Assembly (NCBI RefSeq): GCF_026898155.1
Contig: NZ_CP114029.1
Span: forward strand, 255,501-319,500
DNA: 64,000 nt
Origin: Jiella pelagia
GTDB taxonomy: Bacteria > Pseudomonadota > Alphaproteobacteria > Rhizobiales > Rhizobiaceae
Direction: 5' to 3'
A model generated the notes under the pieces. It had not been told where the DNA came from. It ran no database searches and saw nothing but the letters and a program-made list of their open reading frames with translations. Position 1 is the stretch's first letter, and each line of letters begins with the position of its first letter. The translations under genes and the position numbers were made by a program. Below, one piece after another: positions 1 through 64,000 of the stretch.

Positions 1-127
1 CCGGGCCTTTTTCAAACGGGTAGTTCAGCGTCGCCTTCGGCTTGAAGAAGTAGCGCATCGACAGCGCAAACGCCTTCGCGAACTCGATCAGGAACAGCGA
101 GCGAACGGTCTGGGCAATCTGGGACAT
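1..127 (-). CDS. nuoI: NADH-quinone oxidoreductase subunit I, N-terminal part (runs off the window)
   Basis: Only the first 42 codons are present. They read as the NuoI amino terminus: an amphipathic start followed by the family block [18 protein letters not shown], which precedes the two 4Fe-4S ferredoxin motifs lying outside the window. NuoI carries clusters N6a and N6b in the peripheral arm of complex I. The ATG at 127 lies 18 bases after the stop of the small membrane gene, so it belongs to the same minus-strand operon. Identity is secure, completeness cannot be judged. Confidence 0.9.
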
Positions 128-144
128 GAGTTCTGCCCTTCCTC

Positions 145-357
145 TCAGGCGGCGAAGGTCTGGCCAACGAACCAGCCCAGCACCGGAAACAATACGAGTT
201 GCGAGATCCGCGCGACGTTCAGGGCCATCTTTGCCCCCGGCTTCTCCGCCGGAAGCTGCCGCGCCATCCGATCCATGACGGCGCCGATGATGAAGAAGTC
301 GGCGACGCCGATGACGACGCCGACCAGAGCCCCGATGATCGCGGGATCGACCGTCAT
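145..357 (-). CDS. Small hydrophobic protein between nuoH and nuoI (70 aa)
   Basis: A 70-residue protein starting [10 protein letters not shown]. It has one clear membrane segment at about residues 6-28 and a second hydrophobic stretch near the C terminus (about 50-68), with a short basic/acidic loop between them. Its ATG overlaps the nuoH stop by four bases (ATGA), which implies translational coupling. The position inside the operon suggests an accessory or assembly role for complex I, but that is inference only. I recognise no domain. A longer reading frame starting upstream lies inside nuoH and is not used. Confidence 0.6.
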
Positions 358-1410
358 GCGCCCGGGCCGGCCCAGCCGGTCAGCTGCAGGACAAAGGCGA
401 CGATGACGACCATCGCCAGCGACAGCGGCAGGAAGACCTTCCAGCCGAGGCGCATCAACTGGTCGTAGCGGTAGCGTGGCACGAAGGACTTGACCATCGC
501 GAACATGAAGAACACCAGCGCGACCTTCGCCAGGAACCAGATGACGCCAGGGACCCAGGTGAAGGGAACGAAGTTGAACGGCGGCAGCCAGCCGCCCAGG
601 AACAGGATGGTCGTCAGGCAGCACATCAGGGTGATGGCGGCATATTCGCCCAGCATGAACATCATGTACGGCGTCGAGCCATATTCAACCATGAAGCCCG
701 CGACCAGTTCGGACTCGGCTTCCGGCAGGTCGAAGGGCGGCCGGTTCGTCTCGGCCAGCGCCGAGATGAAGAACACGATGAACATCGGGAAGAGGCTCAG
801 CCAGTGCCAGTCGAGGAAGGTGTTCGGCAGGCCGACCATGGTTCCCACGCCGACCGACTGCGCGATGACGATGTCGGTGAGGTTGAGCGAGCCGACGCAC
901 AGAAGCACGGTCACGATGACAAAGCCGATCGACACCTCGTAGGAGACCATCTGCGCGGCCGAGCGGAGCGCGCCGAGGAAGGCATATTTCGAGTTCGACG
1001 CCCAGCCGCCCATGATGACGCCATAGACCTCGAGCGAGGAGATGGCGAAGACGTAGAGGATGCCGATGTTGATGTCGGCGATCACCCACCCATTGGCGAC
1101 CGGCACCACGGCGAAGGTCGCGAGCGCCAGCGTCACGGCGATCAGCGGCGCCAGAAGGAAGACGAACTTGTCCGAGGCTCGCCGGAACGACCGGCTCCTT
1201 CAGGACGAATTTCAACAGATCGGCAAAGGACTGGAAGAGACCGAACGGCCCGACGACGTTTGGGCCGCGCCGCAGCTGCACCGCCGCCCAGATCTTGCGG
1301 TCGGCGAGCAGGATGTAGGCGATCAGGACGAGCAGAACGACGAGGAACAGGACGCTCTGGGCGAGGATGATCAGCCCCGGAACGACATAGATGGAGAAGA
1401 AGTCGGTCAC
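354..1410 (-). CDS. nuoH: NADH-quinone oxidoreductase subunit H (one frameshift in the sequence as given)
   Basis: NuoH is the membrane subunit at the junction of the two arms of complex I and helps form the quinone channel. The N-terminal part (from 1410) has the conserved block [20 protein letters not shown] and [13 protein letters not shown]. The rest is in another frame with multiple membrane helices and [15 protein letters not shown], the NuoH signature near the quinone site. The frames switch at GAGGCTC (1174-1180). Deleting one base gives GAGCTC and joins KEPVVPAS to [11 protein letters not shown], a 351-residue protein of usual length. I regard the gene as intact and the extra base as an error. 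Confidence 0.92.
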
Positions 1411-1422
1411 GATCGCCCGTCC

Positions 1423-3499
1423 CTATTCCGCTGCTTGAAGTTGTTCGCCGGCGGCGAGCCGCGAGCATTCGGCCATCACCTTGGAAGCCCGGGCAATCGG
1501 GTTGGTCAGGTAGAAATCGCCGAGTTTCGATGCGAGTTGTCCCGTGCCGAGGGAGCTGGCCCGGTCCGCCAGGGCGAGGATACCGTCATGGCCGGCAGGC
1601 TCGACGCGGTCGCTGCGCATAAAGGCGTGCGCCTGATACAACTCGCGCTGCAACGCGGCAAGCGAGTCGAAGGGGAGCGTCTTGCCGAGAACAGCGGAAA
1701 GGGCACGGATGATCGCCCAGTCCTCGCGCGCATCACCCGGAGGGAAGGCGGCGCGGGACGAGACCTGCGCGCGGCCCTCCAGATTGACGTAAGTCCCGTC
1801 CTTCTCTGTATAGGCCGCACCCGGCAGGATGACGTCGGCACGGTGGGCGCCGCGATCACCGTGGGTGCCGACGTAGACGACGAACGGCCCCGGCGCGATC
1901 TCGGCCTCGTCGGCTCCGAGATTGAACAGGACGTCGACGCCGCCTGACGTCATCTCGGCGAAGGTCTTACCGCCCTCGCCCGGCGTAAAGCCGATGTCGA
2001 GGCCACCGACTCGCGATGCTGCGGTGTGGAGGACGTTGAAGCCATTCCAACCGTCGTCGAAGGCGCCGATCTCACGCGCCAACGCAGCCGCGGCCGCGAG
2101 GACTCCGGCGCCGTTCTCGCCCGAAATCGCGCCGGAGCCGACGATGATCATCGGCCGAGCGGCGTTCTTCAGCGCGTCGAAGAAGCCCTGGCTCGCCTTG
2201 GCGACATCGGTCAGTGTGTCGGTGCCGGCGCCGAGATAGGTATAGTCGTAGCGAAGGTTCGCATTCTCGCCGATGACGCCGATCGGGAAGCCGCCGAGCC
2301 GCCAGCGCTTGCGGATGCGGGCGTTGAGGACGGCCGCCTCGAAGCGCGGATTGGCGCCGATGATGAGCAGCGCATCGGCATCCTCGATGCCGGCGATGGT
2401 CGTATTGAAGAGATAGCTGCCGCGACCGTTAGCCGGATCGAGCTGCACGCCGTCCTGGCGGCAGTCGAGCGAGGTCGAGCCGAGACCCGCCATCAGCTGC
2501 TTCAGCGCATACATCTCCTCGACGGCGGCGAGATCGCCGGCGACAGCGCCGATCTTTTCGGGCGCGGCCTGCTCGACCTTGGCCTTGATGGCGGCGAAGG
2601 CCTCCTGCCAGCTTGCCGGCTGCAGCCTGCCGTCACGGCGAACGTATGGTTTGTCGAGTCGCTGGGTGCGCAGGCCGTCCCAGACAAAGCGGGTCTTGTC
2701 GGAGATCCACTCCTCGTTCACCGCCTCGTTGACCCGCGGCAGGATGCGCAGCACCTCGCGGCCGCGTGTGTCGACGCGGATCGCCGAGCCAACGGCGTCC
2801 ATGACGTCGATCGTCTGGGTCTTGGTCAGCTCCCACGGTCTTGCCTGGAAAGCGTAGGGCCGTGAGGTCAGGGCGCCAACCGGGCAGAGGTCGATGACGT
2901 TGCCCTGCAGTTCGGAGGTCATCGCCTGCTCGAGGAAGGTGGTGATCTCGGCATCCTCGCCGCGGCCGACGAGGCCGAGGCTCGGAGATGCCGGCGATTT
3001 CGGTGGTAAAGCGGACGCAGCGCGTGCAGTGGATGCAGCGCGTCATGATCGTCTTGACCAGCGGGCCGATATACTTGTCCTCGACGGCGCGCTTGTTCTC
3101 CCGGTAGCGGGAGGAGTCGACGCCGTAGGCCATCGCCTGATCCTGCAGGTCGCACTCGCCGCCCTGGTCGCAGATCGGGCAGTCGAGCGGATGGTTGATC
3201 AAGAGGAATTCCATCACGCCCTCGCGGGCCTTCTTCACCATAGGCGTGGTGGTGAAGACTTCCGGCAGCTGGCCCTCCGGTCCGGGGCGCAGGTCCCGCA
3301 CGCCCATGGCGCAGGAAGCGGCCGGCTTCGGCGGTCCGCCCTTCACCTCAACCAGGCACATGCGGCAATTGCCGGCGATCGACAGCCGCTCATGGAAGCA
3401 GAAACGCGGAATCTCGGCACCGGCCTCCTCGCACGCCTGCAACAGCGTGTAGTGATCCGGAACCTCGATCTCGTTGCCGTCGACTTTCAGCTTCGTCAT
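1423..3499 (-). CDS. nuoG: NADH-quinone oxidoreductase subunit G (one frameshift in the sequence as given)
   Basis: NuoG is the large iron-sulfur subunit of the NADH module. The N-terminal part shows the 2Fe-2S ligands ([15 protein letters not shown]), the His/Cys cluster [19 protein letters not shown], and the cluster CIHCTRC. The C-terminal part is the molybdopterin-oxidoreductase-like domain. Frames change at GAGGCTC (2977-2983). Removing one base gives GAGCTC and the expected sequence [16 protein letters not shown], with a total of 691 residues, the normal alphaproteobacterial length. I chose the ATG at 3499 because it follows the stop of the preceding gene at 3504. An in-frame start at 3520 would overlap that gene. 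Confidence 0.93.
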
Positions 3500-3503
3500 C
3501 TCG

Positions 3504-3755
3504 TCAGACTTTCTCTTCAAGGCGGGAGACGCGCTCTTCCAGCGTCTTCAACCGCTCCGCCACCGTGTCGTGGCGGACGTTTGCGTGCACGGCAGCGCCG
3601 GCGACCGTGTAGAGCGTCTCGTGGACATCCTCGAGCCGCTGGTCGATGTGATCCAGGCGTTTGCCGACGAGCCTGAACTGCTCGGAGTGCTCACCGAGCG
3701 TTTCCCGGATCTCCCGCAGGAGCTGAAGCACCAGATTGTCCGGCTCGTCCGCCAT
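3504..3755 (-). CDS. Small coiled-coil protein between nuoF and nuoG (83 aa)
   Basis: Unrecognised protein of 83 residues starting [16 protein letters not shown]. Almost the whole chain has heptad-like spacing of Leu/Val/Ile with charged residues (for example [14 protein letters not shown] near the middle and [15 protein letters not shown] at the end), so it is probably an extended coiled coil. It has no signal peptide or membrane segment. It ends four bases before the nuoG ATG and starts 11 bases after the nuoF stop, so it is co-transcribed with complex I genes. A role in complex I is not shown by the sequence. Confidence 0.65.
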
Positions 3756-3766
3756 CGTCCTTGCTC

Positions 3767-5070
<1,304 letters not shown>

Positions 5071-5071
<1 letters not shown>

Positions 5072-6558
5072 CACGCCTCTCCTTCACCCTCTCGGGACCC
5101 GGCACCCCCTCGGGAGCCGGCGTCCGATCCCGCCTGCAATTCCTTCGCCTGCTGGATCCACTGTTCGCGAACGGCGCGGCCCCGGAAGTTCAGATAGTCG
5201 TCGATCCAGATCAGCTCGGTCTCGCGCCATTCCGCGATCTGCCAGAAATGATACACGCCGAGATCGTTGAGCTTGCCCTCGATCACCGGCCCGATGCCGC
5301 GGACCTGCTGCAGATCGTCCTTCTCGCCCCGGGGCGCGTCGAGGAGATCCGCCGGCTTGTCGCCGGGCCGGGATTCCGCCTTCGTCTCCTCGGCCTCGCT
5401 TTCGAAATGATCGGCAAGCGCTGGGCCGGGCGTCACGTCGGAGGTTTCGGTACGCTCGCCTTCGGTCAAGTCGCCGTCCCGACGGCCGGTCAGCACCTCG
5501 GCCGCGGCCTCGCCCTCGCCGAGCCGCGGCGGCTGCCCGCCGGCTGCGTCGTCGAGCCGGCTGTGGTCAGGGATCACCGCATCCTCGGCCGCCGCCTCGG
5601 CGCGGCGAAGATCACCGCCGGTCTTCACGTCGACCTCGTCCGGGACGTTGCCCTCCTCGGCGTCGGTCGAGCCTTGCCGTGCGCCGCCTTCGCGGCCGGC
5701 ACCGGGCTTGTGGCCCTCGGCGGCGAGTTCGTCGCTCTCGCGGTCCTCCACGCTCTCGTCGACCTTGGCATCGGTAGCGGCGCCCGGCGTCGGCAGCGTC
5801 GGATCGGTCTGTTCGGATTCGGTATTCGGGCGGCCAGCCTCCGATGGCGGCGTCGAAACGGTCTGGCCGGCGCCCTCCCCTTGCGGCGCGGCGCCGTTGG
5901 CCGGTCCGTGGCCGGCTTCCTGCTTCTGCGCGGCGATCAGATCGTCGTAGTCCTCGGTCAGCGACGTCAGGCCGCCGAGCGGGGCGGACAGGTGGCGGCC
6001 GTTCTGCGGCCCGGGCTTCACCTCGCCGCGACGCCCTGCCTCGAAGAGGTCGATGATCTCTTCGAGACGCTCGGGCGTCAGATCCTCGTAGGTGTCCTCG
6101 AAGATCATCACCATCGGCGCATTGACGCAGGCGCCGAGGCACTCGACCTCTTCCCAGGAGAGCGTCCCCGCCTCGTTGCGATGGAACTGCTCGGCATGGA
6201 TCTTCGAACGGCAGACGGCCTTCAGGTCCTCGGCGCCGCGCAGCATGCAGGGCGTCGTGCCGCAGACCTGGACATGCGCCCTGGTGCCGACCGGATTGAG
6301 CTGGAACTGCGTATAGAAGGTCGCGACCTCGAGCACGCGGATCAGCGGCATGTCGAGCATCTGCGCGACATGTTCGATGGCCGGCTTGGTCACCCAGCCG
6401 TCCTGATCCTGGGCGCGCATCAGCAGCGGGATCACGGCGGACTGCTGGCGGCCTTCGGGATATTTCCTGATCGTCGCTTCAGCCCAAGCGGCGTTCTCTT
6501 CGGTAAACGCGAAGCCGGCTGGTTGCACGGCCTCTTCCGCGAGACGTCTGACAGACAT
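5071..6558 (-). CDS. nuoE: NADH-quinone oxidoreductase subunit E with long acidic linker and C-terminal helix-hairpin-helix-like domain
   Basis: The first 170 or so residues are the thioredoxin-like NuoE fold with the four 2Fe-2S ligands C99, C104, C140 and C144 (CGTTPC and CLGAC). Residues about 190-400 form a low-complexity linker rich in Glu, Asp, Gly and Ala. Residues about 405-480 ([21 protein letters not shown], then [16 protein letters not shown]) resemble the helix-hairpin-helix-like domain found at the end of many rhizobial NuoE proteins. At 495 residues it is much longer than the roughly 170 of E. coli NuoE and long even for this group. Electron transfer from FMN to cluster N1a is the expected role. 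Confidence 0.93.
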
Positions 6559-6682
6559 CGGACCTCGATCTTAGAGCGATTCAACACGCGATGTTGCGGC
6601 GCGTTCTATCACAAGACGGACAAAAGGCCAGTGGCCGATGGCCGCGGTTGACGATTGGCTCCCATGCCCGGAAAGGCAGGGT

Positions 6683-7243
6683 TCAGCCAGCGAAAAACGC
6701 CTCGACGGCGAGGGTGATACCGGGCGGCGTCAGCTCCATCGTCGCGTCCTTGCCGAGGATGCGGCTGACGATCTCGCCCGGCGTCTGCGAGCGAAACTGA
6801 TGAAGCACCCTCCCCTCGCCCGGAAAGAGGACGAGGTAGTGCTCGACTGATTCCAGAGAGAAGTACTCGAGCGTCTTCTTGCTCTCCGGGCTCCGCGGCG
6901 AAGCCACCTCGACCACCACGACAGGGTTTTCCGCGATCGAGGCGTTCGGATCGTACGGCCCGCAGTGGATCAGCGCGTCCGGCTCGCGCAGAGTGGTCTC
7001 GTCGATGCGGACACTGACACCGTCGATGAAGGCGTGGCAGTCGGTCCTGCCAGCGCTGCGCAGAGCATTGCGAAGCGTGAGCCAGACATTGGCCTTCGTC
7101 TCCGCATGGATGATCCGCTCGGACTGCATCCGCGCCGGCCTGCCGCCGACCAACTCGTAACGCTCGCCCTCCGGCAGGTCCTTCGACCAGGCCAGAAAAT
7201 CGTCGACGCTCATCGGTGCGGTCGGCAAGGCTCGTGTGTTCAT
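6683..7243 (-). CDS. Uma2 family (DUF820) putative endonuclease inside the nuo operon
   Basis: A 186-residue protein with the Uma2/DUF820 pattern: DLPEGERYELVGGRP near the start, then the PD-(D/E)XK-like core with EPDALI, VVVEVASP and SPESKKTLEYF, ending in a predicted beta-rich tail. The acidic residues and the Lys of the nuclease core are all present. The family is abundant in cyanobacteria and its biological role is largely unknown. I chose the ATG at 7243; the longer frame would start with TTG at 7258. It lies between nuoD and nuoE in the same orientation, so it is probably co-transcribed. Base composition does not differ obviously from its neighbours. Confidence 0.85.
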   Translation of the reverse strand: MNTRALPTAPMSVDDFLAWSKDLPEGERYELVGGRPARMQSERIIHAETKANVWLTLRNALRSAGRTDCHAFIDGVSVRIDETTLREPDALIHCGPYDPNASIAENPVVVVEVASPRSPESKKTLEYFSLESVEHYLVLFPGEGRVLHQFRSQTPGEIVSRILGKDATMELTPPGITLAVEAFFAG

Positions 7244-7279
7244 CCGTTCAACCCGCAAATTGCGGCATCGGCCGAAACC

Positions 7280-8471
7280 TCAGCGGTCGACTTCGCCGAA
7301 GACGATGTCGAGCGTACCGAGAATGGCCGAGACGTCCGCCAGCATATGCCCTTTGCACATCACGTCCATCGCCTGCAGATGCGGGAAGCCGGGCGCGCGG
7401 ATCTTGCAGCGATACGGCTTGTTGGTGCCGTCCGAGACCAGGTAGACGCCGAACTCGCCCTTCGGCGCCTCGACCGCAGCGTAGACCTCGCCCTCCGGTA
7501 CGTGGAAGCCTTCGGTGTAGAGCTTGAAGTGGTGGATGAGCGCTTCCATCGAGCGCTTCATCTGGCCGCGTTTCGGCGGCACCAGCTTGCCGTCGGTGGC
7601 GGAGATCGGGCCTTCCTTCTCGGTGCTCAGGAGGCGCTCGATGCACTGCTTCATGATCCGCACCGATTCCCGCATCTCGACGACGCGGATCAGGTAACGG
7701 TCGTAGCAGTCGCCGTTCTTGCCGATGGGAATGTCGAATTCCATCTCGTCGTAGCACTCGTAGGGCTGCGACTTTCTGAGATCCCACGCCGCGCCAGAGC
7801 CGCGCACCATGACGCCAGAAAAGCCCATCGCCCACGCGTCCTCGAGCGCGACGACGCCGATGTCGACGTTGCGCTGCTTGAAGATGCGGTTCTCGGTGAG
7901 GAGGCCTTCGATGTCGTCGCAGACATCCAGGAACGGGTCGCACCAGGCGCCGATGTCCTCGACGAGCTGCGTCGGCAGGTCGACGTGAACCCCGCCCGGC
8001 CGGAAATAGGCGGCATGAAGGCGCGAGCCGGAGGCACGCTCGTAGAAGACCATCAGCTTCTCGCGTTCCTCGAAACCCCAGAGCGGCGGGGTCAGCGCGC
8101 CGACGTCCATCGCCTGGGTGGTCACGTTGAGGAGATGCGAGAGAATCCGGCCGATCTCAGAGTAGAGGACCCGGATCAGCTGGCCGCGCTTCGGCACGGT
8201 GACGTCCGCCAGCCGCTCGATGGCGAGGCAGAAGGCGTGTTCCTGGTTCATCGGCGCGACGTAGTCGAGGCGGTCGAAATAGGGAATCGCCTGGAGATAG
8301 GTCTTGTGCTCGATCAGCTTCTCGGTGCCGCGATGGAGCAGCCCGATATGCGGGTCCACCCGCTCGACATTCTCCCCGTCGAGGCTCCAGCACGAGGCGC
8401 AACACTCCGTGGGCGGCGGGATGCTGCGGACCGAAGTTGATGTTGAAGTTGCGGACGTCGATCTCAGCCAT
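7280..8471 (-). CDS. nuoD: NADH-quinone oxidoreductase subunit D (one frameshift in the sequence as given)
   Basis: NuoD (49-kDa subunit) forms the quinone-binding site of complex I with NuoB. The start [21 protein letters not shown] is diagnostic, as are [16 protein letters not shown] and the end [18 protein letters not shown]. The frame breaks at GAGGCTC (8381-8387). Taking out one base gives GAGCTC and the expected VLELDGE. The repaired protein has 396 residues, the usual length in rhizobia. The start overlaps the end of the GFA-type gene by eight bases. Confidence 0.94.
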
Positions 8472-8901
8472 TCGGCTTGTCCTCTCCGGAGGCGAACTGG
8501 GCCAGGAATTCCGCCCCGGTCATCGACTTCGTCTCGTTGGCAAAAGAATACCAGTCGGGCTTGGAATCGATGAAGATCTGCTGAGTCAGCACCGCCTCGC
8601 TCAGATCGTCGAAGGCCATGGCGGAAATGGCGTAGTGGGCCGCGTCCTTCGAGCGCCAGAACAGCGTCGAGCCGCAGCGGTTGCAGAAGCCGCGCTCGCC
8701 CCATCCGGACGATTCGTAGATGCCGAGAAGGTCGGTTCCGGCAATGATGACGTTCTCGGACGCCTCGATCGCCATGAACGGCCCGCCCGCCCAGCGCCGG
8801 CAGGTGTCGCAATGACACGCGCCGACGTCCTGTTTCTCGAGATCGGCGTCGATGCGAACACCGCCGCAAAGGCACTTTGCCTGGAATTGCTTGGCAGCCA
8901 T
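8464..8901 (-). CDS. GFA/CENP-V domain zinc protein inside the nuo operon
   Basis: A 145-residue protein of the GFA family (named after glutathione-dependent formaldehyde-activating enzyme; most members have no proven activity). The zinc ligands are clear: CLCGGV near the N terminus, CHCDTCRRW in the middle and CNRCGS further on. The fold region runs nearly the whole length. It sits between nuoC and nuoD, and its last eight bases overlap the nuoD start, so it is surely part of the operon transcript. Any link to complex I function is inference. Confidence 0.88.
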
Positions 8902-8915
8902 GGCTTCCTCCCGCT

Positions 8916-9524
8916 CTATTGACGCTTCGCCTTCTCGTCGCCCGGCAGCACGTATTCGGTGCCTTCCCAGGGCGACAGGAAGTCGAAGTTGCGGAACTCC
9001 TGTCTGAGTTCCACGGGTTCGTAGACCACCTGCTTCTTCTCTTCGTCGTAATGCACTTCGACGAAGCCGGTGAGCGGAAAGTCCTTGCGCATCGGGTGCC
9101 CCTCGAAGCCGTAGTCCGTCAGGATGCGGCGAAGGTCCGGATGGCCGGTGAAGAGGATCCCGTAGAGGTCGTAGGCTTCGCGCTCGAACCAGTCGGCAGC
9201 GGCAAAGACGTCGGAGATCGATGGCACCGGATCGTCCTCGGCCGTTCGGACCTTGACGCGCACGCGCTGGTTCTGGCGCGGCGACAGGAGGTGGTAGACC
9301 ACCTCGAAGCGCTTCTCCCGCCCCGGATAGTCGACGCCGCAGAGATCGATCAGATTGATGAACTGGGTCTGCGGGTCATCGCGCAGGAGGGTCATAACCC
9401 GGACGATGTCCTCCGGGGCGACCACGAGGGTCAGCTCGCCGAAGCGATGCTCGCTCGAACCGAGCCTCTCGCCCAGCGTCTCGGCCAGATAGTCGGCCAT
9501 ATCCTTGGTGGCGAATTCACGCAT
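8916..9524 (-). CDS. nuoC: NADH-quinone oxidoreductase subunit C
   Basis: The 202-residue product is the 30-kDa peripheral-arm subunit. Recognisable are [24 protein letters not shown], the family block [41 protein letters not shown] (cited here as 9068-9208), and the usual charged tail. It is a separate gene, not fused to nuoD as in E. coli. The heptamer GAGCCTC at 9463-9469 is in frame here (codons AGG CTC on the coding strand) and is not a frameshift site. It follows nuoB closely. Confidence 0.95.
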
Positions 9525-9536
9525 GACGCGGCCTTC

Positions 9537-10127
9537 TTACCGTTCGATCGTACCGGTGCGACGAATCTTCTTCTGCAAAAGCAGAACGCCGTAGAGCAAC
9601 GCCTCGGCGCTCGGCGGGCAGCCGGGCACATAGATGTCGACCGGCACGACGCGGTCGCAGCCGCGCACCACCGAATAGGAATAGTGATAGTAGCCGCCGC
9701 CATTGGCGCAGGAGCCCATGGAGATGACGTAGCGCGGCTCCGGCATCTGGTCGTAGACCTTGCGCAGCGCCGGGGCCATCTTGTTGGTCAGCGTGCCGGC
9801 GACGATCATCACGTCGGACTGGCGCGGCGAGGCCCGCGGTGCAAAGCCGAAACGCTCCGCGTCGTAGCGCGGCATCGACATCTGCATCATCTCGACCGCG
9901 CAGCATGCCAGACCGAACGTCATCCACATGAGCGAGCCCGTGCGCGCCCACTGGATCAACTCGTCGGTCGAGGTGACGAGGAAGCCCTTGTCGGCCAGTT
10001 CCTCGTTGACCTCGGTGACGAAGGGGTCGTGCCGCTGGGCGATCGGCAGGCCCGGCGCGGCAGCCGCGCCCGTCCCCGCTTCCGGGGCGAACGAAGCGAA
10101 CGGCTTGTCGCCGATGATCAATCCCAT
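9537..10127 (-). CDS. nuoB: NADH-quinone oxidoreductase subunit B
   Basis: NuoB (PSST subunit) carries the last iron-sulfur cluster, N2, that reduces quinone. The tandem Cys pair is in [11 protein letters not shown]. The other ligands are in [14 protein letters not shown] and [15 protein letters not shown]. The ATG at 10127 ([10 protein letters not shown]) gives 196 residues; a longer frame to 10238 lies inside nuoA and is not used. It overlaps the nuoA end by ten bases, implying coupled translation. Confidence 0.96.
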
Positions 10128-10483
10128 TCCAGTGCGCCTTTCTTCCATTCGTAGACAAAGCCGACCGTCAAGACGCCGAGAAACACCATCATCGACCAGA
10201 AGCCGAACCAGCCGAGGGTTCCGAAGCTCGCCGCCCACGGAAACAGGAATGCGACCTCGAGATCGAAGATGATGAACAGGATCGACACCAGATAGAAGCG
10301 GACGTCGAACTTCATGCGAGAATCATCGAAGGCGTCGAAGCCGCACTCATAGGCCGACATCTTCTCGTCGTCCGGCGCCTTGAAGGCGAGCAGAAACGGC
10401 GAGACCAAGAGAGCCAGGCCGATGATGAGCGCGACGCCCACGAAGATCACGATCGGCAGATATGAAGCGAGGAGTGCGCTCAT
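10118..10483 (-). CDS. nuoA: NADH-quinone oxidoreductase subunit A
   Basis: A 121-residue membrane subunit with three predicted helices and the NuoA signature [23 protein letters not shown] in the loop between helices 1 and 2 (8552-style tandem loop; here near 10298-10366). NuoA with NuoH and NuoJ links the membrane and peripheral arms. It is the first gene of the minus-strand nuo operon, so the promoter should lie in 10484-10789. Confidence 0.95.
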
Positions 10484-10789
10484 CGGACCATTTCATCCTC
10501 GGTGACGGTCGGGGCAGCGGAAAACGTCCGCGCCGCAAGGATTGGCGGCCGGACATCATCGTCACCCTGCCGCAATGCGGCGAGGGTTAGCCTCTTCTTA
10601 GAATGTGTGCAAGGCGTTCGCTGGCGCAAGGGTCTGATGACAATCAACATTGCCGCACCCGGCAGCGATTCGCGAAGCTATCCAAGCTGTTACGCGACCG
10701 CAGGCAACCATCTTGCCAGCCGCGGTCGATCGCCGCAAGGATGATGTTTGGCCGGCCGTGATGCCCGGCCACGAAGAGGAGGCAAACTG
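10484..10789. promoter_or_regulatory. Divergent intergenic region; expected nuo promoter
   Basis: There is no credible gene here. It separates nuoA (minus) from the small plus-strand gene at 10790. On the minus strand a possible -35 TTGCGC (about 10630) faces a loosely conserved -10 region near CATTCT, which I rate as weak. A GC-rich inverted repeat around 10568-10589 (ccctgccgc / gcggcgaggg) would lie in the nuo leader. A clear ribosome-binding site GAGGAGG precedes the ATG at 10790. Confidence 0.4.
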
Positions 10790-11104
10790 ATGGAAGACTC
10801 GGCGAAAGGCGGCTGGTTGCCGATGGCGACCGCGAGGCGGGACGGCGAGCGGATCCTCGTCACGGTGCGCGGCGGCGAGCAGGGGCCGGCGGAGGTCGAC
10901 ACCGTGCGTTACCAGACGATAAGGGGCACCGGGGAGCGCGGCTGGGTGGCGACCGACCTGGGGCCGGAGAGCCTCGTCACCTATGACGAGGACGAACTCG
11001 TCGCCTGGATGCCCTGGCCGCAGCCGACGGCAAATGCGGCGTCTTTCGATCTTCCCGCTCCGGCGGAGGAGGCTGATTTCGAGGATGAGGGATCGGGGAT
11101 CTAA
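10790..11104 (+). CDS. Small soluble protein resembling DUF551
   Basis: A 104-residue protein of unknown function. Its layout resembles DUF551, a short domain mostly found in phage and accessory proteins: GGWLPMATARRDGERILVTVRGG, a central W, and a closing VAWMPWPQP. The last 25 residues are acidic and probably disordered. I chose the ATG at 10790 because a strong AGGAGG lies 8-9 bases upstream; a start at 10748 is possible but lacks such a site. The DUF551 match is from memory of the pattern, not a search. Confidence 0.6.
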   Translation: MEDSAKGGWLPMATARRDGERILVTVRGGEQGPAEVDTVRYQTIRGTGERGWVATDLGPESLVTYDEDELVAWMPWPQPTANAASFDLPAPAEEADFEDEGSGI

Positions 11105-11246
11105 AGCCCGGATGACCCACGCACCTTGTCGTGCACCTTACGACAGCACCGCGTCGCGAGCCTGAATCTTCCAGGAGAAGTGGACAGGGAAAACCGCAAG
11201 GGCTGGGCCAGAGGCCGGATGGTCGGCTTGGTTTTCCACTAAACCT

Positions 11247-11260
11247 CGCCTGACAAGGCG
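11247..11260 (-). terminator. Short hairpin downstream of tRNA-Asp
   Basis: The inverted repeat cgcct-gaca-aggcg forms a five-base-pair stem with a four-base loop. On the minus strand it comes 7 bases after the CCA end of the tRNA and is followed by AGGTTTAG. It may end or trim the tRNA transcript. The run of T is weak. Confidence 0.4.
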
Positions 11261-11267
11261 ACGGAAA

Positions 11268-11344
11268 TGGCGCGAGTGACGGGGCTCGAACCCGCGACCT
11301 CCGGCGTGACAGGCCGGCACTCTAACCGACTGAGCTACACCCGC
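11268..11344 (-). tRNA. tRNA-Asp (anticodon GTC)
   Basis: The minus strand reads GCGGGTG TAGCTC AGTCGGTTAGAG, then the anticodon arm CCGGC-CTGTCAC-GCCGG with anticodon GTC, a T arm with TTCGAGC, and an encoded CCA. The acceptor stem GCGGGTG pairs with CACTCGC (one G-T pair). Length is 77 bases. The GTC anticodon identifies aspartate. Confidence 0.95.
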
Positions 11345-11754
11345 GCTCCACCGCTCACCGCGGCTTGTGAGGCGGTCGTTTACGGAGAAGCGGGGGCCCT
11401 GTCAAGCGGCAGGTTCCAAACGTCTGCCAGCATGGCTTTGGCTGCCACGAAACCTTCATGAAAGGCCTTATGAGGCCGTGAATCGCCCGAATCGAAAAGA
11501 CCGAACCGGCCGAATCGCATCGCTGGAAACGGGCACGAATCATTTCCGGCGGCGGCCACGTTGCCGGCGGCCCTGCCCCATTGGCTTTCGCCACGTCTAT
11601 TCGCTGTTTTTCTTGGCCGGTCGCCGTGACGACGGCGAGGGGCTGCTGGATGGGAGCAGGGCTTCGAATAGGCCGGCCCTGCTGATCGCCGGCTATGCGA
11701 GCGGCTGTCGCCTTCCTATGATCCGCAGGGAACCATCGTTCTGCCGGAGGAATC
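11345..11754. other. Intergenic region without a supported gene
   Basis: This lies between tRNA-Asp (minus) and the metallo-hydrolase gene (plus). Open frames on both strands look like shadows: they have no ribosome-binding site, no recognisable family and Arg/Pro-rich translations. The region should hold the tRNA promoter and the promoter of the 11755-14762 operon. I could not pick out a convincing -35/-10 pair. GGAGG at 11746-11750 is the ribosome-binding site for the GTG at 11755. Confidence 0.5.
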
Positions 11755-12492
11755 GTGAGCACACTGCGCGCCAGCGCCGACGAGTGGTGGAAGACCCGGC
11801 GCATCGACGGCGACGTCACCTGGATCTACGAACCCTTCATCGAGACCTTCTATCGCTGCAACGTCTGGCATGTGCGCGGCCGCGACCGCGACATGCTGGT
11901 CGACAGCGGCATGGGCGTCGTCAGCCTCAGGCGCCACGTCCCGCTCGTCAGCGAGCGCCCGCTGGAGGCTGTCGCCAGCCATACCCATTTCGACCATATC
12001 GGCTGCCATCACGAATTCGAGCACCGTTCGGTGCACGAGGCCGAGGCGGAGATTCTCGCCGAGCCCGAGAATCGCGCCACCCTCGCCGACCCCTATGCCA
12101 CCGACGCGATCTTCACCCGCCTGCCGCCGCAGCCTTATGCTTCCTCCACCTACCGCGTCCGAGCTGCGCCGGCGACGCGGCTTCTGAACGATGGCGACGT
12201 CGTCGATCTCGGCGACCGGCATTTCGAGGTGATCCACACGCCCGGCCATTCGCCCGGCGGGATCGCGCTGTTCGAACGGCCGAGCGGCATCCTGTTTTCC
12301 GGTGACATCGTCTATGACGGCCCCTTGATCCAGGACACCTACCATTCCAATGCCGCCGATTACCTCGCCTCGATGAAGCGGCTGCTTGCGCTGCCGGTCC
12401 GCGTCGTCCATGGCGGACATTTCGCCAGCTATGGCGCCGATCGCCACCGCGAGATCATCCGCAGCTGGCTCGACGCGAAGGAAGACGCATGA
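11755..12492 (+). CDS. MBL-fold metallo-hydrolase
   Basis: A 245-residue protein of the metallo-beta-lactamase fold. The zinc-binding motif is SHTHFDHIG, followed by HTPGHSPGG (third His), SGDIVYDG (bridging Asp) and VVHGGH near the end (last His), so the dinuclear site is complete. No signal peptide is seen, so it is cytoplasmic. The start is GTG with GGAGG four bases upstream. Its stop overlaps the start of the aminotransferase gene (ATGA). The substrate is unknown; the operon context suggests breakdown of an amino or guanidino compound, which is inference. Confidence 0.88.
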   Translation: MSTLRASADEWWKTRRIDGDVTWIYEPFIETFYRCNVWHVRGRDRDMLVDSGMGVVSLRRHVPLVSERPLEAVASHTHFDHIGCHHEFEHRSVHEAEAEILAEPENRATLADPYATDAIFTRLPPQPYASSTYRVRAAPATRLLNDGDVVDLGDRHFEVIHTPGHSPGGIALFERPSGILFSGDIVYDGPLIQDTYHSNAADYLASMKRLLALPVRVVHGGHFASYGADRHREIIRSWLDAKEDA

Positions 12493-13717
12493 CCCCGCCC
12501 CGGCCAAACCCTTTGCTCGCCGCCGTCGCCGCGCCGCCGATCGCCGAGGCCGGCAAGTGGGCCTCCGCCTATGACGGGCGGCACGGGACCCTGATCAACT
12601 GCAGCCAGGCGGTGCCGAATCATCCGCCGCCAGCGGAATTTGCCGCCCGACTCGCAGAGGCCGCAGGCAGCCCGGCAGCCGCCCGCTATGGCGATATCCT
12701 CGGCGACCAGGAGGCTCAGACACGCCTATGCCGGCCATGTCTCGGGCATTTACGGTGCCCCGATCGACGCCCGCCAGATCGCCATCACCTCCGGCTGCAA
12801 CCAGGCCTTCTTCGCCGCAATGATCGCCGTCGCCGGGGCGGGCGAGAACGTCGTCCTGCCGACGCCATGGTACTTCAATCACGAAATGACGCTCGATATG
12901 CTGGGGATCGAGGCACGGGCCCTCGCGACGACGGCCGAGGCCGGCTTCCGGCCCGATCCGGAAGCGTTCGAGGCGCTCATCGACGGCAGGACGCGGGCGC
13001 TCGTCCTGGTCAGCCCGAACAATCCGACCGGCGCAATCTACCCGCCGCAGCTCATCGCCGAGCCTCTTCCGGATCTGCGTGCGGCGCAGTCTCTATCTCG
13101 TCCTCGACGAGACCTATCGCGACTTCCTGCCGCCCGAGGCGGGCGCGCCGCACGCGCTGTTTGCCGATCCACGCGCCGAAACCAACCTCGTCGGCCTCTA
13201 TTCCTTCTCGAAAGCTTACGCGATTCCCGGTCACCGCATGGGCGCGATGATTGCCGGCGGGACGATTCTCGCCGAGATCGAGAAGGTGATCGACAGCCTG
13301 CAGATCTGCGCCCCCCGCCCCGCCCAGGCGGCGCTGCCTTGGGCGATCGAGGCGCTGGCGGAATGGCGCGCAGACAACGCCGCGACGATCGCCTCAAGGG
13401 CGCGGCTGTTCGAAAGAATGATCGCCGACGTTCCCGGCTGGGAGCTGGACCAGATCGGCGCTTATTTCGCCTATCTCCGCCATCCCTGGCCGGATCGTCC
13501 GGCCGCTGCCGTCGCGGCCGATCTCGCCCGCCATCTCGGCATCCTCGCTTTGCCCGGCTCGTTCTTCGGGCCCCACCAGGAGAAGCATCTGAGGATCGCC
13601 TTCGCCAACGTGACGGAGGACGGCATTTCCGAGATCATGCGGCGGCTGGCGCTCGGCTTCCCTGCCCTGCCGACGAACCAGACAGACGACGAGAAAGGGC
13701 CTTCGATCCATGACTGA
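12489..13717 (+). CDS. PLP-dependent aminotransferase, class I/II (two frameshifts in the sequence as given)
   Basis: Three frames together give one fold-type I aminotransferase of about 408 residues. The visible features are SGCNQAFFAAMIA and PTPWYFNHEM (PLP phosphate and ring contacts), VSPNNPTGAIYP, LVLDETYRDFL (Asp to pyridine N) and the catalytic Lys in YSFSKAYAIPGHRMG. The frame breaks at GAGGCTC (12711-12717) and GAGCCTC (13060-13066). Deleting one base in each restores GAGCTC and the sequences GDQELRHAYAGH and IAELFRICVRRSLYLVLDE. It overlaps the gene before by four bases and the next by eight. The amino donor is unknown. Confidence 0.88.
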
Positions 13718-14762
13718 CGACAAACTCGCCGCGCTCCGCCAGCGTTTTGCCGGCGACAACGAGCGCAAGATCTACGACACTGGCTTTGCTGCCGTCGCCG
13801 ATCGGCTGTTCGATCCGAGGGGCACCCGCGTCGCGCCCTATGCCGGCCTGCCGACGCTGCTCGACGTGCCCTATCGGGCGATCGACTGGAGCGCGCCGGA
13901 GTTCGCCGATCTCGCCGTGGCGATGATCGGCGTGCCGATGGATCTCGGCGTCACCAACCGCAACGGATCGCGCTTCGGACCGCGGGCGCTGCGGACGATC
14001 GAGAGGGTCGGCCCCTACAACCACGTGCTCAAGACCATGCCGACCCACGAGATGGCTGTCGCCGACATCGGCGACGTGCCGTTCCGCTCGCGGTTCGATC
14101 TTGCGACGTCACACGAGGACATCGAACGCGCCGCATCGGCGATCGCCAAGGCAGGCGTCCTGCCGCTCTTCGTCGGCGGCGATCACTCGGTCACCCTGCC
14201 GATCCTGAGAGCATTGGGTGCGGAGCGCCCTGTCGGAATGATCCACATCGACGCCCATTGCGACACCTCCGGCCCGTTCGACGGCTGCAAGTTCCACCAT
14301 GGCGGGCCGTTCCGCCAGGCGGTGCTCGACGGCGTGCTCGACCCCGAGCGGACGATCCAGATCGGCATCCGGGGCTCATCGGAATATCTCTGGGAATTCT
14401 CCTACGAGACCGGAATGACGGTGATCCACGCCGAGGAGATCTCCGATCTCGGGATCGCCGCCATCGTCGAAAAGGCTCGGGAGGTCGTGGGCGATGGGCC
14501 GGTCTATCTGTCCTTCGACATCGACAGCCTCGATCCCGCCTTCGCCCCTGGCACCGGCACCCCGGAAATCGGCGGGCTCTCCAGCCGGGAGGCGCAGGCG
14601 ATCCTGCGCGGGCTCGCCGGCGTCAACATGATCGGCGGCGACGTCGTCGAGGTCGCCCCGCAATATGACGCAACGACCAACACCGCCCATGCCGGCGCCC
14701 AGATGCTGTTCGAGCTTCTCAGCCTCGCGCGGCTCTCCCCCGCCATTTCCGAACGAGGATAA
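13710..14762 (+). CDS. Agmatinase-family ureohydrolase (guanidino-compound hydrolase)
   Basis: A 350-residue member of the arginase/agmatinase family, which cleave guanidino groups to urea with a dinuclear metal centre. The ligand motifs are complete: GGDHSVTLPIL, HIDAHCDTSG and SFDIDSLDPAFAPGTGTPE. The block GVTNRNGSRFGPRALR and the length fit agmatinase, guanidinobutyrase or guanidinopropionase better than arginase. The substrate cannot be chosen from sequence. With the aminotransferase upstream, a pathway that first removes the alpha-amino group of a guanidino amino acid and then the guanidino group is possible. Confidence 0.88.
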   Translation: MTDDKLAALRQRFAGDNERKIYDTGFAAVADRLFDPRGTRVAPYAGLPTLLDVPYRAIDWSAPEFADLAVAMIGVPMDLGVTNRNGSRFGPRALRTIERVGPYNHVLKTMPTHEMAVADIGDVPFRSRFDLATSHEDIERAASAIAKAGVLPLFVGGDHSVTLPILRALGAERPVGMIHIDAHCDTSGPFDGCKFHHGGPFRQAVLDGVLDPERTIQIGIRGSSEYLWEFSYETGMTVIHAEEISDLGIAAIVEKAREVVGDGPVYLSFDIDSLDPAFAPGTGTPEIGGLSSREAQAILRGLAGVNMIGGDVVEVAPQYDATTNTAHAGAQMLFELLSLARLSPAISERG

Positions 14763-14927
14763 TTCCAACGCGCGCCGGCGGAGAGCATCGGTCAGGTCGT
14801 CGGCCCGATGCCCTGCGGTTCAAGCGTCGAAGGGACGGCCGGCAAGCCTTCCCTCCCCTGCTCTCGCCGCCGGTCCGCGATTGCCGCCGAAGCCGGCGGG
14901 CGAAGGAGCAAGCGCCAAAACGAACAA

Positions 14928-14958
14928 CCCGACCGCGAGATTTCGTCTCGCGATCGGG
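14928..14958 (-). terminator. Hairpin between convergent genes, with T-rich tail on the minus strand
   Basis: Arms cccgaccgcgaga and tctcgcgatcggg pair over 13 positions with one mismatch and a TTTCG loop. On the minus strand the hairpin is followed by TTGTTCGTTTTGG, so it is a good candidate for the end of the transcript of the LysM/M23 gene at 15061. It could also slow transcripts of the 11755-14762 operon from the other side. The rest of 14763-15060 holds no supported gene. Confidence 0.6.
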
Positions 14959-15060
14959 CTCCGTCACGCCTGGAGGTCGGCGCAGGGATGCTTGGACGGA
15001 CATGGGCGTCCGCCAAGCGCTGATGGGCCGGCGGATCGATGCCGCCGGATGGCGCTGCGC

Positions 15061-16395
15061 CTATTGCAGATATTTCGTCGGATCGACGGGCGTCGAATTC
15101 TTGCGCACCTCGAAATGCAGCATCGGCACGTCGGCGTCGCCGCTCATGCCCGACTGGGCGATGACCTCGCCGCGCCGGACCTCCGAGCCTTTCTTCACCG
15201 CCAGCTTGTCGGCATGGCCGTAGACGGTGATGAGGCCGCTGTCGTGCTTCACGAGAACCGTGTTGCCGAATTCCTTGAGCCCGTCGCCGGCATAGATGAC
15301 GACGCCGTTCTCGGCCGCCTTGATCGGCGTTCCGCGCGGCACCGAGATGTTGACGCCGTCGTTGCGGCGGCCGTCGACCTTCTCGCCGAAGCGATTGATG
15401 ACGCGGCCCTGCACCGGCCAGCGGAACTGATCGATGCCGCTGGAATTCGGCGCGACTGCCGCGACCTCGCGTTCGGCGGCCTTCTGGACCGAGCCCGTCG
15501 GGGCCGGATCGACCGCCGGCGCAGCGGAGGCGATTCGACCGCTCTTTTCGGCCGCGTTCGGCTGCGACTTGGCGCGGTTGTCGGCAACTTTTGCGGAGTT
15601 ATCGCGAGAAGCGGCGCCGGGCGTCGGCGCGTTCGTGGCTGTGGCGACATCTTGGGTCTTGGCGGCCGGCACCTTGCCGCCTGCCGGGATCATCAGGGTC
15701 TGACCGAGGCGGACCACATCGGAATCGAGATTGTTGGCGCGGCGGATCGCATCGGCAGAGACGCCGGACCGGCGGGCGATGCCGCTCAGGGTGTCGCCTG
15801 AGACGACCTTGACCGTGCCGGCGGCGGCTGCCGACTTCTCACTCCGCGTGGGGGCGACGCTGCGGCTGTCCTGCATCGGACGCGGCTGCGGCGTGGCGAG
15901 GCTGCTCGCCTGCTGCTGCAGCGTCGTCGGCGGCGCGCCGCGGCTTGCCGGAACCGCCGCGTTGGTCGCCACCTCGCGGGTCTCGCTCACCTGTGCCGAG
16001 CGGACCGGCTGCGGAGCGCTGACCGCGTAGCTCGGCTCGCTGCGGACCGGCGCCGGCTGGCTGCGATAGGACGGCTCGGGCGGCGGCGGCAACTGCCCGC
16101 GCTGCATGGACTGGCCGCCGGCGGGATAGGCCGAAGGCTGCGGGCTGGAAAGATAGCCGCCCCCGGGCGAGGCCGGAGCAATAGCGCCGGTCGCCATGCC
16201 GTCCACCTGCCCCGGATAGGGCTGGGCGGCAGGGATCTGCTGCGCCGGGACGGATTGGGGAACGGAACCGGTGTAAAAGCCGTCGTCGAAGCGAACCACG
16301 TCGCCGCTGCAACCAGCGAACAGGCCAGCCATCGCGATGGCGGCTACGGAACCGAACATGCGTCGGCGCGAACGACTCAACACAGGTAAGCGCAT
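15061..16395 (-). CDS. NlpD-like LysM/M23 lipoprotein (probable amidase activator)
   Basis: A 444-residue envelope protein. The N-terminal signal has a lipobox-like GLFAGC, then a long Pro/Ser/Gln linker. A LysM domain (VKVVSGDTLSGIARRSGVS through LMIPAGG) lies near residues 195-245 and a C-terminal M23/LytM domain near 325-440. In the M23 domain the usual His and Asp zinc ligands of H-x-GID are replaced (NDGVNI), and the first His of HLHFE is Met (PMLHFE). It should therefore be catalytically inactive, like NlpD/EnvC, and act by activating a peptidoglycan amidase. ATG 16395 is chosen over a GTG one codon upstream. Confidence 0.87.
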   Translation of the reverse strand: MRLPVLSRSRRRMFGSVAAIAMAGLFAGCSGDVVRFDDGFYTGSVPQSVPAQQIPAAQPYPGQVDGMATGAIAPASPGGGYLSSPQPSAYPAGGQSMQRGQLPPPPEPSYRSQPAPVRSEPSYAVSAPQPVRSAQVSETREVATNAAVPASRGAPPTTLQQQASSLATPQPRPMQDSRSVAPTRSEKSAAAAGTVKVVSGDTLSGIARRSGVSADAIRRANNLDSDVVRLGQTLMIPAGGKVPAAKTQDVATATNAPTPGAASRDNSAKVADNRAKSQPNAAEKSGRIASAAPAVDPAPTGSVQKAAEREVAAVAPNSSGIDQFRWPVQGRVINRFGEKVDGRRNDGVNISVPRGTPIKAAENGVVIYAGDGLKEFGNTVLVKHDSGLITVYGHADKLAVKKGSEVRRGEVIAQSGMSGDADVPMLHFEVRKNSTPVDPTKYLQ

Positions 16396-16495
16396 CACAG
16401 TCCCTTTATCGAAAGCGTATTTCTTGGGATCATTGAAGCGCGTTAATCTTACTGCCCGGTTAAGTCCGTTGACTAAAAGTGGAATTCGGGAAATT

Positions 16496-16518
16496 CGGCG
16501 CCCCTTCGCAGGGCGCCG
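16496..16518 (-). terminator. Terminator after pcm
   Basis: A strong stem, cggcgccc with gggcgccg and a seven-base loop, starts two bases after the pcm stop. On the minus strand it is followed by AATTTCCCGAATTCC. It likely closes the serS-surE-pcm transcript. Confidence 0.6.
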
Positions 16519-16519
16519 A

Positions 16520-17173
16520 TCACAGGACGTCGGCCTTGCCGAAGGCGATCGCCTGATAGCGCACCGGGCCGATGTCCTCGCGCTCGAAGCGGGTGCCGAC
16601 CTTCTTCAGCCGCACCAGCATCTGCTCGCCATCCCCCGGGCCGATGGCGCAGATCAGGGTCGCATGCGGCGAAAGCTGGTCGAGAAACTGCTTGGGAGGC
16701 GCCGGGAAGGCACTGTGGACGACGATGCGGTGATACGGGCTGCCGCTGGCGAAGCCATCGCGCCCGTCCTCGAAGATCGGCGTGACATTGGCGATGCCGA
16801 GATCGCGAAAGCGCTGGGAGGCCGCCTTGAGCAGGCGGCGATAGCGTTCGAAGGTGGTGACGTGGCCGACGATCCGCGCCAGGAGGGCGGTGACGTAGCC
16901 GCTGCCGGTGCCGATCTCGAGAATACGCTGTTCGGCCTCCGGCTCCACCGCGGCGGCGATGCGCACGGCCGCGAGCGCCCCGAGCATGGTCTCCCCGCAG
17001 GGGATCGGCGCGGTCCTTTCCTCGAAGGGATTGTCGATCCCGGATGGAAGAAACATCCGCCGCGGCACGCTCTCCACCGCCTTCAGTAGCGCCGGGGATA
17101 CGTGCGGCTCTCCCCTTAGGCGGACCAGAAACTCGGCAAGCCTTTCGCGATCCGATCCGTCTGCCGGCGTCAT
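16520..17173 (-). CDS. pcm: Protein-L-isoaspartate O-methyltransferase
   Basis: A 217-residue SAM-dependent methyltransferase that repairs isoaspartyl residues. The family features are PRRMFLP, the block [20 protein letters not shown] (usually IGYGQTISQP), and the SAM loop [16 protein letters not shown]. The C-terminal part is shorter than in E. coli. The ATG overlaps the surE stop by four bases (ATGA). surE-pcm pairing is widespread and supports the call. Substitutions in the QTI/S region make full activity slightly uncertain. Confidence 0.85.
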
Positions 17174-17925
17174 CTCAGCGCATCGGCCAGTTTGCCCCGT
17201 AGCGCCTCGGCCGTGAGGTCGAGCTGCAGCGGCGTCACCGAGATCATCCCTGCGCTGAGGGCGGCGATGTCCGATTCGGCGACGTCGGGCCCTGCCTGAC
17301 GGCCGAACTTCAGCCAAAAGTACGGGAAGCCGCGGCCGTCGTTGCGCTCCTCGATGCCGAGCGAATAGTCGAGCTTGCCCTGGCGGGTCACCGCGATGCC
17401 CTCGACGGCATCCGCCGCAACGGCCGGGAAGTTGACGTTGAGGAGATGGCCTTGCGGCAGGTCGAAGGCGGCCAGCCTCTCGATGACGCGGGCGGCATGG
17501 GTTTCTGCCGTGTTCCACAGCGCGTCGCGGCCGGTTCCAGGCCGGAAGGCCTGGCTGAGGGCGATGGAGCGGATGCCCAGCATCATGCCTTCCATGGCGC
17601 CGGCGACGGTGCCCGAATAGCTGATGTCCTCGCAGATGTTCTGGCCGGCATTGATGCCGGACAGGACGAGATCGGGCATCCCGTCCATCACCTTGCGCAC
17701 CGCCATGATGACGCAGTCGGTGGGGGTGCCGCGCACGGCGTAGCGCCGTTCGCTCACCTTGCGAAGCCTGAGCGGCGAGGACAGCGTCAGGGAATGCGAC
17801 AGGCCGCTCTGGTCGGTCTCCGGCGCCACCGTCCAGACGTCGTCCGAGAGGCTGCGGGCGACGCGTTCAAGGACGGCCAGGCCCTCGGCCTCGATGACGT
17901 CGTCATTGGTCAGGAGGATCCGCAT
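17170..17925 (-). CDS. surE: 5'-nucleotidase / survival protein SurE
   Basis: A 251-residue SurE family phosphatase for nucleoside monophosphates. The metal-binding Asp pair is in [12 protein letters not shown]. The substrate loop [15 protein letters not shown] and the motif [27 protein letters not shown] are typical. The first motif normally reads TNDDGI; here the Gly is Val. That is unusual next to the two metal ligands, although both Asp are kept. The gene lies between serS (4-base gap) and pcm (4-base overlap). Confidence 0.92.
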
Positions 17926-17928
17926 GTC

Positions 17929-19210
<1,282 letters not shown>

Positions 19211-19256
19211 GCTTCCCTCGTCAAAGGCGGCGAGGGAGAGCGGCCGGCAAACCCGC

Positions 19257-20075
19257 TCAGGCTTGCGTCGTGGCCTCGCTCTCGGGCGTCTTCTCCGCCC
19301 GCTTCTTCTCGATCATCCGCGCCGCCAGAATGGAAATCTCGTAGAGAATGATCGTCGGCAGGGCAAGGCCGATCTGGGACATCGGATCGGGTGGCGTCAG
19401 AATGGCAGCGGCGATGAAGGCCATCACGATGGCATATTTGCGCTTCGCGGCGAGGCCGATCGAGGACGTCATGCCGGCCCTGACGAGAAGCGTCGCGACG
19501 ACGGGCAGCTGGAACACCAGACCGAAGGCGAAGATCAGCGTCATGATCAGCGAGAGATATTCCGACACCCGCGGCAGGAGTTCGATGGTGGCTTCGCCGC
19601 CGCCGCCGGACTGCTGCATCGACAGGAAGAACCACATCACCATCGGGGTGAAGAAGTAGTAGACCAGTGCCGCTCCCATCAGGAACAACAGTGGCGTCGC
19701 CACAAGATAGGGCAAGAATGCGCCCCGCTCGTTGCGATAGAGGCCAGGGGCAACAAATCGGTAGATCTGCGTCGCGATGACCGGAAATGCCAGAAAGAAG
19801 CCACCAAAGGCCGCGATCTTCACCTGAGTGAAAAAGAATTCCTGCGGGGCGGTGTAGATCAGCCGCACCTGGTCGCCGCTCAGACCCGCCCACTCGGTGG
19901 CGACCTGATAGGGAATGACGAGGAAATTGAAGATCGGCTTGGCGAAAAAGAAGCAGATCAGGAAAGCCAGGAAGAAGCCGACGATCGACCAGATCAGCCG
20001 TTTTCTGAGTTCGATGAGGTGCTCGATCAGCGGCGCGGAAGACGCCTGGATGTCGCTGTCGTCGCGAGTACTCAC
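19257..20075 (-). CDS. tatC: Twin-arginine translocase subunit TatC
   Basis: A 272-residue inner-membrane protein with six predicted helices, the receptor for twin-arginine signal peptides. Typical are [15 protein letters not shown] at the cytoplasmic N terminus, [20 protein letters not shown] (first periplasmic loop) and [15 protein letters not shown]. The start is GTG at 20075 and overlaps the tatB stop (GTGA). It follows tatA and tatB, so the whole Tat machine is encoded here. Confidence 0.96.
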
Positions 20076-20618
20076 GCCACATCCCTCGCCTTCTCGGCGC
20101 CATTCGCCTTGGCGTCACGGGCGGGCTCACCGCCATTGTCGGAGTCGTTGGGGTCAGACGTCGTGGACTGCGACGCCCCGGTCGCTTTTGCTGTCGCCGT
20201 CGCAGGTTCGCCTTCGGCCTTTGCCGGTTCCGCCTCGGTCGCACCGTTCTTGACCGGTTCGCCCTCGGGCTTCGGGCTCTCCGACGAACTCGGCACCTTA
20301 GGCTCCGGCGCTGCAGTGGCGCTGTTGAGCGAGGAGCGGATCTCTTCGCCGATCGCCTTCATCGGGCTCATGGCGTCGCGAATCGAGCGGCGCGGATCAA
20401 GCGAGCGAACGTCGTCGATGCCCTTGCGGACGTCGTCGAGCCTCGGCCTCCTTCAGCGCATCGTCGAACTGACGACGGAAGTCGCCGGCCATCGACCGGA
20501 ACTGCTTCATCACGCGCCCGAATGTGCGCAACATCCCCGGCAGATCCTTGGGGCCAACGACGACCACAAGGATTACGGCGATCACCAGAATTTCGGACCA
20601 GCCGAGATCGAACAGCAC
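20072..20618 (-). CDS. tatB: Sec-independent translocase subunit TatB (one frameshift in the sequence as given)
   Basis: The N-terminal membrane helix is followed by the amphipathic helix (FDLGWSEILVIAVILVVVVG, PKDLPGMLRTFGRVM), typical of TatB. The first frame stops soon after. At GAGCCTC (20438-20444) removal of one base restores GAGCTC and continues as ALKEAELDDVRKGIDDV into the downstream frame, giving 181 residues with a polar Ala/Glu/Ser-rich tail. TatB bridges TatC and TatA. The start is 97 bases after tatA; the end overlaps tatC. Confidence 0.92.
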
Positions 20619-20715
20619 AACTCAACTGCCTAGCACGTCGAAGCGGCGGAGCCGTCGCGACTTAGAGGAACGATCCGCCGGAGCGTCTGGCTCCGGCGAC
20701 ACCCGAAGAGCCTGA

Positions 20716-20949
20716 TTAGCCCACAGTCTTCTCGGTATTGACGTCGCGAGCCACGACGTCGCCCTCGCGCTGATCAAGTGCGCGACGCTCCGCCGTCTTG
20801 TGCTCGGTGTCCTCGTCGGTCATGCCCTTCTTGAAGTTCTTGATGCCTTTTGCGACATCACCCATCAATTCGGGGATCTTGCCGCGCCCGAACAGGAGCA
20901 GCACCACGGCCAGAACGATTAGCCAGTGCCAAATGCTGAAGCTACCCAT
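20716..20949 (-). CDS. tatA: Twin-arginine translocase subunit TatA
   Basis: A 77-residue pore-forming subunit: a short N-terminal membrane helix ([17 protein letters not shown]), the [24 protein letters not shown] hinge and amphipathic helix (20841-20910), then a charged tail. The start MGSFSIWHW at 20949 is the family start; longer frames reach into the ABC gene. Transcribed with tatB and tatC. Confidence 0.95.
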
Positions 20950-20989
20950 ACCTTTATCTCCCTCGAACGCGTTGATCGCTGGTTCGTAG

Positions 20990-22114
20990 CTAGCGATCCT
21001 CGGGCGTCTTTTCAAACACGATAACGTCCCGGGGATCAATGGAAACGACGACATCGCGCCGATTTTCCGGAACGAGACCGGCGCGCATCCTAGAACGCAA
21101 CGGTTGGTCGAGCCCTTCGACGGCGACTGTAAACAGCTCCACACCGCCCAGAAAGCGCCGCGCGACGATCCGTCCCTGAACGCCCTGCGGGCGCTCATCG
21201 AGCCGCAGACCCGACAGCCTGATCGCCACCACGACTGCGGTACCGTCAGATGATGGCGAATCGGCGACAGGGCCGAGCGGCGTCAGGACCCGTCCCGAGC
21301 GCACGACGCCGTCGATGACGTTCAACTCGGAGAAAAATCCGGCAGCGAAGAGATTCGCCGGCTGACCATAGAGTTCCGCGGCCGTTCCGATCTGGACGAG
21401 GCGACCGTTCTTGATCAGGGCAATTCGATCGCCGAGCCGCATCGCCTCCTCGGCATCGTGGGTGACGATGATCGCCGTGGCGCGGCTTTCCCTGAGGATC
21501 TGCAACGTATCGGTCCGCACCACGTCCTTCAGCCGGCTGTCGAGGCCGGAGAACGGCTCGTCCATCAACAGGACCGACGGGCGTGGCGAGAGCGCCCGCG
21601 CCAGCGCGACGCGTTGCTGTTCGCCCCCCGACAGCATGTGGGGATAGTTCTGGGCCGCATGATCGAGCCCGACCCGCGCCAACGCCGCCATCGCCTCTCG
21701 CTTGGCCGCGACGATGGAAAGCGCGTTGAGGCCGAAGCGGACGTTGTCCAGAATGGTCATGTGCGGGAACAGGGCGAAGTCCTGGAACATCAGCCCGACG
21801 CCGCGCTTTTCCGGCGTCACAAAGGTGTTCGGGCCGGCGATCTCCCGCCCGTTGAGAATCAGCCTGCCCGCCATCTGCCGTTCGATGCCGGCGGCGATCC
21901 GCAGCATCGTCGTCTTGCCCGAACCGGACGGGCCCAAGAGGCAGAGGATTTCGCCGGGCTTGGCCGCCAGACTGATTCCCGAAAGGATCTCGGTCGAGCC
22001 GAAACGGTGACTGACGTCCTCGAAGGCAAGACTCGCCGCAAAGCTCACGCCGGCGCTGGTGCGCGGCCTGGAGGGATCAGCGGTCTGTGTTCCGGCAATC
22101 GGTTCTGCGGCCAC
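20990..22114 (-). CDS. ABC transporter ATP-binding protein, FbpC/iron(III)-type, without partner genes
   Basis: A 374-residue ATPase with Walker [15 protein letters not shown]-loop [12 protein letters not shown] signature [16 protein letters not shown], Walker [14 protein letters not shown], and H-loop [11 protein letters not shown]. The C-terminal 120 residues form a TOBE-like regulatory region. The order and spacing resemble FbpC/PotA-type importers of ferric iron or polyamine. No permease or binding-protein gene is nearby. It takes the place, between nagZ and tatA, where many alphaproteobacteria carry scpA-scpB. Confidence 0.88.
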
Positions 22115-22250
22115 GTCTTGCCCAAAGGCTCCTGCAAATCCACGCGTGGCGCGGTTTCATTTCGCCGCGACAGCGACGAAAGAGGCAACTGAGGCGACGA
22201 AGCGGCATCGGATCAAGCCGCCCGACCGCTTCTCCGTCTTCGCTGCGTAG

Positions 22251-22276
22251 CGGCTTGCGCGAAGCGGCGCAAGCCG
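22251..22276. repeat. Perfect 10-bp inverted repeat downstream of nagZ
   Basis: cggcttgcgc and gcgcaagccg are perfect reverse complements separated by six bases (gaagcg). It lies between the nagZ end (22300) and the ABC start (22114) on the minus strand. It may be a terminator or a processing hairpin, but no T-run follows on either strand. Confidence 0.5.
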
Positions 22277-22299
22277 GCCTGTCCCATCCACTCTCGGCC

Positions 22300-23322
22300 C
22301 TATCCGATCTCGGCCATCAGCGCGGCGTATTCGCTGCGAAGCTCCTCGAGCACAGCCGTATCGGCCACTCTTCCGATCACCGCCTCGCAGGCGTCGGCGC
22401 GGCGCTTCGCTTCGCCTGCGAGCGGCTGTGCTGCCCGTGCGACCCGTCGCATCTCCTCCATCTCGCCATTGCAGTGGAGAACCACGTCGCAACCCGCCGA
22501 GAGCGCCGCCGCCGAAAGATCGTAAAGGTCGCCGGAAAGCGCCTTCATCGACATGTCGTCGCTCATCAACAGGCCGTCGAAGCCGATTTCAGTGCGGATG
22601 ACCGAATCGATGACGATCCGCGAGAGGGTCGCCGGGAAGGTGGGGTCGATGTCGGTGTAGAGGATGTGCGCCGTCATCGCCGCCGGCAGGGTGTTGAGCG
22701 CCCGGAAGGGTGCGAAATCAGACGTCGCCAGCTCGTTGCGAGGCGTCGCCACCCGCGGAAGTTCGAGATGGCTGTCGGCATTGCCGCGGCCGTGGCCGGG
22801 AACGTGCTTCATCACCGGCAGGACCCCGCCGGCCATCGCCCCGTCGGCAACCGCACGGCCGAGGGTCGCGACGGTATCGGGATTGTGGCCATAGGCCCGG
22901 TCGCCGATCACCGAATGCGCGCCAGCCACGGGGACATCGATGCACGGCACGCAATCCGCATTGATGCCGTAGGCCATGACATCGGCCGCCAGCAAGCGGC
23001 CCTGCAGCCAGGCGGCGCGCTCGCCGGCGTTGCGGTCGGTGGCGAACAGCCGGCCGATCTCGGCGGGCGCCGGATAGGCCGGCGCAAGCGGCGGACGAAG
23101 CCGGTTGATCCGGCCACCCTCCTGGTCGATGAAGATCGGGGTGGTCTTCCGGCCACCGACCTCCTTCAAAGACGCGACAAGATCCGAGAGCTGCGCCTGC
23201 GAGCCGATATTGCGGGCAAAGAGGATGAAGCCCCAGGGACGCTCGTCCGCGAAGAAGCGTCTTTCCTCGGTGGAGAGAGTCTGGCTCAAGGGGGCGGCTA
23301 TGAAGGCTCTTGAACCAGTCAT
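22300..23322 (-). CDS. nagZ: Beta-N-acetylhexosaminidase NagZ (GH3)
   Basis: NagZ removes GlcNAc from anhydro-muropeptides in peptidoglycan recycling. The 340-residue core has RPWGFILFARNI, FIDQEGGRINRL, the KHVPGHGRGNADSH loop (catalytic His/Asp of NagZ) and LLMSDDMSMKAL (nucleophile Asp). I use the ATG at 23322 (MTGSRAFIAAP), where family similarity begins. The frame stays open upstream to 23511 and there encodes a twin-arginine-like signal; see the findings. No strong ribosome-binding site decides between them. Confidence 0.92.
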   Translation of the reverse strand: MTGSRAFIAAPLSQTLSTEERRFFADERPWGFILFARNIGSQAQLSDLVASLKEVGGRKTTPIFIDQEGGRINRLRPPLAPAYPAPAEIGRLFATDRNAGERAAWLQGRLLAADVMAYGINADCVPCIDVPVAGAHSVIGDRAYGHNPDTVATLGRAVADGAMAGGVLPVMKHVPGHGRGNADSHLELPRVATPRNELATSDFAPFRALNTLPAAMTAHILYTDIDPTFPATLSRIVIDSVIRTEIGFDGLLMSDDMSMKALSGDLYDLSAAALSAGCDVVLHCNGEMEEMRRVARAAQPLAGEAKRRADACEAVIGRVADTAVLEELRSEYAALMAEIG

Positions 23323-23462
23323 ACTCTGTCTCGTCTCAAGGGAATCGGCAGGACGGGCCGGAGGGGTCCCTCCGTCCGCCTTGTCATTCGTTGGGTTGGA
23401 TACGTGATCGTCGCCGGTAAGGCGGGCGAGAAGCCCCGCCCCGCCGATGCCGGCACCAAGGC

Positions 23463-26159
23463 CTAGCGCGCCACGAAGCAGCTGCCGCCGGCCGATTTCA
23501 GGTCTTCGCAAAGCCGCGCGCCTTCGGTCTTGGATTCGACAGGAACCCGGACGCGGTAATACGTTCCCTTGCCCGGAATGTCGGCCGACTGGATGACGAC
23601 GTTGCGGCCTGCAATGACGCCGCTGTAGCGCTGGCTGAGATTGCGCGACGAACTCTGCGCCGCATCGCGCGAGGGTTGCGACGAGATCTGCACGTAATAG
23701 CCGTCGTGGGCGACTGTCTCGACGACCGGAGCAGCCGGAGCGGCGGGCGCAGCCGGCTGGGGCTGCAGCGACGCCGTCTGAATGGGCTCCGGTCGGGCCT
23801 CTGCCACGCCCGTTTGCGCCGGGGCGGGCTGAGCGGGCGCCACCGCGCCGGCAGCGACATATCTCGGCCGCACGGTCGGCACCGGCACATTCGGAGCCGG
23901 AACGCCCACCTCGGCAGGGGTGGCTGCCGTCTCGGCGCCTGTGTCGACACCGTCGATCGCCGTCTCGCCGATATTCGTCGATTCGCCGGAAGCGGCGATG
24001 GCACCCACCGTTTCGCCGGCGACATTGCCGTCGCTCTGCCCAACACCGATATCCTGCGCCATTTCCACCGGACGAGCCGCCGCCTGGATCAACGGGCCAC
24101 GCTCCTCGGTGCCGGCCGTGTCGACCACCAGTGTTCCGTCAGGTCGCACCGAATAGGTCTTGGCGCGCCGGGGCGAAAGAACCGAGATGGCCGATGCCTC
24201 GCTGTAGGAATCCGCACCGCCAGACGAGCCATCCGCGCTCTGCATCGGCACGGCGGCGTTCGCCGAGCCAATGCCGATCTCGACGCCGGGAAGATCGGAT
24301 ACCGCAGATTCTTCGCTCGGCAGGTCTATCGGCTCCTCCTCGGCGCTGACCAGCTGCTTCTGCTGGGGCGCGACGATCGCATTGCCGCCCTCGACGCGGT
24401 CGTAGACCATCTTGTTCTGATTGGGGACCTCACGGCCGCCAGGGTTCTCCGGCTTGACCTTGACGGGATCCGGGTCGGCGCGGACGATCAGCACCGAGCC
24501 ATCCCCCGTCGCCGCGTGATCGCTTCCAAGGTAATAATAGGCGCCGCCGGCAGCCAGCATCAGCGCGATGGCGCCGATGCCTGCGCCGAAGAAGCTGCTG
24601 CGGGCCGCCATGTTGCGTCCGGCGATCGCCGAAGAGCGGCGCGCCGCCCGCATATCGTCCTCGTCGGAACCAGCGGCAGCATTGCTGCCCTCGGTCTCGC
24701 GATAGGGCGCTTCGAAAGCCGCCGGCCATTCCTGCGACGCCAGAGCCTCTTCGGCCCCGGCCGCCTGATCAAAGGCCTTCTCCCGCGGACCCTCCTGCTT
24801 GATCGCGGCGAGTTCGCTGGCGATCAGCTCGTCAAAATCATCGAAGACCCGAGCCTCCGCTGCGTCCGTGGCAACACTCGGCTCGCGGTCCGGCGCAAAG
24901 GCTTCTGTATGATGGAACGCCGCCTGGCGCGGATTGGCGGGCTCTGACAGTCCAAGCAGGGCCAGCTCGAACTCACGATCGAAATCGCCCACCGGTCGAT
25001 TCGCCTTCGCTACGACGGGGCCGGTGGCGGCGGCTACCGCGGCGGCGGCCGTTGCAGCCGGCTTTTGTGCAGGCTTCCCGGCGTTCGCCTGGGCGGCATT
25101 CGCCTGCGCAGCGGGCGGCGCCTTAGCTGCGACAGGAGCGGTTGCCGTCGCTACTGGCGTCGCGGCAGGCGCTGCCACCGCAGGCTTGACTGCAGGTGCG
25201 GCCGCCGCAGCTGCGGGCTTCGCCGCAACCGGCTGCGCGGGAGTTGCCGACGGCGCGGATGCAGCCACTTGATTGACCGGAGCCGGCGCCTTCGCGGGAG
25301 CCGCGACGGCGTTCGCCTGGGCCGCAGGCCTTGCGGGGGGCGCGACCGCTGCAGGGGCGGACTTGGCCGCAACCGGCTGCGCTGGCGTTGCCGGCTTTGC
25401 AACCGCTCGATTGACGGGAGCCGGCGCCTTGTCGGGAACCGCGACGACCTTCTGCTGGATCGCAGGCGTTGCGGCAGGCACGGCCACTGCAGGCGCGGGT
25501 TTGGCCGCAGCCGGGTGTTGGGCCGCACCGGTTGCAGGCGACGCGATCGCGGGAGTTGCGACCGGCTGGGGCTTGCCTTGCACCTTGCTCCCGTCGGCAC
25601 CGTTCTGACCGGCCGCTGGCAGCATGTCGATGGCCGAAGCGATGTCGTCTGCAGAGGTGTCGGCGTCCCCGTCACCGGATTTTGCGGCCGGGCGCATCCC
25701 GGTCGGCTCCATGTCCGAGACGGCGAGTTCGAGCGCTTGCGAAAGCTCCAGCGTCAACGCGGCGCTCATGGCCCCTTCGTCGAAGGCGTCGAACTCGTCC
25801 TCGGCTTCAACCTTCCGGGGGTGGTCCGAAGCCGGTGCGGCTTGGGCGGCCTGATCTTTGGCGCCATGATCTTCAGAGGCTCGATCTCGTGCGGCATCGC
25901 TGGCCGCGGCTGACGCCCCGCCGCCATGTCCGGTCTCAAGGCTCGGCGCGTTCTGACGGGTTGCGCTCTGGGCATTGTCTGCTGCCGGTGACGCCGAAGC
26001 AGGCTTTTCTGGCGCAGCGGCGTGTCCGCTGCTGACGCTGCCGGGGCTGACCCCCGGCGATTCCAGAATGCGTGCCAGCTCCTCGAACGGGTCGTCGAGT
26101 TCGGCGTCGAACGACTGCCCGCCCTGACGGGCGGAACCGTTGTGGTCCCCCAGCGACAT
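23463..26159 (-). CDS. Large SPOR-domain membrane protein with Ala/Pro-rich linker
   Basis: A protein of 898 residues. Residues 1-250 are acidic and low in complexity (start MSLGDHNGSARQGG). Residues about 190-385 are a degenerate Ala/Pro/Lys/Val repeat. A single membrane helix (FFGAGIGAIALMLAAGGAYYYLG) lies near residue 530. The C-terminal 75 residues are a SPOR domain (YYVQISSQPSRDAAQSS through AGGSCFVAR), which binds denuded glycan strands at division sites. Orientation would place the N-terminal part in the cytoplasm. The neighbours dgt, argS and nagZ match the usual rhizobial locus. The length is several times that of FtsN-like proteins. Confidence 0.87.
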   Translation of the reverse strand: MSLGDHNGSARQGGQSFDAELDDPFEELARILESPGVSPGSVSSGHAAAPEKPASASPAADNAQSATRQNAPSLETGHGGGASAAASDAARDRASEDHGAKDQAAQAAPASDHPRKVEAEDEFDAFDEGAMSAALTLELSQALELAVSDMEPTGMRPAAKSGDGDADTSADDIASAIDMLPAAGQNGADGSKVQGKPQPVATPAIASPATGAAQHPAAAKPAPAVAVPAATPAIQQKVVAVPDKAPAPVNRAVAKPATPAQPVAAKSAPAAVAPPARPAAQANAVAAPAKAPAPVNQVAASAPSATPAQPVAAKPAAAAAAPAVKPAVAAPAATPVATATAPVAAKAPPAAQANAAQANAGKPAQKPAATAAAAVAAATGPVVAKANRPVGDFDREFELALLGLSEPANPRQAAFHHTEAFAPDREPSVATDAAEARVFDDFDELIASELAAIKQEGPREKAFDQAAGAEEALASQEWPAAFEAPYRETEGSNAAAGSDEDDMRAARRSSAIAGRNMAARSSFFGAGIGAIALMLAAGGAYYYLGSDHAATGDGSVLIVRADPDPVKVKPENPGGREVPNQNKMVYDRVEGGNAIVAPQQKQLVSAEEEPIDLPSEESAVSDLPGVEIGIGSANAAVPMQSADGSSGGADSYSEASAISVLSPRRAKTYSVRPDGTLVVDTAGTEERGPLIQAAARPVEMAQDIGVGQSDGNVAGETVGAIAASGESTNIGETAIDGVDTGAETAATPAEVGVPAPNVPVPTVRPRYVAAGAVAPAQPAPAQTGVAEARPEPIQTASLQPQPAAPAAPAAPVVETVAHDGYYVQISSQPSRDAAQSSSRNLSQRYSGVIAGRNVVIQSADIPGKGTYYRVRVPVESKTEGARLCEDLKSAGGSCFVAR

Positions 26160-26244
26160 GTATATCCCCGCTCTTCCCCTCGCGGGGGTTCCTACCCCCA
26201 CGGATTCGATGGCTAGGCGAGGAAATTGGCCAAAGCGTGATGAC

Positions 26245-27990
26245 CTAGCGCATTTCGTCCGGCGCATCGGCGCCGATCAGATCGAGGCCGACGGACAGAA
26301 CGGTCGCGACCGCCTTGACGAGTCCAAGCCTCGCTACCGACAGTTCTTGCTCATTTTGGTTAATAAACCGTAATTCAGGCATATCCTTTCCGCGATTGTA
26401 CTGGGCGTGGAAAGCTGCCGCGAGGTCGTTGAGATAGAAGGCCAGCCGGTGTGGTTCCTTGGCGTCGGCCGCCTGGCGGATCAGCCGGGGAAACTCGGCG
26501 AGCTTGCGCAGAAGCCCGATCTCGCCGACGTCGCCGAGGCCCTCCAGTGTCCCGAGGTCGACCGTGTTCCAGGCCGGAACCGTGATGCCGCTCTCCTTCG
26601 CCTGACGGAAGATCGCCGCCGTCCGCGCATGGGCGTACTGGACGTAGAAAACCGGATTGTCCTTCGACTGTTCGGTGACTTTCTTGAAGTCGAAATCGAG
26701 CGGTGCATCGCTCTTGCGATAGAGCATCATGAAGCGCACCGGATCGCGCCCGACCTCCTCGACCACCTCGGCGAGCGTGACGAAGTCGCCCGAGCGCTTC
26801 GACATCTTCACCGGCTCGCCATCACGGTAGAGCTTGACCAGGTTGCACAGGACGCAGTCGGCCTTGGCCGAGCCACCGGAGATCGCCTTGGCGACGGCTT
26901 CCAGTCGCTTGACGTAGCCGCCGTGGTCGGCGCCGAGCACATAGACCATCTCGGAAAAGCCGCGCTCGTACTTGTCGCGGAAATAGGCGACATCGGCGGC
27001 GAAATAGGTGTAGGCGCCGCTGGATTTCACCAGCGGCCGATCCTGGTCGTCACCCACATCGGTGGAGCGCAGCAGCGTCTGCTCCCGGTCCTCCCAATCC
27101 TCCGGCAGCTGCCCCTTCGGCGGCGGCAGCGTGCCCTGATAGATGAAGCCCTTGGCCCGCAGGTCGGTGATCGTCTCGGCGATCTTGCCGCCATGGCCCT
27201 CATGCAGCGTCCGCTCGGAGAAGAACACGTCGTGCTCGACGCCGAGAAGCTTCAGGTCGGCGCGGATCATCGCCATCATGGCGTCGATCGCCCGGTCCCG
27301 GACGGTCGGCAGCCATTCGGCCTCGTCCATCTTCACAAGCGTGTCGCCGAATTCCTCCGCGAGGGCCTTGCCCACCGGTACGAGGTAGTCGCCGGGATAA
27401 AGCCCCGCCGGAATCTCCCCGATCGCTTCGCCGAGCGCCTCACGGTAGCGCAGGAAGGCCGAGCGGGCGAGGACGGCGACCTGCGCGCCGGCGTCGTTGA
27501 TGTAGTATTCCTTGGTCACCGCGTCCCCGGCGAAGTCGAGGAGGCGGGCGATCACGTCACCGACGACGGCGCCGCGACAATGGCCGACATGCATGGGCCC
27601 GGTCGGATTGGCCGAGACGTATTCGACATCGACCTTTCGGCCGGTCGGGGCGCCGCGGCCATAATCCTTGCCCGCATGGAGCAGGAGCTTCAGATGGGCC
27701 GTCCAGAAGGCCTGCTTCAGCGTCATGTTGATGAAGCCCGGGCCGGCGATCGCAACGCTCTCGACATCGGGATCGGCGCGAAGCCCATCGGCGATGCGTT
27801 CGGCCAGATCGCGCGGCTTCATGGCGAGCCCCTTGGCCAGCACCATCGCCGCGTTCGTGGCGAGATCGCCATGGGCGGCGTCGCGCGGCGGCTCGACGGT
27901 CACCTTCGTCAGATCGATGATTTCTCCAGCGGGCACGAGCGGTTCCACCGCATTCTTCACCCTCTCTTCGAAGTCGGCAAAGATGTTCAT
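26245..27990 (-). CDS. argS: Arginyl-tRNA synthetase
   Basis: A 581-residue class I synthetase. The N-terminal Add1 domain is followed by the HIGH motif variant [14 protein letters not shown] and the KMSKS motif variant [13 protein letters not shown], then the DALR anticodon-binding domain at the end. The ATG at 27990 ([10 protein letters not shown]) is the family start; the longer frame up to 28203 lies partly in the dgt gene. It lies between dgt and the SPOR gene. Confidence 0.96.
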
Positions 27991-28150
27991 CGATCGATCC
28001 TCGTCGGGTGGCCGTCGGGCAAGAAATTGGGTGGGGCTTTGCGCAGAACGCTCCCCGATGCCGGCGATGCGACGGGCCGCACTGTCAGGCCAGCCAGCGA
28101 AACGCCCGGCCGGCCACCGCGTCCATCGCCGAATTGCCGAAGCCCGGCGG

Positions 28151-29332
28151 CTAGCGCAATTGCGGCACGGCGTCAAACAGCCGGCGATATTCGCCGATGG
28201 CATAAGTATCGGTCATGCCGGAGAGATAGTCGGCGATGCGCCGGGTCAGCCGCTCCTCCGACAGCGTTTCGACCCCGCTCGCCCAGTCCCGCGGCATCAG
28301 ATCCGGCCGCTCGCGGAAGCGGTCGAACAGCGCCTCGACCACCCCTTCGGCCTCGCGCATCACCCGCATGACGCTCTCGCAGCGATAGACGCGCTGGAAC
28401 AGGAAGCGCCGGGTCTGATCGACGGCGAGTTCCATCTCGGGCGAAAAGCGGATGATCTGGCGCCCGGCATTGCGCACGTCGTCGGCGCTTTGCGGCTGGA
28501 GATCGTCGAGGCCGCGGCGCGTGGTGGCGATGACGTCTTCAACGAGGCGCGTCACGTGCCGGCGCATGATCTCGTGGATCGTCCGGGCCGGATCGAGATC
28601 CGGATATTTGCCTCGCACCTCGCGATAGATTGCGCCGGCAAGGTCCAGGCTCTCGATGTCGGCGAGGTCGATCAGCCCGGCCCTCAGCCCATCGTCGAGA
28701 TCGTGGGTGTTGTAGGCGACGTCGTCGGAGATCGCTGCCGCCTGGGCCTCGAGATCGGCGAAGCGGTCGAGCCCGAGCGGCCAGACGGCGTCGAAATCGA
28801 GGATCGGCTTGGGAGCCGAATGGGAGCTGTCGGCATGGGGGCCGGTCAGCGGTCCGTTGTGCATGACCAGCCCCTCCAGCGTCTCGAAGGAAAGGTTCAG
28901 CCCGTCGAAATCGGCATAGCGGCGCTCCAGCGCCGTGACGATGCGCAGCGACTGGGCGTTGTGGTCGAAGCCGCCAAAGGCCTTCATCTTCCGGTCGAGC
29001 GCCCGCTCGCCGGCATGGCCGAAGGGCGTGTGGCCGAAATCATGGACGAGCGCCACCGCCTCGGTCAGGTCCTCGTCGAGAGAAAAAGCCCGTGCGAGAG
29101 CCCGGGCGATCTGCGAGACCTCGATCGTGTGGGTCAGCCGGGTGCGGTAATAGTCGCCCTCATAGGGCACGAAGACCTGCGTCTTGTGCTTGAGGCGGCG
29201 AAAGGCGGCGGAATGGACGATGCGGTCACGGTCGCGCTGGAAGGGCGTGCGGGTCGGGCTCGTCGCTTCCGGCACGAGACGACCGCGCGAGGCCGCCGGA
29301 TCCTCGGCGAAGGCCGCGCGACTGAGCGGCAA
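28151..29332 (-). CDS. dgt: Deoxyguanosinetriphosphate triphosphohydrolase-like protein
   Basis: A 393-residue HD-domain dNTPase that releases tripolyphosphate from dNTPs. Features are [13 protein letters not shown], the first His in [13 protein letters not shown], the HD pair in [14 protein letters not shown] and the later Asp in DEICYR-like position ([13 protein letters not shown]). Downstream it leads into argS, the usual rhizobial pairing. It is divergent from the A-type carrier gene. Confidence 0.93.
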
Positions 29333-29408
29333 GGGGGTGCTGCGCTCGAATGCTCCGTCATGACTGTGGTTCGAGGTTCCCTGCCCGTCTTAGTGCCCGA
29401 CTTGGTGA

Positions 29409-29437
29409 TTGACCAGCCAAGCCCGCGTCCATAACTA
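29409..29437 (+). promoter_or_regulatory. Possible promoter of the A-type carrier / xth operon
   Basis: TTGACC at 29409-29414 is a fair -35. CATAAC (29430-29435, spacer 15) or TAACTA (29432-29437, spacer 17) could be the -10. It would place the transcript start about 50 bases before the ATG at 29495. The -10 is poor, so confidence is low. Confidence 0.3.
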
Positions 29438-29494
29438 ATGGGTCTGTAGCAAACAAGGAGCGGCGCGAAGCGGAAACGCGGCGTCGTCGATCAG

Positions 29495-29836
29495 ATGAGC
29501 GAGACACTTTCCCAGCCGGTGGTCCTGTCGGACAGCGCCGTCAAACGGATCAACGCGATCCTTGCCAAGAGCGACGGCGCGCCCAGCCTTCGCATTTCGG
29601 TCGAAGGCGGCGGCTGCTCGGGCTTTTCCTACAAATACGATCTCACCGATGACCGCGAGGCGGACGATCTCGTCATCGAGCGCGACGGCGCCCGTGTCGT
29701 GGTCGATCCGGTGTCGCTGGTCTATCTCGAAGGGTCGGTGGTCGATTTCGTCGACGACATGATGGGCCAGTCGTTCCAGATCCGCAATCCCAACGCCGTC
29801 GCCTCCTGCGGCTGCGGCACGTCCTTCACGGTCTGA
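29495..29836 (+). CDS. A-type iron-sulfur carrier protein (IscA/ErpA/HesB family)
   Basis: A 113-residue protein with the three family cysteines: one in EGGGCSGFSYKYDL and two in ASCGCGTSF near the C terminus. Such proteins carry Fe-S clusters from the assembly scaffold to target enzymes. ErpA is the likeliest equivalent but IscA cannot be excluded, so I give no symbol. It lies ten bases upstream of xth, in one operon. Confidence 0.92.
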   Translation: MSETLSQPVVLSDSAVKRINAILAKSDGAPSLRISVEGGGCSGFSYKYDLTDDREADDLVIERDGARVVVDPVSLVYLEGSVVDFVDDMMGQSFQIRNPNAVASCGCGTSFTV

Positions 29837-29846
29837 CATCGCCCGG

Positions 29847-30632
29847 ATGCTGATCGCCACCTGGAACATCAACGGCGTCAAGGCGCGTATCGACGCCCTT
29901 CTCGCCTGGCTCGAAGCCGCATCGCCGGACATTGCCTGCCTGCAGGAGATCAAGTCCGTTGACGAGACCTTTCCCCGGGCCGCGATCGAGGCGCTTGGCT
30001 ACCATGTCGAGACCCACGGCCAGAAGGGCTTCAACGGCGTCGCGCTTCTCTCGAAGCTGAAGCCGGCCTCCATTCTCCGCGGCCTGCCCGGCGATGAAAC
30101 GGACGAACAGTCCCGCTACATCGAAGGGCTATGGGTTCTGGGAGAACGCCGGCTGAGGGTTGCCTCAATTTACCTGCCCAACGGCAATCCGCTCGGCACG
30201 GAGAAATTTCCCTACAAGCTCGCCTGGATGGACCGGCTGATCGCCCACGCCGAGTCGCTGCTGGAGGAAGAGGACGATCTCGTTCTGGCCGGTGACTACA
30301 ACGTCATCCCGATGCCGATCGACGTGGCGAACCCGCAGGCATGGCTCGGGGACGCGCTGTTCCAGCCGGAGAGCCGCGCAGCGCTTCGCCGATTGGTCAA
30401 TCTCGGCCTCGCAGACGCCGTCCGACTGACCGCGGATGAATGCAGGATCTACACGTTCTGGGACTACCAGGCCGGCGCATGGCAGAAGAACAACGGCATC
30501 CGGATCGACCACCTGCTGGTTTCGCCGGAGGTTCAGGACCGGCTGGTATCGGTCGCAATCGACAAGCATGTCCGCGGCTGGGAAAAGCCGTCGGACCACG
30601 TGCCGGTGATGATCCAACTCGCCGGCCGCTAG
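29847..30632 (+). CDS. xth: Exodeoxyribonuclease III (AP endonuclease)
   Basis: A 261-residue exonuclease III of the EEP fold, repairing abasic sites. Seen are WNINGVKAR at the start, CLQEIKSVDETFP (catalytic Glu), the Asp/Asn pair in LAGDYNVIP, RIDHLLVSP, and the last motif PSDHVPVMIQL. The stop TAG is shared in a CTAG palindrome with the stop of the Sel1 gene on the other strand. Confidence 0.95.
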   Translation: MLIATWNINGVKARIDALLAWLEAASPDIACLQEIKSVDETFPRAAIEALGYHVETHGQKGFNGVALLSKLKPASILRGLPGDETDEQSRYIEGLWVLGERRLRVASIYLPNGNPLGTEKFPYKLAWMDRLIAHAESLLEEEDDLVLAGDYNVIPMPIDVANPQAWLGDALFQPESRAALRRLVNLGLADAVRLTADECRIYTFWDYQAGAWQKNNGIRIDHLLVSPEVQDRLVSVAIDKHVRGWEKPSDHVPVMIQLAGR

Positions 30633-31469
30633 TTCTTGGCGCTCGCCACCGCTCCCGTGACCGGCATGCTCTGCTGGTCGACGAAGGCCTGGGCTTCGCG
30701 CCGGACATCTTCGCTGGCGACCGAAAACGTCTCTTCCTGCAACGGGCGGATCCATTGCTGGTCGCCGATGCCGGCCTCCTTCAGCGCCATCGTCAGCATT
30801 GCGAGGCCACGCACCGGCTCGGGCCGAAGCGAGATCTTCTTGCCGTCGAAGAGCAGGTAGCCGAGCAGCGCCTCGGCGCCGACATGGCCCTTTTCGCTGG
30901 CAAGGTTGAGCCACCGCGCCGCCTGGCGGGGATTGGCGCGACCGCCCTCGCCGTTGAGCAGCATTCGGCCGAGCCTCGAATTGCGCCTTCGCATCGCCGA
31001 AGAAAGAGGCGGCGTGGAAGTAGAACTGCCGCGCCCGCGGCAGGTCCGGCGTCACCGGGCTGCTGGCGATCCCGAGCCGCAGATAGTCCGCCAGGGCCAC
31101 GACGGCGCTCGCAACATAGGCGGCATTGGAATAGTTGCCCGTATCCTCGTCCTGATCGCGAACGATCTGCTCGAAGATCTTGAACGCCTCATAGTCGTTC
31201 TCGGGCACGCCGTCGCCCTCGGCATACATCTTGCCGAGCTTCCAGCGGGCCCCCGGATGTCCCTTGTCGGCGGCATAGCGCAAGGCCTCGAAGGCCTCGA
31301 GCTTTTCGCCGCGCTTGTAGGCCTTGAACCCGAACGAGAACAGCTCGAGCGGCCCGGCATCGGGATTGACCTGCGCGTCCGGATCGAGCGCCAGGGCGCC
31401 CTTTCCGGCGGACAGGAACGCTGCCGAAGCCAGCGCGAGAGCCAGGAGAGTGCGCTTAAATGTCTGCAT
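30629..31469 (-). CDS. Exported Sel1-repeat protein (one frameshift in the sequence as given)
   Basis: A repaired protein of 279 residues with a signal peptide ([20 protein letters not shown]) and at least three Sel1/TPR-like helical repeats, for example [20 protein letters not shown], a second near residues 160-190 and [21 protein letters not shown]. Frames change at GAGCCTC (30971-30977). One base less restores GAGCTC and [17 protein letters not shown], exactly a Sel1 consensus. Sel1 proteins act as adaptors in the envelope; ExoR of rhizobia is a relative. It overlaps the ilvD end by 14 bases, so it is co-transcribed. Confidence 0.87.
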
Positions 31470-33180
31470 AGCAGTGCTTTTCCGCAGTGCCGCCCGGATG
31501 GGTCACCGCACCCTTGCGGGCCGTGCCGACCTGCTGCGCGTATTTCCAGATGGCGCCGGTGGGATATTCGGTCTCGCGCGGCGCCCAATCGGCCTTTCGA
31601 CGGGCAAACTCCTCGTCGCTGACATCGACCGAGATCTCGCCCGTGGTGGCGTCGAGGGTGATCATGTCGCCGTCGCGGATCAATGCGATGGGACCGCCCA
31701 CAGCCGCCTCAGGGCCGACATGGCCGATGCAGAAGCCGCGCGTGGCGCCAGAGAAACGCCCGTCGGTGATCAGCGCGACCTTGTCGCCCATGCCCTGGCC
31801 GTAGAGCGAGGCCGTGGTGGACAGCATCTCGCGCATGCCGGGGCCGCCTCTTGGCCCCTCATAGCGGATCACCAGCACCTCGCCTTCCTTGAACTCCCGC
31901 TTGTCGACGCACTGGAAGCAGGCTTCCTCGTCGTCGAAGACGCGGGCCGGACCGACGAAGCGCAGGTTCTTCAGGCCCGCGACCTTCACGATCGCGCCGT
32001 CGGGCGCGAGATTGCCCTTGAGCGAGACGACACCGCCGGTCGAAGAAATGGGGTTGGAGGTCGGACGGACGACGTCCTGATCCTGGTTCCATTTCACGTT
32101 GGCAAGATTTTCGGCGACGGTCCTGCCCGTGACGGTCATGCAGTCGCCGTGCAGGAAGCCGCCTTCGAGCAGCGCCTTCATCACCAGCGGAATGCCGCCG
32201 GCTTCGAAGAGATCCTTGGCAACGTATTTACCGCCGGGCTTCAGGTCGCCGATATAGGGCGTCTTCCTGAAGATCTCGCCGACGTCGAAGAGGTCGAATT
32301 CGATGCCCGCCTCGTGGGCCATCGCGGGCAAATGCAGCGCCGCATTGGTCGAGCCGCCGGTGGCGGCGACAGTCATCGCGGCATTCTCAAAGGCCTTGCG
32401 TGTGACGATGTCGCGCGGCCGCAGGTTCTTCTCGAGAAGCACCATCACCTGCTCGCCTGCCATGGAGCAAAAGGCGTCGCGGATCTCGTAAGGGGCCGGG
32501 GCGCCGCAGCTGTAGGGCAGCGCCAGGCCGATCGCCTCGGCGACCATGGCCATGGTGTTGGCGGTGTACTGGCCGCCGCAGGACCCGGCCGACGGACAGG
32601 CGACGCGCTCCATCTCGTCGAGCGTCACGTCGTCCATCTTGCCGACCGAATGCAGGCCGACGGCCTCGAACAGATCCTGCACGACGATGTCGCGGCCCTT
32701 GTAGCGGCCCGGCAGGATGGAGCCGCCATAGATGAAGATCGACGGCACATTGAGCCGGATCATCGACATCATCATGCCCGGCAGGCTCTTGTCGCAGCCG
32801 GCCATGGCGACCATCGCGTCATAGGAATGGCCGCGCATCGTCAGCTCGACCGAATCGGCGATGACGTCGCGGCTGGCGAGCGAGGACTTCATGCCGGCAT
32901 GGCCCATGGCGATGCCGTCGGTAACGGTGATGGTGCAGAACTCGCGCGGCGTTCCTTTATTGGCGGCAACGCCCTTCTTGACTGCCTGGGCCTGGCGCTG
33001 CAGCGAGATGTTGCACGGCGCGGCCTCGTTCCAGGCCGTCGCGACGCCGACCAGCGGTTGGTGAATCTGCGTGTCCGTCAGACCCATGGCATAGAGATAG
33101 GAGCGGTGTGGCGCGCGCTCCGGGCCCTCGGTCACATGGCGGCTCGGCAGCCGCGACTTGTCGATCGATTTGACGTCCAT
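31456..33180 (-). CDS. ilvD: Dihydroxy-acid dehydratase
   Basis: A 574-residue enzyme for the third common step of valine, leucine and isoleucine synthesis. It carries an Fe-S cluster. Cys ligands are visible in [22 protein letters not shown] and [16 protein letters not shown]. The end of the gene overlaps the Sel1 gene start. Upstream a good -10 (TATACT, minus strand, 33288-33283) lies about 100 bases from the start. Confidence 0.95.
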
Positions 33181-33371
33181 GATGTCCCCCTCGTCCTTCG
33201 GCCGATTCCTCCGCCGAGATATCAGCTAGGATCGGGTGACGGCGTTTTGTGGCGGCAACGGGGCGCCAGAGCCGTCTCCACGAGTATAGCCGGTGCAGGG
33301 TTGCAATAGTGTTGCAGCAGGGGCACACAGGGTTTTTCGCAAGAAACCGCTGGAACCATTTGCCGCGCCAC
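33181..33371 (-). promoter_or_regulatory. ilvD promoter region with GTTGCA direct repeat
   Basis: On the minus strand TATACT (33288-33283) is a good -10; the -35 is weak (around ACTATT). Just upstream, GTTGCA occurs twice 11 bases apart on the plus strand (33299-33304 and 33310-33315), overlapping the -35 area, as a regulator site might. The -10/-35 assignment is an eye estimate. No gene is present. Confidence 0.4.
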
Positions 33372-33399
33372 AAAAAAGGCGCCCCACGACGGAGCGCCT
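33372..33399 (-). terminator. Rho-independent terminator of the FadL-like porin gene
   Basis: Read on the minus strand, AGGCGC and GCGCCT form a stem followed directly by six T. It lies about 85 bases after the stop of the porin gene at 33485, and separates it from ilvD. Confidence 0.8.
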
Positions 33400-33484
33400 C
33401 TCGCTGGAAACAAATTTGTCACAGATAGATCGATGCCCCGACCCACCATGGACGGGCCGAGGATCCGATCAGAGCCTCAGAGGC

Positions 33485-34771
33485 TTAGAAGGTGAGCCTC
33501 AGCGTGGCGTTGATACCGTAGACGACGTCGTCGCCGACCGTCGCGTCGTAGTAGCTGTCGTTGGCGACCGACTGTTCTCCATCCGTCCAATATCCGATCA
33601 CGCCGCCGAATCGCAGCTCGGCCATCGCGTTCGGCTTGAAGGAGACACCGCTCGAGAGCGTGTAGAGATCGGTGTAGGTCGTCTCCGCGCCGGTCGACAC
33701 GCCCCTGTCGTATCCGATCGCGATGGCGCCGGCGACCTCCTCGCTGAAGGCGTGGCCCACGCCAATCTGCGCGGTGTAGCCGTCGCGCCAGTGATAGGGA
33801 GCGTAGGAAGACGAGGAGATACCGAAGGCGGGATTGGAGATCGAGCTGACGCTGACCTGGTTGGTCGACCAGTCGGTCCAGCGGAACGAACCGAGCAGCA
33901 GCCAGCCCGGAGCAATGCCGGTCTGGGCCTTGATGTCGACGAATTGCGGGCTGGTCGCCTCGCTGAAATAGGAATCGACAGGAATGACAGTGCCTGCCGG
34001 GAGCGTCGGAACAAGCGAGTTCAGGATGGTGACCGTCCCATCACCCGAGACTTCGTCGTGCTTCACCTCGGAGCGGTACATCGCCTGAACGCGCAGGGCG
34101 TATTCGGGAATCTCGTAGGCCGCGCCGATGCGAAAGCCGGGCTTGTAGTCGCCGTCACTCTCCACTTCGATGCGGCTTCTGACGGCGGCGATCGGCACAC
34201 CGGCCGCCACGTAGCTCGTGCCGAAGCTCGTCCCCTCGAAGTGGAAGTCCTCCAAGAAGACACCGCCGAGCAAGCTGTAGCGGCCCGTTTCGCCCTGATA
34301 GCTGACGCGGCAGGTCAGACCCACCTCGGTCGAATCGAACGCCAGCTTCTGCGTCCGCGAAACCGAGGAGGCGTTTGCGAAATCCCGTCGATCGTCAGTC
34401 GACATGCTTTGCGTCGAACTCACCTGGATCGGCAGCGCACCACCGGGAGAGCCGGAATAATCCGCCTCGGCCGCAAAGGATTCGGTCGCCGTACCCGCGC
34501 ATCCGAACACGTCGTTGCCAAGCGAGATCGCATAGTTTGGGATCAGATAGTGTCCGGTGTAGTTTTCGAAGTCGCCGCTCTGCCCATCGAGCGAGGTGAA
34601 ACCGCGCCGCGGATCGACATAGGTGAAGCTGGCGCGCGTATTCACCGTGCCCGGCTCGAACAGAATGTCCGTATCGGCGGTGCCGCGTTGAAAGCCGCCG
34701 GCGAGTGCGCTGGTGCTGCAGGCTGCCGCGATGAGCAGTGCGGTCGTTATGCGTTTTTGGCCGTATGCCAT
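33485..34771 (-). CDS. Outer-membrane transport protein, FadL/OmpP1 family
   Basis: A 428-residue outer-membrane beta-barrel. The signal peptide (ITTALLIAAACSTSALAG) is followed by the FadL-like start FQRGTADTDILFEPGTVNTRASFTYV, many alternating aromatic/polar strands and a terminal Phe (NATLRLTF), the usual barrel end signal. FadL members take up long-chain fatty acids or other hydrophobic molecules. ATG 34771 gives a standard signal peptide; the longer frame does not. Its upstream region is AT-rich with repeats. Substrate unknown. Confidence 0.87.
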   Translation of the reverse strand: MAYGQKRITTALLIAAACSTSALAGGFQRGTADTDILFEPGTVNTRASFTYVDPRRGFTSLDGQSGDFENYTGHYLIPNYAISLGNDVFGCAGTATESFAAEADYSGSPGGALPIQVSSTQSMSTDDRRDFANASSVSRTQKLAFDSTEVGLTCRVSYQGETGRYSLLGGVFLEDFHFEGTSFGTSYVAAGVPIAAVRSRIEVESDGDYKPGFRIGAAYEIPEYALRVQAMYRSEVKHDEVSGDGTVTILNSLVPTLPAGTVIPVDSYFSEATSPQFVDIKAQTGIAPGWLLLGSFRWTDWSTNQVSVSSISNPAFGISSSSYAPYHWRDGYTAQIGVGHAFSEEVAGAIAIGYDRGVSTGAETTYTDLYTLSSGVSFKPNAMAELRFGGVIGYWTDGEQSVANDSYYDATVGDDVVYGINATLRLTF

Positions 34772-35250
34772 GAATTCCCCCCAAATTGCCCGGCGTCCCG
34801 GCCGCTTTCGGCTTCGACACGCCACCCAATGGCAATAGCCTAGTCCAAAACTGGAGGATCGGACACTCTGAAGAGCCTCACTGTATATACCAGAAAATCT
34901 CCAGTTTTTCCAGTTAATCGGCACTCAATGGCTGCCAATACTAGCCGCCGGCGTGAACTTGCTGAGTCCTAAACTACCGCCAATCGTAGGGACAGGTGAC
35001 CGCCGTTGCTGAAACAGCCCTGTTGCCGCTCTGCATTTGGCATACGGCGTGGCGGAAATGTGACAAATTTCGGCTCTTACGTGAACGTCAACGGCAGCGC
35101 GTCAAGGTCATTCGAGGCTGTTGAAAACAAAAGCCAACGCACATCTGTCTCACGCTTACGTCAACGGCCGGAGCGTCGGTCATGAAGAATGAGGCGCCGT
35201 GACAGAGGACAGTGGTCGGGTAAACCGTTTCCTTTCGGCGCACGCGCCAT
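34772..35250. promoter_or_regulatory. AT-rich promoter region of the porin gene with inverted repeat
   Basis: There is no supported gene here. AAAACTGGAG (34847-34856) and CTCCAGTTTT (34899-34908) form a perfect 10-bp inverted repeat 42 bases apart, and a third part-copy (TCCAGTT) follows at once at 34909-34915. Between the arms TATATA (minus strand, near 34889-34884) is a good -10 with no good -35, suggesting an activator. From 34920 to 35250 I see only AT-richer spacer before murB's end. Confidence 0.45.
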
Positions 35251-36197
35251 TCAGTCGACGTCGTCGGCCAGCTCTACCGCCCGACCTGGCGCAAAGTGGC
35301 CGAGCCGCTTGATCTCCCATTCAAGGAGGATGCCGGAGTTCTCCCGCACCCGCCGGCGGACTGTCTCGCCAAGGGTTTCAAGATCGAAACCCGTCGCCTC
35401 TCCGGTGTTGATCATGAAGTTGCAGTGCATCCCGGACATCTGCGCCCCGCCGATCGTAAGCCCCCGGCAGCCGGCCTTGTCGATCTCCTTCCAGGCGGAG
35501 GAGCCAGCCGGGTTCTTGAAGGTCGAGCCGCCGGTCTTTTCGCGAATCGGCTGAACTGTCTCGCGATGGGTCTGCACCTCGTCCATGCGGGCGCCAATCT
35601 CCTCGCGCTCCGCCGGATAGCCTTCGAAGACGGCGCCGGTGAAGATCAGGTCGGCGGGCGCCCGCGAATGGCGATAGGCGTATCCCATGTCGGCATTCGT
35701 GAGCACGTGCCGCCTCCCCTGGCGGTCGAGCGCGTGCACCTCGACAACGCGCTCCACCGTCTCGACGCCGTTGGCACCGGCATTCATCCGCAAGGCTCCG
35801 CCGACCGCACCGGGGATGCCGTGGTAGAAGTGGAAACCACCGATGCCGGCTTCGAGGGCTGCCGCCGCGAGCCGCTTGTCCGGAAGCGCTGCGCCGGCGT
35901 AGAGCCGGGAATCCGAGCGTCGCTCGACATGGCCGAAACCTTTTGCCGACAGCCGGATCACGACGCCTTCGATGCCGCCGTCGCGCACCAGGAGATTGGA
36001 TCCGACTCCGACGACCAGCACCGGGATCTCCTCCGGCAGCCGTTCGAGGAAGAACGCCAGGTCCTCTTCGTCCGCCGGCTGGAACAGGAGATCAGCCGGG
36101 CCACCCACCTGGAACCAGGTGAGCTTCGACATTTCGGCATCGGGCTTCAGCCTGCCCCGCAACCCCGACAGCCTGTCGCCGAGGCGATCGAGAAGCG

Positions 36198-36201
<4 letters not shown>
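35251..36201 (-). CDS. murB: UDP-N-acetylmuramate dehydrogenase
   Basis: A 316-residue FAD enzyme reducing UDP-GlcNAc-enolpyruvate to UDP-MurNAc. Family marks are [37 protein letters not shown] (FAD binding), [18 protein letters not shown] and [17 protein letters not shown] with the catalytic Ser. The start overlaps the murC end by four bases. It is the last gene of the cell-wall cluster in this window; ddlB and ftsQAZ would be expected beyond murB but are not here. Confidence 0.96.
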
Positions 36202-37625
<1,424 letters not shown>

Positions 37626-37652
37626 GGCAATTCCCTCAATCGCGTTGGCGTT

Positions 37653-38753
37653 TCAACGATTTTCCCTGACGCCGGGCATAGAGGCAACCAAGTCGGCGAG
37701 CAAGGCGGCGGCATTCGGCAGGCCTGTCGCCTTGGCGGCGGCAGCCATCGCTGCGGCGCGCTGCGGGTCTAGGACAATATCACGGATCAGGCCGGCGAGA
37801 CGCTCCGGCGTCAGCTCCGCCTGTGCCGCGACGATCGCTCCGCCGGCGGCTTCGATCTTTGCCGCATTGGCCGCCTGGTCGTGATCGAGGGCGTAGGGAA
37901 ACGGCACCAGTATGGCCGGACGGCCGATCACCGCGATCTCCGAAACGGTCGAGGCACCCGATCGACTGATGACGAGATGCGCCGAAGCGATTCGCGCTGC
38001 CATGTCGGGGAAGAAAGGCGAGACCTCGGCGAGAATGCCGCGTCCGGCATAATAATCCCGCACCCGCGCCTCGTCTTCCGCCCGCGCCTGCTGCGTCACC
38101 ATCAGACGCTCACGGATCTCCCCGGGCAGCAGATTGATCGCGTCCGGGATTGCATCGGAGAAAAACGCCGCACCCTGGCTACCGCCGAAGACGACGAGTT
38201 CGAACGGTTCCTCCGGCCCGGCGGGCTCGTAGGGCAGCGTGGCCGCAGTGATTACGGCCGGGCGCACCGGATTGCCGGTGACGGTGATCTTGCCGGCGAC
38301 CTCGTCGGACGCTTTTTCCTGGGGAATGCCGGCGGCAATCCTGTCGACGCGCGGGGCGAGAAACTTGTTCGCACGGCCCATCACCGCATTCTGCTCGTGG
38401 ATGATCGTCGGCCGGCCGGCCCGGGTCGCCGCCATCAGTGGCGGCACGGTCGGATAGCCGCCGAAGCCGACGACCACGGCGGGTCGCAGCTTGCGCACCA
38501 GCGCGCCGGACTGGCGAAAGCCCCGCCACAGCATCCACATCGCCTTCGCCACGGCGAAGGGGTTCTTCGAGGCGAAGGTGGCCGAGCGGACGCGGTGCAC
38601 CTCCTTGACCGGAAAGCGTTCTGCGAAGCGTCCCGCACGCTCGTCGGTGACGAGTTCGACGGTGAAGCCTCGGGCGATCAACTCATGGGCGAGCGCTTCG
38701 GCTGGGAAGAGATGTCCGCCGGTGCCGCCGGCAGCGAGAAGAATGGTGGTCAT
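37653..38753 (-). CDS. murG: UDP-GlcNAc--lipid I N-acetylglucosaminyltransferase
   Basis: A 366-residue GT28 enzyme forming lipid II on the inner face of the membrane. Typical are the G-loop [58 protein letters not shown] and the end motif [19 protein letters not shown] with [14 protein letters not shown]. It is separated from ftsW by two small membrane genes and a 420-base gap, which is not the usual direct neighbourhood. Confidence 0.96.
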
Positions 38754-39173
38754 GGATGCTCGATGAAGGACGGATTGGGAATGCGCTGCTCCTGGTTACC
38801 GCAAAATGCGGCGAAACGGCATCTCCTCCATCGAAGGGCGGAATCTGCCGGGTGCATACGAAGGCGGTCGCCAGCGGAAAATTTCGGGTCAGCGTCACCG
38901 GTCCAGTCGCGATCGGCTTCAGCCAGCCTACCATCGCTTCTCCCCCACTCTCACCTGCTCGGTGATGTTGCGAGCTTTGCATTTGAATCGGCCTGCCGAC
39001 CGATCAGGAGGCCGCTGATCGGCGTCTTCGGAACCACAAGGAGAAGGGACTCCGCAACGGGCGTGCGTCGAAAGCGACAAGGGCAGGGTCGACAGTCAAT
39101 GGTCATCGACCTGACGCGATGGCAACGCAGCACCGAACCCGGCAACGAACGTAACTCCGCCGGGAGAACCGAG
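38754..39173. other. Gap between murG and the small membrane gene
   Basis: About 420 bases with no supported gene. Frames on both strands are Arg/Ser-rich and lack ribosome-binding sites. It may contain an internal promoter for murG-murC-murB. I could not define one. Confidence 0.4.
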
Positions 39174-39314
39174 TTATCGTGGCTTTCCCCGCGCCTTGGC
39201 GCGGGCGTGGGCCTGCTCGGTGATCCGGCGGGAATCACGAAGGACGAGCGCGCCGATGACGAGCGCACTCACGGGCGTGATCAACAGAAGCAGCAATGTC
39301 TCGATCGTACTCAT
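39174..39314 (-). CDS. Very small membrane protein (46 aa), second of a pair between ftsW and murG
   Basis: Too short for the usual cut-offs but well supported by position. Its ATG overlaps the stop of the upstream small gene (ATGA). The product starts MSTIETLLLLLITPVSALV, forming one membrane helix at about residues 5-25, then a basic tail (RDSRRITEQAHARAKARGK). The N-in or N-out topology cannot be told. Function unknown. Confidence 0.6.
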   Translation of the reverse strand: MSTIETLLLLLITPVSALVIGALVLRDSRRITEQAHARAKARGKPR

Positions 39315-39610
39315 CGATCTAGCTCCCTGAGTGAGCGCTTCGCCACTTTATGTAGGACGAAACTGGCGGGATGGCAAAGAACGGCCACCCCGATGGCAAG
39401 CCAACCACTCCCGGAGCTCAACAGGATGGTGGCCGGTATCGACAGACCACCGATGAGGAAAAGTCCGATCGCGACGCCATTGAGATACGCCGCCTGCAGC
39501 TTGATCTGCTCGCGTTCACCTTCGGTCTTGTCCCGCGCCGATGGGACGCCGTCCGAGCTGCTGTCCAGCTGGCGGCCTTCCCCGCCACCGGTCTCGTCTT
39601 CCCCCTCCAC
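39311..39610 (-). CDS. Small two-helix membrane protein (99 aa) downstream of ftsW
   Basis: An unrecognised 99-residue protein. Residues 1-38 are polar and Glu/Gly/Ser-rich; two hydrophobic helices follow (AAYLNGVAIGLFLIGGLSI near 39-60 and WLAIGVAVLCHPASFVLHKV near 70-90), then a short basic end. It begins four bases after the ftsW stop and overlaps the 46-residue gene, so ftsW and both small genes form one transcript. Small membrane proteins of this size can be toxins, holins or regulators; nothing here decides. Confidence 0.6.
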   Translation of the reverse strand: MEGEDETGGGEGRQLDSSSDGVPSARDKTEGEREQIKLQAAYLNGVAIGLFLIGGLSIPATILLSSGSGWLAIGVAVLCHPASFVLHKVAKRSLRELDR

Positions 39611-39613
39611 CGA

Positions 39614-40783
39614 TCACGTCGCGCCGTGCAGCATCCAGGTCCTGTGCACGAGCTTGTCGGTGTAAGAGCGGTTTTCCGCGCGCTTCCTCGTCAGCGCCAG
39701 GATGAATCCGGCGGACATGGCGATCGCCAGCATCGACGAACCGCCATAGGAGATGAAAGGCAGCGTCATGCCCTTGGCCGGCATCAGCTGGAGATTCACC
39801 GCCATGTTGATGATCGACTGCAGTCCGAAGATGAAGACGAGACCGCAGATCGAGAGACGCACGAACGGGTCGCGCTGCTTCAGCGCCGTGGAAAGCCCGC
39901 GCAGGACGACGAAGGCGAAGAGCGTGGCCAGGACCATGCAGGCGATGATGCCGAACTCCTCGGCCAGCACCGAAAAGGCGAAGTCCGTGTGGCTGTCCGG
40001 CAGGAGCCGCTTCACTGTGCCCTCGCCAGGACCCTGGCCAAGCCAGCCGCCGTTGAGGATCGCCTCGCGCGCCCGGTCGGTCTGGAACGTATCGCCCTCG
40101 CCGGTCCAGAACCGGTTGATGCGGCTCGCCACGTGGTCGAAGATGAAATAGGCGCTCGCCGCACCGGCAAGGCCGACGCCGCCGAGCATGACGATCCACA
40201 GCCAGGAGAGGCCGGCCATGAAGACCAGGCCACCCCAGGCGCCGGCGACCAGCATGGTCTGTCCGAGATCGGGCTGGGCGACGAGAAGCGCCGTGACGAT
40301 CAGGAGCAGGATCAGCGCATACAGATTGCCCGGCACGTCGACGCGCTTGACCTTCTCGGCGAGCAGCCAGGCGCAGATGACGATGAAGCAGGGCTTCATG
40401 AATTCCGACGGCTGGATGTTGAGCGGGCCGAAGTCGATCCAGCGCCGCGCGCCCTTGATCTCGGTTCCGAAGAACAGCGCGCCGATCATCAGGACGATCG
40501 CCGCGATGAGAATCACGAAGGAGGCCCTGCGCACGCCCCGGGGCGACAGCATCGAGGCGGCCAGCATGACCAGAACGGAGGGGGCCAGGAAGAGCGCGTG
40601 CCGCTTGACGAAGTGAAACGGCTCAAGGCCGATCCGCTCGGCGACCGGCGGGCTCGCCGCAAAGGACAGCATGAAGCCGGCGACCAAGAGGATCAGAAAG
40701 GCGGCAAGAAGCCACTTGTCGACGCTCCGCCACCAATCCGCCAGAAGCGTCGTCGTCTCCCGCCTCGTCAATGCAATCATCAT
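39614..40783 (-). CDS. ftsW: Septal peptidoglycan polymerase FtsW
   Basis: A 389-residue SEDS glycosyltransferase working with FtsI at the septum. Around ten hydrophobic helices are visible. SEDS marks include [27 protein letters not shown] and [16 protein letters not shown], and near the end [19 protein letters not shown]. Its start overlaps the murD end by four bases. Confidence 0.96.
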
Positions 40784-42180
40784 CGGGTGTCTCCGCGGAT
40801 CCCCTCGACGCCGGGCAGGCTTGCCACCGCCGTGCGGAAGGCATCGCCCCGAACCTCGAAATTCCGAAACTGGTCGAAGCTCGCACAGGCTGGAGACAGG
40901 AGGACCACGGCATCCTCTCCAGCCGCCCTCGCGTCGGCCGCCGCATGTTCGACGGCGACGGATAGTGTGCCAGAGATTTCGTAAGGAATTCGTTCACCAA
41001 GAGTGGCTGCGAAGGCGGGTGCGGCCTCGCCGATCAGATAGGCCTTGGCGATACGCGGGAAATACGGCGTCAGCGATGCGATGCCGCCTTCCTTCGGAAG
41101 GCCGCCGGCGATCCAGTAGATGCGCTGAAAGGCGGCCAGCGCCGGCGCCGCGGCATCGGCATTGGTCGCCTTGGAATCGTTGACGAAGAGCACGCGCCCG
41201 ACGCGACCGACCTCCTCCATCCGGTGGACGAGCCCGGGAAAGCTGCGAAGACCCTCCCCGATGGCCTCGTCGCCGATGCCGAGGCAGGTGAGCGCGGCGA
41301 CGGCAGCGGCGGCGTTCTGGGCATTGTGGCGCCCGCGCAGGGAGCCGATCGCCGAAAGATCGAAGCGCGCCTCGTCAGAACCCGGCATCCGCCGCACGAG
41401 GCTCCTGCCGTCGAAGCCGACGCCGCGCTCGAGAACCGCCGATTGCGAAATCCGCGTCACCGGCTTGCCGTCGGAGGCGAGCCCCTCGGCGATGTGCCGG
41501 CAGGGCTCGGTGTCGATGCCGATCACCGCCGTCTCGGCATTGGCGACGAGGCGCGCCTTGATCGCGGCGTAGTTGCCCATGCTGCCGTGGCGGTCGAGAT
41601 GGTCGGGTGACAGATTGAGCAGGATCCCGACGGTCGGCGCGATCGATGGCGCCAGATCGATCTGATAGGACGAGCACTCGACGACGTAATGACGCTCGGG
41701 CGTCGGTGGGTCGAGGGTGAGGACGGCGACGCCGATATTGCCGCCGAGCTGCGTGTCCTTGCCGGCGACGGTCAGACAATGGGCGATCAGCGCGGTCGTG
41801 GTCGATTTGCCGTTGGTGCCAGTGATGGCAACGAAGGGCGCGCTCGGCGCCAGCGCCTGGCGCTCAAGGGTGAAAAGCTCGATGTCCCCGATCACCGGCA
41901 CCTGATGGACACGGGCGAGATCGACGCTCCAATGCGGCCTTGGATGGGTGAGTGGCACCCCCGGCGACAGCACGAGGGCGGCAATCCTGGTCCAGTCGGC
42001 GCTGCGCAGATCGCCCGTCGCGATGCCTGCAGCACCGGCCTTCTCGATGCTCGCCGGATTGTCGTCGAAGGCGAGGACGTCGGCGCCGCCGGAAATCAGC
42101 GCCAGGGCCGTGGCAAGGCCCGATCCGCCGAGGCCGAAAAGAGCAACCTTCTGTCCGGCGAAGCGGCTGACGGGGATCAT
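40780..42180 (-). CDS. murD: UDP-N-acetylmuramoyl-L-alanine--D-glutamate ligase
   Basis: A 466-residue Mur ligase adding D-Glu. [14 protein letters not shown] (nucleotide-sugar binding), the P-loop [37 protein letters not shown] and [20 protein letters not shown] (which carries the Lys/Asn substrate contacts), and [13 protein letters not shown] at the end, all fit. Closely spaced with mraY (ten bases). Confidence 0.96.
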
Positions 42181-42190
42181 CGCGTCTGGC

Positions 42191-43273
42191 TCATCTCAGT
42201 TTCAGGGTGGAAAGGCCGATGAAGGCAAGCATGAAGGCAATGATCCAGAAGCGTACCACCACCTGGCTCTCCGTCCATCCCAGCTTCTCGAAATGGTGAT
42301 GGATCGGCGCCATCAGGAAGACTCGCTTGCCGGTCAGCTTGAAGGAGGCGACCTGGATGATCACCGACATCGCCTCGATGACGAACAACCCGCCGATGAT
42401 GGCGAGGACGATCTCGTGCTTGGTGGCGACGGCGATCGCCCCCGTCATGCCGCCCAGTGCCAGGGATCCGGTGTCGCCCATGAAGATCGCGGCGGGCGGC
42501 GCATTGAACCACAGGAAACCGAGGCCGGCGCCGATAACCGCGCCGCAGAGCGGCGAGAGTTCGCCGGTTCCGGCGACATAGTGGATCTGCAGGTAGTTGG
42601 AGAAGTTCACATTGCCGGAGATGTAGGCGATCAGGCCGAAGGCGGCCGCAGCGATCATGATCGGCACGATGGCAAGACCGTCGAGACCGTCGGTCAGGTT
42701 GACCGCATTCGCCGCACCGACAATGACGAAAGCACCAAAGACGACGTAGAACAGGCCAAGGTTCAGCAGGACTTCCTTGATGAAGGGAAAGGCGAGCGAG
42801 GTGGCGAAACTCCCCGTCCCGGCATAGACGATCGCCCCCACCGTCAGCGCGGCGATGACGAATTCCAGCGCCAGACGAGCCCGGCCGGAGAAACCGAGAT
42901 GGCTCTGCTTGGTCACCTTCAGATAGTCGTCGTAGAAGCCGATGGCGCCGAAGCCGACTGTGACGAGAAGGACCGTCCAGACGTAGATATTGCGCAGGTC
43001 GGCCCACAGCAGCGTCGAGACGATGACTCCGGACAGGATCATCAGCCCGCCCATGGTCGGCGTTCCGGCCTTCTTGAAATGCGTCTGAGGCCCGTCCGCC
43101 CGGATCGGCTGGCCGCGACCCTGGCGCAACCTCAGGGCGGCGATGATCGCCGGACCGAACAGGAACACCGCGATGAAGCCGGTTATCATTGCCGCGCCGG
43201 TTCGGAAGGTGATGTAGCGGAAGACGTTGAAGAGCGGAAACGTGTCGGCGAATTCCGCCAGATAAGCCATCAT
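42191..43273 (-). CDS. mraY: Phospho-N-acetylmuramoyl-pentapeptide-transferase
   Basis: A 360-residue membrane enzyme making lipid I. The catalytic Asp motifs are [22 protein letters not shown] and [14 protein letters not shown]; about ten helices are predicted. [11 protein letters not shown] near residue 70 is also typical. The start overlaps the murF stop by four bases. Confidence 0.96.
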
Positions 43274-44754
43274 TTGGTCTCTCCCGAGGTCTTTTCCGCC
43301 ATCGCGGATCCGCTCTCGGCGACGGGCGCCTTAGCCTCGGTCTGATCTTCGTGGCGTGACAGCAGAGTTTCGACCAATCGGGAAAATCCAATACTCTTCG
43401 AGGCCTTCACCATGACGACGTCGCCGCCCGCCATGGTGCCTTCGAGATCGGCGAGAAGCTCGTCATTGTTCTCGTGCCAGCGGCAGTCGACCAAGTTCGC
43501 CAGGGCCACGTCCAGCGCCTTCATCTCTTGCCCGGCGAGAAATACCATATCGACCTTCGCCGCAAGGACGTGGTCCTTCAGCGCGGCGTGCAGCTCGCTC
43601 GAAGACGTGCCGAGCTCCAGCATGTCGCCGAGGACGGCGATCCGCCGTGCACCTTTGCCCGGCTCGGCCCGCGACAGGACGTCCAGGGCAGCGCGCATCG
43701 AGGCGGGATTGGCGTTGTAGCTGTCGTCGACGAGCGTGACGCTGCCGCCGGAAAGAGCCAGCTGGTGGCGGGCGCCCCTGCCCTTGACCGCGCGCCAACC
43801 CGCCAGGGCCGAGGCGACCTTGTCGACGTCGGCGCCAATCCGATGGGCCGCGCCGAGGACGGCGAGAACGTTCTGCGCCATATGACGCCCGGGTGTCGCC
43901 AGCGAAAAACGCAACGGCTCGCCGGCGATCTCCGCGTCGACCTTGGCGCCCTCGCGCGTCGCCTCATAGGCTATCAGCCTGAAATCGGCGCCGGCCCCCT
44001 CGCCGAACGTCATGATATTGGCGACGCCGGCCTTGCGGGCATAGTTCGCAAGGAGGCCGCATTTCTCGTCGTCGCCATTGAGGATCGCGGTGCCGCCCGG
44101 CACCACGCCCTCGAAGATCTCGGCCTTCGCCTCGGCGATCTCGTCGAGGTCGCGGAAATGGCCGAGATGAGCAGGAGCAATCAGCGTGACGATAGCGACA
44201 TGCGGCCGCACCAGACCCACCAGCGGGCGGATCTCATCCGGATGGTTCATGCCGATCTCGAAGACGGCGTAGCTCGTCTCCGCCGGCAGAAGCGCCAGCG
44301 ACAGCGGCACGCCCCAATGATTGTTGAAGGAGGCGGCGCTCGCATGGACGCTGCCAACGGCAGAGAGTCCGTGGCGCAACGCTTCCTTGGTGGTGGTCTT
44401 GCCGACGCTGCCGGTCACCGCGACGATCTTCGCCTTTGACCGCGCGCGAGCGGCTTCGGCCAGCCGCGACAGCGCCTTCAGAACGTCGTCGACGACCAGC
44501 ATCGGGATCTGCACGCGGCCGAGCGCCGGCAGCTTCTGCTCCGCGACGACCGCGATGCCCGCGCCGCCGCGCTGGGCCGTCGACAGGAAGTCATGACCGT
44601 CGAACCGCTCGCCCTTGATGGCGAAGAACGCTTCGCCCTGTCGCATGGTGCGGGTATCGATGGATATGCCCGTCACGCCCTCGGGCAGATCGCCCATCGG
44701 CCGCGCCTGCATCGCGTCGATGAGGACACCCGTTTCCCAAAGCAATTCCGTCAT
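43270..44754 (-). CDS. murF: UDP-N-acetylmuramoyl-tripeptide--D-alanyl-D-alanine ligase
   Basis: A 494-residue Mur ligase adding D-Ala-D-Ala. The P-loop is [14 protein letters not shown], followed by [21 protein letters not shown] and the family block [27 protein letters not shown] includes the only uninterrupted GAGCTC hexamer I found in the window (43612-43617), and the frame is intact there. The gene overlaps murE by four bases. Confidence 0.96.
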
Positions 44755-46199
44755 CCATGAAGCTCCGCGATCGCCGCCCGCACTTCCGCGAGGTCACTGA
44801 AAGGGTGCGTCACTTCGCCGATCTTCTGGCCGGTTTCATGTCCCTTGCCGGCGACGATGACCGTATCGCCCGCCTCGGAGCCGCCGATCGCCTCGCGGAT
44901 CGCCAGATGGCGGTTGCCCACCTCACGCGCTCCCGGAGCGGCAGCCATGATTGCCGCGCGGATCTTGGAGGGATCTTCGGAGCGCGGATTGTCGTCGGTG
45001 ACGATCACCACATCGGCGAGCCGCGTCGCGATCTCGCCCATCATCGGGCGCTTGGCCCGGTCCCGGTCGCCGCCGCAGCCGAAGACGACGATGACGCGGC
45101 CGGTGGTGAAGGGGCGCACCGAGGCGATGACGTTCTCGAGCGCTTCAGGCTTGTGGGCATAGTCGACGAAGACGGGAACTCCCGCCGCCGTCGCGCCTGC
45201 GAGTTCAAGCCGCCCGCTGGCGCCCTTCAGCCCTTCGAGCGCGGCCAGCGCATCGGCCACGGGAACGCCGGTCGCAATTGCAAGGCCAGCCGCCACGAGC
45301 GCGTTCGACATCTGGAAGCTGCCGGCGAGTGGCAGGACGATGCGGTGGAGACGGCCCTCCGCCTCGATCTCGGCGATCTGTCGCGAGCGCTCGTGTTCGA
45401 GCCGCTTCAGCTTGAGGAAATTGCCCTTGCGGCCGACCGTCATCACCTTGGCGGAAGCGCCCGTCGCGACCTCGATCGCCCGGCCCGACCAGGCGTCGTC
45501 GGCATTGACCACGGCCGTTTCTCCCGTCGGCAGGAGCGCCGTGAAAAGCCGCATCTTCGCGTGGAAATAGCTCTCGACGTCAGGGTGGTAGTCGAGGTGG
45601 TCGTGGCCGAGATTGGTGAAGGCGGCGGCGCTGAGGCGGACGCCGTCGAGCCGGCGCTGGTCGAGACCATGGCTCGAAGCTTCCATCGCAGCGTGGGTAA
45701 CACCGTCTGCCGCAAGGCTCGAAAGCAGCGCGGCGAGTTCGATCGGATCTGGCGTCGTCAAGGTGCCGTCGATCGTGCGGTGCGGCGAGACGACACCTGT
45801 GGTGCCGATCGAGGCCGCGGCACGGCCGTTCCTCTCCCAGATCTGCCGGGTGAAGGTGGCGATCGAAGTCTTGCCGGCCGTCCCGGTGACGGCAACCATG
45901 CGCTCGGGCTGGGCGCCGTAGAACCTCGCTGCCATGACCGCAAGCGCGTGGCGCGGATCGGCGCTGCGAACCACCGGAAGGCGCGTGTCGATCGCCGCGC
46001 CGTCAGCGCAGAGGAGTGCCGCAGCGCCCTTCGCCTCGGCGTCCGCAGCGAAAGTCGCGCCATCGACCTTCGTGCCCGGCAACGCCGCGAACAGCGCCCC
46101 GGAGCGCACCTGCCGCGAATCGGCCGTCATGAACGTGACGTCGCGGTCGGCATCGCCCTCGATGGCGCCGAGCCCCTGTGCCAGAAGGGAGAGCTGCAT
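44751..46199 (-). CDS. murE: UDP-N-acetylmuramoyl-L-alanyl-D-glutamate--2,6-diaminopimelate ligase
   Basis: A 482-residue Mur ligase. The ATP loop is [18 protein letters not shown], then GTTGVVSP and [17 protein letters not shown]. The motif DDNPRSEDP is the DNPR signature for meso-diaminopimelate, so the cell wall should be the Gram-negative DAP type. I take ATG 46199 ([10 protein letters not shown]) as start, with AAGGA upstream; the frame extends to 46235. Confidence 0.96.
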
Positions 46200-46263
46200 C
46201 GACCCTGGTCCTTGCTCGGTCAAATGCCGGCGCAAGGCCGGCGGATGACCCGTCTTCTAGAGC

Positions 46264-48015
46264 CTAATATGAGACGAGCAAGGACTTTCCGGTCTCCCCG
46301 AATTCGGGACGGACACCGAGGAAAGTCGCAGACCGCCGGATGATGTTGCCGGCCATCACCGCCGCGTTCCAGCCGGCCGTTGCGTAGTGCTTGCCCTTTT
46401 CGGGCTTCGGTTCGTCGATAACGGTCAGGACGATGTAGCGCGGATGGTCGGTCGGAAAGGACGCCAGGAAGGCGTTGAACTTCTTGGTGTCGGAGTAGCG
46501 GCCCTGCACCACCTTGTTGGCCGTGCCGGTCTTGCCGCCGACCCGGTATCCCTTGATGTCGGCGCTGTTGCCAGAGCCGCGATCATCGGCGACGTTGAGC
46601 CGGAACAGGTAGCGCATCTCATCGCTGGTCTTCTCGGAAACCACGCGTTCGGCCACCGCATCGGCCTCTTGCTTGCTGCGCGGCAGGAAGGTCGGCGGGA
46701 TGAGCTTGCCGCCGTTCATCAAGGCCGCGGCCGCGACCGCCGTGTTCATGGGTGTAGTCGAGACGCCGTGGCCGAAAGAGATCGTGATCGAGTTGATCAG
46801 CTTCCAGACCTTCGGCTGGGTCGGCGTCGCGACCTCCGGCAGCTCGGTCTTCCACTTGCTGAGCAGCCCGAGCCTGGTCAGGAACTCCTGGTGGCCCGCG
46901 ATGCCGACCTTCTCGGCCTCCTGCGCCGTGCCGATGTTGGACGAATAGATGAAGATCTCGGGCACGGAGAGGACGCGGCGCTTGCCGTGAAAGTCGCTGA
47001 TCGAGAAGCCGCCGATGCGGATCGGCCGCGTCGCATCGAAGGAATCGGTGAGCTTCACCTTGCCGGAGTCGAGCGCCATCGCCGTGGTGAAGGTCTTGAA
47101 GGTGGAGCCCATCTCGTAGAGGCCCGCCGACATGCGGTTGAGCCGGTTCTTGTCGAGGGCCTGGGACGGCACGTTCGGATCATAGTCCGGCACCGAGGTC
47201 ATGGCGACGACCTCGCCGGTCTCGACGTCGAGCACGATGCCGCCGGCAGCCAGCGACTGGTAACGCTGCATCGCCTGCTCGATTTCGTCCTGGACGATGT
47301 GCTGGACCCTGAGGTCCATCGCGAGCTTGACCGGCGTCAGGTCTGCTTCGGTTGCGAGACCGGAATTCTGCAGCGCCCTGTAGCCCTGGTCGTCGATCCA
47401 CTTCTCCATCCCCGCCGTGCCCTGATTGTCGACATTGACGTGGCCGACGATGTAGGCGGCGGTGCTGCGCCCGGGGTAGAAGCGGCTCTTCTCCGAGCGG
47501 AAGCCGACGCCGGGAATGCCGAGATCGAGGATCGCCTGCTTCTGGCCCGGGGTCAGCTCGCGGCGCAGCCAGACGAAGCCCTGCTCGCCCGACAGCTTCT
47601 TGAACAGCCACTTCGGATCGAGGTCGGGAAGAACCGTCAGGAGCAGTTCGCTCGCCTCGTCAGCGTCGATGACCCGGCGCGGCTCGGCGAACAGCGAGAA
47701 GGTGGTGATGTCTGTCGCCAGCACCCGGCCGTCCCGGTCGAGGATCTGCGGACGGGCGCTCATGATCGGGTTGGAACGGAAATAGGTAGCGGTTTCGGTG
47801 GGGTCGATACCCCATTCCACGAGCCGCGCGCCGATGACGAGATAGACGGCCGCGAAGAGACCGATCGCCAGCGCGAAGCGGCCTGAAGTCTTCGGCGTCT
47901 CCAGGCTCGGCCGGCGACGGCGGCCGAGACGCTCGCCTCGTTGCGGGGCGGTCTCGTCGACGAGGGGTTTGGCCGGGCGGGTCATACGTTTCAGGGAAGA
48001 GATGAAGCGCTTCAT
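46264..48015 (-). CDS. ftsI: Septal transpeptidase FtsI (PBP3)
   Basis: A 583-residue class B penicillin-binding protein. One N-terminal membrane helix (FALAIGLFAAVYLVIGARLV) is followed by the dimerisation domain and the transpeptidase domain with all three motifs: STFK in EMGSTFKTFTTA, SSN in IYSSNIGTA and KTG in GGKTGTANK. It works with FtsW. The start overlaps the ftsL stop by four bases. Confidence 0.96.
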   Translation of the reverse strand: MKRFISSLKRMTRPAKPLVDETAPQRGERLGRRRRPSLETPKTSGRFALAIGLFAAVYLVIGARLVEWGIDPTETATYFRSNPIMSARPQILDRDGRVLATDITTFSLFAEPRRVIDADEASELLLTVLPDLDPKWLFKKLSGEQGFVWLRRELTPGQKQAILDLGIPGVGFRSEKSRFYPGRSTAAYIVGHVNVDNQGTAGMEKWIDDQGYRALQNSGLATEADLTPVKLAMDLRVQHIVQDEIEQAMQRYQSLAAGGIVLDVETGEVVAMTSVPDYDPNVPSQALDKNRLNRMSAGLYEMGSTFKTFTTAMALDSGKVKLTDSFDATRPIRIGGFSISDFHGKRRVLSVPEIFIYSSNIGTAQEAEKVGIAGHQEFLTRLGLLSKWKTELPEVATPTQPKVWKLINSITISFGHGVSTTPMNTAVAAAALMNGGKLIPPTFLPRSKQEADAVAERVVSEKTSDEMRYLFRLNVADDRGSGNSADIKGYRVGGKTGTANKVVQGRYSDTKKFNAFLASFPTDHPRYIVLTVIDEPKPEKGKHYATAGWNAAVMAGNIIRRSATFLGVRPEFGETGKSLLVSY

Positions 48016-48368
48016 GGATGGCTCCTCCCGGTATTGTAGGCGATGCGCCCGTCCTGCGGAATCGGCACGGAAAGCGGCAGGGCGCTTGGTGCGGGCAACT
48101 CGTCGGGCTCGACGATCTGATCGGGGCTGATCGGCTTCAGCTGAAGTTCGCCGGCATAGATGTCGACCAGCTGCTGCAGCCGGCCCGGCTGCTCCAGGAG
48201 CGTCCAGTCGGCTTCGAGCAGCGAGATCGTCTCTTTCTCGAGGGAGATCTTGCGGTCGACCTTGGCGACTTCGGCTTCGAGCAGCTCGGCCTCGTGCTTG
48301 ATGTCGTAGGTGTAGGCGGCCGCCCCGAACATGGCCGCGATCAAGAGGGCGTTGAGTGTCTTCAGCAC
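48012..48368 (-). CDS. ftsL: Cell division protein FtsL-like
   Basis: A 118-residue bitopic protein with an N-terminal membrane helix (TLNALLIAAMFGAAAYTYDI) and a periplasmic coiled coil (EAELLEAEVAKVDRKISLEK and on), then a Pro-rich tail. FtsL sequences are poorly conserved, so the call rests on structure and on its standard place between rsmH and ftsI. Confidence 0.87.
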   Translation of the reverse strand: MLKTLNALLIAAMFGAAAYTYDIKHEAELLEAEVAKVDRKISLEKETISLLEADWTLLEQPGRLQQLVDIYAGELQLKPISPDQIVEPDELPAPSALPLSVPIPQDGRIAYNTGRSHP

Positions 48369-48371
48369 GGC

Positions 48372-49406
48372 TTACGCTCCAGTCTCGGGCAGGTCGGCAA
48401 GGTTCGGCAGTCCGGCAAAGTCGAGGGCTTCCCCGGCTTTGCGAGGCGCTTCTGCGGTCCGGATGCCTGACCGCAACTTGGCAGAACGCGCCCGGGGATT
48501 GCGGTCGGCCTCCGCCTCGCTCGCCGCCACCGCCTTGTTGCTGGCGGAAAAGGTGATCGCATGGACACCGGCGTCGGGCAGATGCCTCGAGCCCGAGGGC
48601 TGCGAGGAGCGATCCCTGAGGAACCGCTTGACGATCCTGTCCTCCAGCGAATGGAAGGTGACGACGACGAGCCGTCCGCCGGGCTTCAGGACGCGCTCGG
48701 CGGCGACGAGGGCCCGGGCAAGTTCGCCCAGCTCGTCGTTGACGAAAATGCGCAGCGCCTGGAAGCTGCGGGTGGCCGGATCGATCTTGTCCTTGGGCGA
48801 GCGGCCGACGACGCTGGCGATCACCTGAGCCAGGTCGAGCGTCCGCTCGAACGGCCGCTCGGTGCGCCTTGCGACGATCGCCCGGGCGATCCGGCCGGCC
48901 TGGCGTTCCTCGCCGAGGAAGCCGAGAACACGGGCGAGATCGCCGGCCTTCAGCGTGTTGACGACGTCCGCGGCCGTCGCGCCATGGCTGCCCATGCGCA
49001 TGTCGAGCGGCCCGTCCTTCTGGAAGGAGAAGCCGCGCTCGGCCTGGTCGATCTGCATCGAGGAGACGCCGATGTCGAGAACGACGCCGTCGACGCCATA
49101 AGGCGCCCGCGCGGCGGCGATGTCCGAAAGGTCCGAGAAGCGGCCCCCGACGAGTTCGAGACGCCCGGCAAACCGGCTCGCGATGACCTGCCCCGCGGCG
49201 ATCGCCGTCGGATCGCGATCGATCGCGACGACGTTTGCACCACGCTCGAGGATCGCCCGACTGTAGCCGCCGGCGCCGAAGGTGCCGTCGACGATGATGT
49301 CGCCAGTGGCCGGCGCGAGCGCGCCGACCACTTCCTGCAGTAGCACCGGAACATGACGGGCTGGTCCGCCAACGCCGGGATCCTCAATCCCTTCGTCGCC
49401 CGCCAT
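48372..49406 (-). CDS. rsmH: 16S rRNA (cytosine-1402-N4)-methyltransferase
   Basis: A 344-residue SAM enzyme (formerly MraW). [13 protein letters not shown], the SAM motif [34 protein letters not shown], and [15 protein letters not shown] are family signatures. I use the ATG at 49406, which shares one base with the mraZ stop (TAATG). The longer open frame to 50087 is only antisense/alternative frame over mraZ. Confidence 0.96.
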
Positions 49407-49876
49407 TATTCCGGTGTCTCGATGGAAGCCGGAGCCCCCCGATTGCCAGTCAGCTTTTCCCTCAGCCGGTCGCGCAGCGCCCCGCGCACCGCCTCGAAAC
49501 GATCCGGCTCCCAGAGCTGAAACGTATCCTTGAGACCGACGAAGGTGACGCGGTCCGCAATCCCCGTATGGGACCGAATGAAATCGGACATCAGGATACG
49601 CCCCTCTGAATCCGTCTTCAGATAGGCCCCGTCGCCATAGGCGTAGAGCGCCATCTCCTGATAGAGATCGCTGAACGGATCGAGCGCCTCCATCTGCTTC
49701 TCGAAATGCTCCATCATCTCCGGCCCGCCGACATTGATTGCCGGCTGGGAGAGCGAGCGCATCGCGAACAGCTCGCGAATGCCGCGTCGCTCGATCACCT
49801 GGCGAAACTGCGATGGAACGGAGACCCGCCCCTTGGAGTCGACGTTGTGGACGTAGCTTGAGAGAAAGCGGTCCAT
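49406..49876 (-). CDS. mraZ: Transcriptional regulator MraZ
   Basis: A 156-residue protein of two AbrB-like MraZ repeats. The DNA-binding signature is seen twice: [14 protein letters not shown] and [14 protein letters not shown]. MraZ binds repeated TGGG boxes in front of its own operon and represses it in E. coli. ATG 49876 is chosen over TTG 49882. It is the first gene of the mra/dcw operon; four TGGG boxes lie about 200 bases upstream. Confidence 0.95.
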
Positions 49877-50076
49877 CGACAACTACACGACCCATATTGC
49901 CAGGCATCAGAGCCTTCGCAGCATCCATCCCCACCCCCGGATCCACCCGATGGAAGGCACAATACAACCCTGCGGTCGGAGCTTGCGACGAAGCCCCGTC
50001 CGCTTCTTCCGACTGCCGGAAGCACGCCACGCTTTGCTTGAATGGAGGCCTGAAACGGCCAGTTCGATATGGTCTT

Positions 50077-50110
50077 TGGGATAGCATGGGCGTCCGTGGG
50101 CGTCAATGGG
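50077..50110 (-). promoter_or_regulatory. mraZ promoter overlaid by four TGGG boxes (MraZ operator)
   Basis: On the plus strand TGGG occurs at 50077, 50087, 50097 and 50107, exactly ten bases apart. That is the arrangement known for MraZ operators in E. coli (TGGGN repeats with five-base spacers). On the minus strand the same bases contain TTGACG (50106-50101), a 17-base spacer and TATCCC (50083-50078), a plausible sigma-70 promoter pointing to mraZ. Binding would block it directly, so autorepression is expected. Confidence 0.7.
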
Positions 50111-50164
50111 AAGCGACCTGTCGCGCCGTTCGTTCAAGGAAGTCGTCAGCTTATCGAGAAGCCC

Positions 50165-50180
50165 TTAACGCCCCACTAAC
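50165..50180. promoter_or_regulatory. CtrA-like box upstream of the mra promoter
   Basis: TTAA-N7-CTAAC differs at one position from the CtrA consensus TTAA-N7-TTAAC of alphaproteobacteria. A further TTAA is at 50182. It lies about 55 bases upstream of the MraZ boxes. CtrA control of division genes is known in this class; a single imperfect box is weak evidence. The rest of 49877-50500 holds no supported gene. Confidence 0.35.
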
Positions 50181-50500
50181 ATTAACGAATTCCGACTCGG
50201 TCATGGAAGCTTCCGATTTGGCTATGGAAGCGATCGGACGGTTCGAAACGCCTGTGGCACAAGGCGTTTGCACCGCAGCGCAGCATGGTGAGGCCACGCG
50301 ATCGGGTCGCGCACGAAATTCAAGTGCCGGCTACCGATCTGGACGTGCGGTATTGCCCGCTTCGGCACCGCCGCGACTGAACACCGCCGTATTCGCGGCG
50401 TGGATGAAGAGGTCCGCCCGACAGCCGGCGGCCGCCTTGTTTTCGCCGCAGCGTTGCAGCTCTTGATAATCGTGTTGGGCCGAAGAGCAGAAATGGTGGT

Positions 50501-50952
50501 GTCAGCCGGCCTGTAAGCCGGGTTCTGTGAGCGGCAAAGCCGCCCGGCGACCATTCCTCTGGGACGGCCCTTGCGGACCGCCTCTAGCAACCCACCCGGA
50601 CGACTGGCCCGGAGAGAGGCCGGCGGTGGGACGAAATCCCACGCCACGTCGTCCCTATTCGGTCTTGCTCCCGGTGGGGTTTACCATGCCGGAGCTGTTG
50701 CCAGCGCCGCGGTGGGCTCTTACCCCACCTTTTCACCCTTACCCCGCCAACAGTGCGGCTCGATCCCGGGCCGCGATCCGAGAGCGTGGATCACGGCCGA
50801 GCCGGACTGTAGGCGGGGCGGTCTGTTTTCTGTGGCACTCTCCCTAGGGTCACCCCCGCCGGACGTTATCCGGCACCGTCTCTCCGTGGAGCCCGGACTT
50901 TCCTCCCCCGCCGCCTTTCGGCATATGACGGGAGCGGCCGCCCGGCCGGCTG
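50501..50952 (-). ncRNA. rnpB: RNase P RNA (class A)
   Basis: On the minus strand the 5' part includes the universal block GAGGAAAGTCCGGGCTCC (near 50890-50915), then the GGGTGACCC / AGGGAGAG region with ACAGAAA. The 3' part ends with ACAGAACCCGGCTTACAGGCC, the usual closing P4/P2 region. The ends pair (GTCAGCCGG / CCGGCTGAC). Limits are judged by pairing and may be off by about ten bases. It processes tRNA 5' ends. Confidence 0.93.
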
Positions 50953-51052
50953 ACGCCCCCTCACTCGGCGAAGGGGCGGCGCTTGTCAATTGCCGAGGCG
51001 CCAGCAAGGTGCCGGCACGGGCGAAGGTCGTGTGGGTCGGCAAGGGCGACCG

Positions 51053-51835
51053 TCATACGGTCGCCACGCCCCCGGCGCTGGCCGTGGAGTTGGGAAGAGC
51101 GGCGATCAACGCATCCAAGGTTCGAACCGTCGAGGCGTCGGCGATGCCGTCGACGCGCGCAGGCCTGAAGTGGCGCTGGAATGCGGCCGTGGCCTGCACC
51201 GTCGGCGCGTCGAAGCGTCCCGTCGGCGCCACCTCGTAGCCGTAGGCGGCCAGTCGTCGCTGAAAGGCGAGGATTGCTTCGCCCGCGTCGCCCTCGCAAA
51301 GGGCGGGGCCGTCGCAGATTGCCACCGGCGGCGCGTAATGGCCGATGCCTGCGCGGTGCAGCCGCGCCCAGGGGAATTTCTCTCCCGGATCCTGTTTGCG
51401 GGCGGGGGCAATGTCGGAATGGGCGAGCACCCGCTCGGGAAGGATCGGATGGCGGGAAAGGATGTCGGCACAAAGCCGCATCACCGCCTCGATCTGCCGG
51501 TCCGGGAAGTCCGGGCAACCTCCGGCATGCCCCTGATTGACGATCTCGATCCCCAGCGACAGCGAATTGACGTCGGACAGCCCCTGCCAGCTTCCCTGCC
51601 CGGCGTGCCAGGCCCGCTCGGCCTCGCGAACCATCTGAACGATTCGACCGTCCTCGTGGACGACGTAGTGGCAGGAGACCTCGCTCGACGGATCCTCAAG
51701 CCAGCGCACCGCGCCCTCGCCGCTACCCATGCCGGTATAGTGGAGGATCATGAGGTGGGGGCCGCAGAGACAGCGACGCGCGTTGAAGTTCGGCGACGGG
51801 CGGATCTCGTCGACCAGCGCCGTGTCACGGATCAA
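51053..51835 (-). CDS. N-acetylmuramoyl-L-alanine amidase (Amidase_2) with peptidoglycan-binding domain
   Basis: A 260-residue protein like AmiD/AmpD. The amidase core has MILHYTGMGS (first zinc His), SCHYVVHEDGRIVQMV, RAWHAG and LAHSDIAPARKQDPGEKFPW (second His and Asp ligands). A PG_binding_1 domain fills the last 85 residues. No signal peptide is seen, so it may work in the cytoplasm on recycled muropeptides or leave by another route. Overlaps the J-domain gene by four bases. Confidence 0.9.
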   Translation of the reverse strand: MIRDTALVDEIRPSPNFNARRCLCGPHLMILHYTGMGSGEGAVRWLEDPSSEVSCHYVVHEDGRIVQMVREAERAWHAGQGSWQGLSDVNSLSLGIEIVNQGHAGGCPDFPDRQIEAVMRLCADILSRHPILPERVLAHSDIAPARKQDPGEKFPWARLHRAGIGHYAPPVAICDGPALCEGDAGEAILAFQRRLAAYGYEVAPTGRFDAPTVQATAAFQRHFRPARVDGIADASTVRTLDALIAALPNSTASAGGVATV

Positions 51836-52545
51836 GCCGCGTCTCGCTTGGCGATCTTCGAATAGGCCTCGTTGATCGCCTTCATCCGCTCCGAGGCGAT
51901 GAACATGAATTCGTCGGGCACACCCCTGGCGACCAGCCTGTCGGGATGGTTCTCCTTGACCAGCGTCAGGTAGCGGCGCCGTGTCTCGCCGGGCGTCGCG
52001 TCGTCGTCGAGGCCGAGCACCGCGTATGGATTGTTCGGCCCGGCGATGTGGCGCTCGCGCAGCCGCGTGAAGGCTGCCTCGTCGAGGCCAAAGATCGTCG
52101 CGATCTGCTCGATGAAGGCAAGTTCGCGCTCATGCACGAGCCCGTCCGCCTTGGCGATGTGAAAGAGCGCGTCGAGAACGTCCCCGAGCAGCTGGCAGTT
52201 GCCGTTCTCGTCTTCGCAAAGGGCCCTCAGGCGCGCCGCGTAGACTTCGAAACCGGCAATGTCCTGATTGGCGATGTCGTAGAGCCGGAAGACGTTTCTC
52301 ATCTCCTCTGGGGGGATCTCCAGAATCTGCCGGAAGGCGGAGATCTCCGAGGCCGAGACGATGCCGTCGGCTTTCGCCATCTTGGCGGACAGAGCGATGA
52401 TCGCCACGGAGAAGGCGACCTTCTGCCGGGTCTCGGGATCGCCGGCGAAGAGAGACCGGATGGCTTCCAGGATCGCCCCGAGCGTGGCCCGCCCGCTGCC
52501 GGATACCGACTGCAGGAGGGTGCTGAAGGTGGAAAAGATCGCCAT
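51832..52545 (-). CDS. DjlA-like protein: TerB-type helical domain plus J domain
   Basis: A 237-residue protein. Residues about 35-150 form a TerB-like all-helical domain (AKMAKADGIVSASEISAF and IAKADGLVHERELAFIEQ repeat the acidic pattern). Residues about 165-237 form a DnaJ domain with the HPD motif in VKENHPDRLVARG, so it should stimulate a DnaK-type Hsp70. Unlike E. coli DjlA no clear N-terminal membrane helix is seen. Operon with the amidase downstream. Confidence 0.87.
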   Translation of the reverse strand: MAIFSTFSTLLQSVSGSGRATLGAILEAIRSLFAGDPETRQKVAFSVAIIALSAKMAKADGIVSASEISAFRQILEIPPEEMRNVFRLYDIANQDIAGFEVYAARLRALCEDENGNCQLLGDVLDALFHIAKADGLVHERELAFIEQIATIFGLDEAAFTRLRERHIAGPNNPYAVLGLDDDATPGETRRRYLTLVKENHPDRLVARGVPDEFMFIASERMKAINEAYSKIAKRDAA

Positions 52546-52904
52546 CGGCTATGACCCGTCCGCTTCGCGTCTGGAGCGTTTCCGGGGACTGAGCAACACG
52601 GCTCATCCGGAACGGCTCCCGACCGGCAAGTTAGCGCTGTTTCGGCTTCGAGGAAGCGTCGAAGCGTTGGCCACACCGTCGCCGAAGATCGGCCGGGACG
52701 CAAACACGATTTCGCTATCGCGCCTCGTCGAGGCTTGGTCAAGCGCATCCGTCAAGGCCCGGTCAAGTTGCTCATGTTGATTTGGCCCGACATGGTACGT
52801 TGGCGGGGCCTCTTTGGCGCTGCAACCGGCTAGGTGCGCTCGATCATGTCGAGCGCTGCTCTTTCAGGGATCTTGGCTTGGCTGACTTCAAAGGGTCGTT
52901 GACG
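52546..52904. other. Divergent intergenic region
   Basis: About 360 bases between the DjlA-like gene (minus) and the lysozyme-like gene (plus). No reading frame here looks real. It should hold both promoters, but I see no clear -35/-10 pair. Confidence 0.4.
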
Positions 52905-53726
52905 ATGAATGGTGACAACGACGGGGGTGGCATGCGGATCGGCCGGTCCGGCCAGAACGGGGGAACGGGCTTGTCGCGCCGCGCCGTCCTCGCCGGCCTC
53001 TTCGCCGCCGCCGGCCTTGCCGGTTGTCGGTCGACGACGATGAGCGTCGAAGGTCTCGGGCTCTCGGATTTCTCGGCGGAGGCCTCGCACCAATATCCGG
53101 TGCATGGCATCGACGTCGCGAAATATCAGGGTGACATCGATTGGGAGGCGGCCCGCGACGGCGGCGTTTCCTTCGTCTGGATGAAGGCGACGGAAGGCGG
53201 CGACCGGCTGGACGACCGGTTCAAGGAATATTGGGCGAAGGCCGCCGCCGCCCGAATCCCACGGGGCGCCTATCACTTCTGGTATCATTGCCGGCCGGGC
53301 GACGAGCAGGCCGAGTGGTTCATCCAGAACGTACCGAAGCAGCGCGGAGCCCTGCCACCGGTGATCGACGTCGAATGGACGCCGTTTTCGCCGACCTGCA
53401 CCATCAGGCCGCCTCGCGAGGACATCGTCCGCGAAGTCGGCAGGATGTCGGCCATATTGGAGCGGCACTACGGCCAGCGTCCGATCCTCTACATCCCGAT
53501 CGACGTGCATCGCGAGCGGCTGGTGGGAGCCTTCCCCACTCACGAATTCTGGCTGCGCGCCGTCGCCGACCACCCCGACAATGTCTACGAAAACCGCCGC
53601 TTCCGCTTCTGGCAATACACGGCCACCGGAAGCGTCCCGGGCATCAAGGGCGATGTCGATCGCAACGCCTTTTCCGGAACGCGAGACGACTGGGTCAAAT
53701 GGCTTAAGGTCAATCTCGCGAAATAG
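52905..53726 (+). CDS. GH25 lysozyme-like lipoprotein with twin-arginine-type signal
   Basis: A 273-residue protein of glycoside hydrolase family 25. The core has HGIDVAKYQGDIDWEAARDGG (first acid), FVWMKATEGG, PVIDVEWTPFS (second Asp and Glu region) and FWQYTATGSVPGI. The signal region has LSRRAVLAGLFAAAGLAGC, a paired Arg followed by a lipobox, so a lipoprotein exported by Tat is likely; tatABC is in this window. I prefer the ATG at 52905 with AAGGG upstream; 52932 is possible. Confidence 0.88.
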   Translation: MNGDNDGGGMRIGRSGQNGGTGLSRRAVLAGLFAAAGLAGCRSTTMSVEGLGLSDFSAEASHQYPVHGIDVAKYQGDIDWEAARDGGVSFVWMKATEGGDRLDDRFKEYWAKAAAARIPRGAYHFWYHCRPGDEQAEWFIQNVPKQRGALPPVIDVEWTPFSPTCTIRPPREDIVREVGRMSAILERHYGQRPILYIPIDVHRERLVGAFPTHEFWLRAVADHPDNVYENRRFRFWQYTATGSVPGIKGDVDRNAFSGTRDDWVKWLKVNLAK

Positions 53727-53795
53727 TTCTTCAATCTGCCATCAAGACGCGCTAACGGCGCGTTGGAGAACGACATTTCACCGGAGCCGAACTTC

Positions 53796-54983
53796 ATGAC
53801 TCTTCTGCAGCGTCTGGCCGTCACCACTTGCCTGCTCGCAGCCGGAACGGCGGGCGCCAGCGCCCAGCAGTGCGGCGGCGACTTCGAAACCTTCCGTGAG
53901 GGCGTTCGGCAGGAAGCTCTGGCGAAAGGTCTTTCGCAGCGTGCCGTCGATGTCGCAGTCGCCGACATGCGCCTCGAGCCGAAGGTTCTCGCCCGCGATC
54001 GGGCGCAAGGCGTGTTCGCCCAGGACTGGCGCCAGTTCGCCACACGGATGGTCAGCGGCTATCGGCTGAAACACGGCCGGGACAACATCCAGAAATACGC
54101 CAGCGTCTTCGACGACGTCGAGGCGCAGACCGGCGTGCCCGCGGCCGTGATCGCCAGCTTCTGGGGATTGGAGACCGACTACGGAGCCGTCCTCGGCGAC
54201 TTCGAGACGATCCCTGCCCTCGCGACGCTCGCCCATGACTGCCGCCGGCCGGAACTGTTCCGTCCGCATCTGATCGCCGCCATCGAGATCGTCGACAAGG
54301 GCTATCTGACGCCGAGCGAAATGCGCGGCGCCTGGGCCGGCGAGATCGGCCAGACCCAGCTCCTGCCCGAGGAATACGTCGCCTTCGGCACCGACGAAGA
54401 CGGCAACGGCCGCGTCGACCTGCGCAAGGATACCGCCGACGTCCTGATGACGACCGGCAAGTACATCGCCTCGCTCGGCTGGCGCCGCGGCGAGCCTTGG
54501 CTCGAGGCTGTGAAGGTGCCGGCGGACTTCCCCTGGGACCGGGCGGCGCTCGTCAACAAGGAGCCGCGGTCGAACTTCGCCGCACTCGGTGTCACCAGGG
54601 CGGACGGATCGCCGCTTGAAAACGATGCCGAGCCGTCGGCGCTGATCCTGCCGATGGGGCGTAATGGGCCGGCATTCCTGGCCTTCCCGAACTTCGACAT
54701 CTACCTGACCTGGAACAATTCGCTGGTCTACTCGCTCACGGCCGCCTACTTCGCAACCCGTCTCGGAGGAGCCGAGCCCGTCGACATGGGCAATCCGGCG
54801 CCCGGCCTCTCTGCCGATCAGACAATGGTTCTGCAGCAGAAGCTCGTCGACAAAGGCTACGACGTCGGCGGCATCGATGGCATCGTTGGCGAGAACACGC
54901 GAGCCGCAGTGCGTCAGGAACAGCTGCGTCTGGGCCTGGCCGCCGATGGCTGGCCGACCCAGGATCTCCTATCGGCTCTTTGA
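53796..54983 (+). CDS. Lytic murein transglycosylase, MltB family
   Basis: A 395-residue exported enzyme. The signal peptide (LAVTTCLLAAGTAGASAQ) precedes an SLT_2 domain with the catalytic Glu126 in ASFWGLETDYGAVLGDF, GEIGQTQLLPEEY and a PG_binding_1 domain in the last 65 residues (QTMVLQQKLVDKGYDVGGIDG). Such enzymes cut glycan strands to 1,6-anhydro ends, the type of product that NagZ processes. ATG 53796 is chosen; the longer frame starts with TTG. Confidence 0.92.
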   Translation: MTLLQRLAVTTCLLAAGTAGASAQQCGGDFETFREGVRQEALAKGLSQRAVDVAVADMRLEPKVLARDRAQGVFAQDWRQFATRMVSGYRLKHGRDNIQKYASVFDDVEAQTGVPAAVIASFWGLETDYGAVLGDFETIPALATLAHDCRRPELFRPHLIAAIEIVDKGYLTPSEMRGAWAGEIGQTQLLPEEYVAFGTDEDGNGRVDLRKDTADVLMTTGKYIASLGWRRGEPWLEAVKVPADFPWDRAALVNKEPRSNFAALGVTRADGSPLENDAEPSALILPMGRNGPAFLAFPNFDIYLTWNNSLVYSLTAAYFATRLGGAEPVDMGNPAPGLSADQTMVLQQKLVDKGYDVGGIDGIVGENTRAAVRQEQLRLGLAADGWPTQDLLSAL

Positions 54984-55046
54984 TGCGTCCTCCTCGATCG
55001 GCTCCGCCCCCGCAAGGTTCAGCCGATGCCCGGGACCCTGCCCCCT

Positions 55047-55076
55047 CTCTGTCCGGACGCCCGCGCCCGGACAGAG
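55047..55076 (+). terminator. Strong hairpin after the transglycosylase gene
   Basis: Arms ctctgtccgg and ccggacagag are perfect complements with a ten-base GC-rich loop. The hairpin starts about 60 bases after the stop at 54983 and is followed by CGACTTGGTTCTTCGG. It is a likely transcription end although the T-run is interrupted. Confidence 0.5.
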
Positions 55077-55643
55077 CGACTTGGTTCTTCGGCCAACCAG
55101 TTTTTCGGCGGCAGCAGGCGACAAACTTGTATGCTGGTAAACGCTGCAATTCACAGTCAGAATCAATTCTATTATACGTTGACGTGGTTTCGGTTTCGTT
55201 GTTGTGTTCAGTGGACGTGCCAATTACCGAAGGCAGCCATGGGATTTTCCCTAACGAACGATACGATCTTCGAGCAACCGCGGCGCTGCAGTGAACTGGA
55301 TATTGTGGACACTGCCGGTTTTTTCTTCGCCGGCTGGGGGCTGTCCGTGGAAAGAGCGCTTTGGGAGAAGCCGCCTCTCAACATTGCCGCCCTCGCTCCA
55401 CCGGGCAGGCCCTCGCATCTTATGGGAGACGGCTCGGGTCGGCGCCCCGACGCTACGCTGGGCCTCGCCGGGTGGCAGGTGCGAACTTGCAGGGCCCGCG
55501 CTTGCCCCGATCTCAGATCATATCAGCCGAAACAGTCGATGACGCTCGCCTTGCCCCCAAACGGGGTGCGACAAATTCGCCCACAACCGATACGAAAGTA
55601 GGGCATCGGTTCCGCGGCAAAAACATAGAATCGGGAGGCAGTG
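55077..55643. other. Intergenic region with an AT-richer core and no supported gene
   Basis: The stretch from about 55120 to 55300 is clearly less GC-rich than the flanks (for example ATTCTATTATACG). Frames crossing it have no family match or ribosome-binding site. It should contain the promoter for the 55644-56339 gene pair. GGGAGG at 55633-55638 serves the ATG at 55644. Confidence 0.4.
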
Positions 55644-55958
55644 ATGATGATATCCGAGGACACGATGCGGTTGTCGCAGGCTCAAGAAGCTGCACACTTT
55701 CTGATCTCCAGCCTGGCAGCAGTCAGAGGCTTGTCAGCCGCCGCCGCTCGGGCTTTGGAGGCCGCCATTTACGAGTGTGACATCCGGCTGGATATTCCCG
55801 AGCGCGCCCTGCCGGCATGCTCGATCAACCGAAATGCAATTTTGCATGCTTTGATTTATGCAATTCCTGAGTTAGAGCATGACCGTCCAGAAGCTGCCGC
55901 TGCGGTGACTTTGGCCGTTCAAATTCTAGCCAAAGATTCGAAGCAGCCAAACCAATAA
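55644..55958 (+). CDS. Small helical protein of unknown function (104 aa)
   Basis: I do not recognise a family. The chain is predicted to be mostly helical (RLSQAQEAAHFLISSLAAV, ALEAAIYECDIRLDIPE, AAAAVTLAVQILAKD), with one Cys in each of two loops. There is no signal peptide or membrane helix. GGGAGG six bases upstream supports the ATG at 55644; a GTG one codon before is possible. It is 12 bases upstream of the XRE regulator and probably co-transcribed. Codon use is less GC-rich than in neighbouring genes. Confidence 0.65.
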   Translation: MMISEDTMRLSQAQEAAHFLISSLAAVRGLSAAAARALEAAIYECDIRLDIPERALPACSINRNAILHALIYAIPELEHDRPEAAAAVTLAVQILAKDSKQPNQ

Positions 55959-55970
55959 GATAGTCAAACT

Positions 55971-56339
55971 ATGCGTAACTCTAAAGCTGCATCCGATATA
56001 GATCGTCAGATCGCCGCCCGTATTCGACTGGCGCGCCTTGAGACAGGCATGTCGCAAGAAAAACTTGCCGAGGCATTGGGAATCACCTTCCAGCAGGTCC
56101 AGAAATACGAAAAAGGACTGAATCGGATATCGGCTGGCCGTCTGCGGGAAATTTCCGACACGTTGGGCCGCGAAGTCACTTGGTTTTTCGAAGAAATGCC
56201 GACCTTCGAAGCCTATCCGACCTTGTCGAAGGCCGATCTGCGGATGCTGAAGAACCTCAAGGCCCTTTCTCCGGAAACCCGCCGGGCACTCGATGCCCTG
56301 CTCGTTTCCCTCAATCCGGCAATCGAAACGGCCGAGTGA
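55971..56339 (+). CDS. XRE-family HTH transcriptional regulator
   Basis: A 122-residue protein. The helix-turn-helix near residues 18-70 reads ARIRLARLETGMSQEKLAEAL and GITFQQVQKYEKGLNRISAGRL, a form common in rhizobial regulators where these proteins often control their own operon or symbiotic and stress genes. The C-terminal 45 residues are helical and may dimerise. It follows the 104-residue gene by 12 bases. Target unknown. Confidence 0.87.
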   Translation: MRNSKAASDIDRQIAARIRLARLETGMSQEKLAEALGITFQQVQKYEKGLNRISAGRLREISDTLGREVTWFFEEMPTFEAYPTLSKADLRMLKNLKALSPETRRALDALLVSLNPAIETAE

Positions 56340-56466
56340 TATCCGCTTGCCATTGTCCTCCCGCTGAGCCGGGGATGATGGGAGCGGTCATCAACGACAA
56401 AAGGTCAGTTGCGAAGCAGGACGGGCTTCGCCAACCTTTTGAATCACCGATACGGCAGCCGCTTCG

Positions 56467-58261
56467 TCAGGAAAATTTTGCGACCGCTGCGTCGCTGATC
56501 CTGAAGCCGACCGCTTGTTCCCCGCGAAAATGATCCGCTGAAAGGCTGCCGGCGACGTGCAGCGGCGCCGCATGGTTCGACATCAGCAGCTCGCCGAGGC
56601 TCGCCTCCCGCCGCCTTGAACGCGATCGCCCGCATCGTCATGCCATCCTCGCCCTTGAGGCGCACCGCGACATGGCCATTGCCGACGATTCGCGCATCGA
56701 CGATCCTGTGACGCGCCACTGCCAGAAGCGGCGGCTCATGTCCGGAGCCGAACGGTCCTGCTTTCTCCAGCATCTCGTAGAGCGGCATGGTGAGGCCCGC
56801 GGCGCTGACCGCACCGTCGATCCGCAGCGCATCGCTCATCCGCGCAACGGCAACGTCGCTCTCAGCCGCCGCCTCCAGAAACTGCCGAAGCTCGCCCAGC
56901 CGTTCGCGGCGAACGGTCAGCCCCGCCGCCATCGCGTGGCCACCGCCCTTTTCGATCACCCCCTCGTCTAAAGCCCGCCGGACGATGCGCCCGAGGTCGA
57001 CGCCGATCACCGAGCGCCCGGAGCCGGAGCCCTTGCCGCTCTGATCGAAAGCGATCGCGAAGGCCGGGCGGCGGTGACGCTCCTTCAGGCGGGCGGCGAT
57101 CAGCCCGACGATACCGGGATGCCAATCATTCGAAGCGGCGACGAGCACCGGAGGGCCCTCGCCCGCGCCGATCTCGGCAGCAACCTCGGCGTCGGCTTCG
57201 GCCAGCATCCGCGCCTCCATCGCCTGCCGCTCCTGGTTCAGCGTGTCGAGCTGTTCGGCGATGGCCTCGGCTGCCGCTTCGTCGTCGAGGCATAGAAGCC
57301 TGCTGCCGAGGGCGGCATCGCCGATCCGTCCGCCGGCGTTGATCCGGGGCCCGAGCAGAAAACCGAGATGGCCGGAACGCACCGGGCCGGAGAGCCGAGC
57401 GACCCGGCAGAGCGCCTTCAGCCCGACATTGTCCTGGCGGCGCATGACCGCGAGCCCCTGGACGACGATGGCACGGTTGAGCCCCTTCAGCGGGACAACG
57501 TCGCAGACCGTCGCAAGAGCAACGATGTCGAGCAGCCGCATCAGGTCGAGCGGCGGCTGCGAGGAGCGGCCGCGAAGCTGCCGCTGGACCGCAACGAGGG
57601 TCATGAAGACGACTCCCGCCGCGGCCAGATAGCCGAGGCCGGAAAGATCGTCCTGACGGTTCGGGTTCACGAGGGCGACGACCTCCGGGATCGCGCTGCC
57701 GGTCTGGTGATGGTCGAGGACGACGACGTCGAGGCCGCGGCTGCGGGCATGGTCGAAGGTCTCGAAGCTCGACGTGCCGCAATCGACCGAAACCAGAAGG
57801 GTGGCGCCAGCGTCCGCGAGTTCGTCGACGGCCTGCGGGTTCGGACCGTACCCCTCGGTAATACGATCGGGTATGCGGACGACCGGATCTAGCCCGTAGT
57901 GGCTGAGAAAGCGCGAAACCAGGGCGGCGGAGGCTGCGCCGTCGACGTCGTAGTCGCCGAAGATCGCCACCTGTTCGCGCCGCAGGATCGCTTCTGCGAG
58001 GCGCTCGGCGGCCGCGTCCATATCGGTCATGACGGATGGATCGGGCATCTCGTGGCGCAGCTTCGGGTCGAGGAAGCGCTCGGCGAGGCTCGCCTCGACG
58101 CCCCGCGCCGCCAGAACCCGCGCGACGACATCGGGCAGCCCGAGCTTCTGCGACATCGCGAGGGCGTTCGCCTCGCTTCTAACGTCCAGCGCGCTGACCC
58201 AGCGTCGGCCCGTCACGGACCTCTCGACGCCCAGAAAATGTTGGCTTGTGGTGGGAGGCAT
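56467..58261 (-). CDS. recJ: Single-stranded-DNA-specific exonuclease RecJ (one frameshift in the sequence as given)
   Basis: A DHH/DHHA1 exonuclease, repaired length 597 residues. Motifs: IFGDYDVDGAASAALV (motif I), SVDCGTSSFE, DVVVLDHHQTG (DHH), and DHHA1 GRSVIGVDLGRIV, KGGGHAMAAGLTV near residue 440. The frame breaks at GAGGCTC (56596-56602) close to the 3' end. One base less restores GAGCTC and leads to AAGGELGELLMSNHAAPLHV, ending at 56467 instead of running on to 56444. ATG 58261 is chosen as the family-like start; the frame extends to 58321. Confidence 0.92.
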
Positions 58262-58372
58262 GTCGTCTCGAAACATCGGCCCGGGCCGAGCAGAGGCCAC
58301 GAGCCACAGAGTGTTCATCACAAGGACCTCTGCCCCCGCTTCACGGAGGCTTGTCCCGAGCGTCAGGCTGGC

Positions 58373-59377
58373 TCAGCGCGGATGCAGGGCGCCTTCGGCC
58401 AGGTCGCTGACGTGGTGATGCGCCCGCACCTCGCGGATGGTGCGCGAGAAGGAGCGCATCAACAGCGTATGGGTCGTCACACGGTCGCGGTAGAAGCGCA
58501 CGCCGTCGAGGAGGTTCCCGTCGGTGACGCCGGTCGCAGCGAAGATCACGTTGCCCGAGGCCATTTCCTCGGCCGTGTAGATCTTCTCAGGATCGCCCAC
58601 GCCCATCCGCTCGGCCCGGGCGCGCTTCTCGATGGTGTTGAGCTGCAGCCGCCCCTGCATCTGTCCGCCGGTGCAGCGCAACGCCGCCGCCGCCAGAACG
58701 CCTTCAGGGGCACCGCCGATGCCCATATAGATGTCGATGCCGGTCTCCTCCGGGTCAGTGGTGTGGATCACCCCCGCCACGTCGCCGTCGCCGATCAGGC
58801 GGATCGCGGCGCCGGCCTCCCGCACGGCGGCGATCAGTTGGGCATGCCGCGGCCGGTCGAGGATGCAGGCGGTGAGATCGGCGACCTTGACCCCCTGGGC
58901 CTCGGCCAGCGCCGCGAGATTTTCTGCCGGCGAACGGCGAAGGTCGACGATGCCTTTGGGATAGCCCGGACCGACGGCGATCTTCTCCATATAGACGTCT
59001 GGCGCGTTCAAGAGGCTGCCGCTTTCGGCCATGGCCACCACCGCCAGCGAGTTCGGCAGGTTCTTGGCGCAGACCGTCGTGCCCTCCAGCGGATCGAGAG
59101 CGATGTCCACCGGAACGCCGCCCCGGCCGACCCTCTCGCCGATGAACAGCATCGGCGCTTCGTCGCGTTCGCCCTCGCCGATCACCACCGTGCCATCGAT
59201 CTCGATCTGATTGAGCGCCTGCCGCATCGCATCGACAGCCGCCTGGTCGGCCGCTTTCTCGTCGCCGCGGCCCCGCAGCTTCGCTGCGGCGATCGCTGCC
59301 TGCTCGGTCACGCGCGCGAGTTCCAGGGAGAGGACGCGGTTCAAATTCTCGCCAAATTCGGCCATGGTTCCGATCAT
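58373..59377 (-). CDS. glpX: Class II fructose-1,6-bisphosphatase
   Basis: A 334-residue GlpX-type phosphatase of gluconeogenesis. Metal- and substrate-binding blocks VVIGEGERDEAPMLFIGE, ALDPLEGTTVCAKN and GIGGAPEGVLAAAALRC are typical. I chose ATG 59377 because GGGAGG lies nine bases upstream; an ATG at 59398 is also in frame but has no such site. Located between recJ and homoserine dehydrogenase, an order common in rhizobia. Confidence 0.93.
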   Translation of the reverse strand: MIGTMAEFGENLNRVLSLELARVTEQAAIAAAKLRGRGDEKAADQAAVDAMRQALNQIEIDGTVVIGEGERDEAPMLFIGERVGRGGVPVDIALDPLEGTTVCAKNLPNSLAVVAMAESGSLLNAPDVYMEKIAVGPGYPKGIVDLRRSPAENLAALAEAQGVKVADLTACILDRPRHAQLIAAVREAGAAIRLIGDGDVAGVIHTTDPEETGIDIYMGIGGAPEGVLAAAALRCTGGQMQGRLQLNTIEKRARAERMGVGDPEKIYTAEEMASGNVIFAATGVTDGNLLDGVRFYRDRVTTHTLLMRSFSRTIREVRAHHHVSDLAEGALHPR

Positions 59378-59751
59378 CTGATTCGCCTCCCGCTTCATTG
59401 CGGTATCGGTCCGGGGAGCGCCGGCTTTTGGACCGATATGACGTCGTTCGCGGGCCAGTCGCTTCCCGATTCGAGAAGAGTAGCCCGAAAGTCATGTTGC
59501 CCGCCACGGTTGGCGAGCGGCTGTTCATATGCGCCGGTCGCGTGTCGGTCCGATGTCAGCGGAAAAGCCGCCCTCCGCCGGCTCAGCCTCATCGGTCATG
59601 AGCCGAAGAGCGTGCGAGATTCCGTACAGGGTGGCTGACCGCATTCGGGCGCCATCAACGAATGTGCGCAGCCGGCCACGCGATCGGTTTCCGTAACCAT
59701 CGCGGGCGGGACAGCGCCTGCCGGACCGGACGTCCGGCCGGATCGGCTATC
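59378..59751. other. Gap between the homoserine dehydrogenase gene and glpX
   Basis: About 370 bases. I see no credible gene; short frames on both strands are Arg- and Ser-rich. The glpX promoter is expected here, with the ribosome-binding site GGGAGG close to 59386-59391. Confidence 0.4.
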
Positions 59752-61056
59752 TCAGTCGAGGTCCTCAATGCGGATCATCTGCGGCTCGCCGGAAAGGTGC
59801 CCATCGCGCGACAGGCCGTCCAGCGCGGCTCGGATCGCCGCCTCGGTGGTGTCGTGGGTGACGAGAACCACCGGTGCGGTGCCCTCGCCGGCCTTGCGAT
59901 CCGCCTTGCGCTGAACGATCGATTCAAGCGAAATGCCATTCTCCGCCATGCGACTGGCGATCGAGGCGAAGGCGCCGACCCGGTCGAACACCGCAAGGCG
60001 GATGTAGTAGCCGCCCTCGTGAGCGCGCATGCGGGCGCGGTGATAGGGCTGCAGCCGCGACGGCGGCAGGCCGAGCGTCGGGGGCACGAAGCCGCCGGCG
60101 ACGTCCATGATGTCCGAAAGAACCGCCGAGGCGGTCGCCGCACCGCCGGCACCAGGCCCGGCGAGCAAAATCGAGCCGAGAAGATCGGAATCGATCGCCA
60201 CCGCATTGGTGACGCCGTCCACCTGGGCGAGCGACGAGCGCGCCGGGATCATCGCCGGATGGACCCGCTGCTCGATGCCGCTGTCCGTCCTCAGTGCGAC
60301 GGCGAGAAGCTTGATCCGGTAGCCGAGTTCGGCCGCCGCGACGATGTCGGCGATGGTGATCTTCGAGATGCCCTCGATGAAGATGCTCTCGAGCGAGATC
60401 TCGGTTCCGAAGGCGAGCGAGGTCAGGATCGCCAGCTTGTGGGCCGCATCGAAGCCGCCGATGTCGAAGGTCGGATCCGCCTCGGCATAGCCGAGCGCCT
60501 GGGCGTCCTTCAGACAAGCATCGAAGCTGATGCCCTCCTTCTCCATACGCGTCAGTATGTAATTGCAGGTGCCGTTGAGAATGCCGTAGACGCGGCCGAC
60601 CTCATTGGCGGACAGCGCCTCGCGCATGGTCTTGATGACGGGGATGCCGCCGGCGACCGCGGCCTCGAAGAGGATCTCGGTGTCGTTCTCCGCGGCAAGC
60701 CGCGCCAGCGCCACGCCATGATGGGCAAGCAGCGCCTTGTTGGCGGTGACGACGGGGATGCCGCGACGCAGCGCCGCCTCGACCGCCTGGCGCGCCACGC
60801 CGTCCGATCCACCGATCAGCTCGACGAAGGCGTCGATCTCGCCTTTTTCGGCAAGCTCGACCGGATTGTCGAACCAGGCCATGCCGTCGGCATCGAAGCC
60901 ACGACCGCGGCTCCTGTCGCGGGCCGAGATCGCGGTGATTCGGATCGATCGCCCGACCCTCTCGGCGAGAAGCTCGGCCTTTCGTTCGATCAGCTGCGCC
61001 ACCTTGGCGCCGACGGTGCCCAGCCCGGCAATGCCGAGCCGCAATTCGCTTTTCAT
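59752..61056 (-). CDS. hom: Homoserine dehydrogenase with ACT domain
   Basis: A 434-residue NAD(P)-dependent enzyme reducing aspartate semialdehyde to homoserine (threonine and methionine synthesis). Rossmann motif LGIAGLGTVGAKV, VTANKALLAHHG, the block GILNGTCNYILTRME and GYAEADPTFDIGGFDAAHKLAIL (catalytic Asp and Lys) are seen. The last 85 residues are an ACT domain (YYIRLAVFDRVGAFASIA), pointing to feedback control by threonine. It is a separate enzyme, not fused to aspartokinase. Confidence 0.95.
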   Translation of the reverse strand: MKSELRLGIAGLGTVGAKVAQLIERKAELLAERVGRSIRITAISARDRSRGRGFDADGMAWFDNPVELAEKGEIDAFVELIGGSDGVARQAVEAALRRGIPVVTANKALLAHHGVALARLAAENDTEILFEAAVAGGIPVIKTMREALSANEVGRVYGILNGTCNYILTRMEKEGISFDACLKDAQALGYAEADPTFDIGGFDAAHKLAILTSLAFGTEISLESIFIEGISKITIADIVAAAELGYRIKLLAVALRTDSGIEQRVHPAMIPARSSLAQVDGVTNAVAIDSDLLGSILLAGPGAGGAATASAVLSDIMDVAGGFVPPTLGLPPSRLQPYHRARMRAHEGGYYIRLAVFDRVGAFASIASRMAENGISLESIVQRKADRKAGEGTAPVVLVTHDTTEAAIRAALDGLSRDGHLSGEPQMIRIEDLD

Positions 61057-61188
61057 GCCAAACTCGTCTCAAGGCCGCAGGCCCGGACGCGCATCCGGAA
61101 ACCATCGTGCGGCGTAACAATCGCTGGCGAGCCCAGCCCGGCCTCCGGATGGAGACCCCCGCCCGTCAGTCTCGCGCCGAGCGGTGCC

Positions 61189-62406
61189 TTAGGAGCGCGC
61201 TCGCAGCGAGACGACGTTCTGCCCCGCTTCGGCGCCGGACGCAAGAAAGCGCCGGATGTTGCGGGCGGCCTGGCGGATGCGATGCTCGTTCTCGACGAGC
61301 GCAATGCGCACGTGGTCGTCGCCATGCTCGCCGAAGCCAATGCCCGGGGCGACGGCAACCTCCGCCTCCTCGATCAAAAGCTTCGAGAACTCCAACGACC
61401 CGAGATGCCGGAAGGCCGGCGGGATCGGCGCCCAGGCAAACATCGTCGAGGCCGGTGGCGGCACGTCCCAGCCCGCCCGGCCGAAGGATTCGACCAGAAC
61501 GTCGCGGCGCCGGCGATAGATGGATCGAACCTCGTCGATCGCCGTCTCGCCGCCGTTCAGCGCCGCCGTCGCGGCGACCTGGATCGGCGTGAAGGCGCCG
61601 TAGTCGAGATAGGACTTTACCCGTGCGAGCGCGGCGATCAGACGCTTGTTGCCGACGGCAAAGCCGATGCGCCAGCCGGGCATCGAGAAGGTCTTCGACA
61701 TCGAGGTGAACTCGACCGCGACGTCCATCGCCCCCTCGACCTGGAGGATCGAGGGCGGCGGCACGTCGTCGAAATAGATCTCGGCATAGGCGAGGTCGGA
61801 CAGGACGATGATCTCGTTCTTCTTTGCGAAGTCGACGACCTCGCGATAGAAGTCGAGATCGGCGACGTAGGCCGTCGGATTGGACGGGTAGTTCAGGATG
61901 ATGGCGATCGGCTTGGGAATCGAATGGCGGACCGCCCGGTCGATGGCGGCGAAGAAGTCCCGGTCTGGCTTGGCCGGAATGGCGCGGATCGTGCCGCCCG
62001 CCATCAGGAAGCCGAAGGCATGGATCGGATAGGTCGGGTTCGGGCAAAGGACGACGTCGCCAGGCGCGGTGATCGCCTGGGCCATGTTGGCGAAGCCCTC
62101 TTTCGAGCCGAGCGTTGCCACTACCTCTGTCGCCGGATCGAGGGTCACGCCGAAGCGACGCTTGTAATAGCCCGCCTGGGCGCGTCTCAGCCCGGCGATC
62201 CCCTTGGAAGCCGAATAGCGGTGGGTGCGCTGGTCCTGGATGACCTCGCAGAGCTTGTCGACGACGAATTGCGGCGTCGGCAGGTCGGGATTGCCCATGC
62301 CGAGATCGATGATGTCGGCGCCGCGCGCCCGGGCCGTCGCCTTCAGCCGATTGACTTCTTCGAAGACGTAAGGCGGCAGACGCCGGACTTTGTGAAATTC
62401 TTCCAT
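61189..62406 (-). CDS. AlaC-type PLP-dependent aminotransferase
   Basis: A 405-residue class I/II aminotransferase. HRYSASKGIAGLRRA, LCPNPTYPIHAFGFLMAGG, LNYPSNPTAYVADL, VLSDLAYAEIYFD and the catalytic Lys in TSMSKTFSMPGWRIGFAVG are present. This form is annotated in rhizobia as AlaC, alanine or LL-diaminopimelate aminotransferase; substrate cannot be fixed by eye. Transcribed together with homoserine dehydrogenase (132-base gap). Confidence 0.9.
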   Translation of the reverse strand: MEEFHKVRRLPPYVFEEVNRLKATARARGADIIDLGMGNPDLPTPQFVVDKLCEVIQDQRTHRYSASKGIAGLRRAQAGYYKRRFGVTLDPATEVVATLGSKEGFANMAQAITAPGDVVLCPNPTYPIHAFGFLMAGGTIRAIPAKPDRDFFAAIDRAVRHSIPKPIAIILNYPSNPTAYVADLDFYREVVDFAKKNEIIVLSDLAYAEIYFDDVPPPSILQVEGAMDVAVEFTSMSKTFSMPGWRIGFAVGNKRLIAALARVKSYLDYGAFTPIQVAATAALNGGETAIDEVRSIYRRRRDVLVESFGRAGWDVPPPASTMFAWAPIPPAFRHLGSLEFSKLLIEEAEVAVAPGIGFGEHGDDHVRIALVENEHRIRQAARNIRRFLASGAEAGQNVVSLRARS

Positions 62407-62481
62407 TTTTCTCGTCCTCCGGCACCATGCCGGCCAATGATATTACGAATGAAACAATGCGCGGGCCTATGCGGCCTGGGA

Positions 62482-62937
62482 CTACTGGCCCGCCTGAATC
62501 TCACGAAGAACGTCTTCCGGCGTCCGGCTCGGCGTCGCCCCGGTGCCGACGCTGACGGAGGCCTGCTCCGGCTTTCGTGCAAGGGCGGCCTCGACATCCT
62601 CGGCCTGCTGGCGCTTCAGGCGGTTCATCCGGGCGATCGCGGCTTCGTAGCTGCGGTTCGAAACGCCGCCCCGTCGCCGGTTCGCGAGAGCTGCCGCCCG
62701 CTGCTCCTGGGCCGCGACCGCGGCATCGTCGACCTGCGGCGCCGCGACGTTGGGATAGGCTCCGAGCAGCGGATAACCGTCCGGCCCGAGCCGCTGGCCG
62801 GAGCGGCCATCCGGCGCAACGGGCTGATAGGCGACGTTCTGGACCGACATCGGCGCATCATAGGCGGATTGGCAGCCGGAAACAAAGGCAGCCATTGCGG
62901 CTGCCGCCACCGCTCGAATCGCGATCCGTCCGATCAT
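62482..62937 (-). CDS. Small lipoprotein of unknown function
   Basis: A 151-residue protein with a lipoprotein signal (AAAAMAAFVSGC, Cys22). The mature part has a Gly/Pro/Tyr-rich stretch (GRSGQRLGPDGYPLLGAYPN), then a charged helix (SYEAAIARMNRLKRQQAEDV). No domain recognised. Rhizobial genomes often hold a lipoprotein gene at the divergent start of phaC; that memory is not checked here. Confidence 0.7.
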   Translation of the reverse strand: MIGRIAIRAVAAAAMAAFVSGCQSAYDAPMSVQNVAYQPVAPDGRSGQRLGPDGYPLLGAYPNVAAPQVDDAAVAAQEQRAAALANRRRGGVSNRSYEAAIARMNRLKRQQAEDVEAALARKPEQASVSVGTGATPSRTPEDVLREIQAGQ

Positions 62938-63150
62938 CCCGTTATGCCCTCTTCACGAAGCGGCCATCCGCACAATCCGCTTCTCATCCGCGACGTCTGT
63001 GTCATATCCCACAGGTAAGGCGATTACAAAGAACACCACGCCGCTTTAATGTCGCCGTTGCAAGAAAAGCGCGTGAAGCCGATGCCACCGGTCAGCAGGA
63101 GCTGCGCGCAGAACGCCGCCTCGCTGCCCGAAGCCCAGGGAGGACTGACC

Positions 63151-64000
63151 ATGGCCACCAAGACGCCGAATCCGGAAGCCGAAAAGTCGACCAAGACGGC
63201 GAGCGGCCCGTTCGACGCGCGCGCCGAGGAGTTCGTCGTCAAGGATCCCGAAGCTTTCGGGCTCAACATGGCGCGCATGCTGGAACAGATCGGCAAGGCC
63301 GCCGCCGCCTGGGTGGCGCCCCGTGAGAAGGGCGACTTCGTCGATGGCGGGCCCGTCCAGATTTCCGAGGTCGTCCAGACGCTGTCGCGCGTTTCGGAAT
63401 ATTGGATGACCGATCCGGCCCGGGCAATGGAGGCCCAGACCAACCTCTTCGCCAGCTACATGGGCATCTGGAACAACTCGATCCGCAGGATGGCGGGCGA
63501 GATGCCGGAGAGCCCGGTGGATGCGCCAAAGGGGGACAAGCGCTTCGCGGCCGCCGACTGGAACGAGAACCTTTTCTTCGACTTCGTCAAGCAGACCTAT
63601 CTGCTGACCACCCGCTGGGCCGACGACCTCGTCGAACGCGCCGACGGGCTCGATCCGCATACGCGGCAGAAGGCGGCCTTCTACGTCCGGCAGATCTCCA
63701 ACGCGCTGGCTCCCTCGAACTTCGTCATGACCAACCCCGAGGCTCTACCGGGAGACCGTCGCTTCGAATGGCGAGAACCTCGTCAAGGGCATGAAGATGT
63801 TCGCCGAGGACATGGCAGCGGGCCATGGCAATCTGAAGCTGCGCCAGGCCGACTACACGAAATACCAGGTCGGCCGCGACATGGCGGTGACGCCGGGCAA
63901 GGTCGTCGCGGAGAACGAGGCTCTGCCAGATCATCCAGTATGCGCCGAAGACCGAAACGGTGTTCAAGCGCCCGCTGATGATCGTGCCGCCCTGGATCAA
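63151..64000 (+). CDS. phaC: Class I polyhydroxyalkanoate synthase, N-terminal part (two frameshifts; runs off the window)
   Basis: PhaC polymerises hydroxyacyl-CoA to storage polyester. Seen are the N-terminal domain blocks DPARAMEAQTNLFASYMGIW, DKRFAAADWNENLFFDFVKQ, and FYVRQISNALAPSNFVMTNPE. The frame breaks at GAGGCTC 63739-63745 and again at GAGGCTC 63917-63923. One base less at each restores GAGCTC and gives TNPELYRETVASNGENLVKG and VAENELCQIIQYAPKTETV, leading to KRPLMIVPPWI. The catalytic Cys lies beyond the window. ATG 63151 has GGGAGG upstream. Confidence 0.93.

Follow-up and report, generated by a model that had tools for sequence, protein, structure and literature searches.

The frameshifted genes of the window

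The window, the whole stretch of 64,000 nucleotides of Jiella pelagia DNA that was analysed, carries three complex I genes (nuoH, nuoG and nuoD), an aminotransferase gene, serS, tatB, an exoR-like gene, recJ and phaC, and the reading frames of these nine genes are interrupted at eleven sites (Table 1). The gene names were confirmed with NCBIfam and Pfam models, and the gene described as Sel1 is of the ExoR type, with a score below that model's cut-off. A sequence-only reading had placed eleven frameshifts at the words GAGGCTC and GAGCCTC (together GAGSCTC), and comparison with the congener G002 bears out every one of them. All nine orthologues are intact in G002 by protein alignment, the eleven sites are each one base too long relative to the G002 genes, and the alignments of the G002 proteins pass from one frame of the window to another, with the junction midpoint 0–3 bases from the motif centre at each site. 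The repaired lengths given in that reading for NuoH, NuoG, NuoD and SerS are normal, being those of the G002 proteins, and beyond the breaks the window sequence is still 65–97% identical to the congener protein. Positions within 5 bases of a GAGSCTC centre make up only 0.38% of the window, and the chance of all eleven breaks falling there is about 2e-27. DNA alignment does not resolve the base at 12711, and the frame model described below does not resolve the tatB site and marks coding on one side only at the recJ site.

Table 1. Interrupted and unaltered GAGCTC-type sites of the window, with the comparison that locates each. Extra bases are given as presumed false.
Feature	Positions	Strand	Evidence
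nuoH, GAGGCTC, presumed false +1	1174..1180	-	G002 NuoH 351 aa, frames -2/-3 join 1177/1178; G002 has GAGCTC
nuoG, GAGGCTC, presumed false +1	2977..2983	-	G002 NuoG 691 aa, frames join 2979-2981; G002 has GAGCTC
nuoD, GAGGCTC, presumed false +1	8381..8387	-	G002 NuoD 396 aa, frames join 8385/8386; G002 has GAGTTC
aminotransferase gene, GAGGCTC, presumed false +1	12711..12717	+	G002 protein 488 aa, frames join between 12707 and 12715
same aminotransferase gene, GAGCCTC, second presumed false +1	13060..13066	+	frames join 13062/13064; G002 has GAGCTC
serS, GAGCCTC, presumed false +1	18778..18784	-	G002 SerS 426 aa, frames join 18780-18782; G002 has GAGCTC
tatB, GAGCCTC, presumed false +1	20438..20444	-	G002 TatB 166 aa, frames join 20440-20442; G002 has GAGCTC
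exoR-like (Sel1 repeat) gene, GAGCCTC, presumed false +1	30971..30977	-	frames join 30975/30976; G002 has GAGTTC
GAGCTC left unaltered	39414..39419	.	word count
GAGCTC left unaltered	43612..43617	.	word count
recJ near 3' end, GAGGCTC, presumed false +1	56596..56602	-	G002 RecJ 642 aa, frames join 56598-56600; G002 has GAGTTC
phaC, GAGGCTC, presumed false +1	63739..63745	+	frames join 63737-63741; GAGCTC in G006, GAACTC in G002
phaC, GAGGCTC, second presumed false +1	63917..63923	+	frames join 63919-63921; GAACTC in G002

The same reading had found no frameshift away from the motif, and this holds for the stretches conserved in G002. When the window was scanned with all G002 ORF products of at least 100 aa, 195 of which had hits, 15 frame junctions emerged, eleven at the sites of Table 1 and four others that we attribute to antisense or overlapping ORFs running across gene borders. 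A further break placed by the frame model near 49440 is false and sits within an uninterrupted 571-aa alignment. The window holds 22 copies of GAGSCTC and two of GAGCTC, of which about 38 would be expected from dinucleotides. The scan with G002 ORF products found no frame break at the other eleven GAGSCTC copies, and three of these (792, 9462 and 41398) are also GAGSCTC in a relative.

Frame breaks and word counts across the genome

Reading frames were followed with a 3-periodic order-4 model in 644 kb of this genome and 342 kb of two congeners; a model of codon usage alone had placed breaks near the motif, but it often chose the antisense strand after the break and was replaced. Among 229 GAGSCTC sites in the 644 kb, 66 shift the frame by +1, none by -1, 74 stay in frame and 89 are unclassifiable, while in the two congeners none of 53 sites is shifted. 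The controls, eight word sets on other palindromes, GAGSCCC/GGGSCTC and the reversed motif, gave 0–4 +1 shifts among 6–370 sites each. Seen from the side of the breaks, 78 lie outside gene junctions in the 644 kb, with 63 at GAGSCTC and four at GAGACTC (67 at GAGNCTC), and the 11 off the motif include one model error; in the 342 kb of the congeners there are three breaks of this kind, all of them away from the motif. The description of the inserted base as G or C stands for the window, but elsewhere it is sometimes A (T on the other strand), as the four GAGACTC breaks show.

Sorted by gene strand and inserted letter, the shifted sites number 17, 17, 16 and 16, the even split that an error at a palindrome should produce. 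Flanking sequence matters: where a 5' G precedes the word on either strand, GAGCTC was misread at 17 of 31 sites, compared with 53 of the 59 sites that lack such a G (Fisher p 3e-4). The error is not an automatic consequence of the site, since 20 of the 90 coding GAGCTC that could be classified were read correctly.

Counting the two words genome-wide, as the sequence-only reading had proposed, gives 353 GAGCTC and 2175 GAGSCTC, against 702–1945 and 443–1076 in nine congeners. Relative to the two congeners, no 6-mer is more depleted than GAGCTC (z -10.2) and no 7-mer more enriched than GAGCCTC/GAGGCTC (z 5.6). We estimate that about three quarters of the true GAGCTC sites were misread, giving some 1,025–1,150 false insertions, and undoing the shift returns the estimated GAGCTC density to the congener range. 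The motif-specific sequencing error proposed from the window is strongly supported by the frame analysis against two congeners and the word counts against nine, with further backing from strand symmetry, flank dependence and the intact orthologues, and breaks beyond the window share the preference for the motif.

A broader disturbed motif, GRGCYC, was rejected, since +1 shifts are not in excess at GAGSCCC/GGGSCTC or at GGGSCCC, and GAGCCC and GGGCCC occur about as often as expected. Another genome, G015, was considered as a second case from its GAGSCTC count (183, control 87), yet none of 15 sampled sites shifts (11 in frame, four ambiguous), which rules it out as far as sampled. In G012 the count is 53, with a control of 30.

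A candidate methyltransferase

A search of the genome for methyltransferases, also suggested by the sequence-only reading, yielded a single C5 cytosine methyltransferase, an intact gene for 432 aa on the minus strand (G000:C1:1356652-1357947), which would be the candidate for GAGCTC specificity. It matches PF00145 (2.1e-56) and contains FTGAGG, GGPPCQPFS, ENV and GNAVP, which we take to be the catalytic motifs of C5 methyltransferases. Encoded adjacent to it is an MTaX1 protein (PF20296), three homologs of which share, without variation, a D-x(13)-E-C-K segment resembling PD-(D/E)xK by eye; a comparison of the MTaX1 protein with PDB sequences gave no significant match. The nuclease-like gene of the locus is itself broken at the motif. 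From its gene content, the locus looks like a restriction-modification system with a C5 methyltransferase and a putative nuclease.

M.SacI is a C5 methylase, and 5-methylcytosine at the inner C of the site blocks SacI. The present case would share both the target site and the C5 chemistry of the SacI system, but the neighbouring protein is of the MTaX1 type and the RE_SacI profile (PF09566) matched none of 11 genomes, being equally silent in 14 control genomes. The 'SacI specificity' suggested earlier can be taken to mean the site alone and not the enzyme.

A C5 methyltransferase is absent from three of the six congeners searched, and those of the other three are 27–32% identical to a Sphingomonas homolog that is itself 81% identical to the enzyme of this genome. 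Genomes with 52–81% identical methyltransferases do not consistently avoid GAGCTC, nor is GAGSCTC clearly in excess in them. Palindrome avoidance was examined as a test of specificity in four of the six genomes with 52–61% identical enzymes (those sampled being 56–61% identical), and the mixed results made it uninformative: G221 strongly avoids GAGCTC, but CTCGAG, GGGCCC and others too, G312 avoids CTCGAG most and GAGCTC fourth, and G399 and G073 show no special GAGCTC avoidance.

Origin of the frameshifts

We consider it highly probable that the frameshifts are an assembly artefact, most likely from nanopore miscalling at a modified motif, with the candidate C5 methyltransferase likely responsible. 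The frameshifts would then be consensus errors absent from the organism's DNA, with one extra central base, nearly always G or C, at roughly three in four GAGCTC sites. The cell would modify the palindrome, with 5-methylcytosine at the inner C of each strand as the probable mark, and a base caller untrained on this context would read the modified GC core one base too long; such misreading would be systematic, so that depth could not correct it. The likely modifier would be the sole C5 methyltransferase, beside its nuclease-like MTaX1 neighbour. That GAGCTC is modified in the cell seems likely from the analogy with published nanopore errors, together with the presence of a single C5 methyltransferase gene in surroundings that resemble a restriction-modification system.

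Consensus errors that nanopore sequencing makes at specific motifs with modified bases have been published (PMC10687267, PMC11610573, PMC6591954, PMC12392509), and this case would be a further instance, unusual in consisting of insertions and not mismatches. Counting against the reading, the published errors considered here are mostly mismatches; indels were not an error source in the strains of PMC10687267, and the words insertion and indel are absent from PMC11610573. In the Listeria Modpolish study (PMC10687267), as here, systematic consensus errors number more than a thousand per genome and keep to a lineage-specific motif, and four of five strains have a lineage-specific methyltransferase system, but those errors are mismatches at GCAGC or GCTGG, and here single bases are inserted at GAGCTC and frames are broken. 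The Dcm-motif errors (PMC6591954) are alike in that, under an untrained model, 5-methylcytosine in a short palindrome lay behind most consensus errors, although the motif was CCWGG. The GRGCYC 5-methylcytosine motif of P. freudenreichii (PMC11649196), where native DNA is uncut by ApaI or BanII, includes GAGCTC, but it is broader, and the portion of that report used here describes no insertion artefact; in our genome GAGCCC and GGGCCC are undisturbed, though they may carry the modification and still be read correctly.

An artefact of base calling or polishing at GAGCTC that has nothing to do with modification, the caller being poor at this hexamer in a GC-rich context, is unlikely in our judgement. 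In its favour, the assembly data taken alone describe a motif-specific, flank-dependent error, and the methyltransferase is a candidate for GAGCTC. Yet if the unmodified hexamer itself defeated the caller, many nanopore genomes should be damaged. The shift is seen in none of nine congeners, nor at the sampled sites of the distant G015 with its raised count, which counts weakly since these may not be nanopore genomes, and of the two nearest congeners G002 lacks a C5 methyltransferase and G006 has a distant one only.

Genuine insertion of the bases in vivo, for instance through a blunt GAG^CTC nuclease cut and end joining that adds one base, would suit the position of the added base exactly at the palindrome dyad and the few insertions of A instead of G or C. 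We regard this as very improbable, because some 75% of sites would have been hit, with serS, tatB and three complex I genes lost at once, and sequence after the breaks is still conserved; flank dependence would need a separate explanation, and by our estimate undoing the shift restores the GAGCTC density of congeners. Least credible of all is a programmed motif at which ribosomal or transcriptional slippage rescues frameshifts that are real. Motif and direction are always identical, as slippage would have it, but the motif contains no slippery run, the 74 in-frame sites among the 140 classifiable coding GAGSCTC would then be misread, the extra base is missing from a congener that encodes the same proteins, and errors are equal on both gene strands.

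Miscalling at a modified GAGCTC, our preferred reading, has a wider form that we hold to be an even bet: a GAGCTC-specific restriction-modification system other than SacI (the C5 methyltransferase and an MTaX1 nuclease) would mark the site genome-wide, its 5-methylcytosine would be readable as one-base insertions, and public assemblies could be searched for methylation motifs not yet known, with no need of reads. The disturbed, probably modified motif is recoverable from the assembly alone through the words at frame breaks, and a scan of such words in public long-read genomes could flag bad assemblies and predict methyltransferase targets. In this genome, several hundred genes likely look broken though intact, which would mislead studies of gene loss. 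Marker completeness is 84.97%, against 93–100% in nine congeners, a shortfall that the false breaks probably explain.

Frameshifts at GAGCTC

The eleven false frameshifts in the window belong to a set of roughly a thousand spurious insertions in the J. pelagia assembly; that the shifts are an assembly artefact is close to certain, and that GAGCTC is modified in the cell is likely. The sequence-only reading had placed all eleven at this one palindrome, read with an extra central base as GAGSCTC (S = G or C), and the comparison with congener G002 bears this out: when translated, intact G002 genes were aligned to the window, two frames joined at the motif at 11 of 11 sites. In the DNA alignment, G002 has a word one base shorter opposite ten of these sites (five GAGCTC, three GAGTTC, two GAACTC). 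The window holds 22 GAGSCTC and 2 GAGCTC. Among the broken genes, whose names are backed by family scans, are serS, tatB and three genes for subunits of complex I; past each break, protein identity to the congener is 65–97%.

Features located in the window and in sampled loci
Feature	Position	Observation
GAGSCTC, natural	window 792, 9462, 41398	GAGSCTC opposite too in the relative's DNA alignment
Frameshift site	window 12711	G002 counterpart word could not be settled in the DNA alignment
Off-motif break	near window 49440	rejected as model error
MTaX1 gene, first break	L061:3108	frame broken around GAGCCTC; presumably an artefact
MTaX1 gene, second frame change	L061:2648-2660 (C1 ~1358 kb)	off motif, near C-terminus
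Helicase-like ORF, then N6/N4 DNA methylase	L105:56-2430	prophage pair by eye
Two adjoining C5 methyltransferase genes	L095:452-4165 (relative genome)	beside a divergent MTaX1 gene

The genome (5.95 Mb, three contigs; G+C 65% in the sampled part) was sampled with a frame model over 644 kb, comprising 264 kb that take in the window and its surroundings and nineteen 20-kb stretches, one of them on each smaller contig. Of 229 GAGSCTC sites, 66 shift the frame by +1 and none by −1, 74 are in frame and presumably natural, 88 are non-coding or ambiguous, and one marks a strand change, while in 342 kb of the two nearest congeners, which served both as sole training set and as comparison, none of 53 sites shifts (38 keep the frame and 15 are ambiguous). 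No control word exceeded four +1 shifts, and GAGWCTC shifted by +1 at 4 of 20 sites. The smaller contigs contribute little (one shift in 20 kb of C2, none in 20 kb of C3). The genome-wide count proposed earlier gave 353 GAGCTC and 2175 GAGSCTC (the reversed control word of GAGSCTC occurs 984 times), compared with 702–1945 and 443–1076 in nine congeners, where GAGSCTC stands at 0.93–1.12 of its control. Among six more distant genomes, GAGSCTC is raised in G015 (183 vs. 87 for the control) and G012 (53 vs. 30); G015 was rejected as a second case, as 0 of 15 sampled sites were shifted.

With the natural load either scaled from the control ratio and subtracted, or derived from the 66:74 split, we estimate some 1,025–1,150 false insertions, partly outside genes and sometimes more than one per gene, or about 75% of ~1,400–1,500 true GAGCTC sites; among classifiable coding sites of the sample, 70 of 90 are misread. 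Corrected in this way, GAGCTC density falls inside the congener range, and thus gives no indication of avoidance of the site by the organism.

Base-calling error or mutation

A search for frame breaks blind to the motif, setting aside switches that coincide with a stop codon (a rule that also dropped two motif events), left 78 of 191 switches in the sample, 113 having been set aside: 63 at GAGSCTC, 4 at GAGACTC and 11 elsewhere (seven +1, four −1). One of these 11, the break near window 49440, is a model error. Breaks off the motif are rare; in the congeners' 342 kb, 83 of 86 switches were set aside and 3 were left. The breaks are evenly spread over the two gene strands and over the inserted letters. 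In all, C was inserted 34 times, G 32 times and A 4 times; judging by the four GAGACTC breaks (loci L075, L081 and L086), A (T on the opposite strand) occasionally takes the place of G or C as the added base. Misreading is less frequent where a 5′ G flanks the site on one strand or the other (17 of 31 sites, compared with 53 of 59 lacking it). The even split, the flank dependence, the sites left in frame and the rarity of off-motif breaks, together with the presence of serS, tatB and complex I among the broken genes and the protein identity retained past the breaks, fit a base-calling error at the palindromic core and not mutation.

Motif-specific nanopore errors from modified bases are established (PMC10687267, PMC11610573, PMC6591954, PMC12392509). 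A 5mC motif including GAGCTC is known (PMC11649196), and marine viral genomes are reported to carry methylated cytosine at GAGCTC (PMC9516812). Literature searches, mostly outside subscription journals, turned up no account of GAGCTC insertions.

A candidate methyltransferase

By PF00145, the genome encodes exactly one C5 methyltransferase, an uninterrupted reading frame of 432 aa that contains the motifs typical of the family. The other methyltransferases matched are a CcrM-like PF01555 protein with RAMA, a PF01555 protein adjoining a helicase-like gene, and two PF02384 matches, of which one is strong and the other weak. Since CcrM recognises GANTC and type I systems recognise bipartite sequences, the best candidate among them for marking GAGCTC is the C5 enzyme, though a good candidate only. 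A homolog (81% identical) is in an uncultured Sphingomonas MAG, where an intact MTaX1 protein of 403 aa lies upstream; the J. pelagia counterpart is the twice-broken, nuclease-like gene beside the methyltransferase at L061. Its second frame change may reflect genuine loss of the putative nuclease or a further error; if the putative nuclease is truly inactive, the methyltransferase would be an orphan. MTaX1 is described as a domain of several restriction-modification systems, possibly discriminating modified DNA (PMC10853773).

Genomes with homologs of the C5 methyltransferase share no consistent GAGCTC signature. One of them, G221, of the same order as J. pelagia (sampled loci L106–L115), severely avoids many palindromic hexamers, with observed/expected ratios of 0.03 for CTCGAG, 0.04 for GGGCCC and 0.10 for GAGCTC. 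In another, G312 (loci L126–L135), the observed/expected ratio of CTCGAG in the sampled loci is 0.09 and the whole genome has 159 copies, against 3587 in its genus mate G364, which suggests restriction pressure on CTCGAG there.
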